Shown: in pieces, positions 1 to 64,000 of the stretch
Position numbering within the stretch: position 1 is the first letter of the stretch
Layout of the letters: every line of letters begins with the position of its first letter
Origin: Mesostigma viride
Taxonomy: Eukaryota; Streptophyta; Mesostigmatophyceae; Mesostigmatales; Mesostigmataceae
Assembly (NCBI GenBank): GCA_009746045.1
Contig: RPFO01000097.1
Coordinates: 121,001-185,000, forward strand
Direction: 5' to 3'
Length of the DNA stretch: 64,000 nucleotides
Translations under genes and position numbers: made by a program
The notes under the pieces: model-generated
The model's database searches: none
Seen by the model: only the letters and a program-made list of their open reading frames with translations
What the model was told of the DNA's origin: nothing

Positions 1-1
1 T

Positions 2-697
2 GGTTACTATGGGTCCACCTTTGGCCTCATGAACGTGTTCGCGCGCGCGTTTGGTGGCATGGGCAGCGATTATGCGTCCAAGAAGTTCGGCATGAAGGGC
101 CGCCTGTGGGTGTGGTTCATCCTGCTCCTGGGTGAGGGTGCATTCTGCATCGCGCTCGGCAAGTCGGACCACTCGCTGGGCGCAACCATCACCTTCTGCG
201 TGCTCTTCTCCTGCTGCGTCCAGGCCGCCAACGGTGCCTGCTACGGTATCGTGCCCTTCATCTCCAAGCGGTCCCTGGGCGTGGTCTCTGGGTTTGTGGG
301 CGCGGGCGGGTCGGCAGGATCCATCATCACCCAGCTGGCCTTCTTCCGCCCCGACAACATCACCCCACAGGAGGCCTTTGTGTACATGGGTATCTACGTG
401 CTCTGCCTGTCTCTGCTGGTGCCCACGCTCTACTTCCCCCCCTGGGGCGGCATGTTCCGCGGCCCCCGCTACGGCGCGACCGAGGAGGAGTACTACCTGT
501 CCGAGTACAGCGCGCAGGAGATTGCGGAGGGCAGGGCTGATGCCGCGCGCAAGTTTGCCGAGAACTCGGTGTCGGAGCGGGGGTCCAAGGCCGCGCTGAA
601 GGCACTCACCTCGGTCGCCACGGACAACGAGGCGGACGGCCCGACGCCACCGGCCGCGACGACCCAGCTGGCGACCCATCCCCGGACGGGGATTTAA
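2..697 (+). CDS. NRT2: High-affinity nitrate transporter, C-terminal part (NRT2/NNP family)
   Basis: This is an MFS proton-coupled nitrate/nitrite transporter of the plasma membrane. The reading frame is open from base 2 (GYYGSTFGLMNVFARAFGG) to the TAA at 695-697, so only the C-terminal ~231 residues are present and the 5' part lies outside the window. Hydrophobic helices are visible around WVWFILLLGEGAFCIALG, ATITFCVLFSCCVQAANGAC and AFVYMGIYVLCLSLLVPTLYF. The segment VPFISKRSLGVVSGFVGAGG matches the conserved second NNP-family signature. The next residue is S where many homologues have N (GAGGN), a minor deviation. The last ~70 residues form a hydrophilic cytosolic tail (EEEYYLSEYS onward, ending in a TP/A-rich stretch), as in algal NRT2 proteins. 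Family assignment is confident; the subtype and any NAR2 dependence cannot be seen. Confidence 0.87.
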   Translation, partial: GYYGSTFGLMNVFARAFGGMGSDYASKKFGMKGRLWVWFILLLGEGAFCIALGKSDHSLGATITFCVLFSCCVQAANGACYGIVPFISKRSLGVVSGFVGAGGSAGSIITQLAFFRPDNITPQEAFVYMGIYVLCLSLLVPTLYFPPWGGMFRGPRYGATEEEYYLSEYSAQEIAEGRADAARKFAENSVSERGSKAALKALTSVATDNEADGPTPPAATTQLATHPRTGI

Positions 698-1499
698 CTT
701 GAAGTGGTGCCCGCTCCCCAGGGGATGGTGATCTGAAGTCCCAAGTTTTTTGGGGCGGGGGAGGGTTTTTTGGTGGGAGAAGTTAGTCCAAAATTTTGAT
801 TGAATTTTTTCATGGTGGTTCTTTCACTGTGCATACTGTCAAACACCACCCGGTTGGTCATGCAACCTGCATGCATGTGCAGGCCTCCGTGCGCTGCTGT
901 TCGGGCGTGACCCTGGGTTGGGAAACCTCCGAGCTAGCTTGGTCAAGGCTCGCGTTGGGTTTTTCATGTTTGCCCTTGTGGATGTATAGAGACCTCTGAG
1001 TTGTCTCACTTGAGAGACCTCTGTCGAGAGATGGCTGCCCGCTGTGGGAGTTTTTCCCATGTTTCCAAGTGAACTTGCTCCCATGGGGCCTAATTTTTCT
1101 GTCTCTCGATCCAGTTTTCCAACATTTCCCCCAAATTCTAGCTGTACATAGTTCTTAGCATATCTCCTTGATTGTTCTTAGCATATCTCATGGCCTCGAG
1201 GCCATGATCTCATTTCAATGCCCCTCGGCCATATTTTTTGCCATACGTGAGAAAGGCACATTCCAGGGTTCAAGAGTCTTCCCATTGGGTAATTAATGCA
1301 CGAATGCAAGTAATTTGTATCAAAGAGAGCAATTTGTATATTTATAACTGTATAAAAATGTGAAGGCCTGTTACCTCTGAATGCGCCGTCTGGTGAGGGA
1401 ATACTCTCAGTAAAACAATTCATACATTGACCCAATTTGCAACGTAATTTTGTGCATGGATGCACAGTTAATGTCATTACAATTAATGTAATCAATTAA
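698..1499. other. 3' flank of the nitrate transporter, no gene seen
   Basis: The stretch becomes progressively AT-rich after the stop codon. It has no reading frame with recognisable protein similarity and no clear poly(A) signal that I can pick out with confidence. It presumably holds the transporter 3' UTR. Confidence 0.5.
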
Positions 1500-1522
1500 C
1501 ACCTAACTGGGTCACGTGGGAC

Positions 1523-1759
1523 ATGGATGCCAGTACAGAGTCCGCCAAACTCTGGCTTGTCACTGGAAGCGCGGGCGGTGGGGCTTTGATCATCAAGCAA
1601 ACGGCCATCGGCTTCCCCGCTGGGACCACCCCACCCCCCCTCCTGCTGGACGGCAGCCCCATTCCCCTGGTAACTTGCTTCAAGCTCCTTGGCAGCTGGC
1701 TCCCCTCCACGGCCGACGACATCAACACACGGACACAAGGAGGACTTGTACCTAGCTAG
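1523..1759 (+). pseudogene. Non-LTR retrotransposon reverse-transcriptase remnant
   Basis: A short frame reads KLWLVTGSAGGGALIIKQ, then PPLLLDGSPIPLVTCFKLLG and SWLPSTADDINTR. The pattern '..L.G..I..V..FK.LGSWL.ST..DI..R' is the familiar post-catalytic (thumb) segment of LINE reverse transcriptases. There is no catalytic YADD block upstream and a stop follows, so this is a truncated fossil. A tetranucleotide array and a hairpin/TTAA tail follow it (1839-2013) and may be its 3' end. It could belong to the same family as the remnant at 63.5 kb. Confidence 0.6.
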
Positions 1760-1841
1760 GCGTGCCACTTATCACCAGCACCATCAAGCAGCGTCCCCTG
1801 CAGCTAGTAGGGCACTTGGCTCGCACGGAGCATTAGCCCCC

Positions 1842-1950
1842 ATGGATGGATGGATGGATGGATGGATGGACGGACGGACGGACGGACGGACGGACGGACG
1901 GACGGACGGACGGACGGACGGACGGACGGCCGGACGGCCGGACGGACGGG
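1842..1950. repeat. Compound tetranucleotide microsatellite (GGAT)n-(GGAC)n
   Basis: About seven GGAT units pass directly into roughly eighteen GGAC units and then GGCC/GGAC units. Neighbouring blocks differ by single substitutions. Apparent ORFs on both strands are translations of the repeat. Confidence 0.95.
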
Positions 1951-1976
1951 TGGTCCCACGCCGAATGCTACATTAT

Positions 1977-2013
1977 CTCCCACCGGAGTCATGTTATAAT
2001 TTAATTAATTCGG
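1977..2013 (+). repeat. Retroelement 3' terminus: hairpin plus TTAA-type tail
   Basis: CTCC-CACC-GGAG (1977-1988) can form a 4-bp stem. It is followed by TCATGTTATAATTTAATTAATT. The same hairpin-tail combination ends many other repeats in this window (for example 17804, 47131, 54380), so I read it as an element 3' end. Confidence 0.6.
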
Positions 2014-2090
2014 GTTAATTTTTAAAATCGTTTTTCCAGTCTTTGTTGTTATTGTGCGGATTTCATAAACACTCTTGTTGATCTCTAGCA

Positions 2091-2831
2091 TCGTTTGTTG
2101 GTCAAAGACTATGACCGACACATTATGCTCCGTCAAGTCCGCTTGTTCTTTGCAACATCACCCACATCTGTTCGGTGCTGCCCCTTGGCACAAGCTCTAC
2201 AAACAGGTCGCGGACCGCGGCTGGATCGCGTAGTATCTCTGAGCATCTGAACCCTGCATGTGATGCCAGATCTCATTTGCGGCCGTTCCGAACTAGCTTG
2301 GCACTGGATTGGTTGTCCACACCGTCACGTCGCTACAGTAACATGATACTTTGTGGCACACGCGGGTTTTTGGTTCACGCTGCTTTGATTTGAAAGTGAT
2401 GTCCTCCGGATTTTCGCCTTTGCACCGTGTGCAATTCCTTGACGTTGGGAAACATGGCATGGCTGATGTAATGACTGACTAGCTGGACCTTTTTAGTTGT
2501 TTATCATTTGCGGGTATTTCCTCGATTCTCAATGGTGGGAGAGCGATCGCAGCAATGGTGCTCACCACTAGACACTCCCGGCCCGCTAGGCTCGAAAGAC
2601 ACGCCCTGATCAAGCAAGCTGTTTCCGGCCCCACCGTCTAGGTCACCTAGTCGCTCTTCATGTCAGCCAGCCATAATTTCAATGAACAAGGCTACACATT
2701 TCCATCTCCCTTTATATTCATCATCCTAAACGACTCCAAAACGCGGAAAAGATAACGGCAGGCTCGAGCTACCATGCTCCGGATTCTCCCAATTTCTGGC
2801 CTGCGCTGGTTGTCTCCTTGATATCCCTTGA
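2091..2831 (-). mobile_element. Interspersed repeat 'family A', minus-strand copy
   Basis: The reverse complement matches, with moderate divergence, the plus-strand sequence at 47199-47771 continued at 49627-49850. The two blocks there are separated by a later insertion, so this copy shows the uninterrupted form. Landmarks are ATCAAGGAGACAACCAG near 2817, GCGATCGC near 2543 and the TGGTCAAAGACTATGACC end near 2099. I found no intact protein; fragmentary frames only. Confidence 0.75.
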
Positions 2832-5770
2832 TTAGTTTTCGAGGTGTTCCAACGTCGTGTCCCATATATAACACTGGAAAGCTGGAGTTGTCGCACGTGT
2901 GCGCGGGCGACCAGTACTGGGTAGGACCCGATACCGGGCGTGCGCATCGCCAGAGGGCTTGGTAGTAGCCGCCCGTGTCGCTGTTGGCTGCAGTTAGTGC
3001 AGCAATACACACATTGCCTGGAGGGACAGTCATCGTACTTCCAGCGGACACATAGTTGTGCCACTGCGCACTCACGCTGCTGAATAGGGTAGCAGTAGCA
3101 GCAGTACCTGTTTCACTATGGAAACAGGCAATTGAGCGCAACAAACCCTTGGTCTGCAGCGGCCATGTGCTCGGTTTACAAGCCCCGGCCCAGGTCACCA
3201 GCGACGAGTCGCCAGGACGGCAAAGAAGAGGCGGACCGCGCCGCCCCTCGGCCAACTAAGGCGGCCCAGCCCGGTCAAATCGCTTTGGATCACCCGCAAG
3301 GCGCCAGTTGCGTCATGTGCAAACAAGGACGCATCGGGTCAGTAGCACTGGCCATTCCTGCCCTTTGGTCATCGGGTCAGTAGCACTCATGAATGCGTGG
3401 AGCCTCTAGATGTCCAGCACCAGCCAAGTGACTTGTACATCATGTATGCCCTGTTCTATCCATGCCCAACAGCTTGCTCGCTTGTAACGTGCCCAAAACC
3501 AACCCATGCCTACACTATGGTGCCAGGATTTCCACCCACCATTATTGAAAAGAAAACCACGGAGTGCTAGCATCACGGTCCACCCACCATCCCCGCCACG
3601 GGCAACTATACAGCTACCGCCACGGGGGTCACTCATACCCACGTATCTATTTGTCGTCGACCATCTAAGTAGCTAGCGGGGAACGGAGATCCCACCAAAG
3701 CTCCCCATCACACCCAGTGAGGCCAGGGACCCCACCACATGGCCAAGGGAACCTGCCCGTGATCATGCGGCCATGCCAAACCGTATCTGACCATGGCCAT
3801 CTGACCATTGCCATCTAACCATGGCCGTCTGATCGTGATCATCTGACCATGGCCATCTGGCCACAACAGTGTGCATGACAAAGTTTCGCCATGGGCTTAT
3901 TCGTGCAACCATGGGCTTATTTGTGCAACCACGGGCTTATTCGTGTGATCGTATTGCTTGCGCGTTGGGCTGGACTCAATGGGCCCATCCCTGGCATATG
4001 CTGGGCTCAGCGCATTGGGTGCTCGCGAGACGTCTAGTTGGCCAACCAAGTGAGAGACATGGGCCAGCCATTCGTGGCGCCGCTAGCGCCCAGGGGACAT
4101 CACCCACCGCGCTCACGTTCCGCAATCCTAGAAAGTCAGCGAATTCTGCGTTTGTAGCGCTCAGCCCCCCCCCCCCCCCCCCCCCGTCGGTTCCAACGGT
4201 CGGTCCATCTGGGCACCATCAATGCCCATCCGACTTGTGTTCATTAATCCGACTTGGGCCCTATGTGCCCATGAGGCTTGGGCGAGAGAGCGCAGACCAC
4301 TGCCGTCACTTCCAACAGGCAGGCACCGCAAGGCCTGAAACCGCGAGGACCTCAAGACGATGCTTGACAGCCACAGCGACCATTCACAAGACAGTGACCT
4401 CTGGAGGATCCGGCAGCCAGCGCCGGCTGCACACCCCAGCGACATTGACCTTGGTATGAGGAGGGCTCGCGTCGCACAGCGGCAGGGAACCGTCTCGGGC
4501 CTTGCGTGTTTGGTACGGGTGGGTGCCAGCCTATGGACCTCGATTTTCATCAAACTACGTACTCACTTTGGGGCTTAGGCATTTGCTACCACTGGTGCCG
4601 GGACTTGGACATTGGTACAAATGCCTAATTGGTCATTTTACTTGTGCGAGGTTCAGTAGGGCTGGTACCGGCCGCTGCCGCGGGGAATGCGCGCCGGCGC
4701 TTGCCTGCAGGCCAATGAGACAAGGCGAGATGAAACAAGAATTTTGTTTTGGAAGAAACATTTTTATGTTTTAAGTTTTGGAATCGGACAGGCGACGAGA
4801 TGAGATGAGATGCCATGGTATGAGACGAGTGGGATTACAGCCATCCATCGCAAAAGTACAAGCAAGTCCACGATTTGTAATGGCAGATTGATGCAACATG
4901 ACGCTGCGGATGACAGACATCCATCGCAAAGTACAAACAGACCTCCGTTGACTATTGTATGGCTGCGAAGAGCCGAGGCGGATGAAAGTGACCCATTTGA
5001 GATGGAAGAGGGCGATGGATGGTGTTCATGGGACAACCAGCACAGGGCGATGGATCCAATGGCAGAGCAGGGGGTTCCTGTCCAGCGGGTTTCTTTTGGG
5101 ATGGAAACTGACGGGGCGGGGAGAGGGGAGGGCCAGGGCTATCCAGCATATGTGAACTGCAAAGCCACCCCACCCCGTCATGCCGACCCTAATCTTACGA
5201 TGCCTCAGCATGCATTAACTTGTATAAACTGCAATACTGTACTTCATCTGATCGAGTATTTGGAGGCCATGTATTTGGTGAAAGGCAAATATTAAAAGCT
5301 GCCACGTCAACAACATGTCCATGATGATACATGATAGACTTGCGACGAACGAATTGGACGTATCAGACCAAAATGAAAGAAGTTGAGGTGTTAGAACTTA
5401 TTAGATTTTCAGCGTGTCGACATGACATGTTGACACCATGGCATGTTAAAAGGACACGCCCACATGACATGCGGACATGAGAACATAACGTGACAACATG
5501 ACACACGCACATGGCATGCTCACATGACATGCGGACATGACTACATGCTGTGAAAACTTGATGACATTCATCTCGCCACGTTTCAGGAAGCTCCTGTCCA
5601 GCAGTTCCAAAGATGCAGACGGCGGCCCTGACATAATCATGAGATAGTTGTAAGATATTATAAGATAATTATAACTGCACAAGCCAACTTCTCATGCACG
5701 ACTCATGCATGACATCATGTACCCCACTTGACATTGGCCACCTGGCCACCATATACACCTACACCCACAA
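2832..5770. other. Intergenic stretch, no supported gene
   Basis: Short degenerate repeats are present (TGACCATGGCCATC at 3780-3860; a duplicated CCATCCATCGCAAA..GTACAA block at 4842-4945; ACATGACATGCGGACATGA-type repeats at 5460-5540), with a poly-C run near 4167-4186. ORFs up to 196 aa occur but show no family motif, no signal and no splice-phase support, so I leave them out. Confidence 0.5.
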
Positions 5771-6232
5771 ACTAGCTTGCATGAGCACCACCGTGTGCAA
5801 GGCTCACATCATGTACCCCACTTGGCCGTTGGGGTAGACAATCGTAGGCACCATCGCGATGCCCTGAGGACCATCCACCGCACCACCAGGCAGCCACAAG
5901 GACGATCGCAACAAGAAACATCCTCGTGAGCACACAAGTATACAGGGACGAGTGGATGCAAGCAGCGATGGTACAAACATCAACATTAAACTTGCAACTA
6001 CAGCTTTTAAATAAATTATACCTTCTAACGTTGATACTAGTAGTATGTATGCAAAGATAACATGCTTTCAGTCGCGTGCCTTGCGACGGGATTGCCAGGG
6101 ATTTGTAGGAATGCACGCACTGCGAGGGCTGTATGCATGCATCGCCAGCGACTTGAGGGTTGCTAGGGAGCTGCAGCATTGCAACAGGACACAGTGCGCT
6201 TAATGGGGAAGGGATGCTGGGGAATAGGACTT

Positions 6233-6410
6233 ATGGGATAGTTCCAACCATTTAGGGGATAGTTCCAACCATTTAGGGGATAGTTCCAACCATTTAGGGG
6301 ATAGTTCCAACCATTTAGGGGATAGTTCCAACCACTTAGGGGATAGTTCCAACCATTTAGGGGATAGTTCCAACCATTTAGGGGATAGTTCCAACCACTT
6401 AGGGGATAGA
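6233..6410. repeat. 21-bp minisatellite, about 8 copies
   Basis: The unit AGGGGATAGTTCCAACCATTT repeats in tandem with only T/C changes (CCATTT or CCACTT). The period of 21 keeps frames open, producing artefactual WLELSPK repeat ORFs on the minus strand. Confidence 0.95.
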
Positions 6411-6583
6411 TGAAGGGGATTGTTAGTGGGCGGGGTTGGCCCAAAGGAGAAGGCCTTAATAAACTACTTATAAAGATTTTGTTACTGTTATTGCAACCCT
6501 TCACTATTGCAGCCTTATCAACTTTATTATTACTGTTATCACACCCCTTCACCTACCGCAACCCTACTTTATCATTACTATTA

Positions 6584-6676
6584 CTAACCCACCCCTCCTT
6601 TCTCTTCCCCATTCCTTAGGCCTGGCGCTTTTGCCCCCACAACCCAGGGCAGAGAAGCGCGGGTGCGCCTTTCTGC
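6584..6676 (-). CDS. Possible terminal exon of the hnRNP Q/R-like gene
   Basis: On the minus strand TTTGCTGCAG at 6686-6677 gives a good 3' splice site. The following 31 codons (AERRTRASLPWVVGAKAPGL then 10 more residues) run to TAG at 6586-6584 in the phase left by exon 6 (phase 0). There is no homology to confirm it, and a chance 31-codon frame is possible. A cDNA read across 7183 would decide. Confidence 0.25.
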   Translation of the reverse strand, partial: AERRTRASLPWVVGAKAPGLRNGEEKGGVG

Positions 6677-7077
6677 CTGCAGCAAAGCAAGTTCGTCCCT
6701 TGTAGATTCCGGTATGGAATCTGATCTCCTAGCATATAGGGAAAGGCCATCCCTGCCCCTTCGTTCTAGACAGAAGTACCTGCACTGGCCCCCCTCCCTC
6801 CTCCCCCTTCACTGCCCCCTGCCCCCTGCGCCCCCCCCCCCCCAGCTCGCCTTCCCTCTAGTTGAAAATACATTGGGTTTGATGCCCCCCATTTCATGGC
6901 TGACTACTCTGTTGATCAATTCACAAACCTTACCATCTAGATGACTTGAATTCTATCCTCTCCCTTGAAAGAAAAACGATGCTGACAAACCAGAGATAAT
7001 GACTTCAGGCTTTCAGACTTAGGGCTTGCTTCCCTGAGGAGTTAGCTGGTCTATCCATTGCATACACCCTGCTCGCC

Positions 7078-7165
7078 GCCCACATCCTATTCATCGCTCG
7101 CCGCCCACATCCTATTCATTGCCCGCCGCCCACATCACATTCATCGCTCGCATCCCACATCACCT
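7078..7165. repeat. Degenerate ~27-bp tandem repeat
   Basis: Successive copies of GCCCACATCCTATTCATCGCTCGCC occur about three to four times in the region downstream of hnRNP exon 6, each with a few changes. Confidence 0.75.
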
Positions 7166-7182
7166 TCATTGCTTCCACTCAC

Positions 7183-10100
7183 CCCATACACGTAGCCCCC
7201 CCGTGTGTTTGTCCGCCCCCGGTGGCTGCCCTCCCCTGCCCTCCTGTCCGATGGCGGCTTGGCAAACTCCACTTCCAGCACCTTGCCTGCATGAATGAAG
7301 GGGGGGTAAGGCAGTTTTCAAACATAAGAAACGGGCTGCACCATGGCAAACAAGGCTTCCAGCATTTTGCCTGCAGAGATGGCGCGGGAGCAAGGAGGCG
7401 TGGCTGCCACAGGGCGTTGCTGCGACATTTCCATGCCAGTTGTGCAGTTGATAGTATCTGTCGGACAATCAAGTGTTCGATAAAGTAAAAGCAGTACAGC
7501 CGTGATGCTATTAGAGCAGGTACTTTAAATAAGTGTGAGCTAAAGTAAAAGCAGTACAGCCGTGATGCTATTAGAGCAGGTACTTTAAATAAGTGTGAGA
7601 TAAAGTAAAAGCAGTACAGCCGTGATGCTATTAGAGCAGGTACTTTAAGTAAGTGTGAGATAAAGTAAAAGCAGTACAGCCGTGATGCTATTATGGCAAA
7701 TGCTTTGCCATTCTAACTAGTGCCCTGGCCCCTGCGTATTATCCATGAGACAAGCAGCGCAGGCCTGGACTGTGGAAGACCAGGACCATGGAAGCCCTCT
7801 TGTACAGTAGTGGTACATGGTATGGTGAAGGGGTGATGGTATAGTGACCTATTATACCTGCGAAACTGTTAAAATACGCACACTGCACCATCCCTCTTCT
7901 TACGCACGCTGCAACAATTCTCTGTGAGGATGTCTCTCCCTTCTCTTGCCACCATCTGCTGCCATCAGCCAACCCAAACACTGGCCCCCATATTGCTGCC
8001 ATCAGCCAACCCAAACTCTGGCCTCCATATTGCTGCCATCAGCAGCCCATTACAACATGTACTTGCCTATACTTTCCCAAAGTTCCACACTAGATAGTCA
8101 AACCCCACACATCAACCATCTCCTCGCCTTTCATCGCCTCCATCCCCCCCCCCCCCCCCCCCCCCCCCCCACTCCATCCACTACCTGCTCATTAAGGATG
8201 CACGCTGCTCCTACACCCAGTTTCCTTTCCCTTCGCCTCCATTAGGAAACTGAGACTGCTACGTGTAAGGCAAAACCACATCCACCACGCGGCTCCTTCC
8301 CCTTGGTTGCCTTGACTACATGACAGCACATGGACTACTGATACGATACCACAGCTATAGCAGCACCCACCGCCCATCTCCTTGCCCTTAACCGCCTGTA
8401 CTGAGATCAAGACATACAACTGGTATCGATTGAGTCATGCTCCATTAAGGAAAACAGCACCCACCGTCCAACTCCTTGCCCTTCATCGCCTCCACCGCCG
8501 CCTCCGCCTCCGCGCGCTCCTCGTAGTGCACGAACCCGAAGTCCTTGCGCGGCGTGCCTGGCTTGGACGGCAGCACACTCTTGACCACTTTGCCAAAGGG
8601 GCGGAACACCTCGGCCAAGCGCTCCTCGTCCCACGATTCGGGCAGGTTCTTGACGTAGACAATCTTAACCTGGCGACCGCACACATGCCCATGACAAGGA
8701 GCGAAGGTAAGGGGTCAGGGTCGAGAGTCCAGTGCTTGGTTGGGAGAGGAAGGTTTTCGAAGTAGACAATCTTAACCTGGCGACCTCACACATAAATTGG
8801 CATTGTGATTTGAGGTAGAGGAAATGGTAAGAATCAGCAGGTTGAATATCCCAAGACTCAACAGGTTGAATATCCCACAACAGGTTGAATATCCCAAGAC
8901 TCAACAGGTTGAATATCCCAAGACTCAGCAGGTTGAATATCCCAAGACTCAACAGGTTGAATATCCCAAGACTCAGCAGGTTGAATATCCCAAGACTCAG
9001 CAGGTTGAATATCCCAAGACTCAGCAGGTTGAATATCCCAAGACTCAACAGGTTGAATATCCCAAGACTCAGCAGGTTGAATATCCCAAGACTCAGCAGG
9101 TTGAATATCCCAAGACTCAACAGGTTGAATATCCCACTACAGGTTGAATATTCCAAGACTCAGGAAAGATTCATGACATGAATGGAAACACCTAGAAAAC
9201 AATGAAACCCCTTCCAAGAAACCTGAAACGCTTTCAAAAGAGCCTGTAAAAACTGTTTATAAAGCCTTAAACACCTCCAAGAAAAGCTCCGACTGCACCT
9301 GAGGATCCGTCTCATTTTTCCAGTATGCTGATCTTTCAACTTTTCATACCTTCAATCCTTTCAACTTTTCATCATTCCACCCTTCCACCCTTCCGACCTT
9401 CCACCCTTCCACCCTTCCACCCTTCCACCCTTCCACCCTTCCACCCTTCCACCCTTCCACCCTTCCACCCTTCCACCCTTCCACCCTTCCACCCTTCCAC
9501 CCTTCCACCCTTCCACCCTTCCACCCTTCCACCCTTCCACCCTTCCACCCTTCCACCCTTCCACCCTTCCACCCTTCCACCCTTCCACCCTTCCACCTTT
9601 TCTACTCTTCCAAGAATGAACAGACCTCATACCAACCCTACATAGACAAGGCATCCTTTGCAGTGCCCACCTTGAGCCACAAGGCTCATCTTAGACAAGA
9701 ACAAGCATCATCGAAAAGAGAGTGAAAAGCCATCCGGCGCGCTCACCTGCGCCTGCGCCTGTGGGTCGGGCTCCGCCCTCGGCTCGGCAAAGTTCACCGT
9801 CGGGATGTTACCGTCCAGCTTGAAGGTGGACTTGGTGTACACCTTGCGCGCCGCCTCGGCGCACGAGTGGTTGTAGAACTCCACGAACGCAAAGCCGCGG
9901 TTTTTCGTCTCGCACGCGGGGTCCTGTGGTGTTGCATGTGAAGGGGACGGTAGGAAACATAAATAAATACTACTATAAAATGATAAACAAGTAGAGTGCG
10001 GTGACGATAGTCAAAATTCATTGGGTTATTCGTCTCACACGTGGGGTCCTGCATGGAAGAGGGGGCAAACAGAGGACCGGGAAGGAGCAGAACAACGCAT

Positions 10101-12968
10101 CCATGCCTACTCGAGTACGGGCACCCACTTTGACCAGGTCAAACGGTTGCATGCCCACCGTGTCCTTGGACAAGACCGCGCACAGGCGCCAGCAGTTACT
10201 TGGGTTCTAGCTCCTTGCCAGGGGCCTAGTTCGTTGCTAGAGGCCTTTACTGTGAGGCAAGACCCACCTTGACCAGGTTGAGGTGCTCGATGCCCACGGT
10301 GTCCTTGGACAAGATCGCAAGCAGTTCTTCATGGGAGAAGGACTTTGGGACGTTGCCGATGAAGAGGCGGTTCTTGGTCTGCGCGACATTGACCCGCACC
10401 TTGGTGTCCTGCGGTAGGTGAGACAGACGCCCACGAATACCCGTGAAAAACAGGGTGGGTTAGTAGCAAGGAAGGGTAAGTAGAAAGGGAGGGTTAGTAG
10501 CAAGGAAGGGTAAGTAGAAAGGGAGGTTTCGTAGCAAGGAAGGGTTAGCAAAAGGGAGGTTTAGTAGCAAGGAAGGGTTAGTACAAAGGGAGGGTTAGTA
10601 GAAAGGAAGGGTAAGTAGAAAGCGAGGGTTAGTAGCAAGGAAGGACCCGTGAAAACAAGGAACCGTTAGCAGCACTTGCTTTGGTGTCCTGCGGCAATTG
10701 GATACCAGGGATGGTAATCACGGATGACAAGGAACGGCACTGCTATTGTGTCCTGACGCGTGCGATCAGAACACCCATAATGTCAGGGAATAATGAATAA
10801 CAGTTATTGGAATGCCAACAAATTTCAGGATGAAGATGAAGATAAAGATAAAGAAAGCAATACTGCATTCATGCATGGAAGAATGAATGAATGAATGAAT
10901 GAGGGAGGGAGGGAGGGAGGGAGGGAGGGAGGGAGGGAGGGAGGGAGGGAGGAGGAGGAGGGAGGGAGGGAGGGAGGGAGGAGGGAGGGAGGGAGGAGGG
11001 AGGAGGGAGGGAGGGAGGGAGGGGGAGGGAGGGAGGGAGGGAGGGAGGGAGGAGGGAGGAGGGAGGGAGGGAGGGAGGGAGGGAGGGAGGAGGGAGGGAG
11101 GGGGAGGGAGGGAAGGAGGGAGGGAGGGAGGGAGGAGGGAGGAGGGAGGGAGGGAGGGAGGGAGGGAGGGAGGGAGGGAGGAGGGAGGAGGGAGGGAGGG
11201 AGGAGGGAGGGAGGGAGGGAGGGAGGGAGGGAGGGAGGGAGGGAGGGAGGGAGGGAGGGAGGAGGGAGGGAGGGAGGGAGGGAGGGAGGAAGGAGGGAGG
11301 GAGGGAGGAGGAGGGAGGGAGGAGGGAGGGAGGAGGGAGGGAGGGAGGGAGGGAGGGAAGGAAGGAAGGAAGGAACGAAGGAAGGAACGGATGAACGAAC
11401 GAATCAATGAACGAATGAATGAATGAACGAAGGAAGGAAGGAACGAATGAAGATAGAACGAACGAACGAACGAACGAACGAACGAAGGAACGAACGAACG
11501 GACGTGCGTGCGTGCGTACGTAGGGAGGGACGTACGTACGTACGTACGTACGTACGGACATACGGACGGACATACGTACGTACGGTACGTACGTACGTAC
11601 GGACGAATGGACGAATGGACGAATGGACGAATGGGCGAATGGGCGAACAGACGAACGGACGAACGGACGAACGGACGAACGGACGAACGGACGATTGGAC
11701 GATTGGACGAATGGACGAACGGACGAACGGACGAACGGACGAACGGACGAACGGAAGAACAGACGAACGGACGAACGGACGAACGGACGAACAGACGAAT
11801 GGACGACTGGACAAATGCACGAATGGACGAATGGACGACTGGACAAATGCACGAACGAATGAATGTATAAATGAATGAACGCACGGATGATTGGCAGGGT
11901 GCCAGCAAGCTCATGCGGGACTGTGCCTGATGCACCTCACCACCATGCGCACGATCGAGCATCCATGTGCATGGACGCTTGGCGGAACACACTAGACGCA
12001 TGGGCGACTGGACGACGGGACGAATGGACGACTGGACGACTGGACGACTGGACGAATGGACAAATGCACGAATGGACGAATGGACGAATGGACGACTGGA
12101 CAGATGCACGAACGAATGAATGTATAAATGAATGAACGCACGGATGACTGGCAGGGTGCCAGCAAGCTCATGCGGGACTGTGCCTGATGCACCTCACCAT
12201 CATGCGCAGGATCGAGCATGCATGTGCATGGACGCTTGGCGGAACACACTAGACGCATGGACACTCGGCCACACTCACCTTGATCTCTACATCCTTGCAA
12301 GCCTCAACGGCCTTGGCAGCGTCCTCCTTAGTACGGAAGCCGACGAACGCGAAGCCTTTACCCAATCCGGTCGTCGCATCTTTTACCATGCGGATCTGCG
12401 CGACGATTGCGAGAAGTGCGGGGCAAGGCGGAGAACAAGTGAATGCGCGGCATACGTAAGGGCTGCGTCAGGCGATCTCATTTAGGATAAGCATCTGACG
12501 CAAATCGCTACAGGTATTCACATGACACAGGCCGCGTCAGCATACCTCGACAATTTCGCCCAAGCGCTCGAACACCTTGCGGAGGTCTTCTTCGCACACG
12601 CTGTGCGGAAGGCTCCCCACGAACACCTCGGCGCCCGCTGGGGGCCTTTGCATTGGATCCAGCACAGGAGCTGGGCGAGTACTGTGGTCATCCATCCTCG
12701 CTTCCCCTTCTTCGGGCTCTTCGGCATCCTCTGGCGGAGCAGCTGCCATGGCCGCATCCTGGACATCCCTGACTGCAACATCACCTTGCGTATCCATTGC
12801 GTCCCGGGTCATATCATCGCTTGATTGTGCCATGTGCGGATCTCCCGTCTCTCCTTCCGCGTTCGTCATCCCGCGTCGGCAGACTTGCCTCCCGGCAACA
12901 GCACGATTGATATGGCTGTCCTGATCAACCGCAGTCTTCCGGAATGTAACACCGGTGAAGATGGCCAC
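7183..12968 (-). CDS. hnRNP Q/R (SYNCRIP)-like three-RRM RNA-binding protein, six exons placed
   Basis: The product is predicted to bind RNA through three RRMs, as in metazoan hnRNP Q/R and plant LIF2-type proteins. Exons, all GT-AG and phase-consistent: 12546-12968, 12279-12395, 10268-10408, 9747-9923, 8465-8669, 7183-7286 (389 aa so far). RRM1 is ~114-180 ([11 protein letters not shown]1 KGFAFVGF). RRM2 is ~191-275 ([29 protein letters not shown]), with the NRLFIG(N/S)(V/I)PKS wording typical of the Q/R group. RRM3 is ~287-363 ([31 protein letters not shown]), again matching the VLFVRNL..VFAKP pattern. The N-terminus is acidic ([17 protein letters not shown]). Met1 at 12968 is the furthest start; Met34 or Met46 are alternatives. 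After exon 6 ([12 protein letters not shown]) the C-terminus is uncertain (see 6584-6676). Introns carry many decayed copies of the exon edges. Confidence 0.85.
7345..7376 (-). repeat. Echo of hnRNP exon 6 acceptor
   Basis: On the minus strand, CTGCAGGCAAAATGCTGGAAG is followed by CCTTGTTTGCCA. This mirrors the true acceptor and exon start (TGCAG|GCAAGGTGCTGGAAG..GAGTTTGCCAAG) at 7290-7250. It retains a CAG acceptor but the coding content is damaged. Confidence 0.75.
7482..7697. repeat. 60-bp tandem repeat, ~3.6 copies
   Basis: A unit running AAAGTAAAAGCAGTACAGCC..GTGATGCTATTAGAGCAGG..TACTTTAA(A/G)TAAGTGTGAG repeats nearly perfectly. It lies in the intron between exons 5 and 6 of the RRM gene. 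No ORF. Confidence 0.95.
8110..8464 (-). repeat. Echoes of hnRNP exon 5 donor region
   Basis: The true exon 5 end reads, on the minus strand, GATGAAGGGCAAGGAGTTGG ACG|GTGGGTGCTG. Decayed versions follow inside the intron: GGTTAAGGGCAAGGAGATGG then GCGGTGGGTGCTGC (8400-8366), then weaker GAGGCGAAGGG/GAGGCGATGAAAGGCGAGGAG forms near 8240 and 8135. A long poly-C run (8148-8170) lies between them. Confidence 0.7.
8757..8795 (-). repeat. Echo of hnRNP exon 5 acceptor
   Basis: TCGCCAG|GTTAAGATTGTCTAC is the real acceptor (8675-8655). About 105 bp upstream in the intron lies the near-copy TGTGAGGTCGCCAG|GTTAAGATTGTCTACTTCG, a second plausible AG with a damaged exon. Confidence 0.8.
8833..9160. repeat. 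24-bp minisatellite, ~13 copies
   Basis: The unit CAGGTTGAATATCCCAAGACTCA(A/G) is repeated with two variants at one position. The period of 24 keeps all frames open (VEYPKTQQ repeats). It lies in the intron between exons 4 and 5 of the RRM gene. Confidence 0.95.
9376..9600. repeat. 9-bp minisatellite (CCACCCTTC)n, ~25 copies
   Basis: This is an almost perfect CACCCTTCC array in the same intron. ORFs reading FHPSTLPP or GWKGGRVE are artefacts of the 9-bp period. Confidence 0.95.
10024..10190 (-). repeat. Echoes of hnRNP exon 4 acceptor and exon 3 donor
   Basis: Plus-strand TTCGTCTCACACGTGGGGTCCTGCATGG (10028-10055) copies the exon 4 start at 9905-9930. TTGACCAGGTCAAACGGTTGC then ATGCCCACCGTGTCCTTGGA (10131-10171) copies exon 3's end at 10268-10310. 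Both lie in the intron between these exons and are decayed. Confidence 0.75.
10440..10650. repeat. Degenerate GTTAGTAGCAAGGAAGGG tandem repeat
   Basis: About nine imperfect units of GTTAGTA(G/C)(C/A)AA(G)GGAAGGG with AGTAGAAAGGGAGG variants lie immediately upstream (in gene sense) of exon 3. No coding signal. Confidence 0.8.
10886..11862. repeat. Compound simple-sequence array in hnRNP intron
   Basis: Blocks run (GAAT)n, (GGGA)n with GGA triplet interruptions (10902-11358), (GGAA)n, (GAAC/GAAT)n, (CGTA)n with GGAC, then (GGACGAAT/GGACGAAC)n. Adjacent motifs differ by one or two bases. The array is almost 1 kb and accounts for all the long low-complexity ORFs on both strands here. Confidence 0.95.
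11864..12262. repeat. Direct duplication of a ~140-bp segment, ~247 bp apart
   Basis: GAATGAATGTATAAATGAATG through GGAACACACTAGACGCATGG occurs at 11864-12002 and again at 12115-12260 with few differences, the second copy ending just before the exon 2 donor. The duplicated unit includes part of the microsatellite. Confidence 0.9.
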
Positions 12969-13740
12969 AGCTGGGCGGCAGCGGCAGCGAGGGAAGGCTG
13001 TTGCTCCTGCACTGGATGTCGCGGGATAGCGCAGTCAGCGTGCACGGAAGCTGGTTTTGACAGACGAGGAAAAGGAATGAAAGGAAAGAATAATAAGCGC
13101 ACAGTCGGTGTGTATTCGCAATCGGTGCCTCACCCGTAGTGCGCTGACTCGCTTTTAGATATTGCAGCCTGCCCCTCTTTCCTGTTTCCTCGGCTCAGTA
13201 AGCTACGAGATAAAGACGAGAGATCCTGGCCAGTGGCCACCTGTCGCATAGGCAGGCGTCATCCGGCCAGTGCCCGGCATCCGTACGAGAAGGGAGTGCT
13301 TTGGCGACATCCCCGACGAGTCTAGTTGTGGAGCTTCCGCAGTACACGGCCGGGCCATGCCCATTCATTTGTGGTCGGCGTTATAGTCAAGTTGTCGTTC
13401 GCGTACCTAACTGCCAATGGATTGTGGGCTGGGGAGTTGGACCACTTGATGAGGTGACACGCCAAACCAAGCGTTCCACAGCCAGATCAGCAAGGCTGCT
13501 GGGCGAAATTAACCCCCGCGACAAAGCACAGGCGGGATGGCGGGATCGTTGTCCCGCACGTGCGAGGTGACTTCGGCTCTGACAACTGACAACTGACTGG
13601 TTGTACTTTTCCACTGTCTACTGTCACCTCGGACACAGGGACACAACAACAACAACAACAACAACAATAACAACTGTCACCTCGGAACGTGTTGAACTAA
13701 CCTTCTTATCTTTAACTCGCCACTACTAATACTTCGAATA
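12969..13740. other. Upstream region of the hnRNP gene
   Basis: This should contain the minus-strand promoter and 5' UTR. A (ACA)n run lies at 13646-13670. I cannot place a TATA box or start site with confidence. Confidence 0.35.
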
Positions 13741-13856
13741 TATTTAGAAAGAGTAATGTTAAACATCAGATTCTGATTTCATCAGACGATGACAAAGGCT
13801 GGCATGACAAAGGCTGGCATGACAAAGGCTGGGCGCGGCGCTCGGGCGTAACAGCG
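13741..13856 (+). repeat. Left target duplication and terminal inverted repeat core
   Basis: The target duplication is 13741-13750 and the near-identical TIR core is 13751-13856. Its partner is 20535-20650 in inverse orientation. Three tandem GACAAAGGCTGGCAT units lie at 13791-13835. Confidence 0.85.
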
Positions 13857-13989
13857 TTAAGGCAGGCCAGGCGCAGGCACGTAAAAACACGGGCGACGGG
13901 CCATGGGCCACGGGCCACGCGTCGGCCGTCGGCCCAGCCATTCCTGCATTTTAGGAACGTTGCCGGGCACAAAATTCAAATTCTGGTGC

Positions 13990-15590
13990 GGCATGGCCGC
14001 GGCAGCTACCTGGCCCGGGCTGGCCGACGTTGGCATGGACGACTGTCAAGAAAGAGTTCATCTCGCTTGGGTAAGCTGCGGTTGTTTCGTCTGGGCGCTC
14101 TTCCCATTTTATTGCTAACGGGTCGATTTGCTTACCCAACGTTTTCCATCCAGGGCAGAAATGCCAGCGACTTTTCAGTCGGCCACTTCCATTTACCCAC
14201 TTCGAGTGGTAACGTCATCAACGTTACCCTCTGTATTCCGGCCTGTCTCCTTCTATTTCGCAGGAACCCTTCGCTTCTGGTTGGCGTTCCTGCACTGCAG
14301 GCAGGCTGCAGTCTCTACCGCTGCATTTTTTTGTAAGTACTTCGGTTGGGAAGTTCGTCTAGCGTTTTTCCATCGACTGTCCTGCTTCCAAGCCAGGCCG
14401 CGTCTCTACACTGTGTTTCCGTCAGCAACGGGATGGAGGTCCGTTTTTTCATGATCGGCAACCGTTTTGGTCGCGTCATTTTCAGCAACACGCAACTGCC
14501 TCTGCCTTACACGCTGCGCTTTGTCGTCCTTCCGTCGGTTCGGGAAAGCTTCTTACGTCTTTCAATTACATCATTACCGTCCAGGTAGTTTCTTACCATT
14601 TGCTTTCCGTCGGCAACGGGTCGGGAGCATATACAGTGGGTCATTACCCGCAATGCAGCTTCCCCCCTGTTTTCCCCACAGGCTCTCCCTGTATTTCCTT
14701 GGGGAACATCTTTGGATTAGCTCCCGTGCATCAAACGTGCATCAAGAACACATTTTTAAGGGAGACTTTGGCTGTTCGTGGGATGGGAAGCCCTACTGTG
14801 CCCATGTTTTCCACTGTTTGATCTTGGCTGCATACCCCTGGCACCTGTCACCCACCTGACTTTTGCTAGTAGTTGCTGGATTTTTTCTTATAGCAGGTGG
14901 TGCGTGCTAGTGATTGTCATTACGGTCGCCATTGCTTGCCAGGAATTGATAGTTGCTTGATATGGTCAGCATCATGGCCAAGTCTACGCTCAGATCCTGC
15001 TTTGAATTTGTGGCGGGCGTTTTCTGTATTGGATGAACGCCAGTTTCTGTTACGGTGTGTTTGTGTATAGGAACAAGCTTGAAGCAACAGCACACGATGC
15101 ATATTCATACTCATATACATGCGCTTAATGTGAACGGTGTAGCCTAGGGCGAAGGGCGTTGGTTTACACGACGACGTATTCAAAGTATAACTTCTGTAAA
15201 CAAGTATCCATCTGCGTGTGTTAATTCATTTTGGCAGCCATGCATGTGCACAAGAGTACCAATTAATTATTCCTACACTAGGGGTCGATGTATTTAGCAT
15301 TCACTTTGGCACTTACTGCGGCAATGCCATTACTGCGTGGCTCCCCAATGGGACATGTTCTGTGTCTTGTTGTGTTGACAGCGTGTAATAAGTGTTGCAA
15401 CGTACTAGGCAAGGGTTTAGGGTCCAAACTGTGAGGGGCAGCACATTGAAACCAAGAATCATTTAGCACTCGCAGTTAGGTGTCGCCATGATTCAGAGAA
15501 CTTGTTGTGGCCTGACCACTTGGGGCAGTGAGACAAGGTTGGATGCCCTCCCAATCAGTTTCTAGGGGTTGAAGGTTGTTTTATTGCCAC
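13990..15590. other. Interior of the TIR element, no gene recognised
   Basis: This is a T/C-rich region with loosely recurring TTTCCGTC..CAACGGG(A/T) motifs at 14415-14640. Short ORFs here (up to 130 aa) show no known domain. I see no transposase DDE signature. Confidence 0.4.
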
Positions 15591-15621
15591 CCATGTGACG
15601 CAATCTACGTGCGCTTGATGA

Positions 15622-16316
15622 GTGGATGGATGGATGGATGGATGGATGGATGGATGGATGGATGGATGGATGGATGGATGGATGGATGGATGGATGGATG
15701 GATGGATGGATGGATGGATGGATGGATGGATGGATGGATGGATGGATGGATGGATGGATGGATGGATGGATGGATGGATGGATGGATGGATGGATGGATG
15801 GATGGATGGATGGATGGATGGATGGATGGATGGATGGATGGATGGATGGATGGATGGATGGATGGATGGATGGATGGATGGATGGATGGATGGATGGATG
15901 GATGGATGGATGGATGGATGGATGGATGGATGCATGGATGGATGGATGGATGGATGGATGGATGGATGGATGGATGGATGGATGCATGGATGCATGGATG
16001 CATGGATGCATGGATGCATGGATGCATGGATGCATGGATGGATGGATGGATGGATGGATGGATGGATGGATGGATGGATGCATGGATGCATGGATGCATG
16101 GATGCATGGATGCATGGATGCATGGATGCATGGATGCATGGATGCATGGATGCATGGATGCATGGATGCATGGATGCATGGATGCATGGATGCATGGATG
16201 CATGGATGCATGGATGCATGGATGCATGGATGCATGGATGCATGGATGCATGGATGCATGGATGCATGGATGCATGGATGCATGGATGCATGGATGCATG
16301 GATGCATGGATGCATG
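15622..16316. repeat. ~700-bp (GGAT)n array with (GGATGCAT)n higher-order block
   Basis: Pure GGAT units (15622-15930) give way to alternating GGATGCAT octamers in three blocks (one unit near 15931, 15983-16037, 16079-16316). GCATGC/ATGCAT sites arise at each octamer. The ORFs of 230-295 aa on both strands are frame-open artefacts of the repeat. Confidence 0.97.
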
Positions 16317-16614
16317 ATTGGCTAACAAATTCATTGCTTGCGTGTCGTGTGCATGGGCATGTTAGTCCTCCTTGCCTTCCTATGAAACTAAGGGTTGTGA
16401 AAGCAGGCTTGGGCTCAGCGGCTACCATATTGTAGTGGCATGCACACACGGGCTGTTGGGAGCCACGGGGAAGAGAATATGAGAAATCGGGTTAGCCAGC
16501 GCTTCGATTGCCAATTTGTAGCCATCCACTAAGCTGCCGTTTAGAACGGTAGGTACTTCTACACACTTTATACAGACGTCCACTTAAGCTAAATTTGGAC
16601 TCATTGAGCTCCGA

Positions 16615-16740
16615 GACATCATGGTGGTGCCGGTGCCATTGGTGCACCTAGAGCAGGTGTAGTTTACACCCTACCCTTGCAGGAAGTAGCCCTAAATGTA
16701 TTAAAGGCCATATCAAGGAGACAACCATATGCCCCTCTAC
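16615..16740 (+). mobile_element. Fragment of retroelement 3' UTR
   Basis: GTGCACCTAGAGCAGGTGTAG, then CCTTGCAGGAAGTAGC and ATGTATTAAAGGCCATAT match the 3' UTR seen at 47020-47100 and, in reverse, at 43260-43320 and 47830-47910. The end is replaced by ATCAAGGAGACAACC. Confidence 0.65.
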
Positions 16741-16818
16741 TAAAAAGAAGGATTCAGCCGTGTTCAGCCCGTCTCACGGTGCGAGACTGAACAAGTCTCG
16801 CGTGCAGACACGTGTGTA

Positions 16819-17170
16819 GTACTCCTACACACAGATCTCGAGTGATTTATCTAGTACCAAATCCGAAAGGCTTGCATCACTCCCCGGACAGGAGAACTTT
16901 TGCGGATGACTGTAGGTGTAAGTTGGCGATGCCATGGTAACCGGAGACGTCCGTCCTATAGTCAGCAAAATTGGTGCGAGAGGTCCCCAGTTCGATTCCG
17001 GTCGGATTCATTTGCAGATCGCGTTTTTCCGCGTTTTCCGCGGCCCGGTACTGAACGCAAATGGTTTTCACCTTTGCGGAGTGCCTGATCAAATATGCCC
17101 CTTCTCAGGCTACGAGCCACATGTACTCGCAATGTAGTCGTGTTCCTAATTAATTACTTCATTAATTAAT
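16819..17170 (+). mobile_element. tRNA-like SINE, copy 1
   Basis: The body of ~270 bp contains AGTTCGATTCC (16989-16999), close to the RNA polymerase III B box, and TAGTCAGCAAAATTGG (16959-16974), loosely like an A box ~20 bp upstream. Its 3' portion reads CATATGCCCC-like, then ATGTACTCGCAATGTAGTCG, TGTTCCTAATTAATT. This resembles the LINE-like 3' hairpin/tail of other elements, with a damaged hairpin. Homologous copies are at 45449-45489 plus 46581-46823 and, on the minus strand, at 18235-18376. Confidence 0.6.
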
Positions 17171-17200
17171 GCCCCTTGTCAGGGATATGTGCTAGATGTG

Positions 17201-17240
17201 CTCCCAATGGAGATGTGTTCTAATTTAATTTAATTTAATC
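17201..17240 (+). repeat. Retroelement 3' hairpin and TTAA tail
   Basis: CTCC-CAAT-GGAG (17201-17212) is followed by ATGTGTTC and (TAATT)n. It is preceded by the usual CAGGGATATGTGCTA motif. Confidence 0.65.
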
Positions 17241-17838
17241 CCTGAGAAGGGGCATATGGTTTTTAATACATTCGAGGCGACAACCTGCAGGAAGATTGTC
17301 AAGGCTACACGCCCGACCCTGTGGGCAAGCCACCTCCCCCCAAGAGGAGGAGGCGTTTTGATGAGTAGTGTAGTTAGGATTTTTTCTAGACTAGATAGAT
17401 TAGTGTTAGTTCGTTTTGATGAGTAGCGTAGATAGGGTTTTCTAGACTAGATATAGCTTAGAGGTAGGTTAGTTTGATTCCTTCACTCGACTCCACTCCA
17501 CCCATCCAACCTGGAATATTAAAATTAAATTATAACATGCCTCCGTTGGGAGATCATGTAGCACATACTCCTTGATGGATGGTGGAGTGGGAAGAGCCGC
17601 GTAATCTAACTAACCTTAGTCTATCTAGTCTAGAAAAATCCTAACTACCCTACTCATCAAAACGCCTGCTCTTGGGGGGAGGTGGCTTGCCCACAGGGTC
17701 GGACGTGTGAGCCTTGCCAATTAATTCTGCCACCGCGTCTTGTTCTGCATGGCAGTCCAAAGAAGGGAGAGAGTGGACCTCGAATATGTACGTGCTGCAT
17801 GATCTCCCAACGGAGGCATGTTATAATTTAATTTAATT
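17241..17838. repeat. Inverted pair of retroelement 3' ends
   Basis: CAAGCCACCTCC..GAGGAGGAGGCG and TTTGATGAGTAG..TCTAGACTAG on the plus strand at 17326-17395 recur inverted at 17615-17710. Hairpins lie at 17541-17552 (minus orientation) and 17804-17815 (plus), the latter with a TATAATTTAATTTAATTT tail. The same 3' unit (GATGAGTAG..TTAGGA..TCTAGACTAG) occurs at 54263-54412. Confidence 0.7.
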
Positions 17839-18145
17839 TGTTTTTGTGCACACTAAATTCTGTGGCCAACTCAATTTGATCAATGCAAGCTATGGTGAGA
17901 AAATTTAATTAAGTAATTAATTATGGCCAGTGCCTTTATCGGCAAGTCAATTTGTAATTGGATCATTTACATGCAGTTTCGGTGAGAAGACGCAAAAAGG
18001 GTGGCATCAACCGTGTGTGCATGAAAACCAGTGTGCAAAGAATAAGAGCACAACATTATGACTGATTACATCCCCCCCACCTGCAAGTGGTAGCTAAGGA
18101 TGTGTTACTGCCCATATGCCCTCTCAGGGCTATGTGTTACATAAG

Positions 18146-18157
18146 CTCCCAACGGAG
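18146..18157 (+). repeat. Retroelement 3' hairpin
   Basis: CTCC-CAAC-GGAG after CAGGGCTATGTGTTACATAAG, with an AT-rich TTAATTAATTGATTAATAAA stretch ~30 bp later. This is another copy of the shared terminus. Confidence 0.6.
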
Positions 18158-18234
18158 ATATTCTGATCTGGACGGAGATATGTTGTTAATTAATTGATTA
18201 ATAAATTCAGACTTATGGCAGATGGTAAATTCTG

Positions 18235-18376
18235 ATCAGGTACTCCGCAAAGGTGAAAACCATTAGCGTTCAGTGCCGGGCCGCGGAAATCGCGGAAAAA
18301 CGCGATCTGCAAATGAATCCGACCTGGGGACCTTTCGCACCAACTTTCGCTGACTATAGGACGGACGTCTCCGGCA
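18235..18376 (-). mobile_element. tRNA-like SINE, copy 3 (internal deletion)
   Basis: The reverse complement matches copy 1 from GGAGACGTCCGTCCTATAG to CACCTTTGCGGAGTACCTGATC but lacks about 10 bases covering the B-box-like motif, so it is presumably inactive. Confidence 0.65.
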
Positions 18377-18399
18377 GATGGTAAATGATTAGTTGGATC

Positions 18400-19600
18400 A
18401 GATTATGGCAGATGGTAAATGATTAATCATTGTTTGGACACATGCTCACGTGACACAATTGCGTGTAAATTCATGATTCAATTATTTAATGCTCCCATAA
18501 ATACATAAATTAATTAATTAATGAATAGACATAAATCCATTAACCATTGCATGTAAAAGTCTTATTGTAACCTATACAAACCTACACTAGATGCATTGCC
18601 GGCCTCAACAACCTGGAGGCATGGCAAGTCGATATGGAATGAATGGAAGGGAGATCTCGCACAACAAGGAACAAAACTTGAGTAGTCTATGCAAACCAAC
18701 ATAACCAGTCAATAAAATTACCATTTACTGCACCAACATTGGTTTGCCCAAACAGGCATCTGCCTCTTGCCACACATGTAACCCCACCGGCCAAAGACAT
18801 GTTTGAGTGCCAGATCCTTGCCCACCCCCCGCCCACAACATCAACTGTCTTACTAGGTGATCTTAACAAATGTCATCAAGCAAAAAAAAAAAAATGGTGT
18901 TCACCATGGCGTGAGTGTCGCCAAATGGAGGATCATGGCAGGTGTTTCTTGAATCCATAATGGCCAGATCATAACATAAGTGAGGTGTCACACAATATTG
19001 ATATTACATCCAACAAAAAATGACAGAATGAGAAAAGCTAGAAATGATCGTGTAGAAGCTTTCAAATAAACATTTATTAACCGTATCATATTTAACAAGT
19101 GCAGCCTGCTTCATGATTATGGCCCATCAATCATCCTTCGTGCCCAGCCTCATCTCCATGTTGTCCATTGGTTGGCATGCCCATGCAGCCATTGTTGTCC
19201 AGCAAGTTTGACGAGAGGAAAGGAGGGATGGCAAGGGGTGAGTGGGTGAATGATGGAAGGTGAACATCAGGCCATTATCCAACACATGTCCACATATGGC
19301 TAAAACTATGTGTCAAGCAACCATATGATCCAATGCAACCCATAAAAAAATGCCTCAACCTAGGCATACACCATGGTAAACAGTAAGCCAAGCACGACCC
19401 AACACATGAACAGTTTACTACATATATCAGGTTTCAAGCCCCTCTCAGCCTATTCCAATTTGATTTTTCTAAACCAGCCGGAAGTTCAACTTTCCTACAA
19501 CAATGGTACTGGGCTATGTCCCCATTATGAGGAATTGTAGTAAGAGAGGACAAGTATCATGGGGAAAAAAAAGAGCAAACTGCGAGGACACCGTCCAGGA
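18400..19600. other. AT-rich interior of the TIR element, no gene seen
   Basis: The sequence is low in GC with duplicated ATTATGGCAGATGGTAAATGATTA motifs near 18380-18430. No ORF with a recognisable domain. Confidence 0.4.
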
Positions 19601-19622
19601 GGCGAGGCCGGACCATAGGGCT

Positions 19623-20170
19623 TCAAAATGGCCATGTCCGGATGGACAAATGCGCAAAGCGTGTGAAAAGGGACTGAAACTCACATGTGAACGCGTCAAA
19701 CTGCGCCTCTTCAAGGTCGCCTTGCCCATTCGCGCGAGGTGGCTCCAGATTGTAGCAGATACTGTGCACTTCATCGTCCAAACCATGCTGGAGACTATCA
19801 CAGTACCTCTCTTCTTCCACTGCGCAAGAAGCCAAAGAGGGCGAGGGAAAGCGAGGAATAGGAAGGCGAGGGCAAAGGCAAATTCAGGGAAAAGCGCAAG
19901 GATATCAATCAGGATTGGAAAAGTTTAAACTGCCAGGAAAAGACGTACACGCCGCGCTAATGCAAGGGCAAAAGCGACAGCAACTGCAAGGGCATCAAGA
20001 CCATCCTCCGAAGATGCAAACTTTTTAAAAAAGAAAGGATCCCAGTCTGCATTATCATTTGCTAACGCCTTACCGGCAGAAGCCTTCGGATGGCCGAAGA
20101 TGGCCGGGGCGACCGTCAGGCAGATAATGACGAGGGCCGTCAAGTCGACAAACCTCATGGTACTTGTCAT
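19623..20170 (-). CDS. Candidate two-exon small secreted protein, unknown function
   Basis: Exon A (20074-20170) encodes MTSTMRFVDLTALVIICLTV, then APAIFGHPKASA, a good signal-peptide shape. It ends at a GCCG|GTAAGG donor in phase 1. Exon B (19623-19819) follows a pyrimidine-rich intron ending TTGCGCAG, restores the frame (V then EEERYCDSLQHGLDDEV) and runs to TGA. The predicted product is 97 aa with an acidic mature part and three cysteines. No family is recognised. It lies ~220 bp inside the right end of the TIR element, so it could be a captured host gene or element cargo. Alternative reading: exon A simply continues through the donor to a stop at 19925. The evidence is phase fit only. Confidence 0.35.
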
Positions 20171-20258
20171 GCTGCCGGGCGGCAAGCCAGGTGACAAGGC
20201 AGCCCGCCACGGATTTCGTGCCCCGCAATCCCTCATCCTTCGTTAGCCCTAGCGAAAT

Positions 20259-20327
20259 GGGCGCCAGAAAAATCCGCCAGAGGAAAATCCGGCGGACGCC
20301 TTCTTCTGGCGGATTTTTCTGGCGCCC
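20259..20327. repeat. Perfect 22-bp hairpin within TIR element
   Basis: GGGCGCCAGAAAAATCCGCC+AG (20259-20280) is the exact reverse complement of 20306-20327, with a 25-nt spacer. A further TTTTCTGGCGCG copy follows at 20331-20342. This is a strong foldback just inside the right terminal repeat. Confidence 0.9.
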
Positions 20328-20534
20328 AAATTTTCTGGCGCGCGTTTTTAATTGTTACTTCATCATTGCCCCAGACGGCCAGACCCATCATGAAATTTGA
20401 ATTTTCTCGCTGATTCGAGGTTTTCTGCCTGGCCGCTGGGCCGACGGCCGACGCGTTGCCCGTGTTTAAAATTTTACGTGCCTTCCTCAACGTTGTTACG
20501 CCCAGCCTTTGTCATGCCAGCCTTTTTGTCAGTC

Positions 20535-20650
20535 CGCTGTTACGCCCGAGCGCCCCGCCCAGCCTTTGTCATGCCAGCCTTTGTCATGCCAGCCTTTGTC
20601 ATCGTCTGATGAAATCAGAATCTGATGTTTAACATTACTCTATTTAGAAA
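20535..20650 (-). repeat. Right terminal inverted repeat core and target duplication
   Basis: It ends ..AACATTACTC at 20640 and is followed by the TATTTAGAAA duplication at 20641-20650. It carries the same triple GACAAAGGCTGGCAT motifs as the left end. Confidence 0.85.
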
Positions 20651-20666
20651 TCTCGTAGCACTTGCA

Positions 20667-20816
20667 GCTTGCAAACTTTTTTTTTCGGGGAAATGGGTAT
20701 ATTTTTATTAGCCAATTATGGACCAAAGAGGTGAGAGGGGAAATGAGTATCAGCGAATCCTGAATGAGATGGTCACACACGGGTGTGAAGGTGACAGGTG
20801 AAGGCTTGCAAACTTT
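20667..20816 (-). mobile_element. Antisense 5'-truncated LINE 3' end with target duplication
   Basis: Bases 20680-20803, reverse-complemented, match the 3' UTR of the adjacent LINE (27466-27587), including GGATTCGCTGATACTCATTT, GGTCCATAATTGGCTAATAA and the CCCCGAAAAA tail. The 13 bp GCTTGCAAACTTT flanks it at 20667-20679 and 20804-20816. Confidence 0.85.
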
Positions 20817-21397
20817 GCAACATGTCACTTCGCTGGCTATGGTGGCCCTGACGGCGGACGAGATAGCACCTTACGTAGTAATCTAAACGCGAAACAAAGG
20901 GCAGATTCGGATTCAGCACGAAAAGGTACGTCTAGCCATCTCTTTTGAGGGGCGGAACAGCTAGCCGTCACTTGAAACGTGTGGGTAGAAGGAGCAGGCC
21001 TTACGAAATTCGTAAGTCCGCCCCTCGCCTCACTGTTTCTCGTGACGGCTACCCCATTATGGCATTCGGTCAGTGAGCCACGGCTCGGATTCGAAAACCC
21101 ATCTGCAGGATGGACTAGGCCTGGGCCCCTCCACCTGGGTGGGCGAGTAGTCTCCTCGGAGCGTGACCTCCTGTACCCTCGGTTACCCTTTCACAGGCGC
21201 AATGACTATGGAATAGTTATCGCCACACTAGGTGATCCGCTATCACCAAGACACCTCCATAACGACTTTTCTCAATACCTGCTGCCATTACCCAAACGTG
21301 GGTGTAATGCAGCCTTTCCAATCGCTTTGGTTCTGCTCACAGCACACTGCACAGTAGGTCTCTCTTTTAATGACTATCTCACGCCCACGCCCTGTGC

Positions 21398-23053
21398 ATG
21401 TTGTGCCGTGTCTTTCACCTTTCGCAGGTCCAATCTCACCACGCCATGGGGACCTACATAGATCCGACGACTGCTGACAAAGTATCCGGACGGGTCAGAT
21501 GGAGCCCAGCCATGGATGAACTCGCAAAATCCATGCAGCAGAGACTCCTGGTAGTCCTCATCCACGGCCGCGATGTATCCGGTCCTGATCGACGCACCGT
21601 CGAGCAGACCATGAGCCAAATAGGGGGCGTCATCTGCGGGGGGGTCAAGAATCAACCTAACATTCACGTCAAATTTTCTACAGCAGAGGATGCCACAGCA
21701 GCACTTACCAAGCACACGGAAGCGGGGAAGAACGAGGCGTTCGTCACGGTGGCGGGCAAGGCACTCCGACTCCGTCGCTTCACGCCAGCAGACCTACCGT
21801 CGGCATACACCTTAACCTTAAACAACGTTTCAGCGCTCTACCGGCACGAGCACATGCTTCGACTCGTCGTCGAGACGTGGGGGACTGCCTCCAACATTGT
21901 AATCATAGAAGATACCGACACACCCCTGCAAAGGACTGCAGGCGACGACCGACGGCGCGTACAAACAGCGGTCATGGGTTATACCCCCCACTTCGACCCG
22001 GCCATGGGAGTCGAGGACAAGGGGGCTGACCACATCATTGGCATGCCAGGCGGCTACTCAGGCAACGCCCCCCGCTGCATCCCCGACATCATCACAGTAC
22101 CTCAAAAGTACGCCAATGCCAGGGGTATTAACTTCATCACCACTCAAGTGAATTACGAGGATCCCGTCTGCGTCAGCTGCTTTGCCACGAGGGAACACAT
22201 CAGCAAAGAATGCCCAGAGCGCTCTCGCGCAGCCAGCGCCAAACAGAAGCGGTACGCAGACGCCACCGGTACAGCCTCCTTAGGCGACAATCGCACCCTC
22301 GCCAGTGACCGCGCCAAGACAATCACGGCATGGCTTCTCACCGCCCTGGCCCCATGGGACGCTGTCGCTGCATTGGAGATTCCGCGCACCGCCCAGCTTG
22401 GTTTGGAACTGACCATGCTGATTTCCTACCCGGCGGAACAGGAGACCGTCCTGTGCCCTCTCAATGAGGCACAGGAACCATATCTTCCCAGATGGTCACC
22501 CACGGGGGCTGTCGTCAGACGCGGCCCCGCCATGCCGTTAGACATGTTTGCGAACGCCACCACGAGGCTGCGAGACATGGGCATGAGCGCGATCGTGACG
22601 GTAGACAGCACCACCACGTCCCTGCGTGCGCGGGCCATCGAGCCCACTGCTGCCATCAGATGGCACACCATCCAGATCATTATCCCCTGCACGACCACTC
22701 ACAAGAAGGGTGACGCGCTGCCCCTTACCGGCTGCCGCTGGGCCCCGGTGCAACTGGCCAAAGCGCTGGCCGTGTCCGGCATCGACATCGACCGGTTCAG
22801 GTCCCTGACCCGCCCCTCGACGGGCGCGCCAACGCCTTCAGCCTCAGCCCCACCCACCAGCGACCACGCTCCCAGGGGCATGCGGGAAGCAGTCCAGGAC
22901 TCGGACAGCCTGCCCACCGACCTCGACCTCACTGATGCGGAACTCGGCACCTCTGCGACAGTGGGCGCGGCATCAAAAGGCAAGCGCCCTCACCCCGACG
23001 CCAGCCAGGTACGCATGCTCCTGCCCTTGTCCCCCCTCTTCCCTATATCATAG
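21398..23053 (+). CDS. LINE ORF1 protein (RNA-binding, zinc-knuckle-like)
   Basis: 551 aa from the first ATG. The more likely start is Met17 (MGTYIDPTTADK, base 21446), because the first 16 residues look like UTR translation. A C-x2-C-x5-H-x4-C motif (CVSCFATREHISKEC) sits at residues 258-272, one residue longer than the classical retroviral-type knuckle. The N-terminal ~150 residues may be an RRM-like/nucleic-acid-binding fold, but I cannot prove it. The C-terminal ~100 residues are S/T/P-rich. In LINEs, ORF1p coats element RNA and assists target-primed reverse transcription. The TAG stop is separated from the ORF2 ATG by only 2 nt, suggesting termination-reinitiation. Confidence 0.8.
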   Translation: MLCRVFHLSQVQSHHAMGTYIDPTTADKVSGRVRWSPAMDELAKSMQQRLLVVLIHGRDVSGPDRRTVEQTMSQIGGVICGGVKNQPNIHVKFSTAEDATAALTKHTEAGKNEAFVTVAGKALRLRRFTPADLPSAYTLTLNNVSALYRHEHMLRLVVETWGTASNIVIIEDTDTPLQRTAGDDRRRVQTAVMGYTPHFDPAMGVEDKGADHIIGMPGGYSGNAPRCIPDIITVPQKYANARGINFITTQVNYEDPVCVSCFATREHISKECPERSRAASAKQKRYADATGTASLGDNRTLASDRAKTITAWLLTALAPWDAVAALEIPRTAQLGLELTMLISYPAEQETVLCPLNEAQEPYLPRWSPTGAVVRRGPAMPLDMFANATTRLRDMGMSAIVTVDSTTTSLRARAIEPTAAIRWHTIQIIIPCTTTHKKGDALPLTGCRWAPVQLAKALAVSGIDIDRFRSLTRPSTGAPTPSASAPPTSDHAPRGMREAVQDSDSLPTDLDLTDAELGTSATVGAASKGKRPHPDASQVRMLLPLSPLFPIS

Positions 23054-23055
23054 CC

Positions 23056-26000
23056 ATGAGCCAGCTCACACTAGTAACGTGGAATGTCAGGGGGCTGAAC
23101 ACATACGGAACAAACACAGCAGGGCAGGGACAACGTATACCCCGCACCCGAGAGTTAGCGAATGCGTTGCACAACTTGCTCGAGCGTTACGTGGGCCCCT
23201 CGCACGAAATTTGGATAGGACTGCAGGAACATAAAATCCAAGAAGCTGCCACACGCACAGCCCTTAGAGCTGCTAGAGCACTTGCACCTAGGACAGTTCA
23301 CCGTTGGGCATGGGCACGCGGTACACAAGGGGGCACTGCCCTCATTCAATACCGTAAACCTCCCAACCCCACGCTGACATGCCAGGACTGGGCTATAGTT
23401 ACCGACACAGCGGAGGCTAGATGGCAGGGCCGTTGGACGCGGCAGTCTATTACATGGGCAGGAAATAAGGGATACATTATTAGTGTATATGCCCCAACCG
23501 AGCCAACGGATCAAGCCTCATTCTACCCTTCCCTTTTCAAAATGGCCGCTGACCTTATCTCACAGGGTTTCGAAATTGTGCTGATGGGCGATTTCAATAT
23601 AGACCTGGATGAACACCCCCCTATACGCACAGCGGCCTTCAGCAAACAGATCATGGACCTGAACTTACAGGATGTCATCCGCTCACGAGACCACGGGCCC
23701 ACTTGGCTGGCCACACGTTTAAATGTACGCACTACTCGTCGTCTTGATAAAATCTACATCACACCCGCATGGGCGGACCTAGTTTGCTACGCATCGGTCG
23801 ACCGTTCTGTTAATTTTTCGGATCACTACCCACTCATCGTTACCCTTGCCCATCACACCAACTCCGCCCGGGGCCCCGGCATTCCCCGCTTAAACAAACA
23901 ACTACTCGCGGACGATAAGTACTACTTTGAGATCATGACACGCTGGCAGTCGTGGAGAGCCAGCAAGGGTAGCTACACCGACTGCTGCAGCTGGATGCAG
24001 GAGGGCCTAGCTAACATTCTAGAATTTTCCCAACTGTATTCACAAAATATCCGCCGCCAGAAAGGACAGGACTATCGGTACTACCAACGCATAGTGAATA
24101 AACTCCAAGCGAAGCCTACCCTGTATCAATCGGAACTAACAAAACTTCAAAGAGCTCAGACCGAACTCGACAAACTACGTTTCGAGCGTCACACATTAGC
24201 ACTAGACTCAGAAAATCTGTGGTGGCACCAGGTAGGAGAAAGAATGACCAAAGAGTTCTTTGCTCTGATTCCTACCCCTAAAGCTCACTCCTCTATCACG
24301 GAAATCCAAGACGAACACGGCAGCCACCGAGACATCACCTCCATACTACAGAGTGGTCACCGCTACTACTCAACTCTCTTTCTAAACGAACCCCATCCTG
24401 ATTCATCTGCCGCCATGCAAAAAATCCTACATGCCATTCCCCGTCGCCTTACACCAGCTCAACAGCAGGAACTCGATCAAATCCCCTCCATGGAAGAGGC
24501 CACCACAGCTATGGAACACATCAAAACCGGTAGCGCCCCCGGGGTCGACGGTCTGCCTATTGAATTCTGGAAAACGTTCTGGTCCCTTCTACACATAGAT
24601 TTTTACGAATGTATTCTTGAAATTTGGCGGCACGGTAAGGTGAGCGGCAGATGGGCTGAATCTGCGCTTATCTTACTGTACAAAAAAGGAGACAAGACTC
24701 TATGGAAAAACTACCGCCCAATCCGTCTCCTTACGGTAGCGTACAAAATCATCAGTAAAATAATCCAACGACGCTTATACACCGTCCTAGACTTCCTCAT
24801 TGGTCCGGAGCAAGTGGGCTTTAGGGCCAATCTCCACATCAACGACAGCATTACCCTCATCATGGACATTGTGGAAAAAGCCTGGCGCGACGATATAGAG
24901 GGTTTCATATTGTTCTGGGATTTTGAAAAAGCCTTTGACCGTATGTGCTGGGAATACCTAGAACACATTCTAACCGCACTAGGATTTGGCCCACAACTCA
25001 TGACCGTCATTATGGGTATGATCAAATCCCTGGCTTGGTATTTACTAATAGACGGACACAAGTCAGCGACCGGCGCTAGCTCACGATCGCTACCACAAGG
25101 AGATTGCATGTCCCCTATTCTATTTCTCCTGGCCCACGCAGGACTCTACTGGCTACACCAGAACGATCCTCGCATTCGGGGCTTCCCGACAGGTAACGGT
25201 AAAGGTATATTCCAAACGGCTTATGTGGATGACACAACAAATGTTTGTATCTCTCTGCCTGAAGTGCATGCTGTCATGGATAATATCACTACCTATTCTG
25301 TTGCCACACAACAACGATGCAATGTGCTCAAGTCCACGGGACTGCATATCGGCAAAACCAACACCCTACGCTACGCCCTCCCCAACCTGGCTGTGACCTG
25401 GGTCAAGCCGGGGGATCACCACCTTTTGCACAATTGTCCCATCGGCTGCACACCCGAGGGACGCTTGGCTGAACAACGTTCTTTCATGTATGATGAAACC
25501 AACCACGTGGGCAAGCTTGCAGGTGTCCTCCTTACCGCAGGGCGCTGGGGGGCCGTCCACCGCATGAGCCTACGAGGGCGAACCCTGATCGTCAACCAAC
25601 TGTTGTTCTCTAAGGTCTTGTATTATTGCCAAGCACACCCACCCAATGATGCCACCACACAGCTCATCCAACGCCTTGGCAGCAATTTTGTCTGGAAACA
25701 GAAAGGCTTAATCTCCCACACGGTCCACGGATGGATCAGCAGAGAGATGTCCTTCATGTCATGGGTGCACGGGGGCCTCGGGCTCCACAACATACAATGG
25801 CGTCTGTGGTCGCTGTATGCTAAACAAGTGATATCCGCTTTTATGGGAGTTAACACACACCCTGGCTGCATGCTTGCACGTGAAACGCTAGCCTCTCTTT
25901 CCACCCATGCTAGTGGCACCTCGTGGCAACTGGGGGCGGGCATACTGGGCAGCACCCTTATTTCGTACAAAGGACTCCCATGGTACTGGCAGCGCATATG

Positions 26001-27462
26001 GACAGGTTACAATAAGCTCAAGCCGGGTCGCCTAGTCTTTCCTACTACTAGGGAGGAGGTGGCACGGCAGCCACTCTTTTTTAATGACTTAATCACAGAC
26101 GCTACTAACAAGCCCCTCGGCACTCTCCACGGACACAACCCGTATGATGGCCTTCTGCGCGCGTCACCGCCGATTGTCAGGGTGCTGGACCTCTACCTGG
26201 GGCACGGCGCTGCGTATCGACGGCTCAGCTACGACGAGGTCAGCACTTGGGTCTCCCACATGCCCTCCCTGCAAGCGTGGCAAACTCTTATAAGTGCGAT
26301 ACCAGCTGCGTGGCATGCATTGATGACTGCCCCACGCAAGCCAATTATAACCGGCGACTGGGTTAGCTTCTACGCCGACGGAGTCACGCCTGCGTGCAAG
26401 GGTTTAGTCGTGACGGTTCTGCCACATGAGGGGCTCCAACTACAGCTGCTGGACGCTATTTCTGGCCACAATGGGTGTCTGTATCAACTATCCACCTTAT
26501 ATGCGTACACGCCAGCTTCCCAGTGTCACCGCATACGCGTAGTCCCATGGTCTGTGCCAAGATCTTGCATGATCCAGCCGGACCCATTATCCCCGGTTGA
26601 GAGCATTACATGGCTACACGTGGGCAACACACGGCTCGATCTACTACATCTGGACCCGGTTGAATTTGGATGGGTCTTAACCAAGGGGGACATCAGAACC
26701 AGCAAATGTATCTTTGAGTACACCGCAGATTGGGGTTATGATATCTTGTTGCATACGTACCATCAGCCCCATCCGGGCCGAGCCCGCTGGGGAATACATT
26801 GGCCGGGCTACACTTGGGTTAAGATGATTACCCTGGCGGTAGACCACCCTCTCGTGGACCGCAGGGCCACTGATGTACAACACCTTTTGATGCATAGGGC
26901 GATAGGGGTCTGTGCTACGCTCCACGAGCGTTTTGGTCATGATGCATCATGCCTGTGCACGCACCCTAGTGAAACCATTGAGCACAGGTTTCTTTATTGT
27001 AATCTCCCTGGGGTTTGGACGTGGCTCATTAACATCTGGGCCGCATGGACGGCATCGCCACCCACTCTCCCAATCAGCGTGCGTACCATCATTTTCGGTA
27101 TTGCTGGCACACCAGGGACCGAGCTTTCAGTTTCCCAAGCAGAATGGATATGGCTACGCACTACTATGCTATACGCGATATGGACCATACGCAACGAGAC
27201 CGTCTTTAAGGTCCGCGAGGAGTATACCCGCGGCGGCGTAGTCCGGCGCTTTATATACCTATGGAATGCGGCTATGCGCCGCTACTGGCTGTTAGCTCAG
27301 GAACAACACAGGGTGTGGGACCCAGGGCCCAATAACGACAAGCCCAGCCCGCTCCAGCTTTTTCATGATCTACTGGGCCGTAATCAGGTATTCACCAGTA
27401 TGCCTCATGGCGACATTACTCAGGTCCAATGGCTTCCCTGGTCTAATAACGCGCCCTATTAG
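23056..27462 (+). CDS. LINE ORF2: endonuclease/reverse transcriptase polyprotein
   Basis: 1468 aa, uninterrupted. The EEP (APE-like) endonuclease is ~5-265: WNVRGL (9-14), LQEHK with E58, VYAP, GDFN (178-181), RLDKIY (D231), SDHYPL (255-260). The reverse transcriptase is ~480-760: GSAPGVDGLPIEFWK, KNYRPIRLLTV (~551-561), WDFEKAFDR (D622), LPQGDCMSP and YVDD (723-726), so all catalytic aspartates are present. A C-x-C..H-x4-C zinc-knuckle-like block (CLCTHPSETIEHRFLYC) lies near 1299-1315. There is no RNase H signature. The protein would nick target DNA and copy element RNA from the nick. The intact frame over 4.4 kb implies recent selection or recent insertion. Confidence 0.93.
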   Translation: MSQLTLVTWNVRGLNTYGTNTAGQGQRIPRTRELANALHNLLERYVGPSHEIWIGLQEHKIQEAATRTALRAARALAPRTVHRWAWARGTQGGTALIQYRKPPNPTLTCQDWAIVTDTAEARWQGRWTRQSITWAGNKGYIISVYAPTEPTDQASFYPSLFKMAADLISQGFEIVLMGDFNIDLDEHPPIRTAAFSKQIMDLNLQDVIRSRDHGPTWLATRLNVRTTRRLDKIYITPAWADLVCYASVDRSVNFSDHYPLIVTLAHHTNSARGPGIPRLNKQLLADDKYYFEIMTRWQSWRASKGSYTDCCSWMQEGLANILEFSQLYSQNIRRQKGQDYRYYQRIVNKLQAKPTLYQSELTKLQRAQTELDKLRFERHTLALDSENLWWHQVGERMTKEFFALIPTPKAHSSITEIQDEHGSHRDITSILQSGHRYYSTLFLNEPHPDSSAAMQKILHAIPRRLTPAQQQELDQIPSMEEATTAMEHIKTGSAPGVDGLPIEFWKTFWSLLHIDFYECILEIWRHGKVSGRWAESALILLYKKGDKTLWKNYRPIRLLTVAYKIISKIIQRRLYTVLDFLIGPEQVGFRANLHINDSITLIMDIVEKAWRDDIEGFILFWDFEKAFDRMCWEYLEHILTALGFGPQLMTVIMGMIKSLAWYLLIDGHKSATGASSRSLPQGDCMSPILFLLAHAGLYWLHQNDPRIRGFPTGNGKGIFQTAYVDDTTNVCISLPEVHAVMDNITTYSVATQQRCNVLKSTGLHIGKTNTLRYALPNLAVTWVKPGDHHLLHNCPIGCTPEGRLAEQRSFMYDETNHVGKLAGVLLTAGRWGAVHRMSLRGRTLIVNQLLFSKVLYYCQAHPPNDATTQLIQRLGSNFVWKQKGLISHTVHGWISREMSFMSWVHGGLGLHNIQWRLWSLYAKQVISAFMGVNTHPGCMLARETLASLSTHASGTSWQLGAGILGSTLISYKGLPWYWQRIWTGYNKLKPGRLVFPTTREEVARQPLFFNDLITDATNKPLGTLHGHNPYDGLLRASPPIVRVLDLYLGHGAAYRRLSYDEVSTWVSHMPSLQAWQTLISAIPAAWHALMTAPRKPIITGDWVSFYADGVTPACKGLVVTVLPHEGLQLQLLDAISGHNGCLYQLSTLYAYTPASQCHRIRVVPWSVPRSCMIQPDPLSPVESITWLHVGNTRLDLLHLDPVEFGWVLTKGDIRTSKCIFEYTADWGYDILLHTYHQPHPGRARWGIHWPGYTWVKMITLAVDHPLVDRRATDVQHLLMHRAIGVCATLHERFGHDASCLCTHPSETIEHRFLYCNLPGVWTWLINIWAAWTASPPTLPISVRTIIFGIAGTPGTELSVSQAEWIWLRTTMLYAIWTIRNETVFKVREEYTRGGVVRRFIYLWNAAMRRYWLLAQEQHRVWDPGPNNDKPSPLQLFHDLLGRNQVFTSMPHGDITQVQWLPWSNNAPY

Positions 27463-27628
27463 CCTTTCACCTGTCACCGCCACACGTGTGTGTGCCCACC
27501 TTCATTAGGATTCGCTGATACTCATTTCCCCTCTCACCTCTTTGGTCCATAATTGGCTAATAAAATATACCCATTTCCCCGAAAAAAGGCTTGCAAACTT
27601 TTACTTTTGTAGGAATAGCGCAAGCTCG

Positions 27629-27850
27629 GTACAGGCATTCACGCCTTAAGTTGGGTTGGCTTAAGTTGTGTTCACGCCTTAAGTTGGGTCAAATAGGGTT
27701 TCGGCATTCCAAGTTCAAAGTAGTTCAGAACAGTATGTTTAGTTCAAATTAGTAAAATTTAGTAGAATCATTCACGCCTTAAGTTGGGTTCACGCCTTAA
27801 GTTGGCCCCTCAAAAACCTCGAACCCAACTTAAGGCGTGAATGCCTGTAC
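27629..27850. mobile_element. MITE-like element with 29-bp terminal inverted repeats
   Basis: GTACAGGCATTCACGCCTTA+AGTTGGGTT (27629-27657) is the exact reverse complement of 27822-27850. Reading the ends as TA|CAGGC..GCCTG|TA fits a Tc1/mariner-type TA duplication. CACGCCTTAAGTTGG recurs internally at ~27670, 27774 and 27791. It has no coding capacity and lies 180 bp upstream of the DRC2 start. Confidence 0.75.
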
Positions 27851-28029
27851 AGCTAAATTAGGGGGATTATGCCTGGGTAATGGGTTATGGCGGATTTGCC
27901 ATCTCGATTAACTGACAAACGGAGCTATCACCTTTCCATTAAAAAAATTTCTGAATCGAAAGTACGCGGCAATCATTAGGGACATTATTCAGAGGGTTTT
28001 TATAATTTATCTTTTGCTAGTTGGAGAGG

Positions 28030-28859
28030 ATGGTGAAACTTAAGAAAGAAATGAAAGGAGGAAGCAAGGTAAGCAGGTTGATGGAAACCTAGTTCCCCTT
28101 AGGCCGGCCGGTTTTTAACCACCTTCAGGTCATTGTCCTGAATTGAGCCATTTACTAAACATGCTACAGCGGGGCTTCTTTCTAACCGCTCTAAGCCATA
28201 TGGATCTTCTGTCTTGCAGGTAAGGGCAAAGCCCCTTACGGAGGAGGAGCGCCTCGTTCGCGCAGAGATGCTTGCCCTACAGGTACTTTCCCTGCCATTC
28301 TTTAAATTTCTGCACGTTTTGTACTTTGAAACTCAGGATCGGGGTCATGTCAAACAGTTTGCCACGCACCATCGCCTGTTTTGGCAATATTCTTACCGCA
28401 ATAGGCATCGCGCCCAATTTTGAGGAGCAGCTGTAGTATTCAACACACACAAAGCGGCGCCCCCCCTTCCCGATATTTCTTCGGTAACCATCTTCGTATA
28501 GCCTGGGCGGGGATGCCCAATTGCAGGGAAATAGCCAACGTGTAAATCGTTGGTAGTCCACCCTGGGCGGCAACGGTTTCCTTTTGTTTGCTTCGGCCTG
28601 GTGCTTCTATATTGTTGTTCATCTCACTTATGAAGCCGCAAGCGGTGGGTAGGACGCAAGCTTTTCACTTTCATCCTATCAGGTCAGCTCGACCTCGCCT
28701 GGTACACATTGGACAAGGCAAACGAGGCAAACAACTTCTCTGGACAAGGCAAACTAACAACTTTTCTGGACAAGGCAAACAGCTTTTCCCGAGGTATGCC
28801 CCCAACCACGCTCCACCTACCTACCCCAACCACGCTCCACCTGACTACCTGACTACCCA

Positions 28860-28925
<66 letters not shown>

Positions 28926-31900
28926 CCCCCCCCCCCCCAGGAGGAGGAGGAGCGCCTACAAAAGGAGGCGGCGTCTCGCTCGCGCTTGCACACGCAGCAG
29001 CTGAACGAGCAGCGGTACGCGCGCGTGAACTCCATCAAGATCCACAACCAGTGGCGCAAGATTCGGCGGCTGGCCAAGGTAACCTTTTGGCCCGCAAGAT
29101 ATCATGGTTGCTGGCCAATGTAATGGTTTAGCCCGCAAGACATCATTGTCTTCCAAGAAACGATTACTGCAGGGGGGAAAGGGTGAGAGGCTTGTATGGC
29201 AAGGGGGGGGGGGGGGATAGAGGTAGGGCACGTAGGGTGGGTTTGAGTGGGTACAGTGCGCACCCAGTTACTTCATGATGATGCATGACCAGAGGCGCAA
29301 GGTACGGCGGCTGGCCGAAGTAATAGCTAAGTAGTAGTTACACTTGTTTAGTAGCACTTCCAACTAGTAAGTAGTAGTTACAAGTAGTTATGATGTAGTA
29401 GTTACAAGTAGTTAAGTAGTAGTTACATACGCAACCGAGTGGTCCAGGCTGCTGTGGCAATCATGTCAGCTGTTCAAGTAGGCCAGACGGGCCACGCTAT
29501 CTGCTGGTTCCTGATTCACGTACTCCTTCAGGCTGCCGTGCTAGCCGCTGGGTTCCTGATCTTGTTCAATGGTGGCCACGCAACCTAGTGCTTCCACTTG
29601 GCAGCGCTGGCTTTCTTTTTTGTTTGGGGGGGGGGCGCGGGGTCTTGAAGCTGGTCAGTTGCTTCTCCCTCCCCTCTCTCCCCCTCTCATATATTCTCGG
29701 CCACCTCTCTCTCCCCCTCTCGTCGGTTATCGGCCACCTCTCTCTCCCCCTCTCCTCTGTTATTGGCCAGGTGGAGGAGCTGCGCAAGGAGATTGAGGTG
29801 CTGAGCCAGAACCACGAGCGAGAGGTGGACCGAAAGGACGCCATCATTCAGATGCTGGACCGTGACCTGGAGGATGGTGCGTGGCAAGGGGGTTGGGTGA
29901 CGACCATGTCGTGCCAGTGATATGGGTGTGGGCCGTGGCCGGGAGGATGGTGTGTGCCCACAAAACCGGTGAAAATGTTGGGTTGAAGACATAGGATCCA
30001 GTTGGCGCGACACCACGTGTTGACTGGGAGCTGTTGCTCCACCACACGGCCATGTCACGTGCGTGAAATGGGTGTAGACTACGGCCTGGAGGACGGTGCA
30101 TGGCCCTGGTGTTCGGCTGCTTGACCATGCTACCATGGCATTTGGCATCCAATCATTGGCTGTACAAGCATGCAATCATGTACCACCGCCCCCGTAACTC
30201 TGCCAATATGGATACAAGTAAATGCTATCGAGCCTTTGGTTATACCTGCTTCCTGCCGCCCATCATATTGGCACTTCTGTGGTCACTCCACCCCCTTCAT
30301 TCTGCCTCCCTAACTTTGCTAGTTTCACTCTACCTCCTTGCGGCCACCGCTCGTCCCAATACCCCCCCGTTTGCTCTACCTCCAGAACCCTACGTCCTTT
30401 GCGCTACCCCCTTGTTGCCATCATCGCCCAGCAGGGGCCGGTTGCAAACCAGCACCCATACAGATATGCAACCGGTCACTGTACTGACACCCCACCATTC
30501 ACTCTACCTCCTTAGCCCTGCCTTGTTCCCTCTCGCCCCTCGTCACCATCCGAGGACCAGTTTCACACCATCACTCTCGCTGACACCCCACCGTTCACTC
30601 TACCTCCTTAGCCCTGCCTTGTTCCCCTCGCCCCTCGTCACCATCCGAGGACCAGTTTCACACCATCACTCTCGCTGACACCCACCGTTCACTCTACCTC
30701 CTTAGCCCTGCCTTGTTCCCCCTCGCCCCTCGTCACCATCCGAGGACCAGTTTCACACCATCACTCTCGCTGACACCCCACCGTTCACTCTACCTCCTTA
30801 GCCCTGCCTTGTTCCCCCTCGCCCCTCGTCACCATCCGAGGACCAGTTTCACACCATCACTCTCGCTGACACCCCACCGTTCACTCTACCTCCTTAGCCC
30901 TGCCTTGTTCCCCCTCGCCCCTCGTCACCATCCGAGGACCAGTTTCACACCATCACTCTCGCTGACACCCCACCGTTCACTCTACCTCCTTAGCCCTGCC
31001 TTGTTCCCCCTCGCCCCTCGTCACCATCCGAGGACCAGTTTCACACCATCACTCTCGCTGACACCCCACCGTTCACTCTACCTCCTTAGCCCTGCCTCGT
31101 TCCCCCTCGCCCCTCGTCACCATCCGAGGACCAGTTTCACACCATCACTCTCGCTGACACCCCACCGTTCACTCTACCTCCTTAGCCCTGCCTCGTTCCC
31201 CTCGCCCCTCGTCACCATCCGAGGACCAGTTTCACACCATCACTCTCGCTGACACCCCACCGTTCACTCTACCTCCTTAGCCCTGCCTTGTTCCCCCTCG
31301 CCCCTCGTCACCATCCGAGGACCAGTTTCACACCATCACTCTCGCTGACACCCCACCGTTCACTCTACCTCCTTAGCCCTGCCTTGTTCCCCCTCGCCCC
31401 TCGTCACCATCCGAGGACCAGTTTCACACCATCACTCTCGCTGACACCCCACCGTTCACTCTACCTCCTTAGCCCTGCCTTGTTCCCCCTCGCCCCTCGT
31501 CACCATCCGAGGACCAGTTTCACACCATCACTCTCGCTGACACCCCACCGTTCACTCTACCTCCTTAGCCCTGCCTCGTTCCCCTCGCCCCTCGTCACCA
31601 TCCGAGGACCAGTTTCACACCATCACTCTCGCTGACACCCCACCGTTCACTCTACCTCCTTAGCCCTGCCTTGTTCCCCCTCGCCCCTCGTCACCATCCG
31701 AGGACCAGTTTCACACCATCACTCTCGCTGACACCCCACCGTTCACTCTACCTCCTTAGCCCTGCCTTGTTCCCCCTCGCCCCTCGTCACCATCCGAGGA
31801 CCAGTTTCACACCATCACTCTCGCTGACACCCCACCGTTCACTCTACCTCCTTAGCCCTGCCTTGTTCCCCCTCGCCCCTCGTCACCATCCGAGGACCAG

Positions 31901-34900
31901 TTTCACACCATCACTCTCGCTGACACCCCACCGTTCACTCTACCTCCTTAGCCCTGCCTTGTTCCCCCTCGCCCCTCGTCACCATCCGAGGACCAGTTTC
32001 ACACCATCACTCTCGCTGACACCCCACCGTTCACTCTACCTCCTTAGCCCTGCCTTGTTCCCCTCGCCCCTCGTCACCATCCGAGGACCAGTTTCACACC
32101 ATCACTCTCGCTGACACCCCACCGTTCACTCTACCTCCTTAGCCCTGCCTTGTTCCCTCTCGCCCCTCGTCACCATCCGAGGACCAGTTTCACACCATCA
32201 CTCTCGCTGACACCCCACCGTTCACTCTACCTCCTTAGCCCTGCCTTGTTCCCCTCGCCCCTCGTCACCATCCGAGGACCAGTTTCACACCATCACTCTC
32301 GCTGACACCCCACCGTTCACTCTACCTCCTTAGCCCTGCCTTGTTCCCTCTCGCCCCTCGTCACCATCCGAGGACCAGTTTCACACCATCACTCTCGCTG
32401 ACACCCCACCGTTCACTCTACCTCCTTAGCCCTGCCTTGTTCCCCCTCGCCCCTCGTCACCATCCGAGGACCAGTTTCACACCATCACTCTCGCTGACAC
32501 CCACCGTTCACTCTACCTCCTTAGCCCTGCCTTGTTCCCCCTCGCCCCTCGTCACCATCCGAGGACCAGTTTCACACCATCACTCTCGCTGACACCCCAC
32601 CGTTCACTCTACCTCCTTAGCCCTGCCTTGTTTCCTCTCGCCCCTCGTCACCATCCGAGGACCAGTTTCACACCATCACTCTCGCTGACACCCCACCGTT
32701 CACTCTACCTCCTTAGCCCTGCCTTGTTCCCCCTCGCCCCTCGTCACCATCCGAGGACCAGTTTCACACCATCACTCTCGCTGACACCCCACCGTTCACT
32801 CTACCTCCTTAGCCCTGCCTTGTTCCCCCTCGCCCCTCGTCACCATCCGAGGACCAGTTTCACACCATCACCCTCGCTGACACCCCACCGTTCACTCTAC
32901 CCATTATTTTGTTGCCATGACCCGCAGCCGAGGACCAGTTCCATATGGTAGCATGCATATATGGTCACTGTACTGACAGCCCGCCGTTCACTCTACCCAT
33001 TGGCCCCCCTCGTCGCCAGCCGAGGACCAGTTCCAGATGGCGCTTCGCTCGCACCTGCACGTGGTGGACGCGCTCATCGACCTGCAGTACACGCGCGTCA
33101 AGGTATGAAGCTGCGATATTCGCATGCAAGATGGGTCAAGGTGAGGAATGCGCTGTCAGCAAGAATATTCTTCCTCGGCACAAAGGGGTATGGGCAGGCA
33201 CAAATGCGTGGTACAACCTTTACGAACAGAGTTAAGTGTTACAACCTTGACGAGCAGAGTTTGTCCACGCCAACTCCTCCCCCCTACTAGTATATGCGCG
33301 ACACCCACACCCACACTTGCCAGCTGCCGGGCGAGGATTTTGGCGGCCAACCCTTATGCCCAATCCAAAGCCCAGGGGCCTTTTGCCCTTGCGGTACTAC
33401 ACAGCAAGCCTAGCCCGTGGAACCCCACGAACGCTCTCGTACCGCACCTGGACTTGCAACCCATGCAGCGGTACTTCTTCCCTTGCACAAGCTGCTGGGC
33501 AATGAGGTTGACAGGATCCCCCTTCACCCGCACCCCTGCCTTTATGCTTCTCATAAGGGGCACATCGCATGTCTCTGTTTTCCCTCGCCAGCTGCTGGGC
33601 GAGGAGTTTGCGGCCAACCTGGCGGCGCTGGAGGAGGAGTTTGACACCGAGCGGACCGAGATCATCAACGCGCACGCGCGCCAGAAAAAGGACATTGCCG
33701 ACATGATGGCGGCGATGGAGTCGGAGTTTGAGGAGGCCGAGGCGGACGCGCGGCAGGAGTTTGAGTCACAGCGCGAGGAGATCAAGGTGCGGTTTTTGCC
33801 TGTAACGTTGCTATACGTAGCCTGGCCCATGGCTTGATATCCCCTTACCGATGCGCGCCAGGAGTGTTGAGTCACAGCTGGAGGAGATGAAGGTGGGGAG
33901 GTGTTCTTCACACTGCTAGGAGAAGGTGCTTTAATGTTGCTGGGAATAACATGGCCCATACTGTTGTAGGAATGTCACTTTGTGCGGGGCACAATCGAAC
34001 AACGGATGCACTCTACTCACCCTCTATGCCATATCTCATACCATACGCACCCCCTTTACCTCGCTTACTGCCAGAACCGCAACTCGGAGGAGTACAACGT
34101 GCTCAAGATATCCCTGGAGAGCACAATCGAGGAGCTCGAGCGCCACTTTGAGCAGGCGCACGCGGCCTATTTGGCGAGCACGGACGCGCGCACGCAGTCG
34201 TTCCGCGAGCTGACCGAGCGCGACGCGGCCAGCGCGCACATCATCGAGAAGCGCATGCGCAAGCTCGTGCGGCTGCAGGACAGCCTCGCGCACTGGCGGA
34301 CCAAGATCGCGTCCAACGGGTGGGTGGAACTTGTAATGACATGGTTGACGAGTGATGGATGGTTGGAGTGCCTTTCCTGGCCCACCTTTGCACACTGGCG
34401 GACCAAGATCGCGTTCAACGGGTGGGTGGAACTCATGGTTGAGTAGCGAGGGATGGTTGCAGCACCTTGTGGTGGTTGCAGCACCTTGTGGCGGTTGCAG
34501 CACCTTGTGGCGGTTGTAGTACCTGGGTGTTCACCGGCATCAGCCTGCCCAAGTACGCCGTGGAGTTGAGGGCGAGACTGGCTCCCCTGCGTGTGCTGGT
34601 GCCCCTGAAGGGTGTGGCCCACCTTTGCACACTGGCGCACCAGGGTCGCGTGAAGCGGGTCGCTGGAATGGCTGTATAGATAGTTGTGTGCGGTACATTG
34701 ACAGTGCCGGGGCATGTCTGTGCTCGCACACTGGCGCACCAGGGTCGCGTCCGGCGTGGGAGCGGGGGGTGACGGTGTTCTAGGGAAATGCTGGCGTTTT
34801 AGGGCGTGTTTTGGGGGTGTTCTTGTATAGTAAGTGCAACTACTAGGGATAAGTGCAACGCTTCTAATGCGATGGGGGCCATTCCGAGTTTGTACATTTG

Positions 34901-37900
34901 CCCTTTGCGCATTGTTTGTTGGTGGCTGTCAGACGACACTTGTTGTGTGCAGTAGGCAGTTCTGAGGTTTCTTCTGGCTGGGTAGGAAGGGGGGGGGGGA
35001 GGCTCACGGCTGCGCATCAGCCGTTTGTATTGACGTGTGTGCAGTCGTTGACATCTCTTGGCTATGACACCTATGCCGTGGCTGGCAGCAGGAGGCCGTT
35101 AGTGGGGACACCCACCAGTAGAAAAAAAAGACGGGGAAAAGAATGCAGGGCTTGCCTTGCACAGCGGTCGCATCCCCCCACCATCGTCGTCCCCCCACCT
35201 ATTGCTTCACCTCTTCTTTCCAACCTCTTGCTTCTTGAGGTTTTCTTCAACCTCAAACCCACGCGCTGCGGCTGCCTGCCTTCTCGTGCGTGCACCCTGG
35301 ACCGCCCTGCAGGCGCGAGTGGGAGCAGCGGAACCAGGCCCTGCGCGAGGAAAAGGAGGTCATGAACCGGCACTACCAGGTGAGAAGGCATCGCTTCTGT
35401 CAATGTAACTTACTTGGATGTATTATAAATTGTTTGGATGTTTTATACATGCTTTGGATATAGTTTAGGCATACCTGGTACCAGAATGCGTGTCCTTTTT
35501 TTATTTCTCAAGCAGCATGGTGCTTTGCCATTCCTCATGACATGTGCCTTGATGCTTCCCATTTCTGGCCGGCGGTTTGTCGTTTGGGCAAGGGAGGGGA
35601 GAAGGGGGTTTGGGGGTGATTGGGGTGTTGGGGCTTGGGGGAGGGGTGTTGAATGTCGTGTGAGCATTGACCCTTCCTGCTCGCTTGTTCGAGCGATGAC
35701 CTTTCCTTGGCCCCTGCACGCTCTGCGACACTGCAATGCAGAAGAATGCTTCCGGGATCGTATTTCTGTTCCCTGGCCGAGCTCTTTATAATTTTTCTTA
35801 CCACATTCTGCTTGGCCGCCTTGGTCGTTATATACCGCTGTTATTTTGACATTGTTTGGATCGTGTCTTCTAGTGCCCCCCTCATTTTCAAATGCGACAT
35901 CCCTCATGACATTCGACACCCCTGTCTCTCAATGTCCCTTGAAGTGTTTTTCTCGTCCCACCCTGTTCCATCCGGATTGGTTGGGACCCTCCTCTGCAGA
36001 ACAAATAAATAAATGATCACATGAATGAAAATAGTACCCAAGTGCCTCATGGGCCTCTCGCCACGCTCTCTTGCTCATGCTCTCTCCGGTTGCTCTTGCG
36101 GGATCCGCGATCCATCGGTCGCAACCGCCCCGCAGAACCTCAAGGGCCGCATGAACCGCTTCCGAGAGGCAGAGATCGACCGGCTCAAGGTGCGTGGGGC
36201 GGCCATGTGGAGCCACGGTTGTCTTCGATCGTCTCCATAAGTGGGTGCCGGGTGGGAGGGGAGGGGAGTGTGTGTGTGTGTGCACCCACACATGTGAGAT
36301 CGGTCGGCTCCGGTCCGTGAGGCGGCCGTTGTTTTCTACTGCTGGATGTATCTGCGCAGGGATGGGTGTAGCGCTCATACCTAGGAGGCCGACCGGCTTT
36401 ACGACGCCATGGGTGCGTATGGCGGCAGCAAACAGCTCGCAGAGTCGATCGCCATGTTCATGAATCTGTAACCTCACAAGTTGCCTAAAAGTTCAACCTC
36501 CTTTTGGTTAGGCAAGAACCCTCTTTTGCTGGGTTTACTGCTGGGCTGAACCTCCAGGCAGCGTCCCTGCTACGGTTGGGCACTAAGTCAGGGAAACCTC
36601 TACTTCAGGGAAGTTGACCCACCCAGGCAGTGACCTCCCAACCCTCGGCGCTGTGTATTACTTCCAGAACAGGTTTCTACAGGAGGCAGAAAGCCGTCCC
36701 ACGCTCGGCGCTCCTAAATTCCTAGAGCTTTGCAAGGGAGTCCAGGATTGTGAAAACGTTGTCCAGCTTAGCCCATCAGCCGAATTCCCTCACTCTGAAA
36801 ATGTTGCCCGCCGCTCAAACGGATTCCCTTTCCGGTGCTTCCCACGGCACCTGTCTATGTGGGTGCGTGCAGCAACAAACCCCTAAATAGCCACGCACCA
36901 CTCTGGCTCAACCCACCAACAAAAATCAAAGGGAAAAGAAAAGGGAAAAAAATATAGTTCTCCCCATCGGTGTTCCTCATTGTATCTGCCAACGTACTTG
37001 CAGCAAACTGTCCCGAAACAGCCGCACACCGATCCGGCCTAAACAAAGTGTGCCCACCTGCTGACCAACCCCTCGCTCCGTGTCTACCCCGCTGGACCTG
37101 CCTGTGTGCATGCATCAGCTATGGCTCAACAGCCGCGCATTGTTTCGGCCCACCCGCTAACCAAACCCTGGCTCTGTGTCCCACACCGCTCCTGCCTGCC
37201 TACGTGCGTGTGCGTGCAGCAACTATCGCTCAACAGCCGCGCCGCCACCGACTCGCTGCAGGAAAAAGTGCGCGCCGCCGAACGCATCCTGGTGCTCGCC
37301 GAGCTGAACCGTAAGGTGCGTTCAGGCGCATAGGTGCGTCACTTTGTGAGAGAACGCCACCATTACCATAGGCGGAAGCGAAGATAGGCTAGGGTGTTGC
37401 ATGCGATGGGTGCCCAGCTTTGCTTGCTGGCCAAGCCGACCCGCAAGGCGTGTTTGATTATAACTAGTGCGTGCCCCACAGCGTCTAGAATAGTGGAAAT
37501 ATGTGGATTCAGCGTACTATTAGGGTTTCGCGTAGTTTGAGGATCCCGATGGCATGCTGGTAGGATGGGCGTTCACGTGGGAGTCATCCTCGCCCCTTCC
37601 ACACACACGATTGGTGCCACCCCCTCCTCCCTCCCTCCCTCCCTCCCTCCCTCCCTCCCTCCCTCCCTCCCTCCCTCCCTCCCTCCTCCCTCCCTCCTCC
37701 TCTCCCTCCCTCCCTCCCTCCCTCCCTCCCTCCCTCCCTCCCTCCCTCCCTCCCTCCCTCCCTCCCTCCCTCCCCCCTCCCTCCCTCCTCCCTCCCTCCC
37801 TCCCTCCCTCCTCCCTCCTCCCTCCCTCCCTCCCTCCCTCCCTCCCTCCCTCCCTCCCTCCCTCCCTCCCTCCCTCCCTCCCTCCCTCCCTCCTCCCTCC

Positions 37901-40900
37901 CTCCCTCCCTCCCTCCCTCCCTCCCTCCTCCCTCCCTCCCCCTCCCTCCCTCCCTCCCTCCCTCCCTCCCTCCTCCTCCCTCCCTCCCTCCCTCCTCCCT
38001 CCCTCCCTCCCTCCCTCCCTCCCTCCCTCCCTCCCTCCCTCCCTCCCTCCCTCCCTCCCTCCCTCCTCCCTCCCTCCCTCCCTCCTCCCTCCCTCCCTCC
38101 CTCCCTCCCTCCCTCCCTCCTCCCTCCTCCCTCCCTCCCTCCCTCCCTCCCTCCTCCCTCCTCCCTCCCTCCCTCCCTCCCTCCCTCCCTCCCTCCTCCC
38201 TCCCTCCCTCCCTCCCTCCCTCCCTCCCTCCCTCCCTCCCTCCCTCCCTCCCTCCCTCCCTCCCTCCTCCCTCCCTCCCTCCCTCCCTCCCTCCCTCCCT
38301 CCTCCCTCCCTCCCTCCCTCCCTCCCTCCCTCCCTCCCTCCCTCCCTCCCTCCCTCCCTCCTCCCTCCCTCCCTCCCTCCCTCCCTCCCTCCTCCCTCCC
38401 TCCCTCCCTCCCTCCCTCCCTCCTCCCTCCCTCCCTCCCTCCCTCCCTCCCTCCCTCCCTCCCTCCCTCCCTCCCTCCCTCCCTCCCTCCCTCCCTCCCT
38501 CCCTCCCTCCCTCCCTCCCTCCCTCCTGCCCGCCCGCCCGCCCGCCCGCCCGCCCGCCCGCCCGCCCGCCCGCCCGCCCGCCCGCCCGCCCGCCCGCCCG
38601 CCCGCCTTGACTCATATAATACTCATTCACTTCTACTTAGTGCTCATTCCCTAGTGCATTGCTCATTTAGTGCTGCATGCCCCATAACCTCCTGCCCCTG
38701 ACCACCCCACCGCGTCCACCAGATGGAAACCGAGCAAGAAAAGGTCGTTCCCTTCCACCCCATCCAGCTCGACCCGGCACTCGAACAAGAGCTAGCCGCC
38801 AAGGTCAAACGAGAACAGGAGGCCGCCGCTGCCGCATCAGGGTCCCCCCACGCGGCCGGAGCCAGCGCTCCGGATGCCAAGGCGGCCCACTTCGCGGATG
38901 AAGGGTACATCATCGGAGGCAGCGCTGGGGTGGACGCGGCGTCCAAGGACGAGCTCGTGGAGGACGGCAAGCACCTCAGCAGCTACGCGGCAAGTTTTGC
39001 CGGTGTCAAAATCATGGTGTTGTTTGGTGGCGTGAATGGTGCTTGTTTACTTTGAGGCGAAACTGTCACTTGAAGGATGGCCTATGCCTCAGCAGCTACG
39101 CGGTACGGTTTTTACTACCTCGATGACGGTGTCGTGCGTTACTGTGTAGCCAGCTGGCCAGCTGGTGTTCTGGGCACTTGCCTGGCAGGGAGGATGGCAA
39201 GAACCATTAAATGCCTGAGTTTAATAGTACGTAGATCCAAGCCCGCGTTGTGTATAATATGCAGAAATTCGAGTATTATACGTAGTTAGTACGTAAAAGT
39301 ATGATATAGTACGGCAAAGCTGCGTACGACATATACTACGCGCACTACCCGTAGACCATATATAGTATAACATATGGTTTATAGCTGGGCGTTTGCTTTG
39401 GTTTGAGTGATTTCACTCTGCTGTAAGTAATTATATTTTTAATATATAGTATAATAATACCATATATAGTATAACATAGTATACCATATCATAAGCGCAC
39501 TATCCGTATGATACACTGGACCAATCATCTCTGGCATATGCTCTCACGTGATAGCTAATTAATTAATTAATGCTCTCTTGGCGCCTGAGCAGTTACGTGG
39601 TAAAGTTCTTGTTGGCCAAGGAAATTATGGTTCCAGCTGTGGCGTGCACGGTGCCGAGACTGTGACTGTTCCGAGAATTTGTACCTCTCGGCAGGTACGT
39701 GGTGCGGTCGCGCTGCTGCACTAGAGCATTGCCAGGCAACCGCCTTCTTTTGTGAGCTTTTGCACCTCAGCACCAGCGCCATCAAGCATGGGTTGGCCGA
39801 GCCCAGGGCAGCGCTTCGCTTACCGCCGGATCCGCCGGATTGTAGGCGCGCATCCGCACGGCTCCGGCGGCACTTTAAAGTGTCCGGCGCGGATCCGCAC
39901 GCCGGCTGGCCCCTAATAAGTGCCGGCGCGGCGAGTGGCCCTATGCCTAGTTCGTGGTGGGCCAGGTGGGGTCACATGTGCAGCGTGGGTAACAACAACA
40001 ACAACAACAACAACAAACCTGGGAAAAAAGCCCTGGGGGTGTGTACTTGGCCAGCTCCAAGCTGTGTTACAACTTAACAACGCGTTCCCGGGTGTATCCG
40101 ATGAAGCAACCGTACCTGTCTCTGCTGGGTACCTGTGTTTCTTTGTTTGTTTGTGAAGGCATGCTGTTCAGTGTTCTGGCCCTCGGCCGATTCCAACTGC
40201 CCATGTGCGGCGTGGGCAACAACAACAACATCAACTTGGCCAGCTCGTGGCCGGCCGACGCCGGCTGTTGGCCGGCATTTGCCGGCCGCCGGTGAAATTG
40301 TTGCCGGCGCGGCGACGGCTGTGGAAAAAAGCCTAAACGAAGCGCTGCTCAGCACATATTCTATCATTCATTCATTCACTCACTCACTCACTCACTCACT
40401 CACTCACTCACTCACTCACTCACTCACTCACTCACTCACCCACCCACCCACCCACCCACCCACCCACCCACCCACCCACCCACCCACCCACCCACCCACC
40501 CACCCACCCACCCACCCACCCACCCACCCACCCACCCACCCACCCACCCACCCACCCACCCACCCACCCACCCACCCACCTACCCACCACCCACCCACCC
40601 ACCCACCCACCCACCCACCCACCCACCCACCCACCCACCCACCCACCCACCCACCCACCCACCCACCCACCCACCCACCCACCCACCCACCCACCCACCC
40701 ACCCACCCACCCACCCACCCACCCACCCACCCACCCACCCACCCACCCACCCACCCATTCATTCATTCATTCATTCATTCATTCATTCATTCATTCATTC
40801 ATTCATTCATTCATTCATTCATTCATTCATTCATTCATTCATTCATTCATTCATTCATTCATTCATTCATTCACGCGCCAACTCTTGAGTAGGTACCTTC

Positions 40901-42646
40901 CATCCCTGATTTATTCACAGCAAGAAGATATTGCTATTTTTAGTATCGTGTTTGCGGGTCTAGCTTCTTCACCTCTGCAGCTGCGATCCAGTTTCGCTGG
41001 CATGGGTTCATGGCAGTGTTGGGTGGCTGTTTGGACGGGAACTTGTCTTTTTTGGGCTGTGAAACGAATTTGTCGACTCTTTGAGTCCCCGCATGGCCCC
41101 TACCCCCCTGCTTGTGCGCGGCGGTTATTTTTTTTTCTTTAAATAATAAATTTATTATTTTTTGAGAAGGCTCGCGCCGCCCGGTGCTCCCTCAAATCTC
41201 CTCTTTGTTTCCCCCCCTCCAAGCTTATAATAAACTATATATTTTTAAGTATTATCTGCCATCACCCTGCGGCAGCTTGATGACTCGGGTGATCCGATTT
41301 AGTTTTAAGGTTGATTAATTTTCTTTCTGCACACCTGCTGTTTGTCACCCTCGTGCTGCTGGATGACAAACGCAACCTTGACTTAAGCGTCGGTTTCTCA
41401 AACCCCAGCACTACCACCACCGTGTGTTTTCCTTTATGGTCTTCTTCCCGGCACCCTCGTGCAGCTGGATGAGAAAGGCAACCCGATTTCGGAATGGGAC
41501 TACCTCAACTACTTCTTCACGCGGCATAACAAAGTGAGTTCAAACAAATAACAACGTGAGTTCAAACGCATAACATAGTGAGCTCAAACGCATAAGCAAG
41601 TTAGTTCAAATGGGTAACAAGGTGAGTTTAAAAGCGTAACAAAGCGAGTTCAAACACCTCGTTACTATACCATGCTCAAGCCTTTGTTTATGTTACTGCA
41701 CCACGCAACACCTGCCTTGCCCCCCCCACCACGACCACCACATGCCCATGTCCCCAGGTGGCCCTGGACAAACTGGCGATCGAAAAGGAGTTCAAGCGGC
41801 TGTCGGCAGAGAACGAGGACCTGCGGCAGATCCTCAAGGAATACCTCGATGGGACTTCCGTCAACGCGGACGTCATTAATGACCCAAACAACCCGCTTTT
41901 TGTACGTGGCCGCGCGAATCGAGGAGAAAACAGAAAGAGGACACATGCTTTGTACATTGCCGCGAGGGAAGGAAAAAAGAAAAAGAAAATAAGAGGAAAC
42001 GAGGGAAGTAGAGGGAAACTGGAAACAAGGGAAACGGGGGGGGGGGGGGGCTGTTTGTGCTTGGATGCGAGGAAAAAAACGATTAGGAAAGAGAACAGGA
42101 GAGAAGATAGGAAACAGAGCAGAGACAGGGCGAGCTCTTTGTACAATGAACAAGCCTTTTCTTTTCGTGAAGTGAGCACTTTGTACAGTGTGGCAGCAAT
42201 GACAAAGAACTGGAAGGGGAACTGAAGGAGAGAATGGGAATGGATCTCGTTTTGGCATATTGTGGGAAGCCATGTTCCGACATGCTAGGCAATGGATGCC
42301 TATGCCTACTCACTCTTTAACAAGAATACCAATCGCCCACCCTTCCCCTTCCCCCCCACCCCCCACCCCCCACCCCTCACCCCCCACCCCCCTTACCCCC
42401 ACGTTCCAGTAACTGGATTTGTTATCTCACCTCGTTTGCTGCATGGCTCCTCTGCGCCCTGCCCCTCCCCTCCGTGCCTCACCCCCTGCGCCTCGTCAGA
42501 TCGTCAACCAGCGGTTACAGAAGACGCTCACCGGCACCATGGGGCGCACGGCGGGCGCCCCCATCACTCAGGCACCGCCAGGTTCCCCTGCGCGGCAACG
42601 GGGCGCCCCCGTGCTTGTGCTGCAGCACAACCGGTCGGCATCGTGA
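28030..42646 (+). CDS. DRC2: Dynein regulatory complex subunit 2 (CCDC65/FAP250), 14 exons
   Basis: A nexin-dynein regulatory complex subunit that ties outer doublets and controls inner-arm dynein in motile flagella. Exons: 28030-28068, 28220-28282, 28941-29078, 29771-29876, 33020-33102, 33592-33786, 34075-34319, 35313-35379, 36136-36189, 37220-37315, 38723-38989, 41465-41533, 41758-41901, 42500-42646. All join in phase, giving 570 aa, near the family size. Motifs: KPLTEEERL (18-26), [19 protein letters not shown] (62-80), [20 protein letters not shown] (87-106), [20 protein letters not shown] (117-136), then long coiled coils (residues ~145-370), [16 protein letters not shown] (459-474) and the conserved [17 protein letters not shown] (~501-517). 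Exon 11 uses a GC donor (TACGCG|GCAAGT). Exon 1 ([13 protein letters not shown]) is the least certain. Introns are swollen by simple repeats and splice-junction echoes. Confidence 0.92.
28867..28940. repeat. (CT)n and poly-C tract at DRC2 exon 3 acceptor
   Basis: About 28 CT units followed by a ~16-C run form the polypyrimidine tract directly before the CAG of exon 3. This is an extreme but usable 3' splice site context. Confidence 0.95.
29085..29330 (+). repeat. Echoes of DRC2 exon 3 donor
   Basis: The true junction CGGCTGGCCAAG|GTAACC..GCCCGCAAGATATCATGG is followed at ~29105 by GTTGCTGGCCAATGTAATGG and GCCCGCAAGACATCATTG. At 29285-29328 comes CATGACCAGAGGCGCAAGGT and ACGGCGGCTGGCCGAAGTAA. 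Confidence 0.8.
29930..30110 (+). repeat. Echoes of DRC2 exon 4 donor
   Basis: The real end GACCTGGAGGATG|GTGCGTGGC recurs as GGCCGGGAGGATGGTGTGTG (29936-29955) and GGCCTGGAGGACGGTGCATG (30084-30103), both keeping a GT. Confidence 0.8.
30500..32930 (+). repeat. ~95-bp minisatellite, ~25 copies, derived from DRC2 exon 5 acceptor
   Basis: Each unit contains CCCCTCGTCACCATCCGAGG ACCAGTTTCAC. The genuine acceptor at 33000-33035 reads CCCCTCGTCGCCAG|CCGAGGACCAGTTCCAG. The flanking CCGTTCACTCTACC is also shared. Unit lengths are 94-96 bp and the array is highly homogeneous. In the main array the AG has become AT, removing the splice site. One extra copy at ~32928 keeps CGCAG|CCGAGGACCAGTTCC. ORFs reading [20 protein letters not shown] are repeat artefacts. 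Confidence 0.93.
33312..33500 (+). repeat. Echoes of DRC2 exon 6 acceptor
   Basis: TGCCAGCTGCCGGGCGAGGA then TTTTGGCGGCCAACC (33317-33351) copies the real CGCCAG|CTGCTGGGCGAGGA GTTTGCGGCCAACC at 33588. A weaker AAGCTGCTGGGCAATGAGG lies at 33488. Confidence 0.8.
33848..33900 (+). repeat. Echo of DRC2 exon 6 donor
   Basis: GATGCGCGCCAGGAGTGTTG then AGTCACAGCTGGAGGAGATG|AAGGTG copies GACGCGCGGCAGGAGTTTGA..CAGCGCGAGGAGATCAAG|GTG just upstream. Confidence 0.8.
34380..34760 (+). repeat. Echoes of DRC2 exon 7 donor
   Basis: The junction GCGCACTGGCGGACCAAGAT CGCGTCCAACGG|GTGGGTGG recurs at 34390-34432 (CACACTGGCGGACCAAGATC, GTTCAACGGGTGGGTGG), ~34627 and ~34730 (CACACTGGCGCACCAGGGTC). Each copy is more decayed. 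GTTGCAGCACCTTGTGGCG repeats lie between them. Confidence 0.85.
36845..37219 (+). repeat. Echoes of DRC2 exon 10 acceptor
   Basis: The real CTGCCTACGTGCGTGTGCGT GCAG|CAACTATCGCTCAACAGCCGCGCC is preceded by TGTGGGTGCGTGCAGCAAC (36857) and by CTGCCTGTGTGCATGCATCA GCTATGGCTCAACAGCCGCGC (37097-37138). Confidence 0.8.
37621..38606. repeat. ~985-bp (TCCC)n then (GCCC)n array in DRC2 intron 10
   Basis: Tetranucleotide CCCT with scattered CCT triplets runs from 37621 to ~38527, then switches cleanly to CCCG units until 38606. The long PSLPPSLPP and EGGREGGR ORFs are artefacts. Confidence 0.97.
39080..39710 (+). repeat. Echoes of DRC2 exon 11 donor
   Basis: After the true CAGCAGCTACGCG|GCAAGT come CAGCAGCTACGCG|GTACGG (39090-39108), GAGCAGTTACGTG|GTAAAG (39588-39606) and GGCAGGTACGTG|GTGCGG (39692-39710). 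The echoes carry GT where the in-frame donor has GC. Confidence 0.8.
39800..40330. repeat. Duplicated GC-rich palindromic segment in DRC2 intron 11
   Basis: CCGCC/GGATCC-rich inverted motifs, CACTTTAAAGTG (39872-39883), and a duplicated CATGTGCAGCGTGGGTAACA ACAACAAC..TTGGCCAGCTC block (39975-40060 and 40190-40250) with (AAC)n runs. No gene. Confidence 0.6.
40365..40873. repeat. Compound (ATTC)-(ACTC)-(ACCC)-(ATTC) microsatellite
   Basis: Short ATTC, then ~16 ACTC units, then ~78 ACCC units (to ~40755), then ~29 ATTC units. Motifs step by one base at each boundary. It lies in DRC2 intron 11. Confidence 0.97.
41340..41660 (+). repeat. Echoes flanking DRC2 exon 12 (acceptor and donor sides)
   Basis: Acceptor side: CACCCTCGTGCTGCTGGATG ACAAACGCAACC (41348-41379) copies CACCCTCGTGCAG|CTGGATGAGAAAGGCAACC. 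Donor side: the junction AACAAA|GTGAGTTCAAAC repeats five more times at ~22-bp spacing to 41657 (AACGTGAGTTCAAAC, ATAGTGAGCTCAAAC, and so on), giving consecutive GTGAGT motifs. Confidence 0.85.
41900..42200 (+). repeat. Echoes of DRC2 exon 13 donor
   Basis: The junction GCTTTTT|GTACGTGGCCGCGCG recurs as GCTTTGTACATTGCCGCGAG (41948), CTCTTTGTACAATG (42136) and CACTTTGTACAGTGTGGCAG (42178). Confidence 0.65.
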
Positions 42647-42986
42647 TTGGGCTACGTACACAGGACCTGGCCAGACGTGGCGATTCTGCACCTAATTACG
42701 CGGATCGCTGTCGAGGCCATGGGCTTTATTTGGGCAGCATAAATCTCCTCAAAAGAGTGGTTGCCTGTTGCCTTGTCAAGGCTGTCTTGGGTTGCGCGAA
42801 GATCGTTGACCGAGGTAGAAATTTTCCCATTTATTCATTTATTGTCACGTGCCCCGGATGGGAGAGTCACGGGTACAGACTCTTGAGGTAGTTTGTCCAT
42901 GACGGTGGCAGCTACCGGTGCCCTTCCATGGCAATCTGCAGCAAAGGTAACTTCTTTCGAGTTTGCGTTTACGCTATATTTATCTC

Positions 42987-43620
42987 TGGCTGGTTGTCTC
43001 CTTGATACGACCAGCTTGTGCAAATGCTGCATCAAATAATCCTTGCATTAATTAATTTACACGTAACTGAATCACGTGAGCAAAGTCCTCAGGGAAATGG
43101 ATATGGGATAGTATATTCTGATGGGATAGTATATGACTGAATAGTTATCTGGGATAGGGTGGATGGAAGCCTTGCATAAATTGATTAATTAGGAACATAA
43201 CTCCGTTGGGAGTAAATGTAGCACATATCCCAAAGAAGGGGCATATGGCTTTTAATACATTCTAAGCTACTTCCTGCAAGGGTGGGAATGTAAACGACAC
43301 TTGCTCTAGGTGCACCAAGGGCACCTGCACCCCCATGATCTATCAAGCTATGCCCAGCTAAGGGGGAGCCTGTCATGTGGGGGAAGATCAACATGGCTAT
43401 GCGAGATTAGATTGCTTGATACGAGAGCTAGGGCATGGCTTCTCATCAGAGAGTGACTCTCTGTATAGGCAGGGCTGAGCTAATTCTTAATGCAACATCC
43501 ATGGGGGTCCCATTATAGGCAGGGCGTGGCTAAATTCTTAAATGCATCATCCATGGCCATTATATCAAAGACCACGATTATATAGCCACGAGGTAGCCAT
43601 GGCTGACGGCGGAGCTCATA
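42987..43620 (-). mobile_element. Minus-strand retroelement 3' UTR fragment(s)
   Basis: The hairpin CTCCGTTGGGAG (43201-43212) with a TTGATTAATTAGG tail at its left is followed by sequence homologous to the 3' UTR of the element at 47772-48206 (AAGCTACTTCCTGCAAGGG; GCATGGCTTCTC; AATGCAACATCCATGG). It is 5'-truncated with no ORF. A GGTTGTCTCCTTGATAC motif ends a separate fragment at 42987-43005. Confidence 0.7.
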
Positions 43621-43649
43621 ACTTTCACGTTTGAGCACCGAATTTAGCC

Positions 43650-45308
43650 GTGAATATCACAATCGATACGTCTTTCTACAACGCACATGCTGATATAATT
43701 TTCCGAAGCCATTACCCAATATATACGATGAGCAAACACCTCTCGACGCAACGCAGCCTGGCGGCTGCGCTCGGCAATGAAAATACGCCTGCAGCTTCGG
43801 CTGCAGCTTCGCCCACCGGCATAGACGGCAATGGTGACACTAGTCGTGCACTGGTGCTCGCCCAGCCCCCCGGGCTTGCCTCGCCAGCAGCGTCGCCTGA
43901 ACCCAAGCGCAGTCGCTCTGCTGAGCCGCACTGGGACGCGATCGCCTTTGACATCAACGAACCAGGCTACTGGACTCGCCGCCCATCGGCCTTCATGGAA
44001 GACGTGTTTTTCGGCACGCACGCCTCGCTTGTATAGCCCTGTGCGCGCACCGGCCTCGCGTCCCACAACCGCGGCCGCTGGCCTGGTGATGGCCAGCCTG
44101 CCGACTCCGATCACGCTCTCCCAATCGGTTACCGCATGAATCGCCCCAAGCTCCAACGCGACGCCGGCCTCAGCTCTCTCCTTGGACGCTCCGAAGCCGC
44201 GATCTGGGCTTCCCCACCGCCCCCCCCACCTTCCCCACCGAAGCCAGGTGCCATCCGCACCCTCCTTAAGGAAGCTTTCGAGCAACACGTGACCCCCCTT
44301 GCCACAGATGTGGTGGCAATGGGAGGCACGCTGGCTGCTGAGCTTCCCACCATCCCCACCGCTGTGGCATGCCTTTGGCATGAAGGAGACTGGGGGTCTC
44401 TGCCCTTTCTCCTGTAGTGCACACACAGGGATTAAAAGCACTTCGGTGCTCCGTGACTCCCCAACGGGAGCACGAGTTTAATTAATTAATTAATTAATTA
44501 ATCCCCACCGCCACCGCCACCCTCCTCGCCCCCCCCCCCCCCCCCCCTCCGCCTCCACTGACTCAATCACCGCCCAGCTCCGCGACATCGACCAGCGCCT
44601 CAAGAAAAATGCAATTGCTATCGAGGTCCTGCAGAACACCGCAGGCCTCACCGCCCAGGCGGTGAAGGACATTGCCGCTAAGCCAGCGCCTGCTGGCCTG
44701 GCCGGCGATGTTCCTCCCATCACGACCTGGGCGGACATGCTTAAGCAGCACACCACCTCCACCACCTCCGCCGTCGCAGCCCAGCTCCAGCGGCAGACGC
44801 TTGACCTCCGCGAGGAGGCCGAGCTCGCCAAGCGCAGCCTAAACGCCATACTCAAGAACTTTGACATGGAGGAAGGTGAGAATTCCGAGAAGCTTGCACG
44901 TGCGTTTGAGAGCAAAATCCTTTTTTTGGTTAATTGCACGCATGGGCCTTCTTGGTGAGATTAAGCTGACCGCCCACCGCCTTCCCCGCGCGCGGGGTAA
45001 GGCAGGGGCGCCTCCGCTTCTTCTCATCTTTGAGAGCCCAGCGGACAAGATTTCGTTTCTCAGGTCTACGCCGCAAGCGCCTCGAGAAGACTCCCTTCAC
45101 CGTGGACGACGACTTGACCCTGGCGCAGCAACAACGGCGACGGGAGCTATGCATGGCCGACCTACCTCTGGACAGCTCCGGCAGACCAAGGCGGGCCAGG
45201 GCTCCGAGTACTGCATGGAAGGGGGCGGCCATCTACGTCGGCCACAAGCCCTGGCACGCGACCCCCTCGACCACCGCGGCCCCAGCGACCCCAGCAGCCC
45301 CAGCCTAG
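43650..45308 (+). pseudogene. Broken copy of ORF1p-like retroelement gene
   Basis: The 5' end (CTGATATAATTTTCCGAAGC, then ATG at 43729, MSKHLSTQRSLAAALGNENT) matches the intact copy at 49544 (MASKRLSTQRSLADAL). Frames then break repeatedly: a stop at 44033-44035, another frame from 44136 (LLKEAFEQHVTPLATDVVAM), a 138-bp insertion at 44363-44500, resumption (DMLKQHTTSTTSAVAAQL..QTLDLREEAELAKRSL), and a final segment with TVDDDLTLAQQQRRREL and HKPWHATPS. Clearly a dead copy of the L1-ORF1p-like family described at 48207-49544. Confidence 0.75.
44363..44500 (+). mobile_element. 138-bp SINE-like insertion with 11-bp target duplication
   Basis: ATCCCCACCGC occurs at 44352-44362 and 44501-44511, bracketing the insertion inside the ORF1p pseudogene. 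The insert contains AGCAC-TTCG-GTGCT (a UUCG tetraloop hairpin, ~44437-44450), then CTCCC-CAAC-GGGAG (44457-44470), then a (TTAA)n tail. It has no ORF. Confidence 0.8.
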
Positions 45309-45489
45309 GAGAATACCAAGGAGACAACCAGCGCAGGCCAGAAATCGGGAATACAGCAGCAGTAGTGTAGAATAGTTAGACCGTGGCCTTGTACATGCCC
45401 GCCTACTACGGGCACTATACCAGCTGAGACCTAGCATTTTTAGTCATGTACTCCTACACACAGATCTCGAATGATTTATCTAGTACCAA

Positions 45490-46580
45490 GGCACCGTTTA
45501 TCTAGTACCAAGGCACCGTGAAACTTGAGGCAGTTGCCGCCAAGGTAGACGCCCTGGCCACGCAGGTCCCCGAGATCGCCGAGCGAACGGCCACCATCGC
45601 CGCCCAACCTGCTGGTAGGGCTAGTGATGACCCCTCGACTCGCGCCTCCTGGGCGGACCTGCTCAAGAGCCAGGCATCCTCTACCACGACCGCCATCACC
45701 ACCAAGCTCCAGGAGCTGGAAGACACGCGCCGCGAGGCCGCTGACCGCGACCGTCGCCGCTGCCGGGTCATCCTCAGGCGCTTCGACATGCTGCCGGAGG
45801 AGACCCCAGACTCTCTTCTCGACGAGCTGAAGAAACAGCTCTTGGCGCGCATGCAGCTGCCAGGTGCGATACTGCAGGGCGCCTACCGCCTGCCCCATCC
45901 ACGGGCCAAGGCTGGGCCCCCTCCAGTGGTCCTCACCTTCAGCGACATCACAGCCCGAGTTCGGTTCCTCTCTCGCCGCAAGAAGCTGGTGGACACCTCC
46001 TGGTCGCTTGACGACGACCTGACGCCAGCCCAGCAGCAGCAACGCCGCGATCAGTGGCCCGACTACATCCGCCACAAGACCAACCCCGAGAAGCCCCAAG
46101 TGTACTGGCGGGGCGGGGACCTCTACGTCAACAAGAAACTGTGGAAGCCCCCCCGGGCTTCCCCGGGATAGAGCACTCCAGCTAGTTGTCTAGATGGGGG
46201 CAATCGATGATGGGATAGCTTAGGCATTACAGCACTTGAAACGATATTAGCGCACAGCGTTATAGTACCTTCAATTAGCTCTGGCACCTTGTGGCCATCA
46301 GCTTGCGCCTTAATTAGCCGACGTCTTGAGCCCACCTCACATTTGTAGCATAAGCTATGCGTCAGCCTACCTATGGTATTGCACTGGTTGTATTGCACCC
46401 ACAGTGTTGCGCCCCGGCACCATGCCGTGGAGAGAGCGCTCTGTGGCCTGCCCACCTGCGGCAGTGAGAGAAGCTAGGGCGCCCTCCCTCCTTCTCACTG
46501 TGTATATAGGGTTGAAGGTTCCTTTACTCTGTATTGGCACCCACGTGACGCAGTCACGTGCTTATTAATTAATTAATTAA
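45490..46580 (+). mobile_element. 5'-truncated ORF1p-like retroelement inserted in the SINE
   Basis: 1,091 bp between 11-bp duplications of TCTAGTACCAA. It carries a truncated ORF1p-like frame, a ~400-bp 3' UTR and a (TTAA)n tail (46562-46580). The 5' junction shows an extra tandem copy of TTATCTAGTACCAAGGCACC+G, probably filler made during integration. Confidence 0.8.
45518..46171 (+). CDS. ORF1p-like protein, 5'-truncated (217 codons open)
   Basis: The frame (KLEAVAAKVDALATQVPEIA..) is intact to TAG at 46169-46171 and covers the coiled-coil-like helix and the C-terminal RNA-binding region. Conserved blocks are RCRVILRRFDML, AYRLPHPRAKAGPPPVVLTF, VRFLSRRKKLVDTSWSLDDD, LTPAQQQQRRDQWPDYIRHK and YWRGGDLYVNKKLWKPP. 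The arrangement resembles L1 ORF1p (transposase_22-like) RRM plus C-terminal domain. The natural start is missing, so expression is doubtful. Confidence 0.65.
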   Translation: MKLEAVAAKVDALATQVPEIAERTATIAAQPAGRASDDPSTRASWADLLKSQASSTTTAITTKLQELEDTRREAADRDRRRCRVILRRFDMLPEETPDSLLDELKKQLLARMQLPGAILQGAYRLPHPRAKAGPPPVVLTFSDITARVRFLSRRKKLVDTSWSLDDDLTPAQQQQRRDQWPDYIRHKTNPEKPQVYWRGGDLYVNKKLWKPPRASPG

Positions 46581-46879
46581 TCTAGTACCAAATCCGAAAG
46601 GCTTGCATCACTCCCCGGAAAGGAGAACTTTTGCAGATAACTGTGGGTGTCAGTTGGCGATGCCCTAGGATCCGGAGACGTCCGTCCTATAGTCAGCAAA
46701 ATTGGTGCGAGAGGTCCCCAGTTCGATTCCGGCATGGATTCATTTGAAGATCGCGCTTTTCCGCGTTTTCCGCGGACCGGCACTGAACAGAAATGGTTTT
46801 CACCTTTGCGGCGTGCCAGATCAGAATGTACATGTGTGCCTATGATGAGCCACCCACCAGATGATGCCTAGCTTTATTT

Positions 46880-47180
46880 CATTATGCAGTGCCCATGCAG
46901 GGAGTCACTCTCTGCTGAGAAGCCATGCCCTAGCTATTGTATAGCTATAATGATCTTCCCCCACATGACATGCTCCCCCTTAGCTGGGCATAGCGTGATA
47001 GATCATGCGGGTGCAGGTGCCCTGGCGCACCTAGAGCAAGTGTTGTTTACATTCCCACCCTTGCAGGAAGTAGCTTAGAATGTATTATAGGCCATATGCC
47101 CCTTCTCTGGGCTATTATGTGCTACAGATACTCCCAACGGAGTTATGTTCCTAATTAATTAATTAATTAATAACTTAATT
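46880..47180 (+). mobile_element. Retroelement 3' UTR fragment with hairpin and tail
   Basis: GAAGCCATGCCCTAGCTATT through GCACCTAGAGCAAGTG, CCTTGCAGGAAGTAGC and CATATGCCCCTTCTCTGGGC to the hairpin CTCC-CAAC-GGAG (47131-47142) and ATGTTCC(TAAT)n. It is homologous in inverse orientation to 47772-48060. 5'-truncated. Confidence 0.75.
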
Positions 47181-47771
47181 AATTAATGCCACGGAGTACT
47201 ATCAAGGAGACAACCAGTGCAGGCCAGAAATCGGGAGAATCCGGACCATGGTAGCTCCAACCTGCCGTTATCTTGTCCGCGTTTTCGAGTCGTTCAGGAT
47301 GATGAATATGAAGGGAGATGGGATATGTGTAGCCTTGTGCATTGAAATTATGGCTGGCTTACGTGTTGAGCGACTAGATGACCTAGACGGTGGGGCCAGA
47401 AACAGCTTGCATGCTTGATCAGGGCATGTGTTTCGAGCCCAACTGGCCGGGAGTGTCTAGTGGTGAGCACCATTGCTGCGATCGCTCTCCTACCATTTAC
47501 GAGGAAATACCCGCAAATGAAAACCACTGAAAAGGTCTAGCTAATCAGTCATCACGTTAGCCATGCCATGTTCGATCCAAACGTCCAAGAACTGCACACG
47601 GTGCAAAGGAAAAAATCCGGAGGACAGCACTTTCAAATGTGCGGCGGGAACCAAAAGCCTGCGTATGCCAGAAAACATCGTGTTGCTGCAGCGACGCGAC
47701 GGTGTGAACAGCGAATCCAGTGCCAAGCTCGGAACGGCCGCAAAGGAGATCTGGCATTACGGGGTTCAGAT

Positions 47772-49613
47772 TAATTAATTAGGAACATCACTCCGTTGGG
47801 AGTCAATGTAGCACATATCCCTGAGAAGGGGCATATGGCTTTTAATACATCCTAGGCTACTTCATGCAAGGGTGGGAATGTAAGCTACCCTTGCTCTAGG
47901 TGCACCAGGGCACCGGCACCGCCATGCTGTCTCAGGTTCAACCCGCCTAAGGGGGGGATCCTGGCACGGGGGAGGAAGATCATCATGGCTATACAAGGGC
48001 TAGGGCATGGCTTCTCGACAGAGAGCATCTCTCTGCATAGGCATAGCATGGCTAAATTCTTAATGCAACATCCATGGGGTCGCATTATAGACATAGCGTG
48101 GCTAAATGTTGAAGGCATCATCCATGGGGGCCATTATGGGCGCACATGCGCGGGGGCCACATGCTAGGCAAAGCCTTACTAATCTACACTACTGGTATAT
48201 ATATTCCTAGTCTGAGGTGGCAGGAGGGGGCTGCCAGGGCTTGTGGTCAACGTGGATGACCGCCCCCCTCCAGTATACTGGCTTCCCCCTTGCGCTCTGC
48301 CGGAGCTGAAGGTAGGTCGGCCATAGCTCGCGTCGCCGCTGTTGCTGGGCCAGGGTCAAGTCGTCGTCCAGCGTGAAGCGAGTCTCCGAGAGCTTCTTGC
48401 GGCATTTAAGGAACGCCAGCTTGTCCGCCATGTACTTAAAGGTGAGGAGCACGGGTGCCAGGCCAGCCTTCCCCCGCGCGCGGGGGAGGCGGACAGCCGA
48501 CATGTCCAGCTCACCAGTGAGTAACATGGGGGCAAAAATGGCGCGCTTAAATGCCTCAAGAAGGCTCGTGGAGGTCTCACCTGCCGGCTGGTCGAAGTGC
48601 TTGACGATGACATTGTGGCTGCGCCGGGCGATGTCGGCTTCCTCGCGAAGGTCGAGGGCTTGTTGCTTGAGTTGTGCCGAGATGGTGGAGGTGCATGGTG
48701 GAGGTGGTGTGCTGCTCAGTCCGCCCAAGTGGAGGGAGCATCGCCGGCCGGGCCAGCAGGCGCCGGCTGGGCGGCGATGTCCTTCACCGCCTCCATGGGC
48801 GGTGAGGCCCGCGGTGTCATGCAAGCTCTCAAGGGCGTTGGCGGTGGCTTGAAGGCGTTGGTCGAGGTCGAGGAGCTGGGCTTTGATGTCGGCAGTGGAG
48901 GCGGAAATGGCAGTGGAGGTGGCGGTGAGGTGAGGAAGGTCAGCAGCCAGCGGGCCACCCATTGCTGCGACGTCAGCAGCAAGGGGGGTCACGTGCTGCT
49001 GAAAGGCTTCCATGAGGATGGAACGGAGGGTGGGGGCGGAGATGGATGGAGCCCAGATGTCGCCGTCAGAGCGCTGGAGAAGGGAGTTGAGGATGGCACG
49101 CTGGAGAACGGGGCGGGGGGAGCCGAAAACCATGCTGACGTTGTGCCAGCGACGGCCGTCGGTGACGAGGAGGCGTCCGGTGGCGTGGAGATGGATGCAC
49201 AAGTCGTAAAGCGAGGCGTAGTCTCCAAAGAAGATGCAGTCCAGAGCAGCAGACGGAGACATGTTGGTCCAGTCGTGATCATCGACCTCGAAAGGTCTGA
49301 GCCGAAAGCGCGGTTCCGAGGGGCGCGAGGACCCTCCTGGTTTGTCGGCTGAGCGGGCGCGTTTAGGGTCGGGCGATGCCGATGGCGAGGCATTGAGGCC
49401 GGGAGGTTGCTGGGTGACCACCAGTGCACGACTAGTGTCACCGCTGCCTGCCGGATCTGGCGAAGCGGCAGCCTCAGCTGCCACATTGTCAAAGGCGAGC
49501 GCATCCGCCAAACTGCGTTGCGTCGACAGGCGTTTGCTCGCCATATATTGCGTACTAGGTTCGGAAAATTATATCAGCGTGCGTCTTAGAGAGACGCCGT
49601 GGTGCTTTGTGTA
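47772..49613 (-). mobile_element. 1.84-kb RT-less retroelement carrying only an ORF1p-like gene
   Basis: Bounded by 13-bp duplications (ACGGGGTTCAGAT at 47759-47771 and 49614-49626). In its own sense it has a ~70-nt 5' UTR, one ORF (49544-48207), a ~435-nt 3' UTR, the hairpin CTCCCAACGGAG (47802-47791 minus) and a TAATTAATTAA tail at 47782-47772. The target duplication plus terminal tail indicates target-primed reverse transcription. It encodes no endonuclease or RT, so mobilisation must be in trans. Confidence 0.85.
48207..49544 (-). CDS. L1-ORF1p-like retroelement protein, 445 aa
   Basis: The N-terminal half (MASKRLSTQRSLADALAFDN..) is unique to this family. It is followed by a helical stretch (QLKQQALDLREEADIARRSH) and a C-terminal block: NVIVKHFDQPAGE, DMSAVRLPRARGKAGLAPVL, DKLAFLKCRKKLSETRFTLD, DDLTLAQQQRRRELWPTYLQ, YWRGAVIHVDHKPW. 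The order helix, RRM-like, C-terminal basic domain parallels L1 ORF1p RNA chaperones. Residues ~248-287 (HGGGEGHRRPAGACWPGRRC..) are out of frame relative to paralogues (AVKDIAAKPAPAGLAGD); two compensating indels restore the frame. The protein may therefore be compromised. Paralogues: 43729-45308 and 45518-46171. Confidence 0.7.
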   Translation of the reverse strand: MASKRLSTQRSLADALAFDNVAAEAAASPDPAGSGDTSRALVVTQQPPGLNASPSASPDPKRARSADKPGGSSRPSEPRFRLRPFEVDDHDWTNMSPSAALDCIFFGDYASLYDLCIHLHATGRLLVTDGRRWHNVSMVFGSPRPVLQRAILNSLLQRSDGDIWAPSISAPTLRSILMEAFQQHVTPLAADVAAMGGPLAADLPHLTATSTAISASTADIKAQLLDLDQRLQATANALESLHDTAGLTAHGGGEGHRRPAGACWPGRRCSLHLGGLSSTPPPPCTSTISAQLKQQALDLREEADIARRSHNVIVKHFDQPAGETSTSLLEAFKRAIFAPMLLTGELDMSAVRLPRARGKAGLAPVLLTFKYMADKLAFLKCRKKLSETRFTLDDDLTLAQQQRRRELWPTYLQLRQSARGKPVYWRGAVIHVDHKPWQPPPATSD

Positions 49614-50138
49614 ACGGGGTTCAGATGTGCAGAGATACTACGCAATCCAGCCGGTCCACGACCTGTTTGTAGAGCTTGTGCCACTTGAGGGGCAGCACCG
49701 AACAGATGTGGCTGACGTTGCAAAAAACACCGGACTTGACGGAGCATAATGTCTCGGTCATAGTCTTTGACCAACAAACTAGGCGAGAGCTCAACCGATA
49801 TGACCGACCCCCAAGGGCGGCATCTAACAATTGATGTCGAATCAACGTCGCTTATTAATGCTAATAAATCACAATGATCAAATATTGCATGCGGCCGGCC
49901 TTGCTGTTAGCAGAATCACACGGGTTACTTTGCTCTGTCCTTCCGTCCATGAGATTGTTTATCTAAAACCAATCAAGAAGTTGCAACCAGGCAGGGGCAC
50001 GATCCCTTGAAGAAGGCTTTGAAGCTCCCCCCACCCTTGCCACATACGAGCTGCACGAGGGCATGGATTTGAACCAAGAAATTGTGTGACTGGCAACTGC
50101 TGGGAGACCGGCCACCATCAGATAGTGGAACACTGACC

Positions 50139-50345
50139 ATACTTGATTAGCTGGCCACCATCATTGATTAGCTGGCCACCATCTTTGATTAGCTGGCCAC
50201 CATCATGGATTAGCTAGCCACCATCATGGATTAGCTGGTCACCATCATTGATTAGCTGGCCACCATCATTGATTAGCAGGCCACCATCATGGATTAGCAG
50301 GCCACCATCAAGGATTAGCAGGCCACCATCATGGATTAGCTGGCC
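50139..50345. repeat. 20-bp minisatellite GATTAGC(T/A)GGCCACCATCAT
   Basis: About ten tandem units with minor variation (CATCATTGATTAGC / CATCATGGATTAGC). No coding content. Confidence 0.93.
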
Positions 50346-50689
50346 ATAATAAAACATTAGGGAACCACTTCGTTCCATGGGGGAGAGTGGTGACTCCATT
50401 ACAAATTATCTGGGCACCAAGCCAGCACTCAGCAGAAAGTGTGCATGGATCACGTTGTTCACTTGTAATGTCGGCTTCGCGTCCCGCAAGGGGCCGACAC
50501 TCACCGGCAGAGCCGTGAGAAAAAAAATTGAGCAAGAAAACCCGAGAGAGGACAACAACGTTGTATCCCAAATACTGGGCAGGGAGAGAAGGGAGAAGCG
50601 TGGAAATCAATGAAGGATTAGAATGCAAGAATATAATGATATTGGGACACGTCGGGCAGAATGCATCCTCTTGGCAAGGTCAATTAACA

Positions 50690-51055
50690 GGAAGGATAGG
50701 AAGAATAGGAAGAATAGGAAGAATAGGAAGAATAGGAAGAATAGGAAGAACAGGAACAATAGGAAGAAAAGGAAGAGTGGGAAGCACAGGAAGCATAGCA
50801 AGAATAGCAAGCATCGCTAGAATAGCAGAAATAACAAGAATAGCAAGAATGGCAAGAATGGCAAGAATGGCAAGAATGGCAAGAATAGCGAAAATAGCGA
50901 GAATAGCGAGAATAGCGAGAATAGCGAGAATAGCGAGAATAGCGAGAATAGCGAGAATAGCGAGAATAGCGAGAATAGCGAGAATAGCCAGAATAGCAAG
51001 AACGGCAAGAATAGCGAGAATAGCAAGAATAGCGAGAATAGCAAGAATATCCCGA
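50690..51055. repeat. ~10-bp purine-rich minisatellite (AGGAAGAATA to AGCGAGAATA)
   Basis: The array begins as AGGAAGAAT, shifts through AGCAAGAAT to AGCGAGAAT, and back. The IARIARIAR and LAILAILAI ORFs are artefacts. The array shows the motif-drift pattern seen in the tetranucleotide arrays. Confidence 0.93.
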
Positions 51056-51874
51056 TCAACATGCATTGTGCCCGCGTTATGGATAGCAAAGAAAGGTGAA
51101 ACATGGTGGGAGCAAACGACAGGGACAGGAACACGCACTTAAGCAGATCCTACACAAGCGCACAGAGAATCGCATGAGTGGCCGAGCACCACCTTGATCC
51201 TTACAAAATTGACATAAAGTCCTTGCCATCTATCTAGTTTCGTATTTACTACGTGACCGCACTTCTCAGCCGCGGGGTAGCCGGTTGTCTTAGCGCAACG
51301 ATCGCGTTCCACAACTCACAGCCTTCACGTTCGAGGGTTGAAGATGCACGGGATTCTACCACAACGCAGCAGGCGCATGCCTGCGTTGGCAGCCGCCACT
51401 AACATCACCACATCTCCACGCTCAAGGAGAAGCTATTCAGTTGCAAAACAAAAGGAGAAGAGCAGTGCACTAATTATGCATTGGCGTTGCTGAATCGATA
51501 CTGAGCACACGCACAATTCATATCAAATGAGCAGCCTCTGACCAACGAAGTCATCACTGTCACGTGGGCACCGCCAAAGATAGGTAGCCCTAAGCAAAAG
51601 ATCTAAATACTTGAACGAAGAAATCGATATATTTAACAATGCCATAAATGACTATCCAACTACGAAAGCCCTCAAAAGCCTGCTTCGAATTTGCGTCAGT
51701 ACAAAGTTATCCATAAAACGCCTGGGCGGCCAGTCAGTAAGACGTCGTCAAGACGTGAGGGATAAGGCGTCGGTAAGATCTGTATTCACCACCGAGCAGC
51801 TGCTTGCTTTCACACGCTGCAGCATAATCTACGGGAAATCGCTGTACCAGTAAAATGCCCCTGTGCGTGTTCGT
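51056..51874. other. Intergenic, nothing recognised
   Basis: No domain-bearing ORF, no repeats of note; composition is intermediate. An 80-aa ORF at 51611 shows no features. Confidence 0.4.
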
Positions 51875-52327
51875 TCAGAGAACGCTGAATATCATTCCGT
51901 GCAGCAGGCATCCGGGACCAGCATCGGTGCTGTCACACGAAATGCTGCAGCTCAGCACCCTGCTTTTGAATGCACGGGGAGTGGCCATGATGAGGATGCA
52001 ACCGACGCATGTGACGTAAGTAATAAATAAGCCTGCGGCGACTTTCCCAGCCAGGATCACCGCACTACGCGCTCGCTTACGCCATCGCGCGCTGTACATC
52101 TGCACACTCTGGCACCAGCGGCCAAGCTGGACAGTCGACTTGCGTGAACAAAATTTGCTCAGCAAGAGCGCGCGCGCACAGCCTGCAGAGAAGGCTTGAC
52201 CGATGTCCGTACTCACCAACCGTACTTGATGCTCCTTGGAAACCGAAGGAATCCTAAGCAGCGCCGGTTCCAGCAAGCCCCAGGCAACGCTGGCCAGAGA
52301 ACCTGTCCGTTCATTCCGGCCGTGCAT
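51875..52327 (-). CDS. Hypothetical ORF, 150 aa, possible membrane segment
   Basis: An unbroken frame diverging from the ferredoxin gene ~400 bp away. It contains a hydrophobic run (AVILAGKVAAGLFITYVTCV then GCILIM) that could span a membrane, preceded by a basic stretch (RWRKRARS). There is no recognised family and no splice evidence. A 450-nt chance ORF is possible. Confidence 0.22.
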   Translation of the reverse strand: MHGRNERTGSLASVAWGLLEPALLRIPSVSKEHQVRLVSTDIGQAFSAGCARALLLSKFCSRKSTVQLGRWCQSVQMYSARWRKRARSAVILAGKVAAGLFITYVTCVGCILIMATPRAFKSRVLSCSISCDSTDAGPGCLLHGMIFSVL

Positions 52328-52727
52328 AATCCAATGATTTTACTTTTCTACGGAAAAGGAAAGAGATGAGTCAGCCACGCATCCCTATGGTCAGGGTTGC
52401 TCTAGCCGGTTCGTGGCTTGCCGGCTGCTGACCTGAGCCGCTCGTGACTAGGGGACAACATCGACCTCACAAGTCGCACCTTGACACCTTGTAACGGATA
52501 CCCGGCGCCGGAACGTGCGTTAAATACCCGGACCCGGCAAATCCGATCATGACCCGAGGGCCGGCACTACGATCGTGGCCGTTCGTTGGGCGCCCGGCGC
52601 CCACAGGATTGGGCGTGTTTGGATAGACTGGTTGAGGTGTAAAAAGCCAATAACCTGGACAACACGAGGTCACCTGCACGCTTTCTCACACGCTCAGCAC
52701 CCACCTCAGTTCTTACCAACTAACTCA

Positions 52728-53171
52728 ATGGCTGCCGTGGCTGCTGTCTCTGCCCCAGTGGCGTTCGCCTCCGCCAAGGTCTCGGCCAAGGCTTCCTTCG
52801 GCGCACCAAAGGCCGTTGTGTCTAAGAGCCGTGTTGGGGCGGTTTTCGGCGTGAAGCAGGTCTACAGCACTGTGTGCATGGCCAAGTACAAGGTCACCCT
52901 CCAGACCCCCGATGGTGAGAAGACCATTGACTGCGCTGATGATGTTTACATCCTGGACGCTGCTGAGGAGGCCGGCATTGACCTGCCATACTCCTGCCGC
53001 GCTGGTGCCTGCTCATCCTGCGCCGGCAAGGTCGTGAAGGGCACGGTCGACCAGTCCGACCAGAGCTTCCTTGATGACGACCAGATGGGCAACGGCTTCG
53101 TCCTGACCTGCGTCGCCTACCCCACCTCCAACGTGACCGTCAAGACCCACCAGGAGGAGTCCCTCTATTAA
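52728..53171 (+). CDS. PETF: Chloroplast [2Fe-2S] ferredoxin precursor (PetF type)
   Basis: This is a soluble stromal one-electron carrier passing electrons from photosystem I to FNR and other acceptors. The intronless frame of 147 codons has an S/A/V/K-rich transit peptide ([20 protein letters not shown]..; ~50 residues) ending near VYSTVCM, and a mature domain from ~[12 protein letters not shown]. Cluster ligands are C90, C95 and C98 (CRAGACSSC) plus C128 ([10 protein letters not shown]), the plant-type spacing. The C-terminus HQEESLY matches algal/plant ferredoxins. I chose the Met at 52728 over an upstream in-frame Met (52575), which would add 51 residues of non-transit-like sequence. The mature length (~97) is normal. 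The lack of introns contrasts with neighbouring genes. Confidence 0.96.
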
Positions 53172-53932
53172 GCGGAGCCTGCCCCTCGAAGGGGTTTTTG
53201 AGAACCGCCTGTTGTTTGGTTATCCGAATAAGCCCAGGTTGCACGGGGCGTAATGCCCCTCTCTTGTTACGTATTCTGCAGTAAATAAAAACTGCAAGAA
53301 CGCTGAAAAAGACTGCGTCGTTGTGATGGCTGTCTAAGCGCCTGCGACGTCACGATGAAAGCGCCTGCTGAACAGGATACCTACATGAGCATTGGATTTA
53401 TGTATTTTATACTCTTAGATTCAAAATCCGGACCCCTTGTACATGCCACTTATGCCAGGTGGTGGTTTTATGTCTGGGCTCAGGACTTTCATGGGTTCTC
53501 CCATGGTTAATGAACTGACTAATGAAAAGCAACTGCCTGGTTATCTCACACTGTCTCCATACATTCAAGCATATCATGGCAAATACCTGTTTCTGTGATT
53601 CTTAAAACCTAGACCTAGAGGTGTGGTTTTATTGTAATGAGTTTGTAAGGCTCACAAACTCTTTCGTAACTGTGTCGTGGTTTCCGCATTCAGGTGCTAG
53701 ACGCAGAACAGAGTCACATACTAGTTTACATTTAGTTGTGTGCTTTCCATTGACAGCAAAGTTTAGCACATTTACCAAAATAACCGATGTTGAACAAGTG
53801 CAGCATGCGAGAGAGTGCCACTTCATGCATGGAAAACAAGGGTTTATTAGATGGGTCATCATTTGGCTAAACACCAAGTATGATAAGTAGGTTGCTGCAG
53901 TAATTTGAAGAAGTGGCGGCTACAACTCACTG
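53172..53932. other. Convergent intergenic region between ferredoxin and the acyl-activating enzyme
   Basis: It holds the ferredoxin 3' UTR on the left (GTAAATAAAAACTGC near 53281 may relate to polyadenylation, unproven) and the minus-strand 3' UTR of the ligase gene on the right. No other gene seen. Confidence 0.4.
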
Positions 53933-56900
53933 TCATAGCTTACTCACAATTGGCATGTTAGGGGGCTTTCCATCCTCAGGTTTGCTGCCTGATAAGCTCA
54001 ACGGTGTACTGTGCGCCATTTCGGCCGATCCAGGAAAGGCCAATCCGATGGCCTGAATTATCAAGTCGCGGACTTCCGCCTTCTTCACTTTCCCCAAGGA
54101 CGTGCATGGCAGAGGCTCGGCTTGTGCCACCAGCACTTTAGGTACCTTGAACCTGCACGGTGCATGTTTACCATGGGTTGCATGGCACGAAAGCAAGTGC
54201 ACATAACCAAATCAAACTCACTTGTCAGCAGCCTGGTATATCAGTGGCGCAACCAGCACAAATTTTGATGAGTAGGGTAGTTAGGACTTTTCTAGACTAG
54301 CTAGATTAGAAGTTAGGTTAGTTCGATTACGCGGCTTCTTCCACCCCACCCAGCCATCAAGGAATATGTGCTACATGATCTCCCAACGGAGGCATGTTAT
54401 AATTTAATTTAATTTAACTTTAACCAGCACAAACCTGACTTGCAAAAAACCATAAAGCAAACACCTAAGGCATCCTGCCGACATTAGCCCCTATAACTCT
54501 ATGAGACGTCCCCATGTTTCCCAACCCCATGTGGTTGCACTATGGGGGTATCCAAGGTGTGGTAAAGGATGCCAAACAATGGCATGGGCTTGAACCACGC
54601 AGCCCTATGCCACACGCCACGTAACTAACACGTGCATTGACCGCCACGCATTTGTTGAAGTGAGCACGGCAAACTAATTAGCGCACCAGTCACCACGCTA
54701 CCAAGTCAAGCATGAGCTTGTGCTTTGATATAAAGCCACTATAGTAGGATGACACAGGCGGGCAGTAGCGAGTTTGCCATTGCGAGCGGGCAATAATGGG
54801 AGGAGGTCTTAACATAGAAAAAGTGGTGCTGGAAAGAAGCAGTGCAAACAGCAGGCCAATCTCATGCACACTCCACGAAGCTAGCCAAGTAGCCACGTGT
54901 GGCAGCATCACCTGATGTAGTCGCAGTGGCAAACAGCAAATAGACAATCATGTAAATCAGCAAATGTTCGTTTCCGATCTCGCTGCGGTCACGTTAACCC
55001 GACACATGGCACCCAACACATGGCACGCAACACACGGCACCCAACAAGCTACAGCACAGCATGTCCAGGATGTGGTGCCTCCATTAACCAAGGGCAGCCT
55101 GCTCGCACTTGGACACGAGACAGACAATAACCAGCGCAGGCACAAAAATGGTGGCAGGCACGCGCAGGCACAAGGGAGCCGCACCTACGCCGATTGGCAA
55201 CGCACCTAGATAACTTGGCGACATGCCGGCAATGTTCGCGGAGGTCCTCCGCGCTGATCTCTCCGCTTGCCACCCCCATCCTGCCGTCTCCTCCTCCGAA
55301 TCCACCACAACCCCCCGCATCTCCCTCGCCGATAACAATCCCGGCATCCATCCCGTTACTGACAGCGTCCCCCAATGCCCCAAGCCCCCCTGGCCCTGCC
55401 GGCCGCCACCGCCATCCGGGCGCCAGCACAATGAGCGCCGCCACGGCCTCCCCTAGCCTAGCATCCGGCACACCCACCACCGCGGCCGCCGCGACCCCCG
55501 GGTGGCCCACCAGCGCCCCCTCGACCTCAACCGCACGCACGCCCTCGGATCCAGAACGTATCACGTCGGACCGCCGGCCAAACAGCCACAGCTGGCCATG
55601 GCCGTCAATCCTGCCGACATCGCCCGTGTCCAGCCACCCCGGCCCGGGGGGCCCCGGGGACACTGGGGGCGGGACTGTCGAGCCCGCCCCGGCTCCGTGC
55701 ACGTCCGCCCCCCCCCAGTACCCATCCATCACGTGGGGCCCTCGGGTCCACACGTTTCCCCAGGAGGTCCCTCCCTGGCCAGGGGCGACCCCGGCGGGGA
55801 CGGACGGCAGCCCCAACGCCTCGTCCGCGGTGTCGGTCGCTATGAATAGCTCGACGTGCGGCGGCGGCCGGCCCACGCAGGTGCCCAGCCCGGCCTGCAA
55901 CTGGTCGATACCCTCCCCGGTGGACCCGGATGGTGGCAGCGGCCCTGTACACCTGCAGGGGTGACACTGGGCGCAAGCACCGTTGGATTCGCCAGCGTTC
56001 ACCAAGCCAGCCTTAAATATGCCACCGGTTAAGGAGCGGTCGGGGGCGCTTGGGCTGCAGCGCGCGTACAGCCAGCCGCTTGGCATGGGTGTTGTTCGGG
56101 AGGGGCGTGTTGCAAGGCCGCCGGACGTCTGTGGCGTGAGGCAGTAGCAAGGGGCGGACTCGAGTCGGAAGGTGAGGGACGAGGCGGCTTCGGTGAGACC
56201 TGGGGGAAGAGGGGCCAGGGATGGGGTTTGTGGAGGACAGGGAGAAAACGGGTGAGGAGAAAATGGCAGACGGGGGAAGAGGAAACATGCAAGCCAGTCA
56301 GCGAATATGTGTAGAATTCTGGCCTGCGCTGGTTGTGTCATTGATATTCAGCAGTGAGCATAGGGAGCCAACACTGGACTATTTCGACTCCCCAACGGGA
56401 GCATTAATTAATTAATTAATTAATTACGACTAGACTAGTACAGAGTCTGCCAAAGTGGCAACCGATACTATGGCATGCAACATATAGTACACACACATAT
56501 AGTACACATAGACTAGTACAGAGTCTGCCTACGCGCCAACCGATACTATGGCGTGCAACATATAGGTGTTGCTGGCTCGGAGGGTGTTGCTGGCTCGGAG
56601 GGTGTTGCTGGCTCCGAGGGTATTGCTGGCTCGGAGGGCAGATTGCTGGCCCGCAGCGCTGCAAACGGCGCACACACGATTGCCGACGCACAATCCCTGG
56701 GCCAGGGACATTGGACGAGAATGGGACGTGCCCTCACGCTGCCTGTGCCCGGTATCTATTACTAGCACCCGCCATCCATGTCGCCATAACGATGCGCCCA
56801 CAACCATGCGCCAAGCGTTAGTCAAGGATATTAAATCAACGAGACGTCCAGCGCGGGCCAGAAGTCTGGAGAATCCGGGTCCACCCCACGGCTACCTTGA

Positions 56901-59900
56901 TCCACCCGTCCCAGACGCGATCGCCCACCGTGGGCCGAGGAGAGGAGAGGGGCGCGTGGGGGAGGTGGAGTGTCCGCTCATGCGTGGGCCGAGGAGATGC
57001 AGGCAAACGATTGACTTATAAAAAACCACAATTGGATCTCCCCTAAAAACAGGCAGCAGGCCAAGGCCTTCAGCCCCCGCCTGAAGACACTCACCGTAGG
57101 CCGATGAGAGGAACGCGCACGGGAAGTGGCGCGCCATCGAGCGCGTCAGATCCTGCGACAGCGCCGCGCCGCCCACCAGGATCATGCGCACACTAACCAC
57201 CGCGGCCGGACTTTCCCGCCTAGTTTCCCGCGGCGCTGCCACCCCCTTTATGTACGCTGCCACGTTGCCTCCTGCGTCAATCATCATTCCCTCCAGCATC
57301 GAGCTCACCCCCCCTCCCCTTTCCCTTGGGACGGCCACCTCATTACCCCCCCGGAGCATTACCCCCTCGCGTACTCCCGTCAACATTCCTGCGGCAGCGT
57401 CACTTTGAGTGGCTGCTGGCCCCCCGCTAGCGCTCCTTTCCCCTGGAATCTGTACCCTAGGCTCCGCACCACCAATGACCCGCCGTGACGATAGCTCGGC
57501 TGCGTCAGCTGCAGCCTTGGCCGCCGTCTCCGTCGCCTCCGCCGCTGACATCAGCGCCACCAGGTCCACCAGCATCGCCGGCACCGCAATGAAGCTGGTG
57601 GCCGCGTGGGAGCGCAGGGCACCCAGCAAGGCCACCGGCGTGGGCTGGGGCAGGAACACGTGGCGGGCGCCAGCTGCCAGCATGGCGAGCGCCGAGGATA
57701 TTCCGCCGATGTGGAACAGGGGCGCCGTGTGCACGTAGACCTGTGACGTTTTGGTTCAAGGAAATCGACAGAACCAGAAGGAAATCGACATGAACAGTTA
57801 CGGTTAACAGGATTAATGAGTCAGCTGCGAGGCCAAGAATGTAGTTTGGACCAGCCAGCTGCGAGCATGCAGATATATACCAGAAATCAGTGTGCACGTA
57901 GACCGGCGACTTCATGGTTTGTGAAAAAGGAAATGCAATGAAAGACAAGTTGCAGTGACAGCGGTTATCAAACAGCGGCGCCGTTTGCACGTATACACGT
58001 GACATAAAATCGTATTTGATAGAAATGATATAAAAAATCTATATTTTATTTTAATAGTATAACTGTTACAATAATTTGGAATAATAAATTGCAATTTATT
58101 GTAGTAAAAAAAAAAGTTTTTAAAAACCAAAGATTTTTTGTTCGGTCACCTTACAGGGCACTTGCTTGCACCAAACCTACATCGCCAGTACCAAGAGACC
58201 ACATATGTGCACACCGTGCACCCCCCCCCCCAATAGCGCGCAAGAGACAGCGCGGTCACCCCCTCCCCCTTAGCGAGCAAGAGACAGCGCGGTCAGCCCC
58301 CCCCGTAGCGAGCGAGAGACAGCGCGGTCAGCCCCCCCCCCCGTAGCGCGCAAGAGACAGCGCGGTCAGCCCCCCCCCGTAGCGCGCAAGAGACAGCGCG
58401 GTCAGCCCCCCCCCGTAGCGAGCAAGAGACAGCGCGGTCACCCCCTCCCCCCTTAGCGAGCAAGAGACAGCGCGGTCAGCCCCCCCCGTAGCGAGCAAGA
58501 GACAGCGCGGTCAGCCCCCCCCCGTAGCGAGCGAGAGACAGCGCGGTCAGCCCCCCCGTAGCGAGCGAGAGACAGCGCGGTCAGCCCCCCCCGTAGCGAG
58601 CGAGAGACAGCGCGCGCGCACCAAGAGACCCACACATGGTCGGCACCAAGAGGTCACAAACGCGTACATCGTCGGCAGAATAGCCAAGCGCGTCGATCTT
58701 GGCGCGGGACTGCACGTGGAGCGCGCGGTGGCTGAGGACGGCGCCCTTGGGCTCCTTGCCCGAGGACCCTGGATGAAGCCACGAGCGAGCCGCAAGCAAT
58801 GGACATAGTTAATAGTAGTATGTGATCTATTATATAACATACCTATGACATAGTTAATATGTGATCTATTTTGTATGATGCCAGTCAATGAGTGCAGGGT
58901 CGCATGCACTAGGCTACTCTGGTATGGTAGACTAGGCTATTTAGAATGGTAGACTAGGCTATTTAGAATGGTAGACTAGGCTATTTAGTATGGTAGACTA
59001 GGCTATTTAGAATGGTAGACTAGGCTATTTAGTATGGTAGACTAGGCTACTCTAGTATGGTAGACTAGGCTATTTAGAATGGTAGACTATGCTATTTAGA
59101 ATGGTAGACTAGGCTATTTAGTATTGTAGACTAGGCAATTTAGAATGGTAGACTAGGCTGTTTAGTATGGTAGACTAGGTTACTCTGGTATGGTAGACTA
59201 GGCTACTTAGTATGGTAGACTAGGCTATTTAGAATGGTAGACTAGGCTATTTAGAATGGTAGACTAGGCTATTTAGTATGGTAGAAGCAGACATGTAGGT
59301 CTCGTGTTTCGTGTGACTAGCTGCTCAAGAAATGCATATATACAGCTACCTAGAAAAACTACCCGCCTGAAGTCAAGCCGGTGAGCGCACAGGCGACATG
59401 ACCAAGTGTGATAGTGCGCTTGAAACACTCACAAAGCAGAGGGGGAGATAAATAGTCATCCCCGCTGGGTACATCATCCCCGCTGGGTACATCACACCCG
59501 TGCATGTAATAGGAAACCAAACTTCGTTAACCACTCACCTGACGTGAAGCATATCAGTGCAGTGCCCTTGGGGTTGGACCGCAGCTCAAACTTGGCCAGG
59601 GACCGTGGGCCGCCCGCCGCGCCCCGGCACAGGAGCTCCTCGTAGGCCACGACGCGAGGGGGTCGCAAACTTTCATGTGTCCTTGTTTGGAGTTGCGGCT
59701 GGGTTGAAATCAGCGGGTGGCTGAGTTCATCGCCAGCATGTGCGGCACCATTCTCGGTATCGGTGATCGCATCTGGGGACGTGGGGGTGGTGACAGGTGG
59801 CGCGCCCTCACGCAGCAGTACGGCGTGGCGGAGGCCAGCACATGCGGACAGCAGGCCACCCACCCAGGGCTCGCAGGACTCGTCGGCGAGGACCACGATG

Positions 59901-61962
59901 GGGGACAGCCGCAGCGCGGCTGATTCCGCCTCAGCGTAGCTCTGGATACAGGATTATTCCGACCCCCGTGCCCCACCTCGTATCCACACATGCACCCCCC
60001 CCCAAGATGCAGCACCCAAGCGCCCACCCTTCCACCCCCCGATGCACCCACGCAAACCCTACTTCACCCATCCAAACTACCCCCCCCCCCCTCCCCCCAG
60101 GGTGCCCCTCCCCCCCAGGGTGGCCAACAACAGGCATCCGCAATGGACCAGTAACCGTTAGTGAGCGATGCACCGAGCAGTCATCAGTAGAGAAAGGGAG
60201 CGCCTTGATACTTGGTTGCTCATCGCGGAATCGCCATCTGGTTTCAACGGGGGGTTCTAACGGGAGCCGTGCGGAAATGGATGGGCATGTGTGATACGAC
60301 GGATCTGCAAAGGGAAACCAAGGATCATGCCATGCGTGACTCATTAATTAATCAACTAAAAGCACGTATGACTCATAGGAAATTACATAAGATGCTTAGG
60401 TGCTCAGGGATGTCACGGACCATGCCACAGACTTAGACCTATTACATAAGATGCTTAGGTGCTCAGGGATGTCACGGACCATGCCACAGACTTAGACCTA
60501 TTACATAACATGCTTAGGTGCTCAGGGATGTCACGGACCATGCCACAGACTTAGACCTATTACATAAGATGCTTAGGTGCTCAGGGATGTCACGGACCAT
60601 TCCACAGACTTAGACCTCCAACACCCCCCCACCCCACCCATGCTCCCCCTCATTCAGCACATGACCATAAGGGGTTCCTTGCCTTGGAGGCTTTGTCTAA
60701 ACAAAGTAATCCACTACTTTGGCTTAAGATAAATCCCCTTCTTTCCTTTTCTCTATCGAAATGTCCCCCTTTTCCTGGTTTCGTGCAAATGTCCCAATTC
60801 ACATCACACATTGCTCGAGCGGACATACTAAGTAGAGGATCAGCACACGTGGGGGCCAACAGGCACCGATGTGAGTAGATCATCTCTCCGGGTTCCCTTC
60901 TCTCTGATGGTACCCTTATCTCTACAATAAATCTCGCCCTTTTCCTCGTTTCGTACGAATGTCTGCATCTCCCTGGGTGCTGACGTAACTCACCCAGCGC
61001 CAGTTGAGGGGGGCCACAATGCCTCCAGCTGCCGCCACCCCCAGAAAGCACTCAAAGAACAGGTCACTGCAGCATGCCGGCACACGCACCCACCCACCGC
61101 CCCAAGAGAAGCACTCAAAGAACAGGTCACTGCAGCATGCCGGCACATGCGCCCACCCACCGCCCCAAGAAAAGCACTCAATTAAAAGGTCACTGCAGCA
61201 TGCCGGCACACGCGCCCACCCACCGCGCCAAGAAAGCACTCAATGAACAGGTCACTGCAGCATGCCAGCACACACGCCCACCCACCACGCCCGTCCTCGC
61301 AAAAGTGGCACAGGTAAAGACCTCAACCACTCGCGGCATTTACAACATACCAACACTAAGTTGTTGTTTGCATGGACGGGTAGGAAGACTGCCATAGATA
61401 CCCCCTTGGCAATTTAACTTGGCATTATGGTTGGCATTTAATTGTTGGTAGACGAAAATTCCATTGGATGGCACGGTTAACGCGGCAGGTGACACGTAGG
61501 CCTGTACGCGACGTGAATTCCTCGATAACTTAGGCTACACACTCTATAACGCATACTCGTACGCCGTCTCACACATTCTGCAAACAGTGCACAGCGCTGG
61601 CATTGCCGAGAAAAGCAAAATACACGGAAAATGCCCGGGAATCGCGGCCCGTCGGCCAACTTTTCACGAGGTAAATTAAAGTAGCTTCTTTAGAGTGACG
61701 ACACCGAGTTCTTGTTCTGACAACAAGGGAGTTTGTGAGATGCCCACCTATTCTTAGCCGCGATGCAAACTCTATCCCCTGGAGAGACACCTAGGACGGC
61801 TCGCAAGGCGGTCGCGCAAGCTGCGACCCGTTGGCGAAACTCTCTTCCCGATCGCCGCCGATGCCCGCAAATGGTCATCTCAGCACAGCCCTCCCTGAAG
61901 GCGGACGAGAACAACGGAGAGGCAATGTGCTCCGGAAGACCATGCATTTTCTCTGTATGCAC
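53933..61962 (-). CDS. 2-succinylbenzoate-CoA ligase (AAE14/MenE-like), 7 exons, PTS1
   Basis: An adenylate-forming enzyme that activates o-succinylbenzoate with ATP and CoA in phylloquinone synthesis. Exons: 61748-61962, 60994-61066, 59539-59941, 58668-58768, 57095-57740, 55206-56199, 53933-54152. All are GT-AG and phase-consistent, giving 883 aa. Evidence: GREFRQRVAA (N-term), NSDLFFECFLGVAAAGGIVA PLNWRW, VLADESC, ICFTSG/SSGKEPKGAVLSHRA (P-loop ~229-241, one residue longer than usual), YVHTAPLFHIGGISSALAML (266-285), FIAVPAMLVDL, SAYGLTEAASSLTF (477-490), LDTGDVGRIDGHGQLWLFGR (669-688), and TSLGKVKKAEV with the catalytic-type Lys832. This wording is closest to plant AAE14. It is longer than the usual ~560 aa through A/G/P-rich insertions in exons 3, 5 and 6. 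The C-terminus is -SKL, a peroxisomal signal. The start may be Met1 or Met6. Confidence 0.88.
54263..54415 (+). mobile_element. Retroelement 3' fragment in ligase intron 6
   Basis: GATGAGTAGGGTAGTTAGGA..TCTAGACTAG..CTACATGAT then CTCC-CAAC-GGAG (54380-54391) and GGCATGTTATAATTTAATTT. It is the same 3' unit as the inverted pair at 17241-17838, opposite in orientation to the host gene. Confidence 0.75.
56300..56425 (+). mobile_element. Retroelement 3' fragment in ligase intron 5
   Basis: TTCTGGCCTGCGCTGGTTGT (family-A-like, minus sense) followed by CTCCC-CAAC-GGGAG (56388-56401) and a (TTAA)n tail. The hairpin form equals that of the 138-bp SINE-like insert at 44363. Confidence 0.65.
56430..56645. 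repeat. Short duplications in ligase intron 5
   Basis: GACTAGTACAGAGTCTGCC..GCAACCGATACTATGGC occurs twice (56432 and 56512). An 18-bp TGTTGCTGGCTCGGAGGG unit repeats four to five times at 56567-56640. Confidence 0.85.
57855..58010 (-). repeat. Echoes of ligase exon 5 acceptor
   Basis: Plus strand GGCGCCGTGTGCACGTAGAC|CTGTGACG is the true exon/intron edge. GTGTGCACGTAGACCGGCGA (57891-57910) and GGCGCCGTTTGCACGTATAC ACGTGACAT (57976-58004) are decayed copies in the intron. Confidence 0.75.
58235..58618. repeat. ~35-bp minisatellite, ~11 copies
   Basis: The unit GTAGCGAGC(A/G)AGAGACAGCGC GGTCAGCCCCCCC varies in C-run length (4-10). It lies in ligase intron 4, ending just before exon 4's donor side. 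Minus-strand ALSLARYGG ORFs are artefacts. Confidence 0.95.
58915..59285. repeat. 22-bp minisatellite TGGTAGACTAGGCTATTTAG(A/T)A
   Basis: About 16 tandem units with A/T alternation and occasional ACTCTGG variants, in ligase intron 3. No ORF. Confidence 0.95.
60388..60618. repeat. 57-bp tandem repeat, 4 copies
   Basis: The unit starts ATTACATAAGATGCTTAGGT and includes GATGTCACGGACCATGCCAC AGACTTAGACCT. Near-identical copies begin at ~60383, 60440, 60497 and 60554, in ligase intron 2. Confidence 0.95.
61061..61290 (-). repeat. 63-bp tandem echoes of ligase exon 2 acceptor, 4 copies
   Basis: Each unit (minus strand) carries GCCGGCATGCTGCAG|TGACCT..GAGTGCTT followed by TTGGGGCGGTGGGTGGG. The copy joining GTGGCGGCAGCTGG is exon 2. 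The other three lie in intron 1 with intact CAG acceptors. Spacing is 63, 63 and 62 bp, so at least two upstream acceptors would read in frame. Confidence 0.9.
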
Positions 61963-63240
61963 GATATCTGTCCTACTGATACGCTTTGGGGCCTGAAATA
62001 CAAAACCCTTTAATCTAAGCTAAGAAACTTTCATAGTTGTAAAGCGAAAGGGAGTCCGCATGTGCCATCCGTCAATAGAAAAATGCATGCATTTTCTTCG
62101 TTGTCCAGTGTTCCCTCGCAAGCCAAAACGACGGATTCTACACCAATATCCCTTCATTCTTGATGACTACATCATTACATACAGCTTAGGAACATCGTTC
62201 CCCCCCTTTCAAGGTCACCCGTGGATGCTGTTTCAGCATGATCCCGAAGCCATGGCGAAAATGCTGTCAAATGGGCATGACGCATGACGATTGCCACTTA
62301 TATCCTCCTATGTCGCAGTTTATCACGCGGAGACACGTGGGGACACGTGCAAGGCGTAGGGTCTGCGGGCTTGCGGCAACAGGCAGGCTCGTGACAAACG
62401 GCAGCACAGGCAGCCTCGCCACGCTGGAGATCCCGCTCTTTACACGTGGTGGGCACGGAGAGGACGATTGCTAGAGCTCGCAACCTTCCAGCTCATCCTA
62501 GAGGATGGGCCACAAAGAGATCGGTGATTTTTGACTAACAACCAAAGCCATGGTTGATTCTTCGGTTTCCTTTCTGTACCGGCTTGCCTGCCGGTTACCT
62601 GTCTGATGGAATTGGAAAAAAAAAAACGTTTTCATCTAAGCATCGGAGGTTCTTGAAAGATGGAAGAAAGTAATGGCTTCGTGTGCTTGCCTTGATAATG
62701 GATTTCAGTTATCCTGGAAAAAGTGATCGGGCCATTGATGCTTCTTGCCCTGTCGAAGGCGAGTGAGGCCAATAACACTAATTAATCAGATTCTGACGTG
62801 GATCCTCCTTGCAGTGCCACGGGGCAATGGCTGGTGCTGTTTGTCATTTCGATCACACTTCATGATCAAGGTTGCCCCAACATGGAAATAGACACTCGAT
62901 CGTGCAGTCCGGCTGCCTCAATTTGAAGGCAAACATAATCTCGTTGCCCCGTCGACAGACTGCAGTGACCAGATTTCACGGCGCAGAGAGTAATTAACAA
63001 CACGGCGACTGCATCACCTGCGTAAAACACAGACGGGTCTCTGCTCCTTTCCATGTTGCTGGTAAGCATACTTGCATGGCCCCGGCCGGCCCGCTGTGTT
63101 TCGACATTCGATTGTCTTAAAATTTCTTTAACAAATCAATATTGATTGAGCCAGCTACATATACCGATCACTCCGCGACATGAGAAAACAAAAGCGACAG
63201 CATGCCTGTTATCGGTTACTGGCGAGAACGTAACACGCTA
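61963..63240. other. Upstream region of the ligase gene, no gene recognised
   Basis: It should contain the minus-strand promoter. No domain-bearing ORF; short ORFs at 62060-62480 lack features. Confidence 0.4.
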
Positions 63241-63339
63241 TATATGATCGTAATTTTGAGATGATACGATTTGGAAGCGACCAGACAGGAAGCCGTCATC
63301 CCCGCGTCTTACTGCATTGCGCAGGATCAAACGATAACA

Positions 63340-63960
63340 GCAACAGCCAGACGAGCATTAGTCAAGAACCAGATAAGAGAGCTGTCAGTGCAGCTTAGAC
63401 TTGGGCTGAGCCAAGCGGGTGTAGTGAAGTTGCTCGCCAGTTTGTGCTGGGCTCGATCACATATTCTGCTACCTGTATATATGATGACCTGACTTGTATG
63501 ATGACTTGGCGGCGCTGTATGATGGGATGCCCCGTGTGTCTGATATTATTAGGCAGCGTAGACTACAGTTTGCTGGCCATCTAGCCCGTACACATGATGA
63601 GGTTGATAAAGATGAGGGCCCTGCTGGTCCCCGCGGCCACCGATCGGACTGGCCAGCCCGGAAGATCTATTCAGTTCTTACATGGCCAGGCCCTGCCAGG
63701 GTTAGGCGACGCGGTGGCCAACGTTGGACATACAGCGATAGGATTTTGGCCGACATGCAGAGCAAAGACGCTGTTGGCGTCATCCGCTTGAGACCCCTCT
63801 TACTCAGATATGGTCGGATATAAAGGACAAGCAGCGATGGGCGGACATTAAGTCAAAATATCTAGACTACGACCACCCTGCCAGGCAACTGTCGGTAGTA
63901 GGAAATATAAAAAGATGGTAGGCACAGTTTGCGTGCAAGATTAGTTCGAGGCCCTACTTG
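63340..63960 (+). pseudogene. LINE ORF2 3'-end remnant
   Basis: The clearest frame (63494-63823) reads DIIRQRRLQFAGHLARTHDE, then GQRWTYSDRILADMQSKD. The 'R.RLQ.AGHLAR..DE..RRRGGQR.TY.D.L..DM' pattern is typical of the C-terminus of several LINE polyproteins. Upstream in another frame is RALVKNQIRELSVQLRLGLS. Stops and frame changes show decay. There is no zinc knuckle, unlike the intact LINE at 23056, so it is a different family. Confidence 0.6.
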
Positions 63961-64000
63961 GGGCCCATATTTTAGACTAGTTAGAGCTCTGTGGCCATGT

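What the first reader, a model, noticed from the sequence alone, without database searches (positions are those of the whole stretch)
7183..61300. Splice-junction echoes: introns grown from tandem copies of the adjacent exon edge
In all three intron-rich genes, introns contain decayed repeats of the flanking exon-intron junction, always on the side of the copied junction. hnRNP-like gene: exon 6 acceptor (7345), exon 5 donor (8366 and further), exon 5 acceptor (8757), exon 4 acceptor (10028), exon 3 donor (10131). DRC2: exon 3, 4, 6, 7, 11, 12 and 13 donors; exon 5, 6, 10 and 12 acceptors. Ligase: exon 2 and exon 5 acceptors. More than 15 independent cases in one window suggest a systematic process (replication slippage, or template switching at splice sites or R-loops) that lengthens introns while creating decoy sites. 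I know of no name for this pattern.
Basis: seen in the sequence. Interest (0 to 1): 0.88.

Follow-up and report, generated by a model that had tools for sequence, protein, structure and literature searches.

The report
Duplicated exon edges inside algal introns
In three genes of the green alga Mesostigma viride, many introns carry old, decaying tandem copies of their own exon edge and splice site, which suggests that short duplications across that border lengthened the introns and left spare splice sites behind; whether the border is specially targeted is still open.

Summary
The window is Mesostigma viride: three spliced proteins match its deposited gene models over every aligned residue. Of 50 exon-intron junctions, 19 have a same-strand copy of exon edge plus splice site in their own intron; the same queries score as high in 0 of 1200 other introns and in 0 of 50 own introns reverse-complemented.

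Best explanation: short tandem duplications (median spacing about 110 bp) that span the junction. The outermost splice site stays in use, so the protein is unchanged; the inner copy becomes intron and decays. Three junctions seeded minisatellites (25 x 96, 6 x 22, 4 x 63 bp).

Junction targeting is only partly supported. Counting arrays, interior windows have copies as often as junctions (ratio 1.1). Counting each repeat family once, 20 of 39 include a junction, against 22-24% in a uniform neutral simulation. One flagged window; the genome could not be searched.

Novelty: a new variant of intron lengthening by tandem duplication. A junction-crossing duplication is in print for one potato gene, where it made a new intron (PMC4974935).

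The parts
28030..42649 (+). DRC2 (dynein regulatory complex subunit 2) gene, 14 exons, 13 introns
   Evidence: model; introns 4-13 equal deposited protein P0001; PDB relative 7ju4 chain 2
4653..12863 (-). hnRNP Q/R-like three-RRM gene, 8 exons, 7 introns
   Evidence: equal to deposited protein P0121; RRM_1
53990..61066 (-). AMP-binding ligase gene; 6 exons and 5 introns used here
   Evidence: equal to deposited protein P0209 over my residues 13-793; AMP-binding
29280..29323 (+). echo of DRC2 exon 3 donor (a closer copy, offset 41, lies in the short array 29069-29146)
   Evidence: score 148, offset 241
29913..29960 (+). echo of DRC2 exon 4 donor; a further copy at 30075-30129
   Evidence: score 108, offsets 73 and 219
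30484..32901 (+). 96-bp minisatellite, 25 copies, whose unit carries the DRC2 exon 5 acceptor junction
33314..33352 (+). echo of DRC2 exon 6 acceptor; a second one at offset 100
   Evidence: score 140, offset 268
33853..33898 (+). echo of DRC2 exon 6 donor
   Evidence: score 166, offset 106; intron flank also similar, p 0.002
34383..34433 (+). echo of DRC2 exon 7 donor, with an intact GTGGGT site; further copies at offsets 339 and 438
   Evidence: score 210, offset 102
36296..36329 (+). echo of DRC2 exon 9 donor
   Evidence: score 102, offset 123
37052..37138 (+). echo of DRC2 exon 10 acceptor, nearly head to tail with the true junction copy at 37148-37242; further copies at offsets 216 and 347
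   Evidence: 95 aligned columns, 77% identity, offset 96 at the pair's start; score 142; ladder
39067..39111 (+). echo of DRC2 exon 11 donor; the true donor is GC, the echo has GT
   Evidence: score 117, offset 113
41344..41377 (+). echo of DRC2 exon 12 acceptor; a second one at offset 189
   Evidence: score 134, offset 106
41524..41655 (+). 22-bp minisatellite, 6 copies, seeded by the DRC2 exon 12 donor
10123..10168 (-). echo of hnRNP exon 3 donor
   Evidence: score 140, offset 139
10024..10051 (-). echo of hnRNP exon 4 acceptor
   Evidence: score 113, offset 125
8748..8793 (-). echo of hnRNP exon 5 acceptor
   Evidence: score 185, offset 107
8357..8403 (-). echo of hnRNP exon 5 donor; further copies at offsets 179 and 352
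   Evidence: score 154, offset 94
7338..7390 (-). echo of hnRNP exon 6 acceptor
   Evidence: score 121, offset 84
   Evidence: score 102, offset 94; place
57959..58005 (-). echo of the ligase acceptor at 57740; a second one at offset 163
   Evidence: score 127, offset 256
56922..56972 (-). echo of ligase exon 4 donor (57095), weak
   Evidence: score 101, offset 166
61038..61286 (-). 63-bp minisatellite, 4 copies, seeded by the acceptor at 61066 (an acceptor that the deposited model does not use)
   Evidence: score 225

Best explanation
Short tandem duplications (median spacing about 110 bp) arose across exon-intron junctions. The outermost splice site still serves, so the mRNA and protein do not change and the duplication is tolerated. 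The inner copy (exon edge, splice site, a piece of intron) becomes intron and mutates freely. Later junction duplications push older copies inward, and a few were amplified into minisatellites. Shown: the copies, their direct orientation, side and spacing, and decay without coding constraint. Inferred: that only the outer site is used (it agrees with the deposited models; no RNA was seen), that the whole unit was duplicated in the older cases, and the lesion (repair of staggered breaks, or template switching). By family count junctions are hit more often than a uniform process predicts; that excess is a lead whose cause is unknown.
For: 19 of 50 junctions against 0 of 1200 and 0 of 50 controls. 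Same side only: 18 of 46 against 0 of 40 at score 70. Offsets 84-139 bp in 12 of 17, median 110 of 18. Some pairs are near head to tail: 37052-37138 against 37148-37242; exon 7 donor with 53 exon and 55 intron nt at offset 102. Intron flank beyond the splice consensus is also similar in 6 of 18 (uncorrected p below 0.05; Fisher 1.4e-6). Exon-echo mismatch by codon position 0.168, 0.144, 0.245: free decay of the echo, silent change in the exon. Offsets show no preference for multiples of three: 13, 15, 10 of 38. The nearest copy is closer to the exon than the mean of the farther ones in 6 of 8 ladders.
Against: In 12 of 18 the intron flank shows no significant similarity, so duplication of the whole unit is shown in a minority. 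In 2 of 8 ladders the nearest copy is not the most alike. 31 of 50 junctions have no echo at the threshold. No RNA data, no second strain. A process without junction preference may be enough (ratio 1.1 with arrays counted).
Confidence: 0.8

Rival explanations
1. No junction preference at all: these genes gain short tandem duplications everywhere; junction copies stand out because the exon copy is conserved and because the window was picked for them.
For: Without array masking interior windows have copies as often as junctions (352 of 1060 against 19 of 50, ratio 1.1; also 268 of 720), and the simulated ratio under uniform duplication is 0.9-1.2. 19 of 39 repeat families do not touch a junction. 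The window was flagged for this pattern.
Against: By family, junctions hold 51% against 22-24% simulated, at most 43% in 96 runs; real shares at scores 90, 110 and 120 are 20 of 42, 16 of 35 and 14 of 32. With arrays masked the ratio is 3.6 to 10.9, simulated maximum 3.5 in 120 runs. The simulation has no array growth.
Confidence: 0.45
2. A mutational process tied to splice junctions (template switching, R-loops, or nicks around transcribed exon edges) makes about 100-bp duplications there, and introns grow from their edges.
For: The family excess; the spacing peak near 100 bp; ladders with the youngest copy nearest in 6 of 8; TRF-masked windows hit in 31% when they span a junction, 22% in intron within 100 nt of one, 14% in intron interior, 5% in exon interior, 3% between genes.
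Against: Ratio 1.1 with arrays counted. Uneven between genes: junction families DRC2 11, hnRNP 7, ligase 2, interior families 3, 9, 7. Ladders with the youngest nearest also follow from random duplication across a junction. No breakpoint is young enough to read.
Confidence: 0.27
3. The echoes are relics of duplicated alternative exons.
For: Some keep strong splice sites. One, DRC2 exon 3, aligns loosely over 137 of 138 exon nt at 60% identity.
Against: Each echo carries one exon edge with one splice site, as a rule 11-57 nt of exon. Mismatches at codon positions 1 and 2 are 0.168 and 0.144, so no coding constraint; spacing is not in multiples of three.
Confidence: 0.04
4. The introns themselves arose by tandem duplication of exon sequence (the AGGT model of intron gain).
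For: The model is in print (PMC4974935 and PMC2891723, passages).
Against: It predicts copies of the far exon at each intron end. My copies carry their own splice site and lie beside the junction that they copy; the far-side test on neighbouring introns gave 0 of 40 at score 70. The exact geometry of the model (the far exon of the same intron at each end) was not scored apart.
Confidence: 0.03
5. Chance or low-complexity similarity.
For: One named case, DRC2 exon 13 donor, is of this kind (score 57).
Against: 0 of 1200 mismatched and 0 of 50 reverse-complement comparisons reach 100.
Confidence: 0.01

Closest known systems
Tandem duplication across an intron-exon boundary in the potato RdRp gene (PMC4974935; abstract and passages seen)
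   Same: A direct duplication spans the border of an intron and its exon and carries the splice signals with it.
   Different: There one event made a new intron. Here 19 of 50 junctions carry echoes, the intron number is unchanged, introns became longer, and some copies were amplified.
Intron elongation by direct repeats of about 50 bp in Caenorhabditis F-box genes (PMC8665587; passages and one section seen)
   Same: Introns lengthened by tandem repeats.
   Different: What I saw of that paper does not link the repeats to exon edges or splice sites.
Intron gain by tandem duplication of coding sequence, Drosophila (PMC2891723; passages seen)
   Same: Tandem duplication of exon sequence, one copy ending up as intron.
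   Different: There a proto-splice site inside an exon makes a new intron; here an existing junction is copied.
Tandem duplications from repair of breaks with protruding ends (PMC5730883; passages seen)
   Same: A known source of direct tandem duplications, given there as an explanation for new ones in genomes.
   Different: Shown in mouse stem cells at cut sites; nothing in the passages ties it to splice junctions.
Introners (PMC9860276; search listing only)
   Same: A systematic source of intron sequence.
   Different: Introners are one element copied into many genes; here each echo matches its own junction and 0 of 1200 other introns.

Membership tests
Local tandem duplication / minisatellite growth | Direct orientation | tested here: met
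   19 of 50 forward, 0 of 50 reverse-complement
Local tandem duplication / minisatellite growth | Copy lies next to its source and nowhere else | tested here: met
   0 of 1200 in other introns; offsets 84-139 bp in 12 of 17
Local tandem duplication / minisatellite growth | Whole unit repeated head to tail | tested here: inconclusive
   Intron flank similar in 6 of 18, not significant in 12 of 18; near head to tail at 37052-37242
Intron gain by tandem duplication (AGGT model) | Exon sequence copied to the far side rather than beside its own junction | tested here: not met
   0 of 40 on neighbouring introns at score 70, 2 of 40 at 65; the far exon of the same intron was not scored apart
Introners | Near-identical sequence in introns of unrelated genes | tested here: not met
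   0 of 1200 at score 100 within the window's 25 introns; genome-wide not testable here
Duplicated alternative exons | Whole exon with both splice sites | tested here: not met
   Echoes carry one edge; DRC2 exon 3 is a possible exception at 60% identity
Duplicated alternative exons | Coding constraint on the copy | tested here: not met
   Codon-position mismatch 0.168, 0.144, 0.245
Duplicated alternative exons | Use in mRNA | not testable with these tools
   No RNA reads at hand; the deposited protein models do not use the echoes where they cover the junctions

The most novel reading that the evidence does not exclude
In Mesostigma viride introns grow mainly from their edges: a mutational process tied to the splice junction duplicates about 100 bp across it again and again, so that a sizeable share of intron sequence is fossil exon edge, youngest copy next to the exon, with intact decoy splice sites that the spliceosome must ignore.
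Probability: 0.27. Interest if true: 0.78.

Novelty: new variant of a known kind. Interest (0 to 1): 0.55.

Why it matters
In the M. viride genome paper intron length is laid to repetitive elements (PMC6947507, section seen). Here part of the intron sequence can be traced to its source, the neighbouring exon edge, and the conserved exon gives a fixed reference for neutral decay inside the intron. Eleven of 30 non-array echoes carry splice sites as good as the lower quartile of real ones, 73-347 nt inside introns: a natural test set for how the right site is chosen. If the junction excess holds genome-wide, splice junctions would be duplication hotspots, a testable link between transcription or splicing and mutation.

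Tried and rejected
BLAST self-comparison of the gene regions first failed on gap costs; repeated it missed several echoes that Smith-Waterman finds, so I used it only for near head-to-tail examples.

The first simulations used 60 nt of exon and gave junction shares of about 15%. They undercount junction-spanning events and were replaced; the higher, less favourable share is the one that I use. From I keep the counts on the real sequence at other thresholds.

Counts with all tandem repeats masked flatter the junctions, because TRF also masks two-copy interior duplications; counts with none masked let one array count many times. I give all four maskings and lean on families.

Long-query hits with 36-60% identity, such as those in ligase introns 4 and 5, are not counted: the null that should calibrate them ended in a script error and was not repeated. 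The ladders that I cite come, where second and later copies needed only 85; at 85 to 90 a few of 1200 mismatched comparisons also score (4 at 80, 1 at 90).

Rejected for failing the threshold: DRC2 exon 13 donor (57) and DRC2 exon 10 donor (87). A 33-bp array next to the DRC2 exon 4 acceptor (29674-29769) looked junction-derived by eye and is in my notes, but that acceptor scores 53, so I do not claim it. Splicing intermediates as the source were set aside by reasoning, without a call, because the echoes keep intron bases.

Full report
What the window is. A DRC2 protein spliced from the window contains, residue for residue, a deposited 463-aa Mesostigma viride protein. The hnRNP and ligase proteins match deposited M. 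viride proteins without mismatch over all aligned residues: my residues 11-354 of 354, and 13-793 of 793. M. viride is a streptophyte green alga. Its published genome has a mean intron of 1141.9 bp, with repeats in 30.1% of intron space (PMC6947507; passages, one section). My 25 introns hold 24,642 nt.

Gene models. I placed exons by hand and checked frame and splice sites. Twenty-two of 25 introns agree with the deposited proteins: DRC2 4-13, hnRNP 1-7, ligase 1-5. DRC2 introns 1-3 have an open frame and canonical sites, but the deposited model starts inside exon 4. One donor, DRC2 exon 11, is GC.

The observation. For each junction I searched 40 nt of exon edge plus 20 nt of intron in its own intron, simple repeats masked. 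At score 100, 19 of 50 junctions have a copy; 0 of 1200 comparisons with other introns and 0 of 50 with the reverse-complemented own intron do. Exon edges alone reach 70 in the adjoining intron in 18 of 46 and in the intron on the far side of the same exon in 0 of 40 (2 of 40 at 65).

Anatomy. Offsets between true junction and echo cluster: 12 of 17 lie between 84 and 139 bp, median 110 over 18. They do not favour multiples of three (13, 15, 10 of 38). An echo holds part of the exon edge, the splice site and, where not too decayed, intron flank: beyond the splice consensus the flank is similar in 6 of 18 (Fisher p 1.4e-6) and not significantly so in 12. Some pairs are near head to tail. Several junctions have ladders: DRC2 exon 7 donor (102, 339, 438), DRC2 exon 10 acceptor (104, 216, 347), hnRNP exon 5 donor (94, 179, 352). 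The nearest copy is closer to the exon than the mean of the farther ones in 6 of 8 ladders; two arrays were left out of that count. Three minisatellites carry a junction in their unit: 96 bp x 25 (DRC2 exon 5 acceptor), 22 bp x 6 (DRC2 exon 12 donor), 63 bp x 4 (ligase acceptor at 61066, not in the deposited model).

Decay and decoys. Mismatches between exon and echo at codon positions 1, 2 and 3 are 0.168, 0.144 and 0.245 over the 18 best echoes. Free decay of the echo plus silent change in the exon predicts that; a coding echo would not. Of 38 echoes, 8 are units of one array, capped at 8; of the other 30, 23 keep GT or AG and 11 score at or above the lower quartile of true sites. The GC donor of exon 11 has an echo with GT.

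Is the junction special? It depends on how arrays are counted (targets of 500 nt). No array masking: 352 of 1060 interior pseudo-junctions against 19 of 50 real ones, ratio 1.1 (bootstrap 0.6-3.0). Arrays of 5 or more copies masked: 74 of 750 against 18 of 50, 3.6 (1.8-7.8). Three or more: 34 of 672, 7.1 (3.7-13.2). All TRF calls, which also hides two-copy interior duplications: 21 of 637, 10.9 (5.4-28.4). Counting each repeat family once, 20 of 39 include a junction (DRC2 11, hnRNP 7, ligase 2) and 19 do not (3, 9, 7); at scores 90, 110 and 120 the counts are 20 and 22, 16 and 19, 14 and 18. A simulation of uniform tandem duplication with exon-internal events purged, exons conserved and introns decaying gives a junction share of 22-24% (about 6 families against 19), at most 43% in 96 runs, and a real-to-pseudo ratio of 0.9-1.2, at most 3.5 in 120 runs. 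So the unmasked ratio agrees with the uniform model, while the family count is about threefold above it. The simulation leaves out array growth, and the window was chosen for this pattern. I take the excess as a lead.

Mechanism. Shown: copied junctions, direct orientation, same side, spacing near 100 bp, decay without coding constraint, amplification in three cases. Inferred: the cell uses the outermost sites, which explains both tolerance and same-side geometry. Not testable here: the lesion. Repair of breaks with protruding ends is a published source of tandem duplications (PMC5730883, passages).

Literature. Ten searches were made. The nearest paper found is a potato RdRp intron made by a tandem duplication that crosses an intron-exon boundary (PMC4974935, abstract and passages). 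Intron elongation by direct repeats of about 50 bp is reported for Caenorhabditis F-box genes (PMC8665587). In these listings and passages I saw no report of repeated exon-edge copies as a general feature of introns. The library holds open papers only, and most of those listed were not opened; of the Chlamydomonas comparative paper (PMC8226300) I saw 12 passages.

Limits. One 64-kb window, three genes, no RNA, no second strain. The tool for the window's own genome did not complete.

Noticed in passing
21374-27462: A non-LTR (LINE-like) retroelement: an open frame of 1508 aa with endonuclease (Exo_endo_phos) and reverse transcriptase (RVT_1) domains, preceded by an overlapping 559-aa frame.
   Followed up: partly
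52728-53171: A ferredoxin gene (Fer2 domain) in one open frame of 147 codons.
   Followed up: partly
38990-38991: DRC2 intron 11 starts with GC (GCAAGT); its echo 113 nt inside the intron has GT, as if the true donor changed after the duplication.
   Followed up: partly
61067-61504: The deposited ligase model P0209 (1349 aa) joins a 51-residue stretch at 61504-61352 and skips the acceptor at 61066 that the 63-bp array copies; the deposited model may be wrong or fused there.
   Followed up: partly
10901-11374, 37622-38603, 15623-16316, 40364-40874: Very long 4- to 12-bp arrays (GAGG, CCCT, TGGATGGA, CACCCACCCACC); the first, second and fourth lie inside introns.
   Followed up: no
43728-46171 and 48207-49573: Related open frames on both strands whose translations begin with similar words (KHLSTQRSLA, KRLSTQRSLA), perhaps first frames of retroelement copies; seen by eye.
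   Followed up: no
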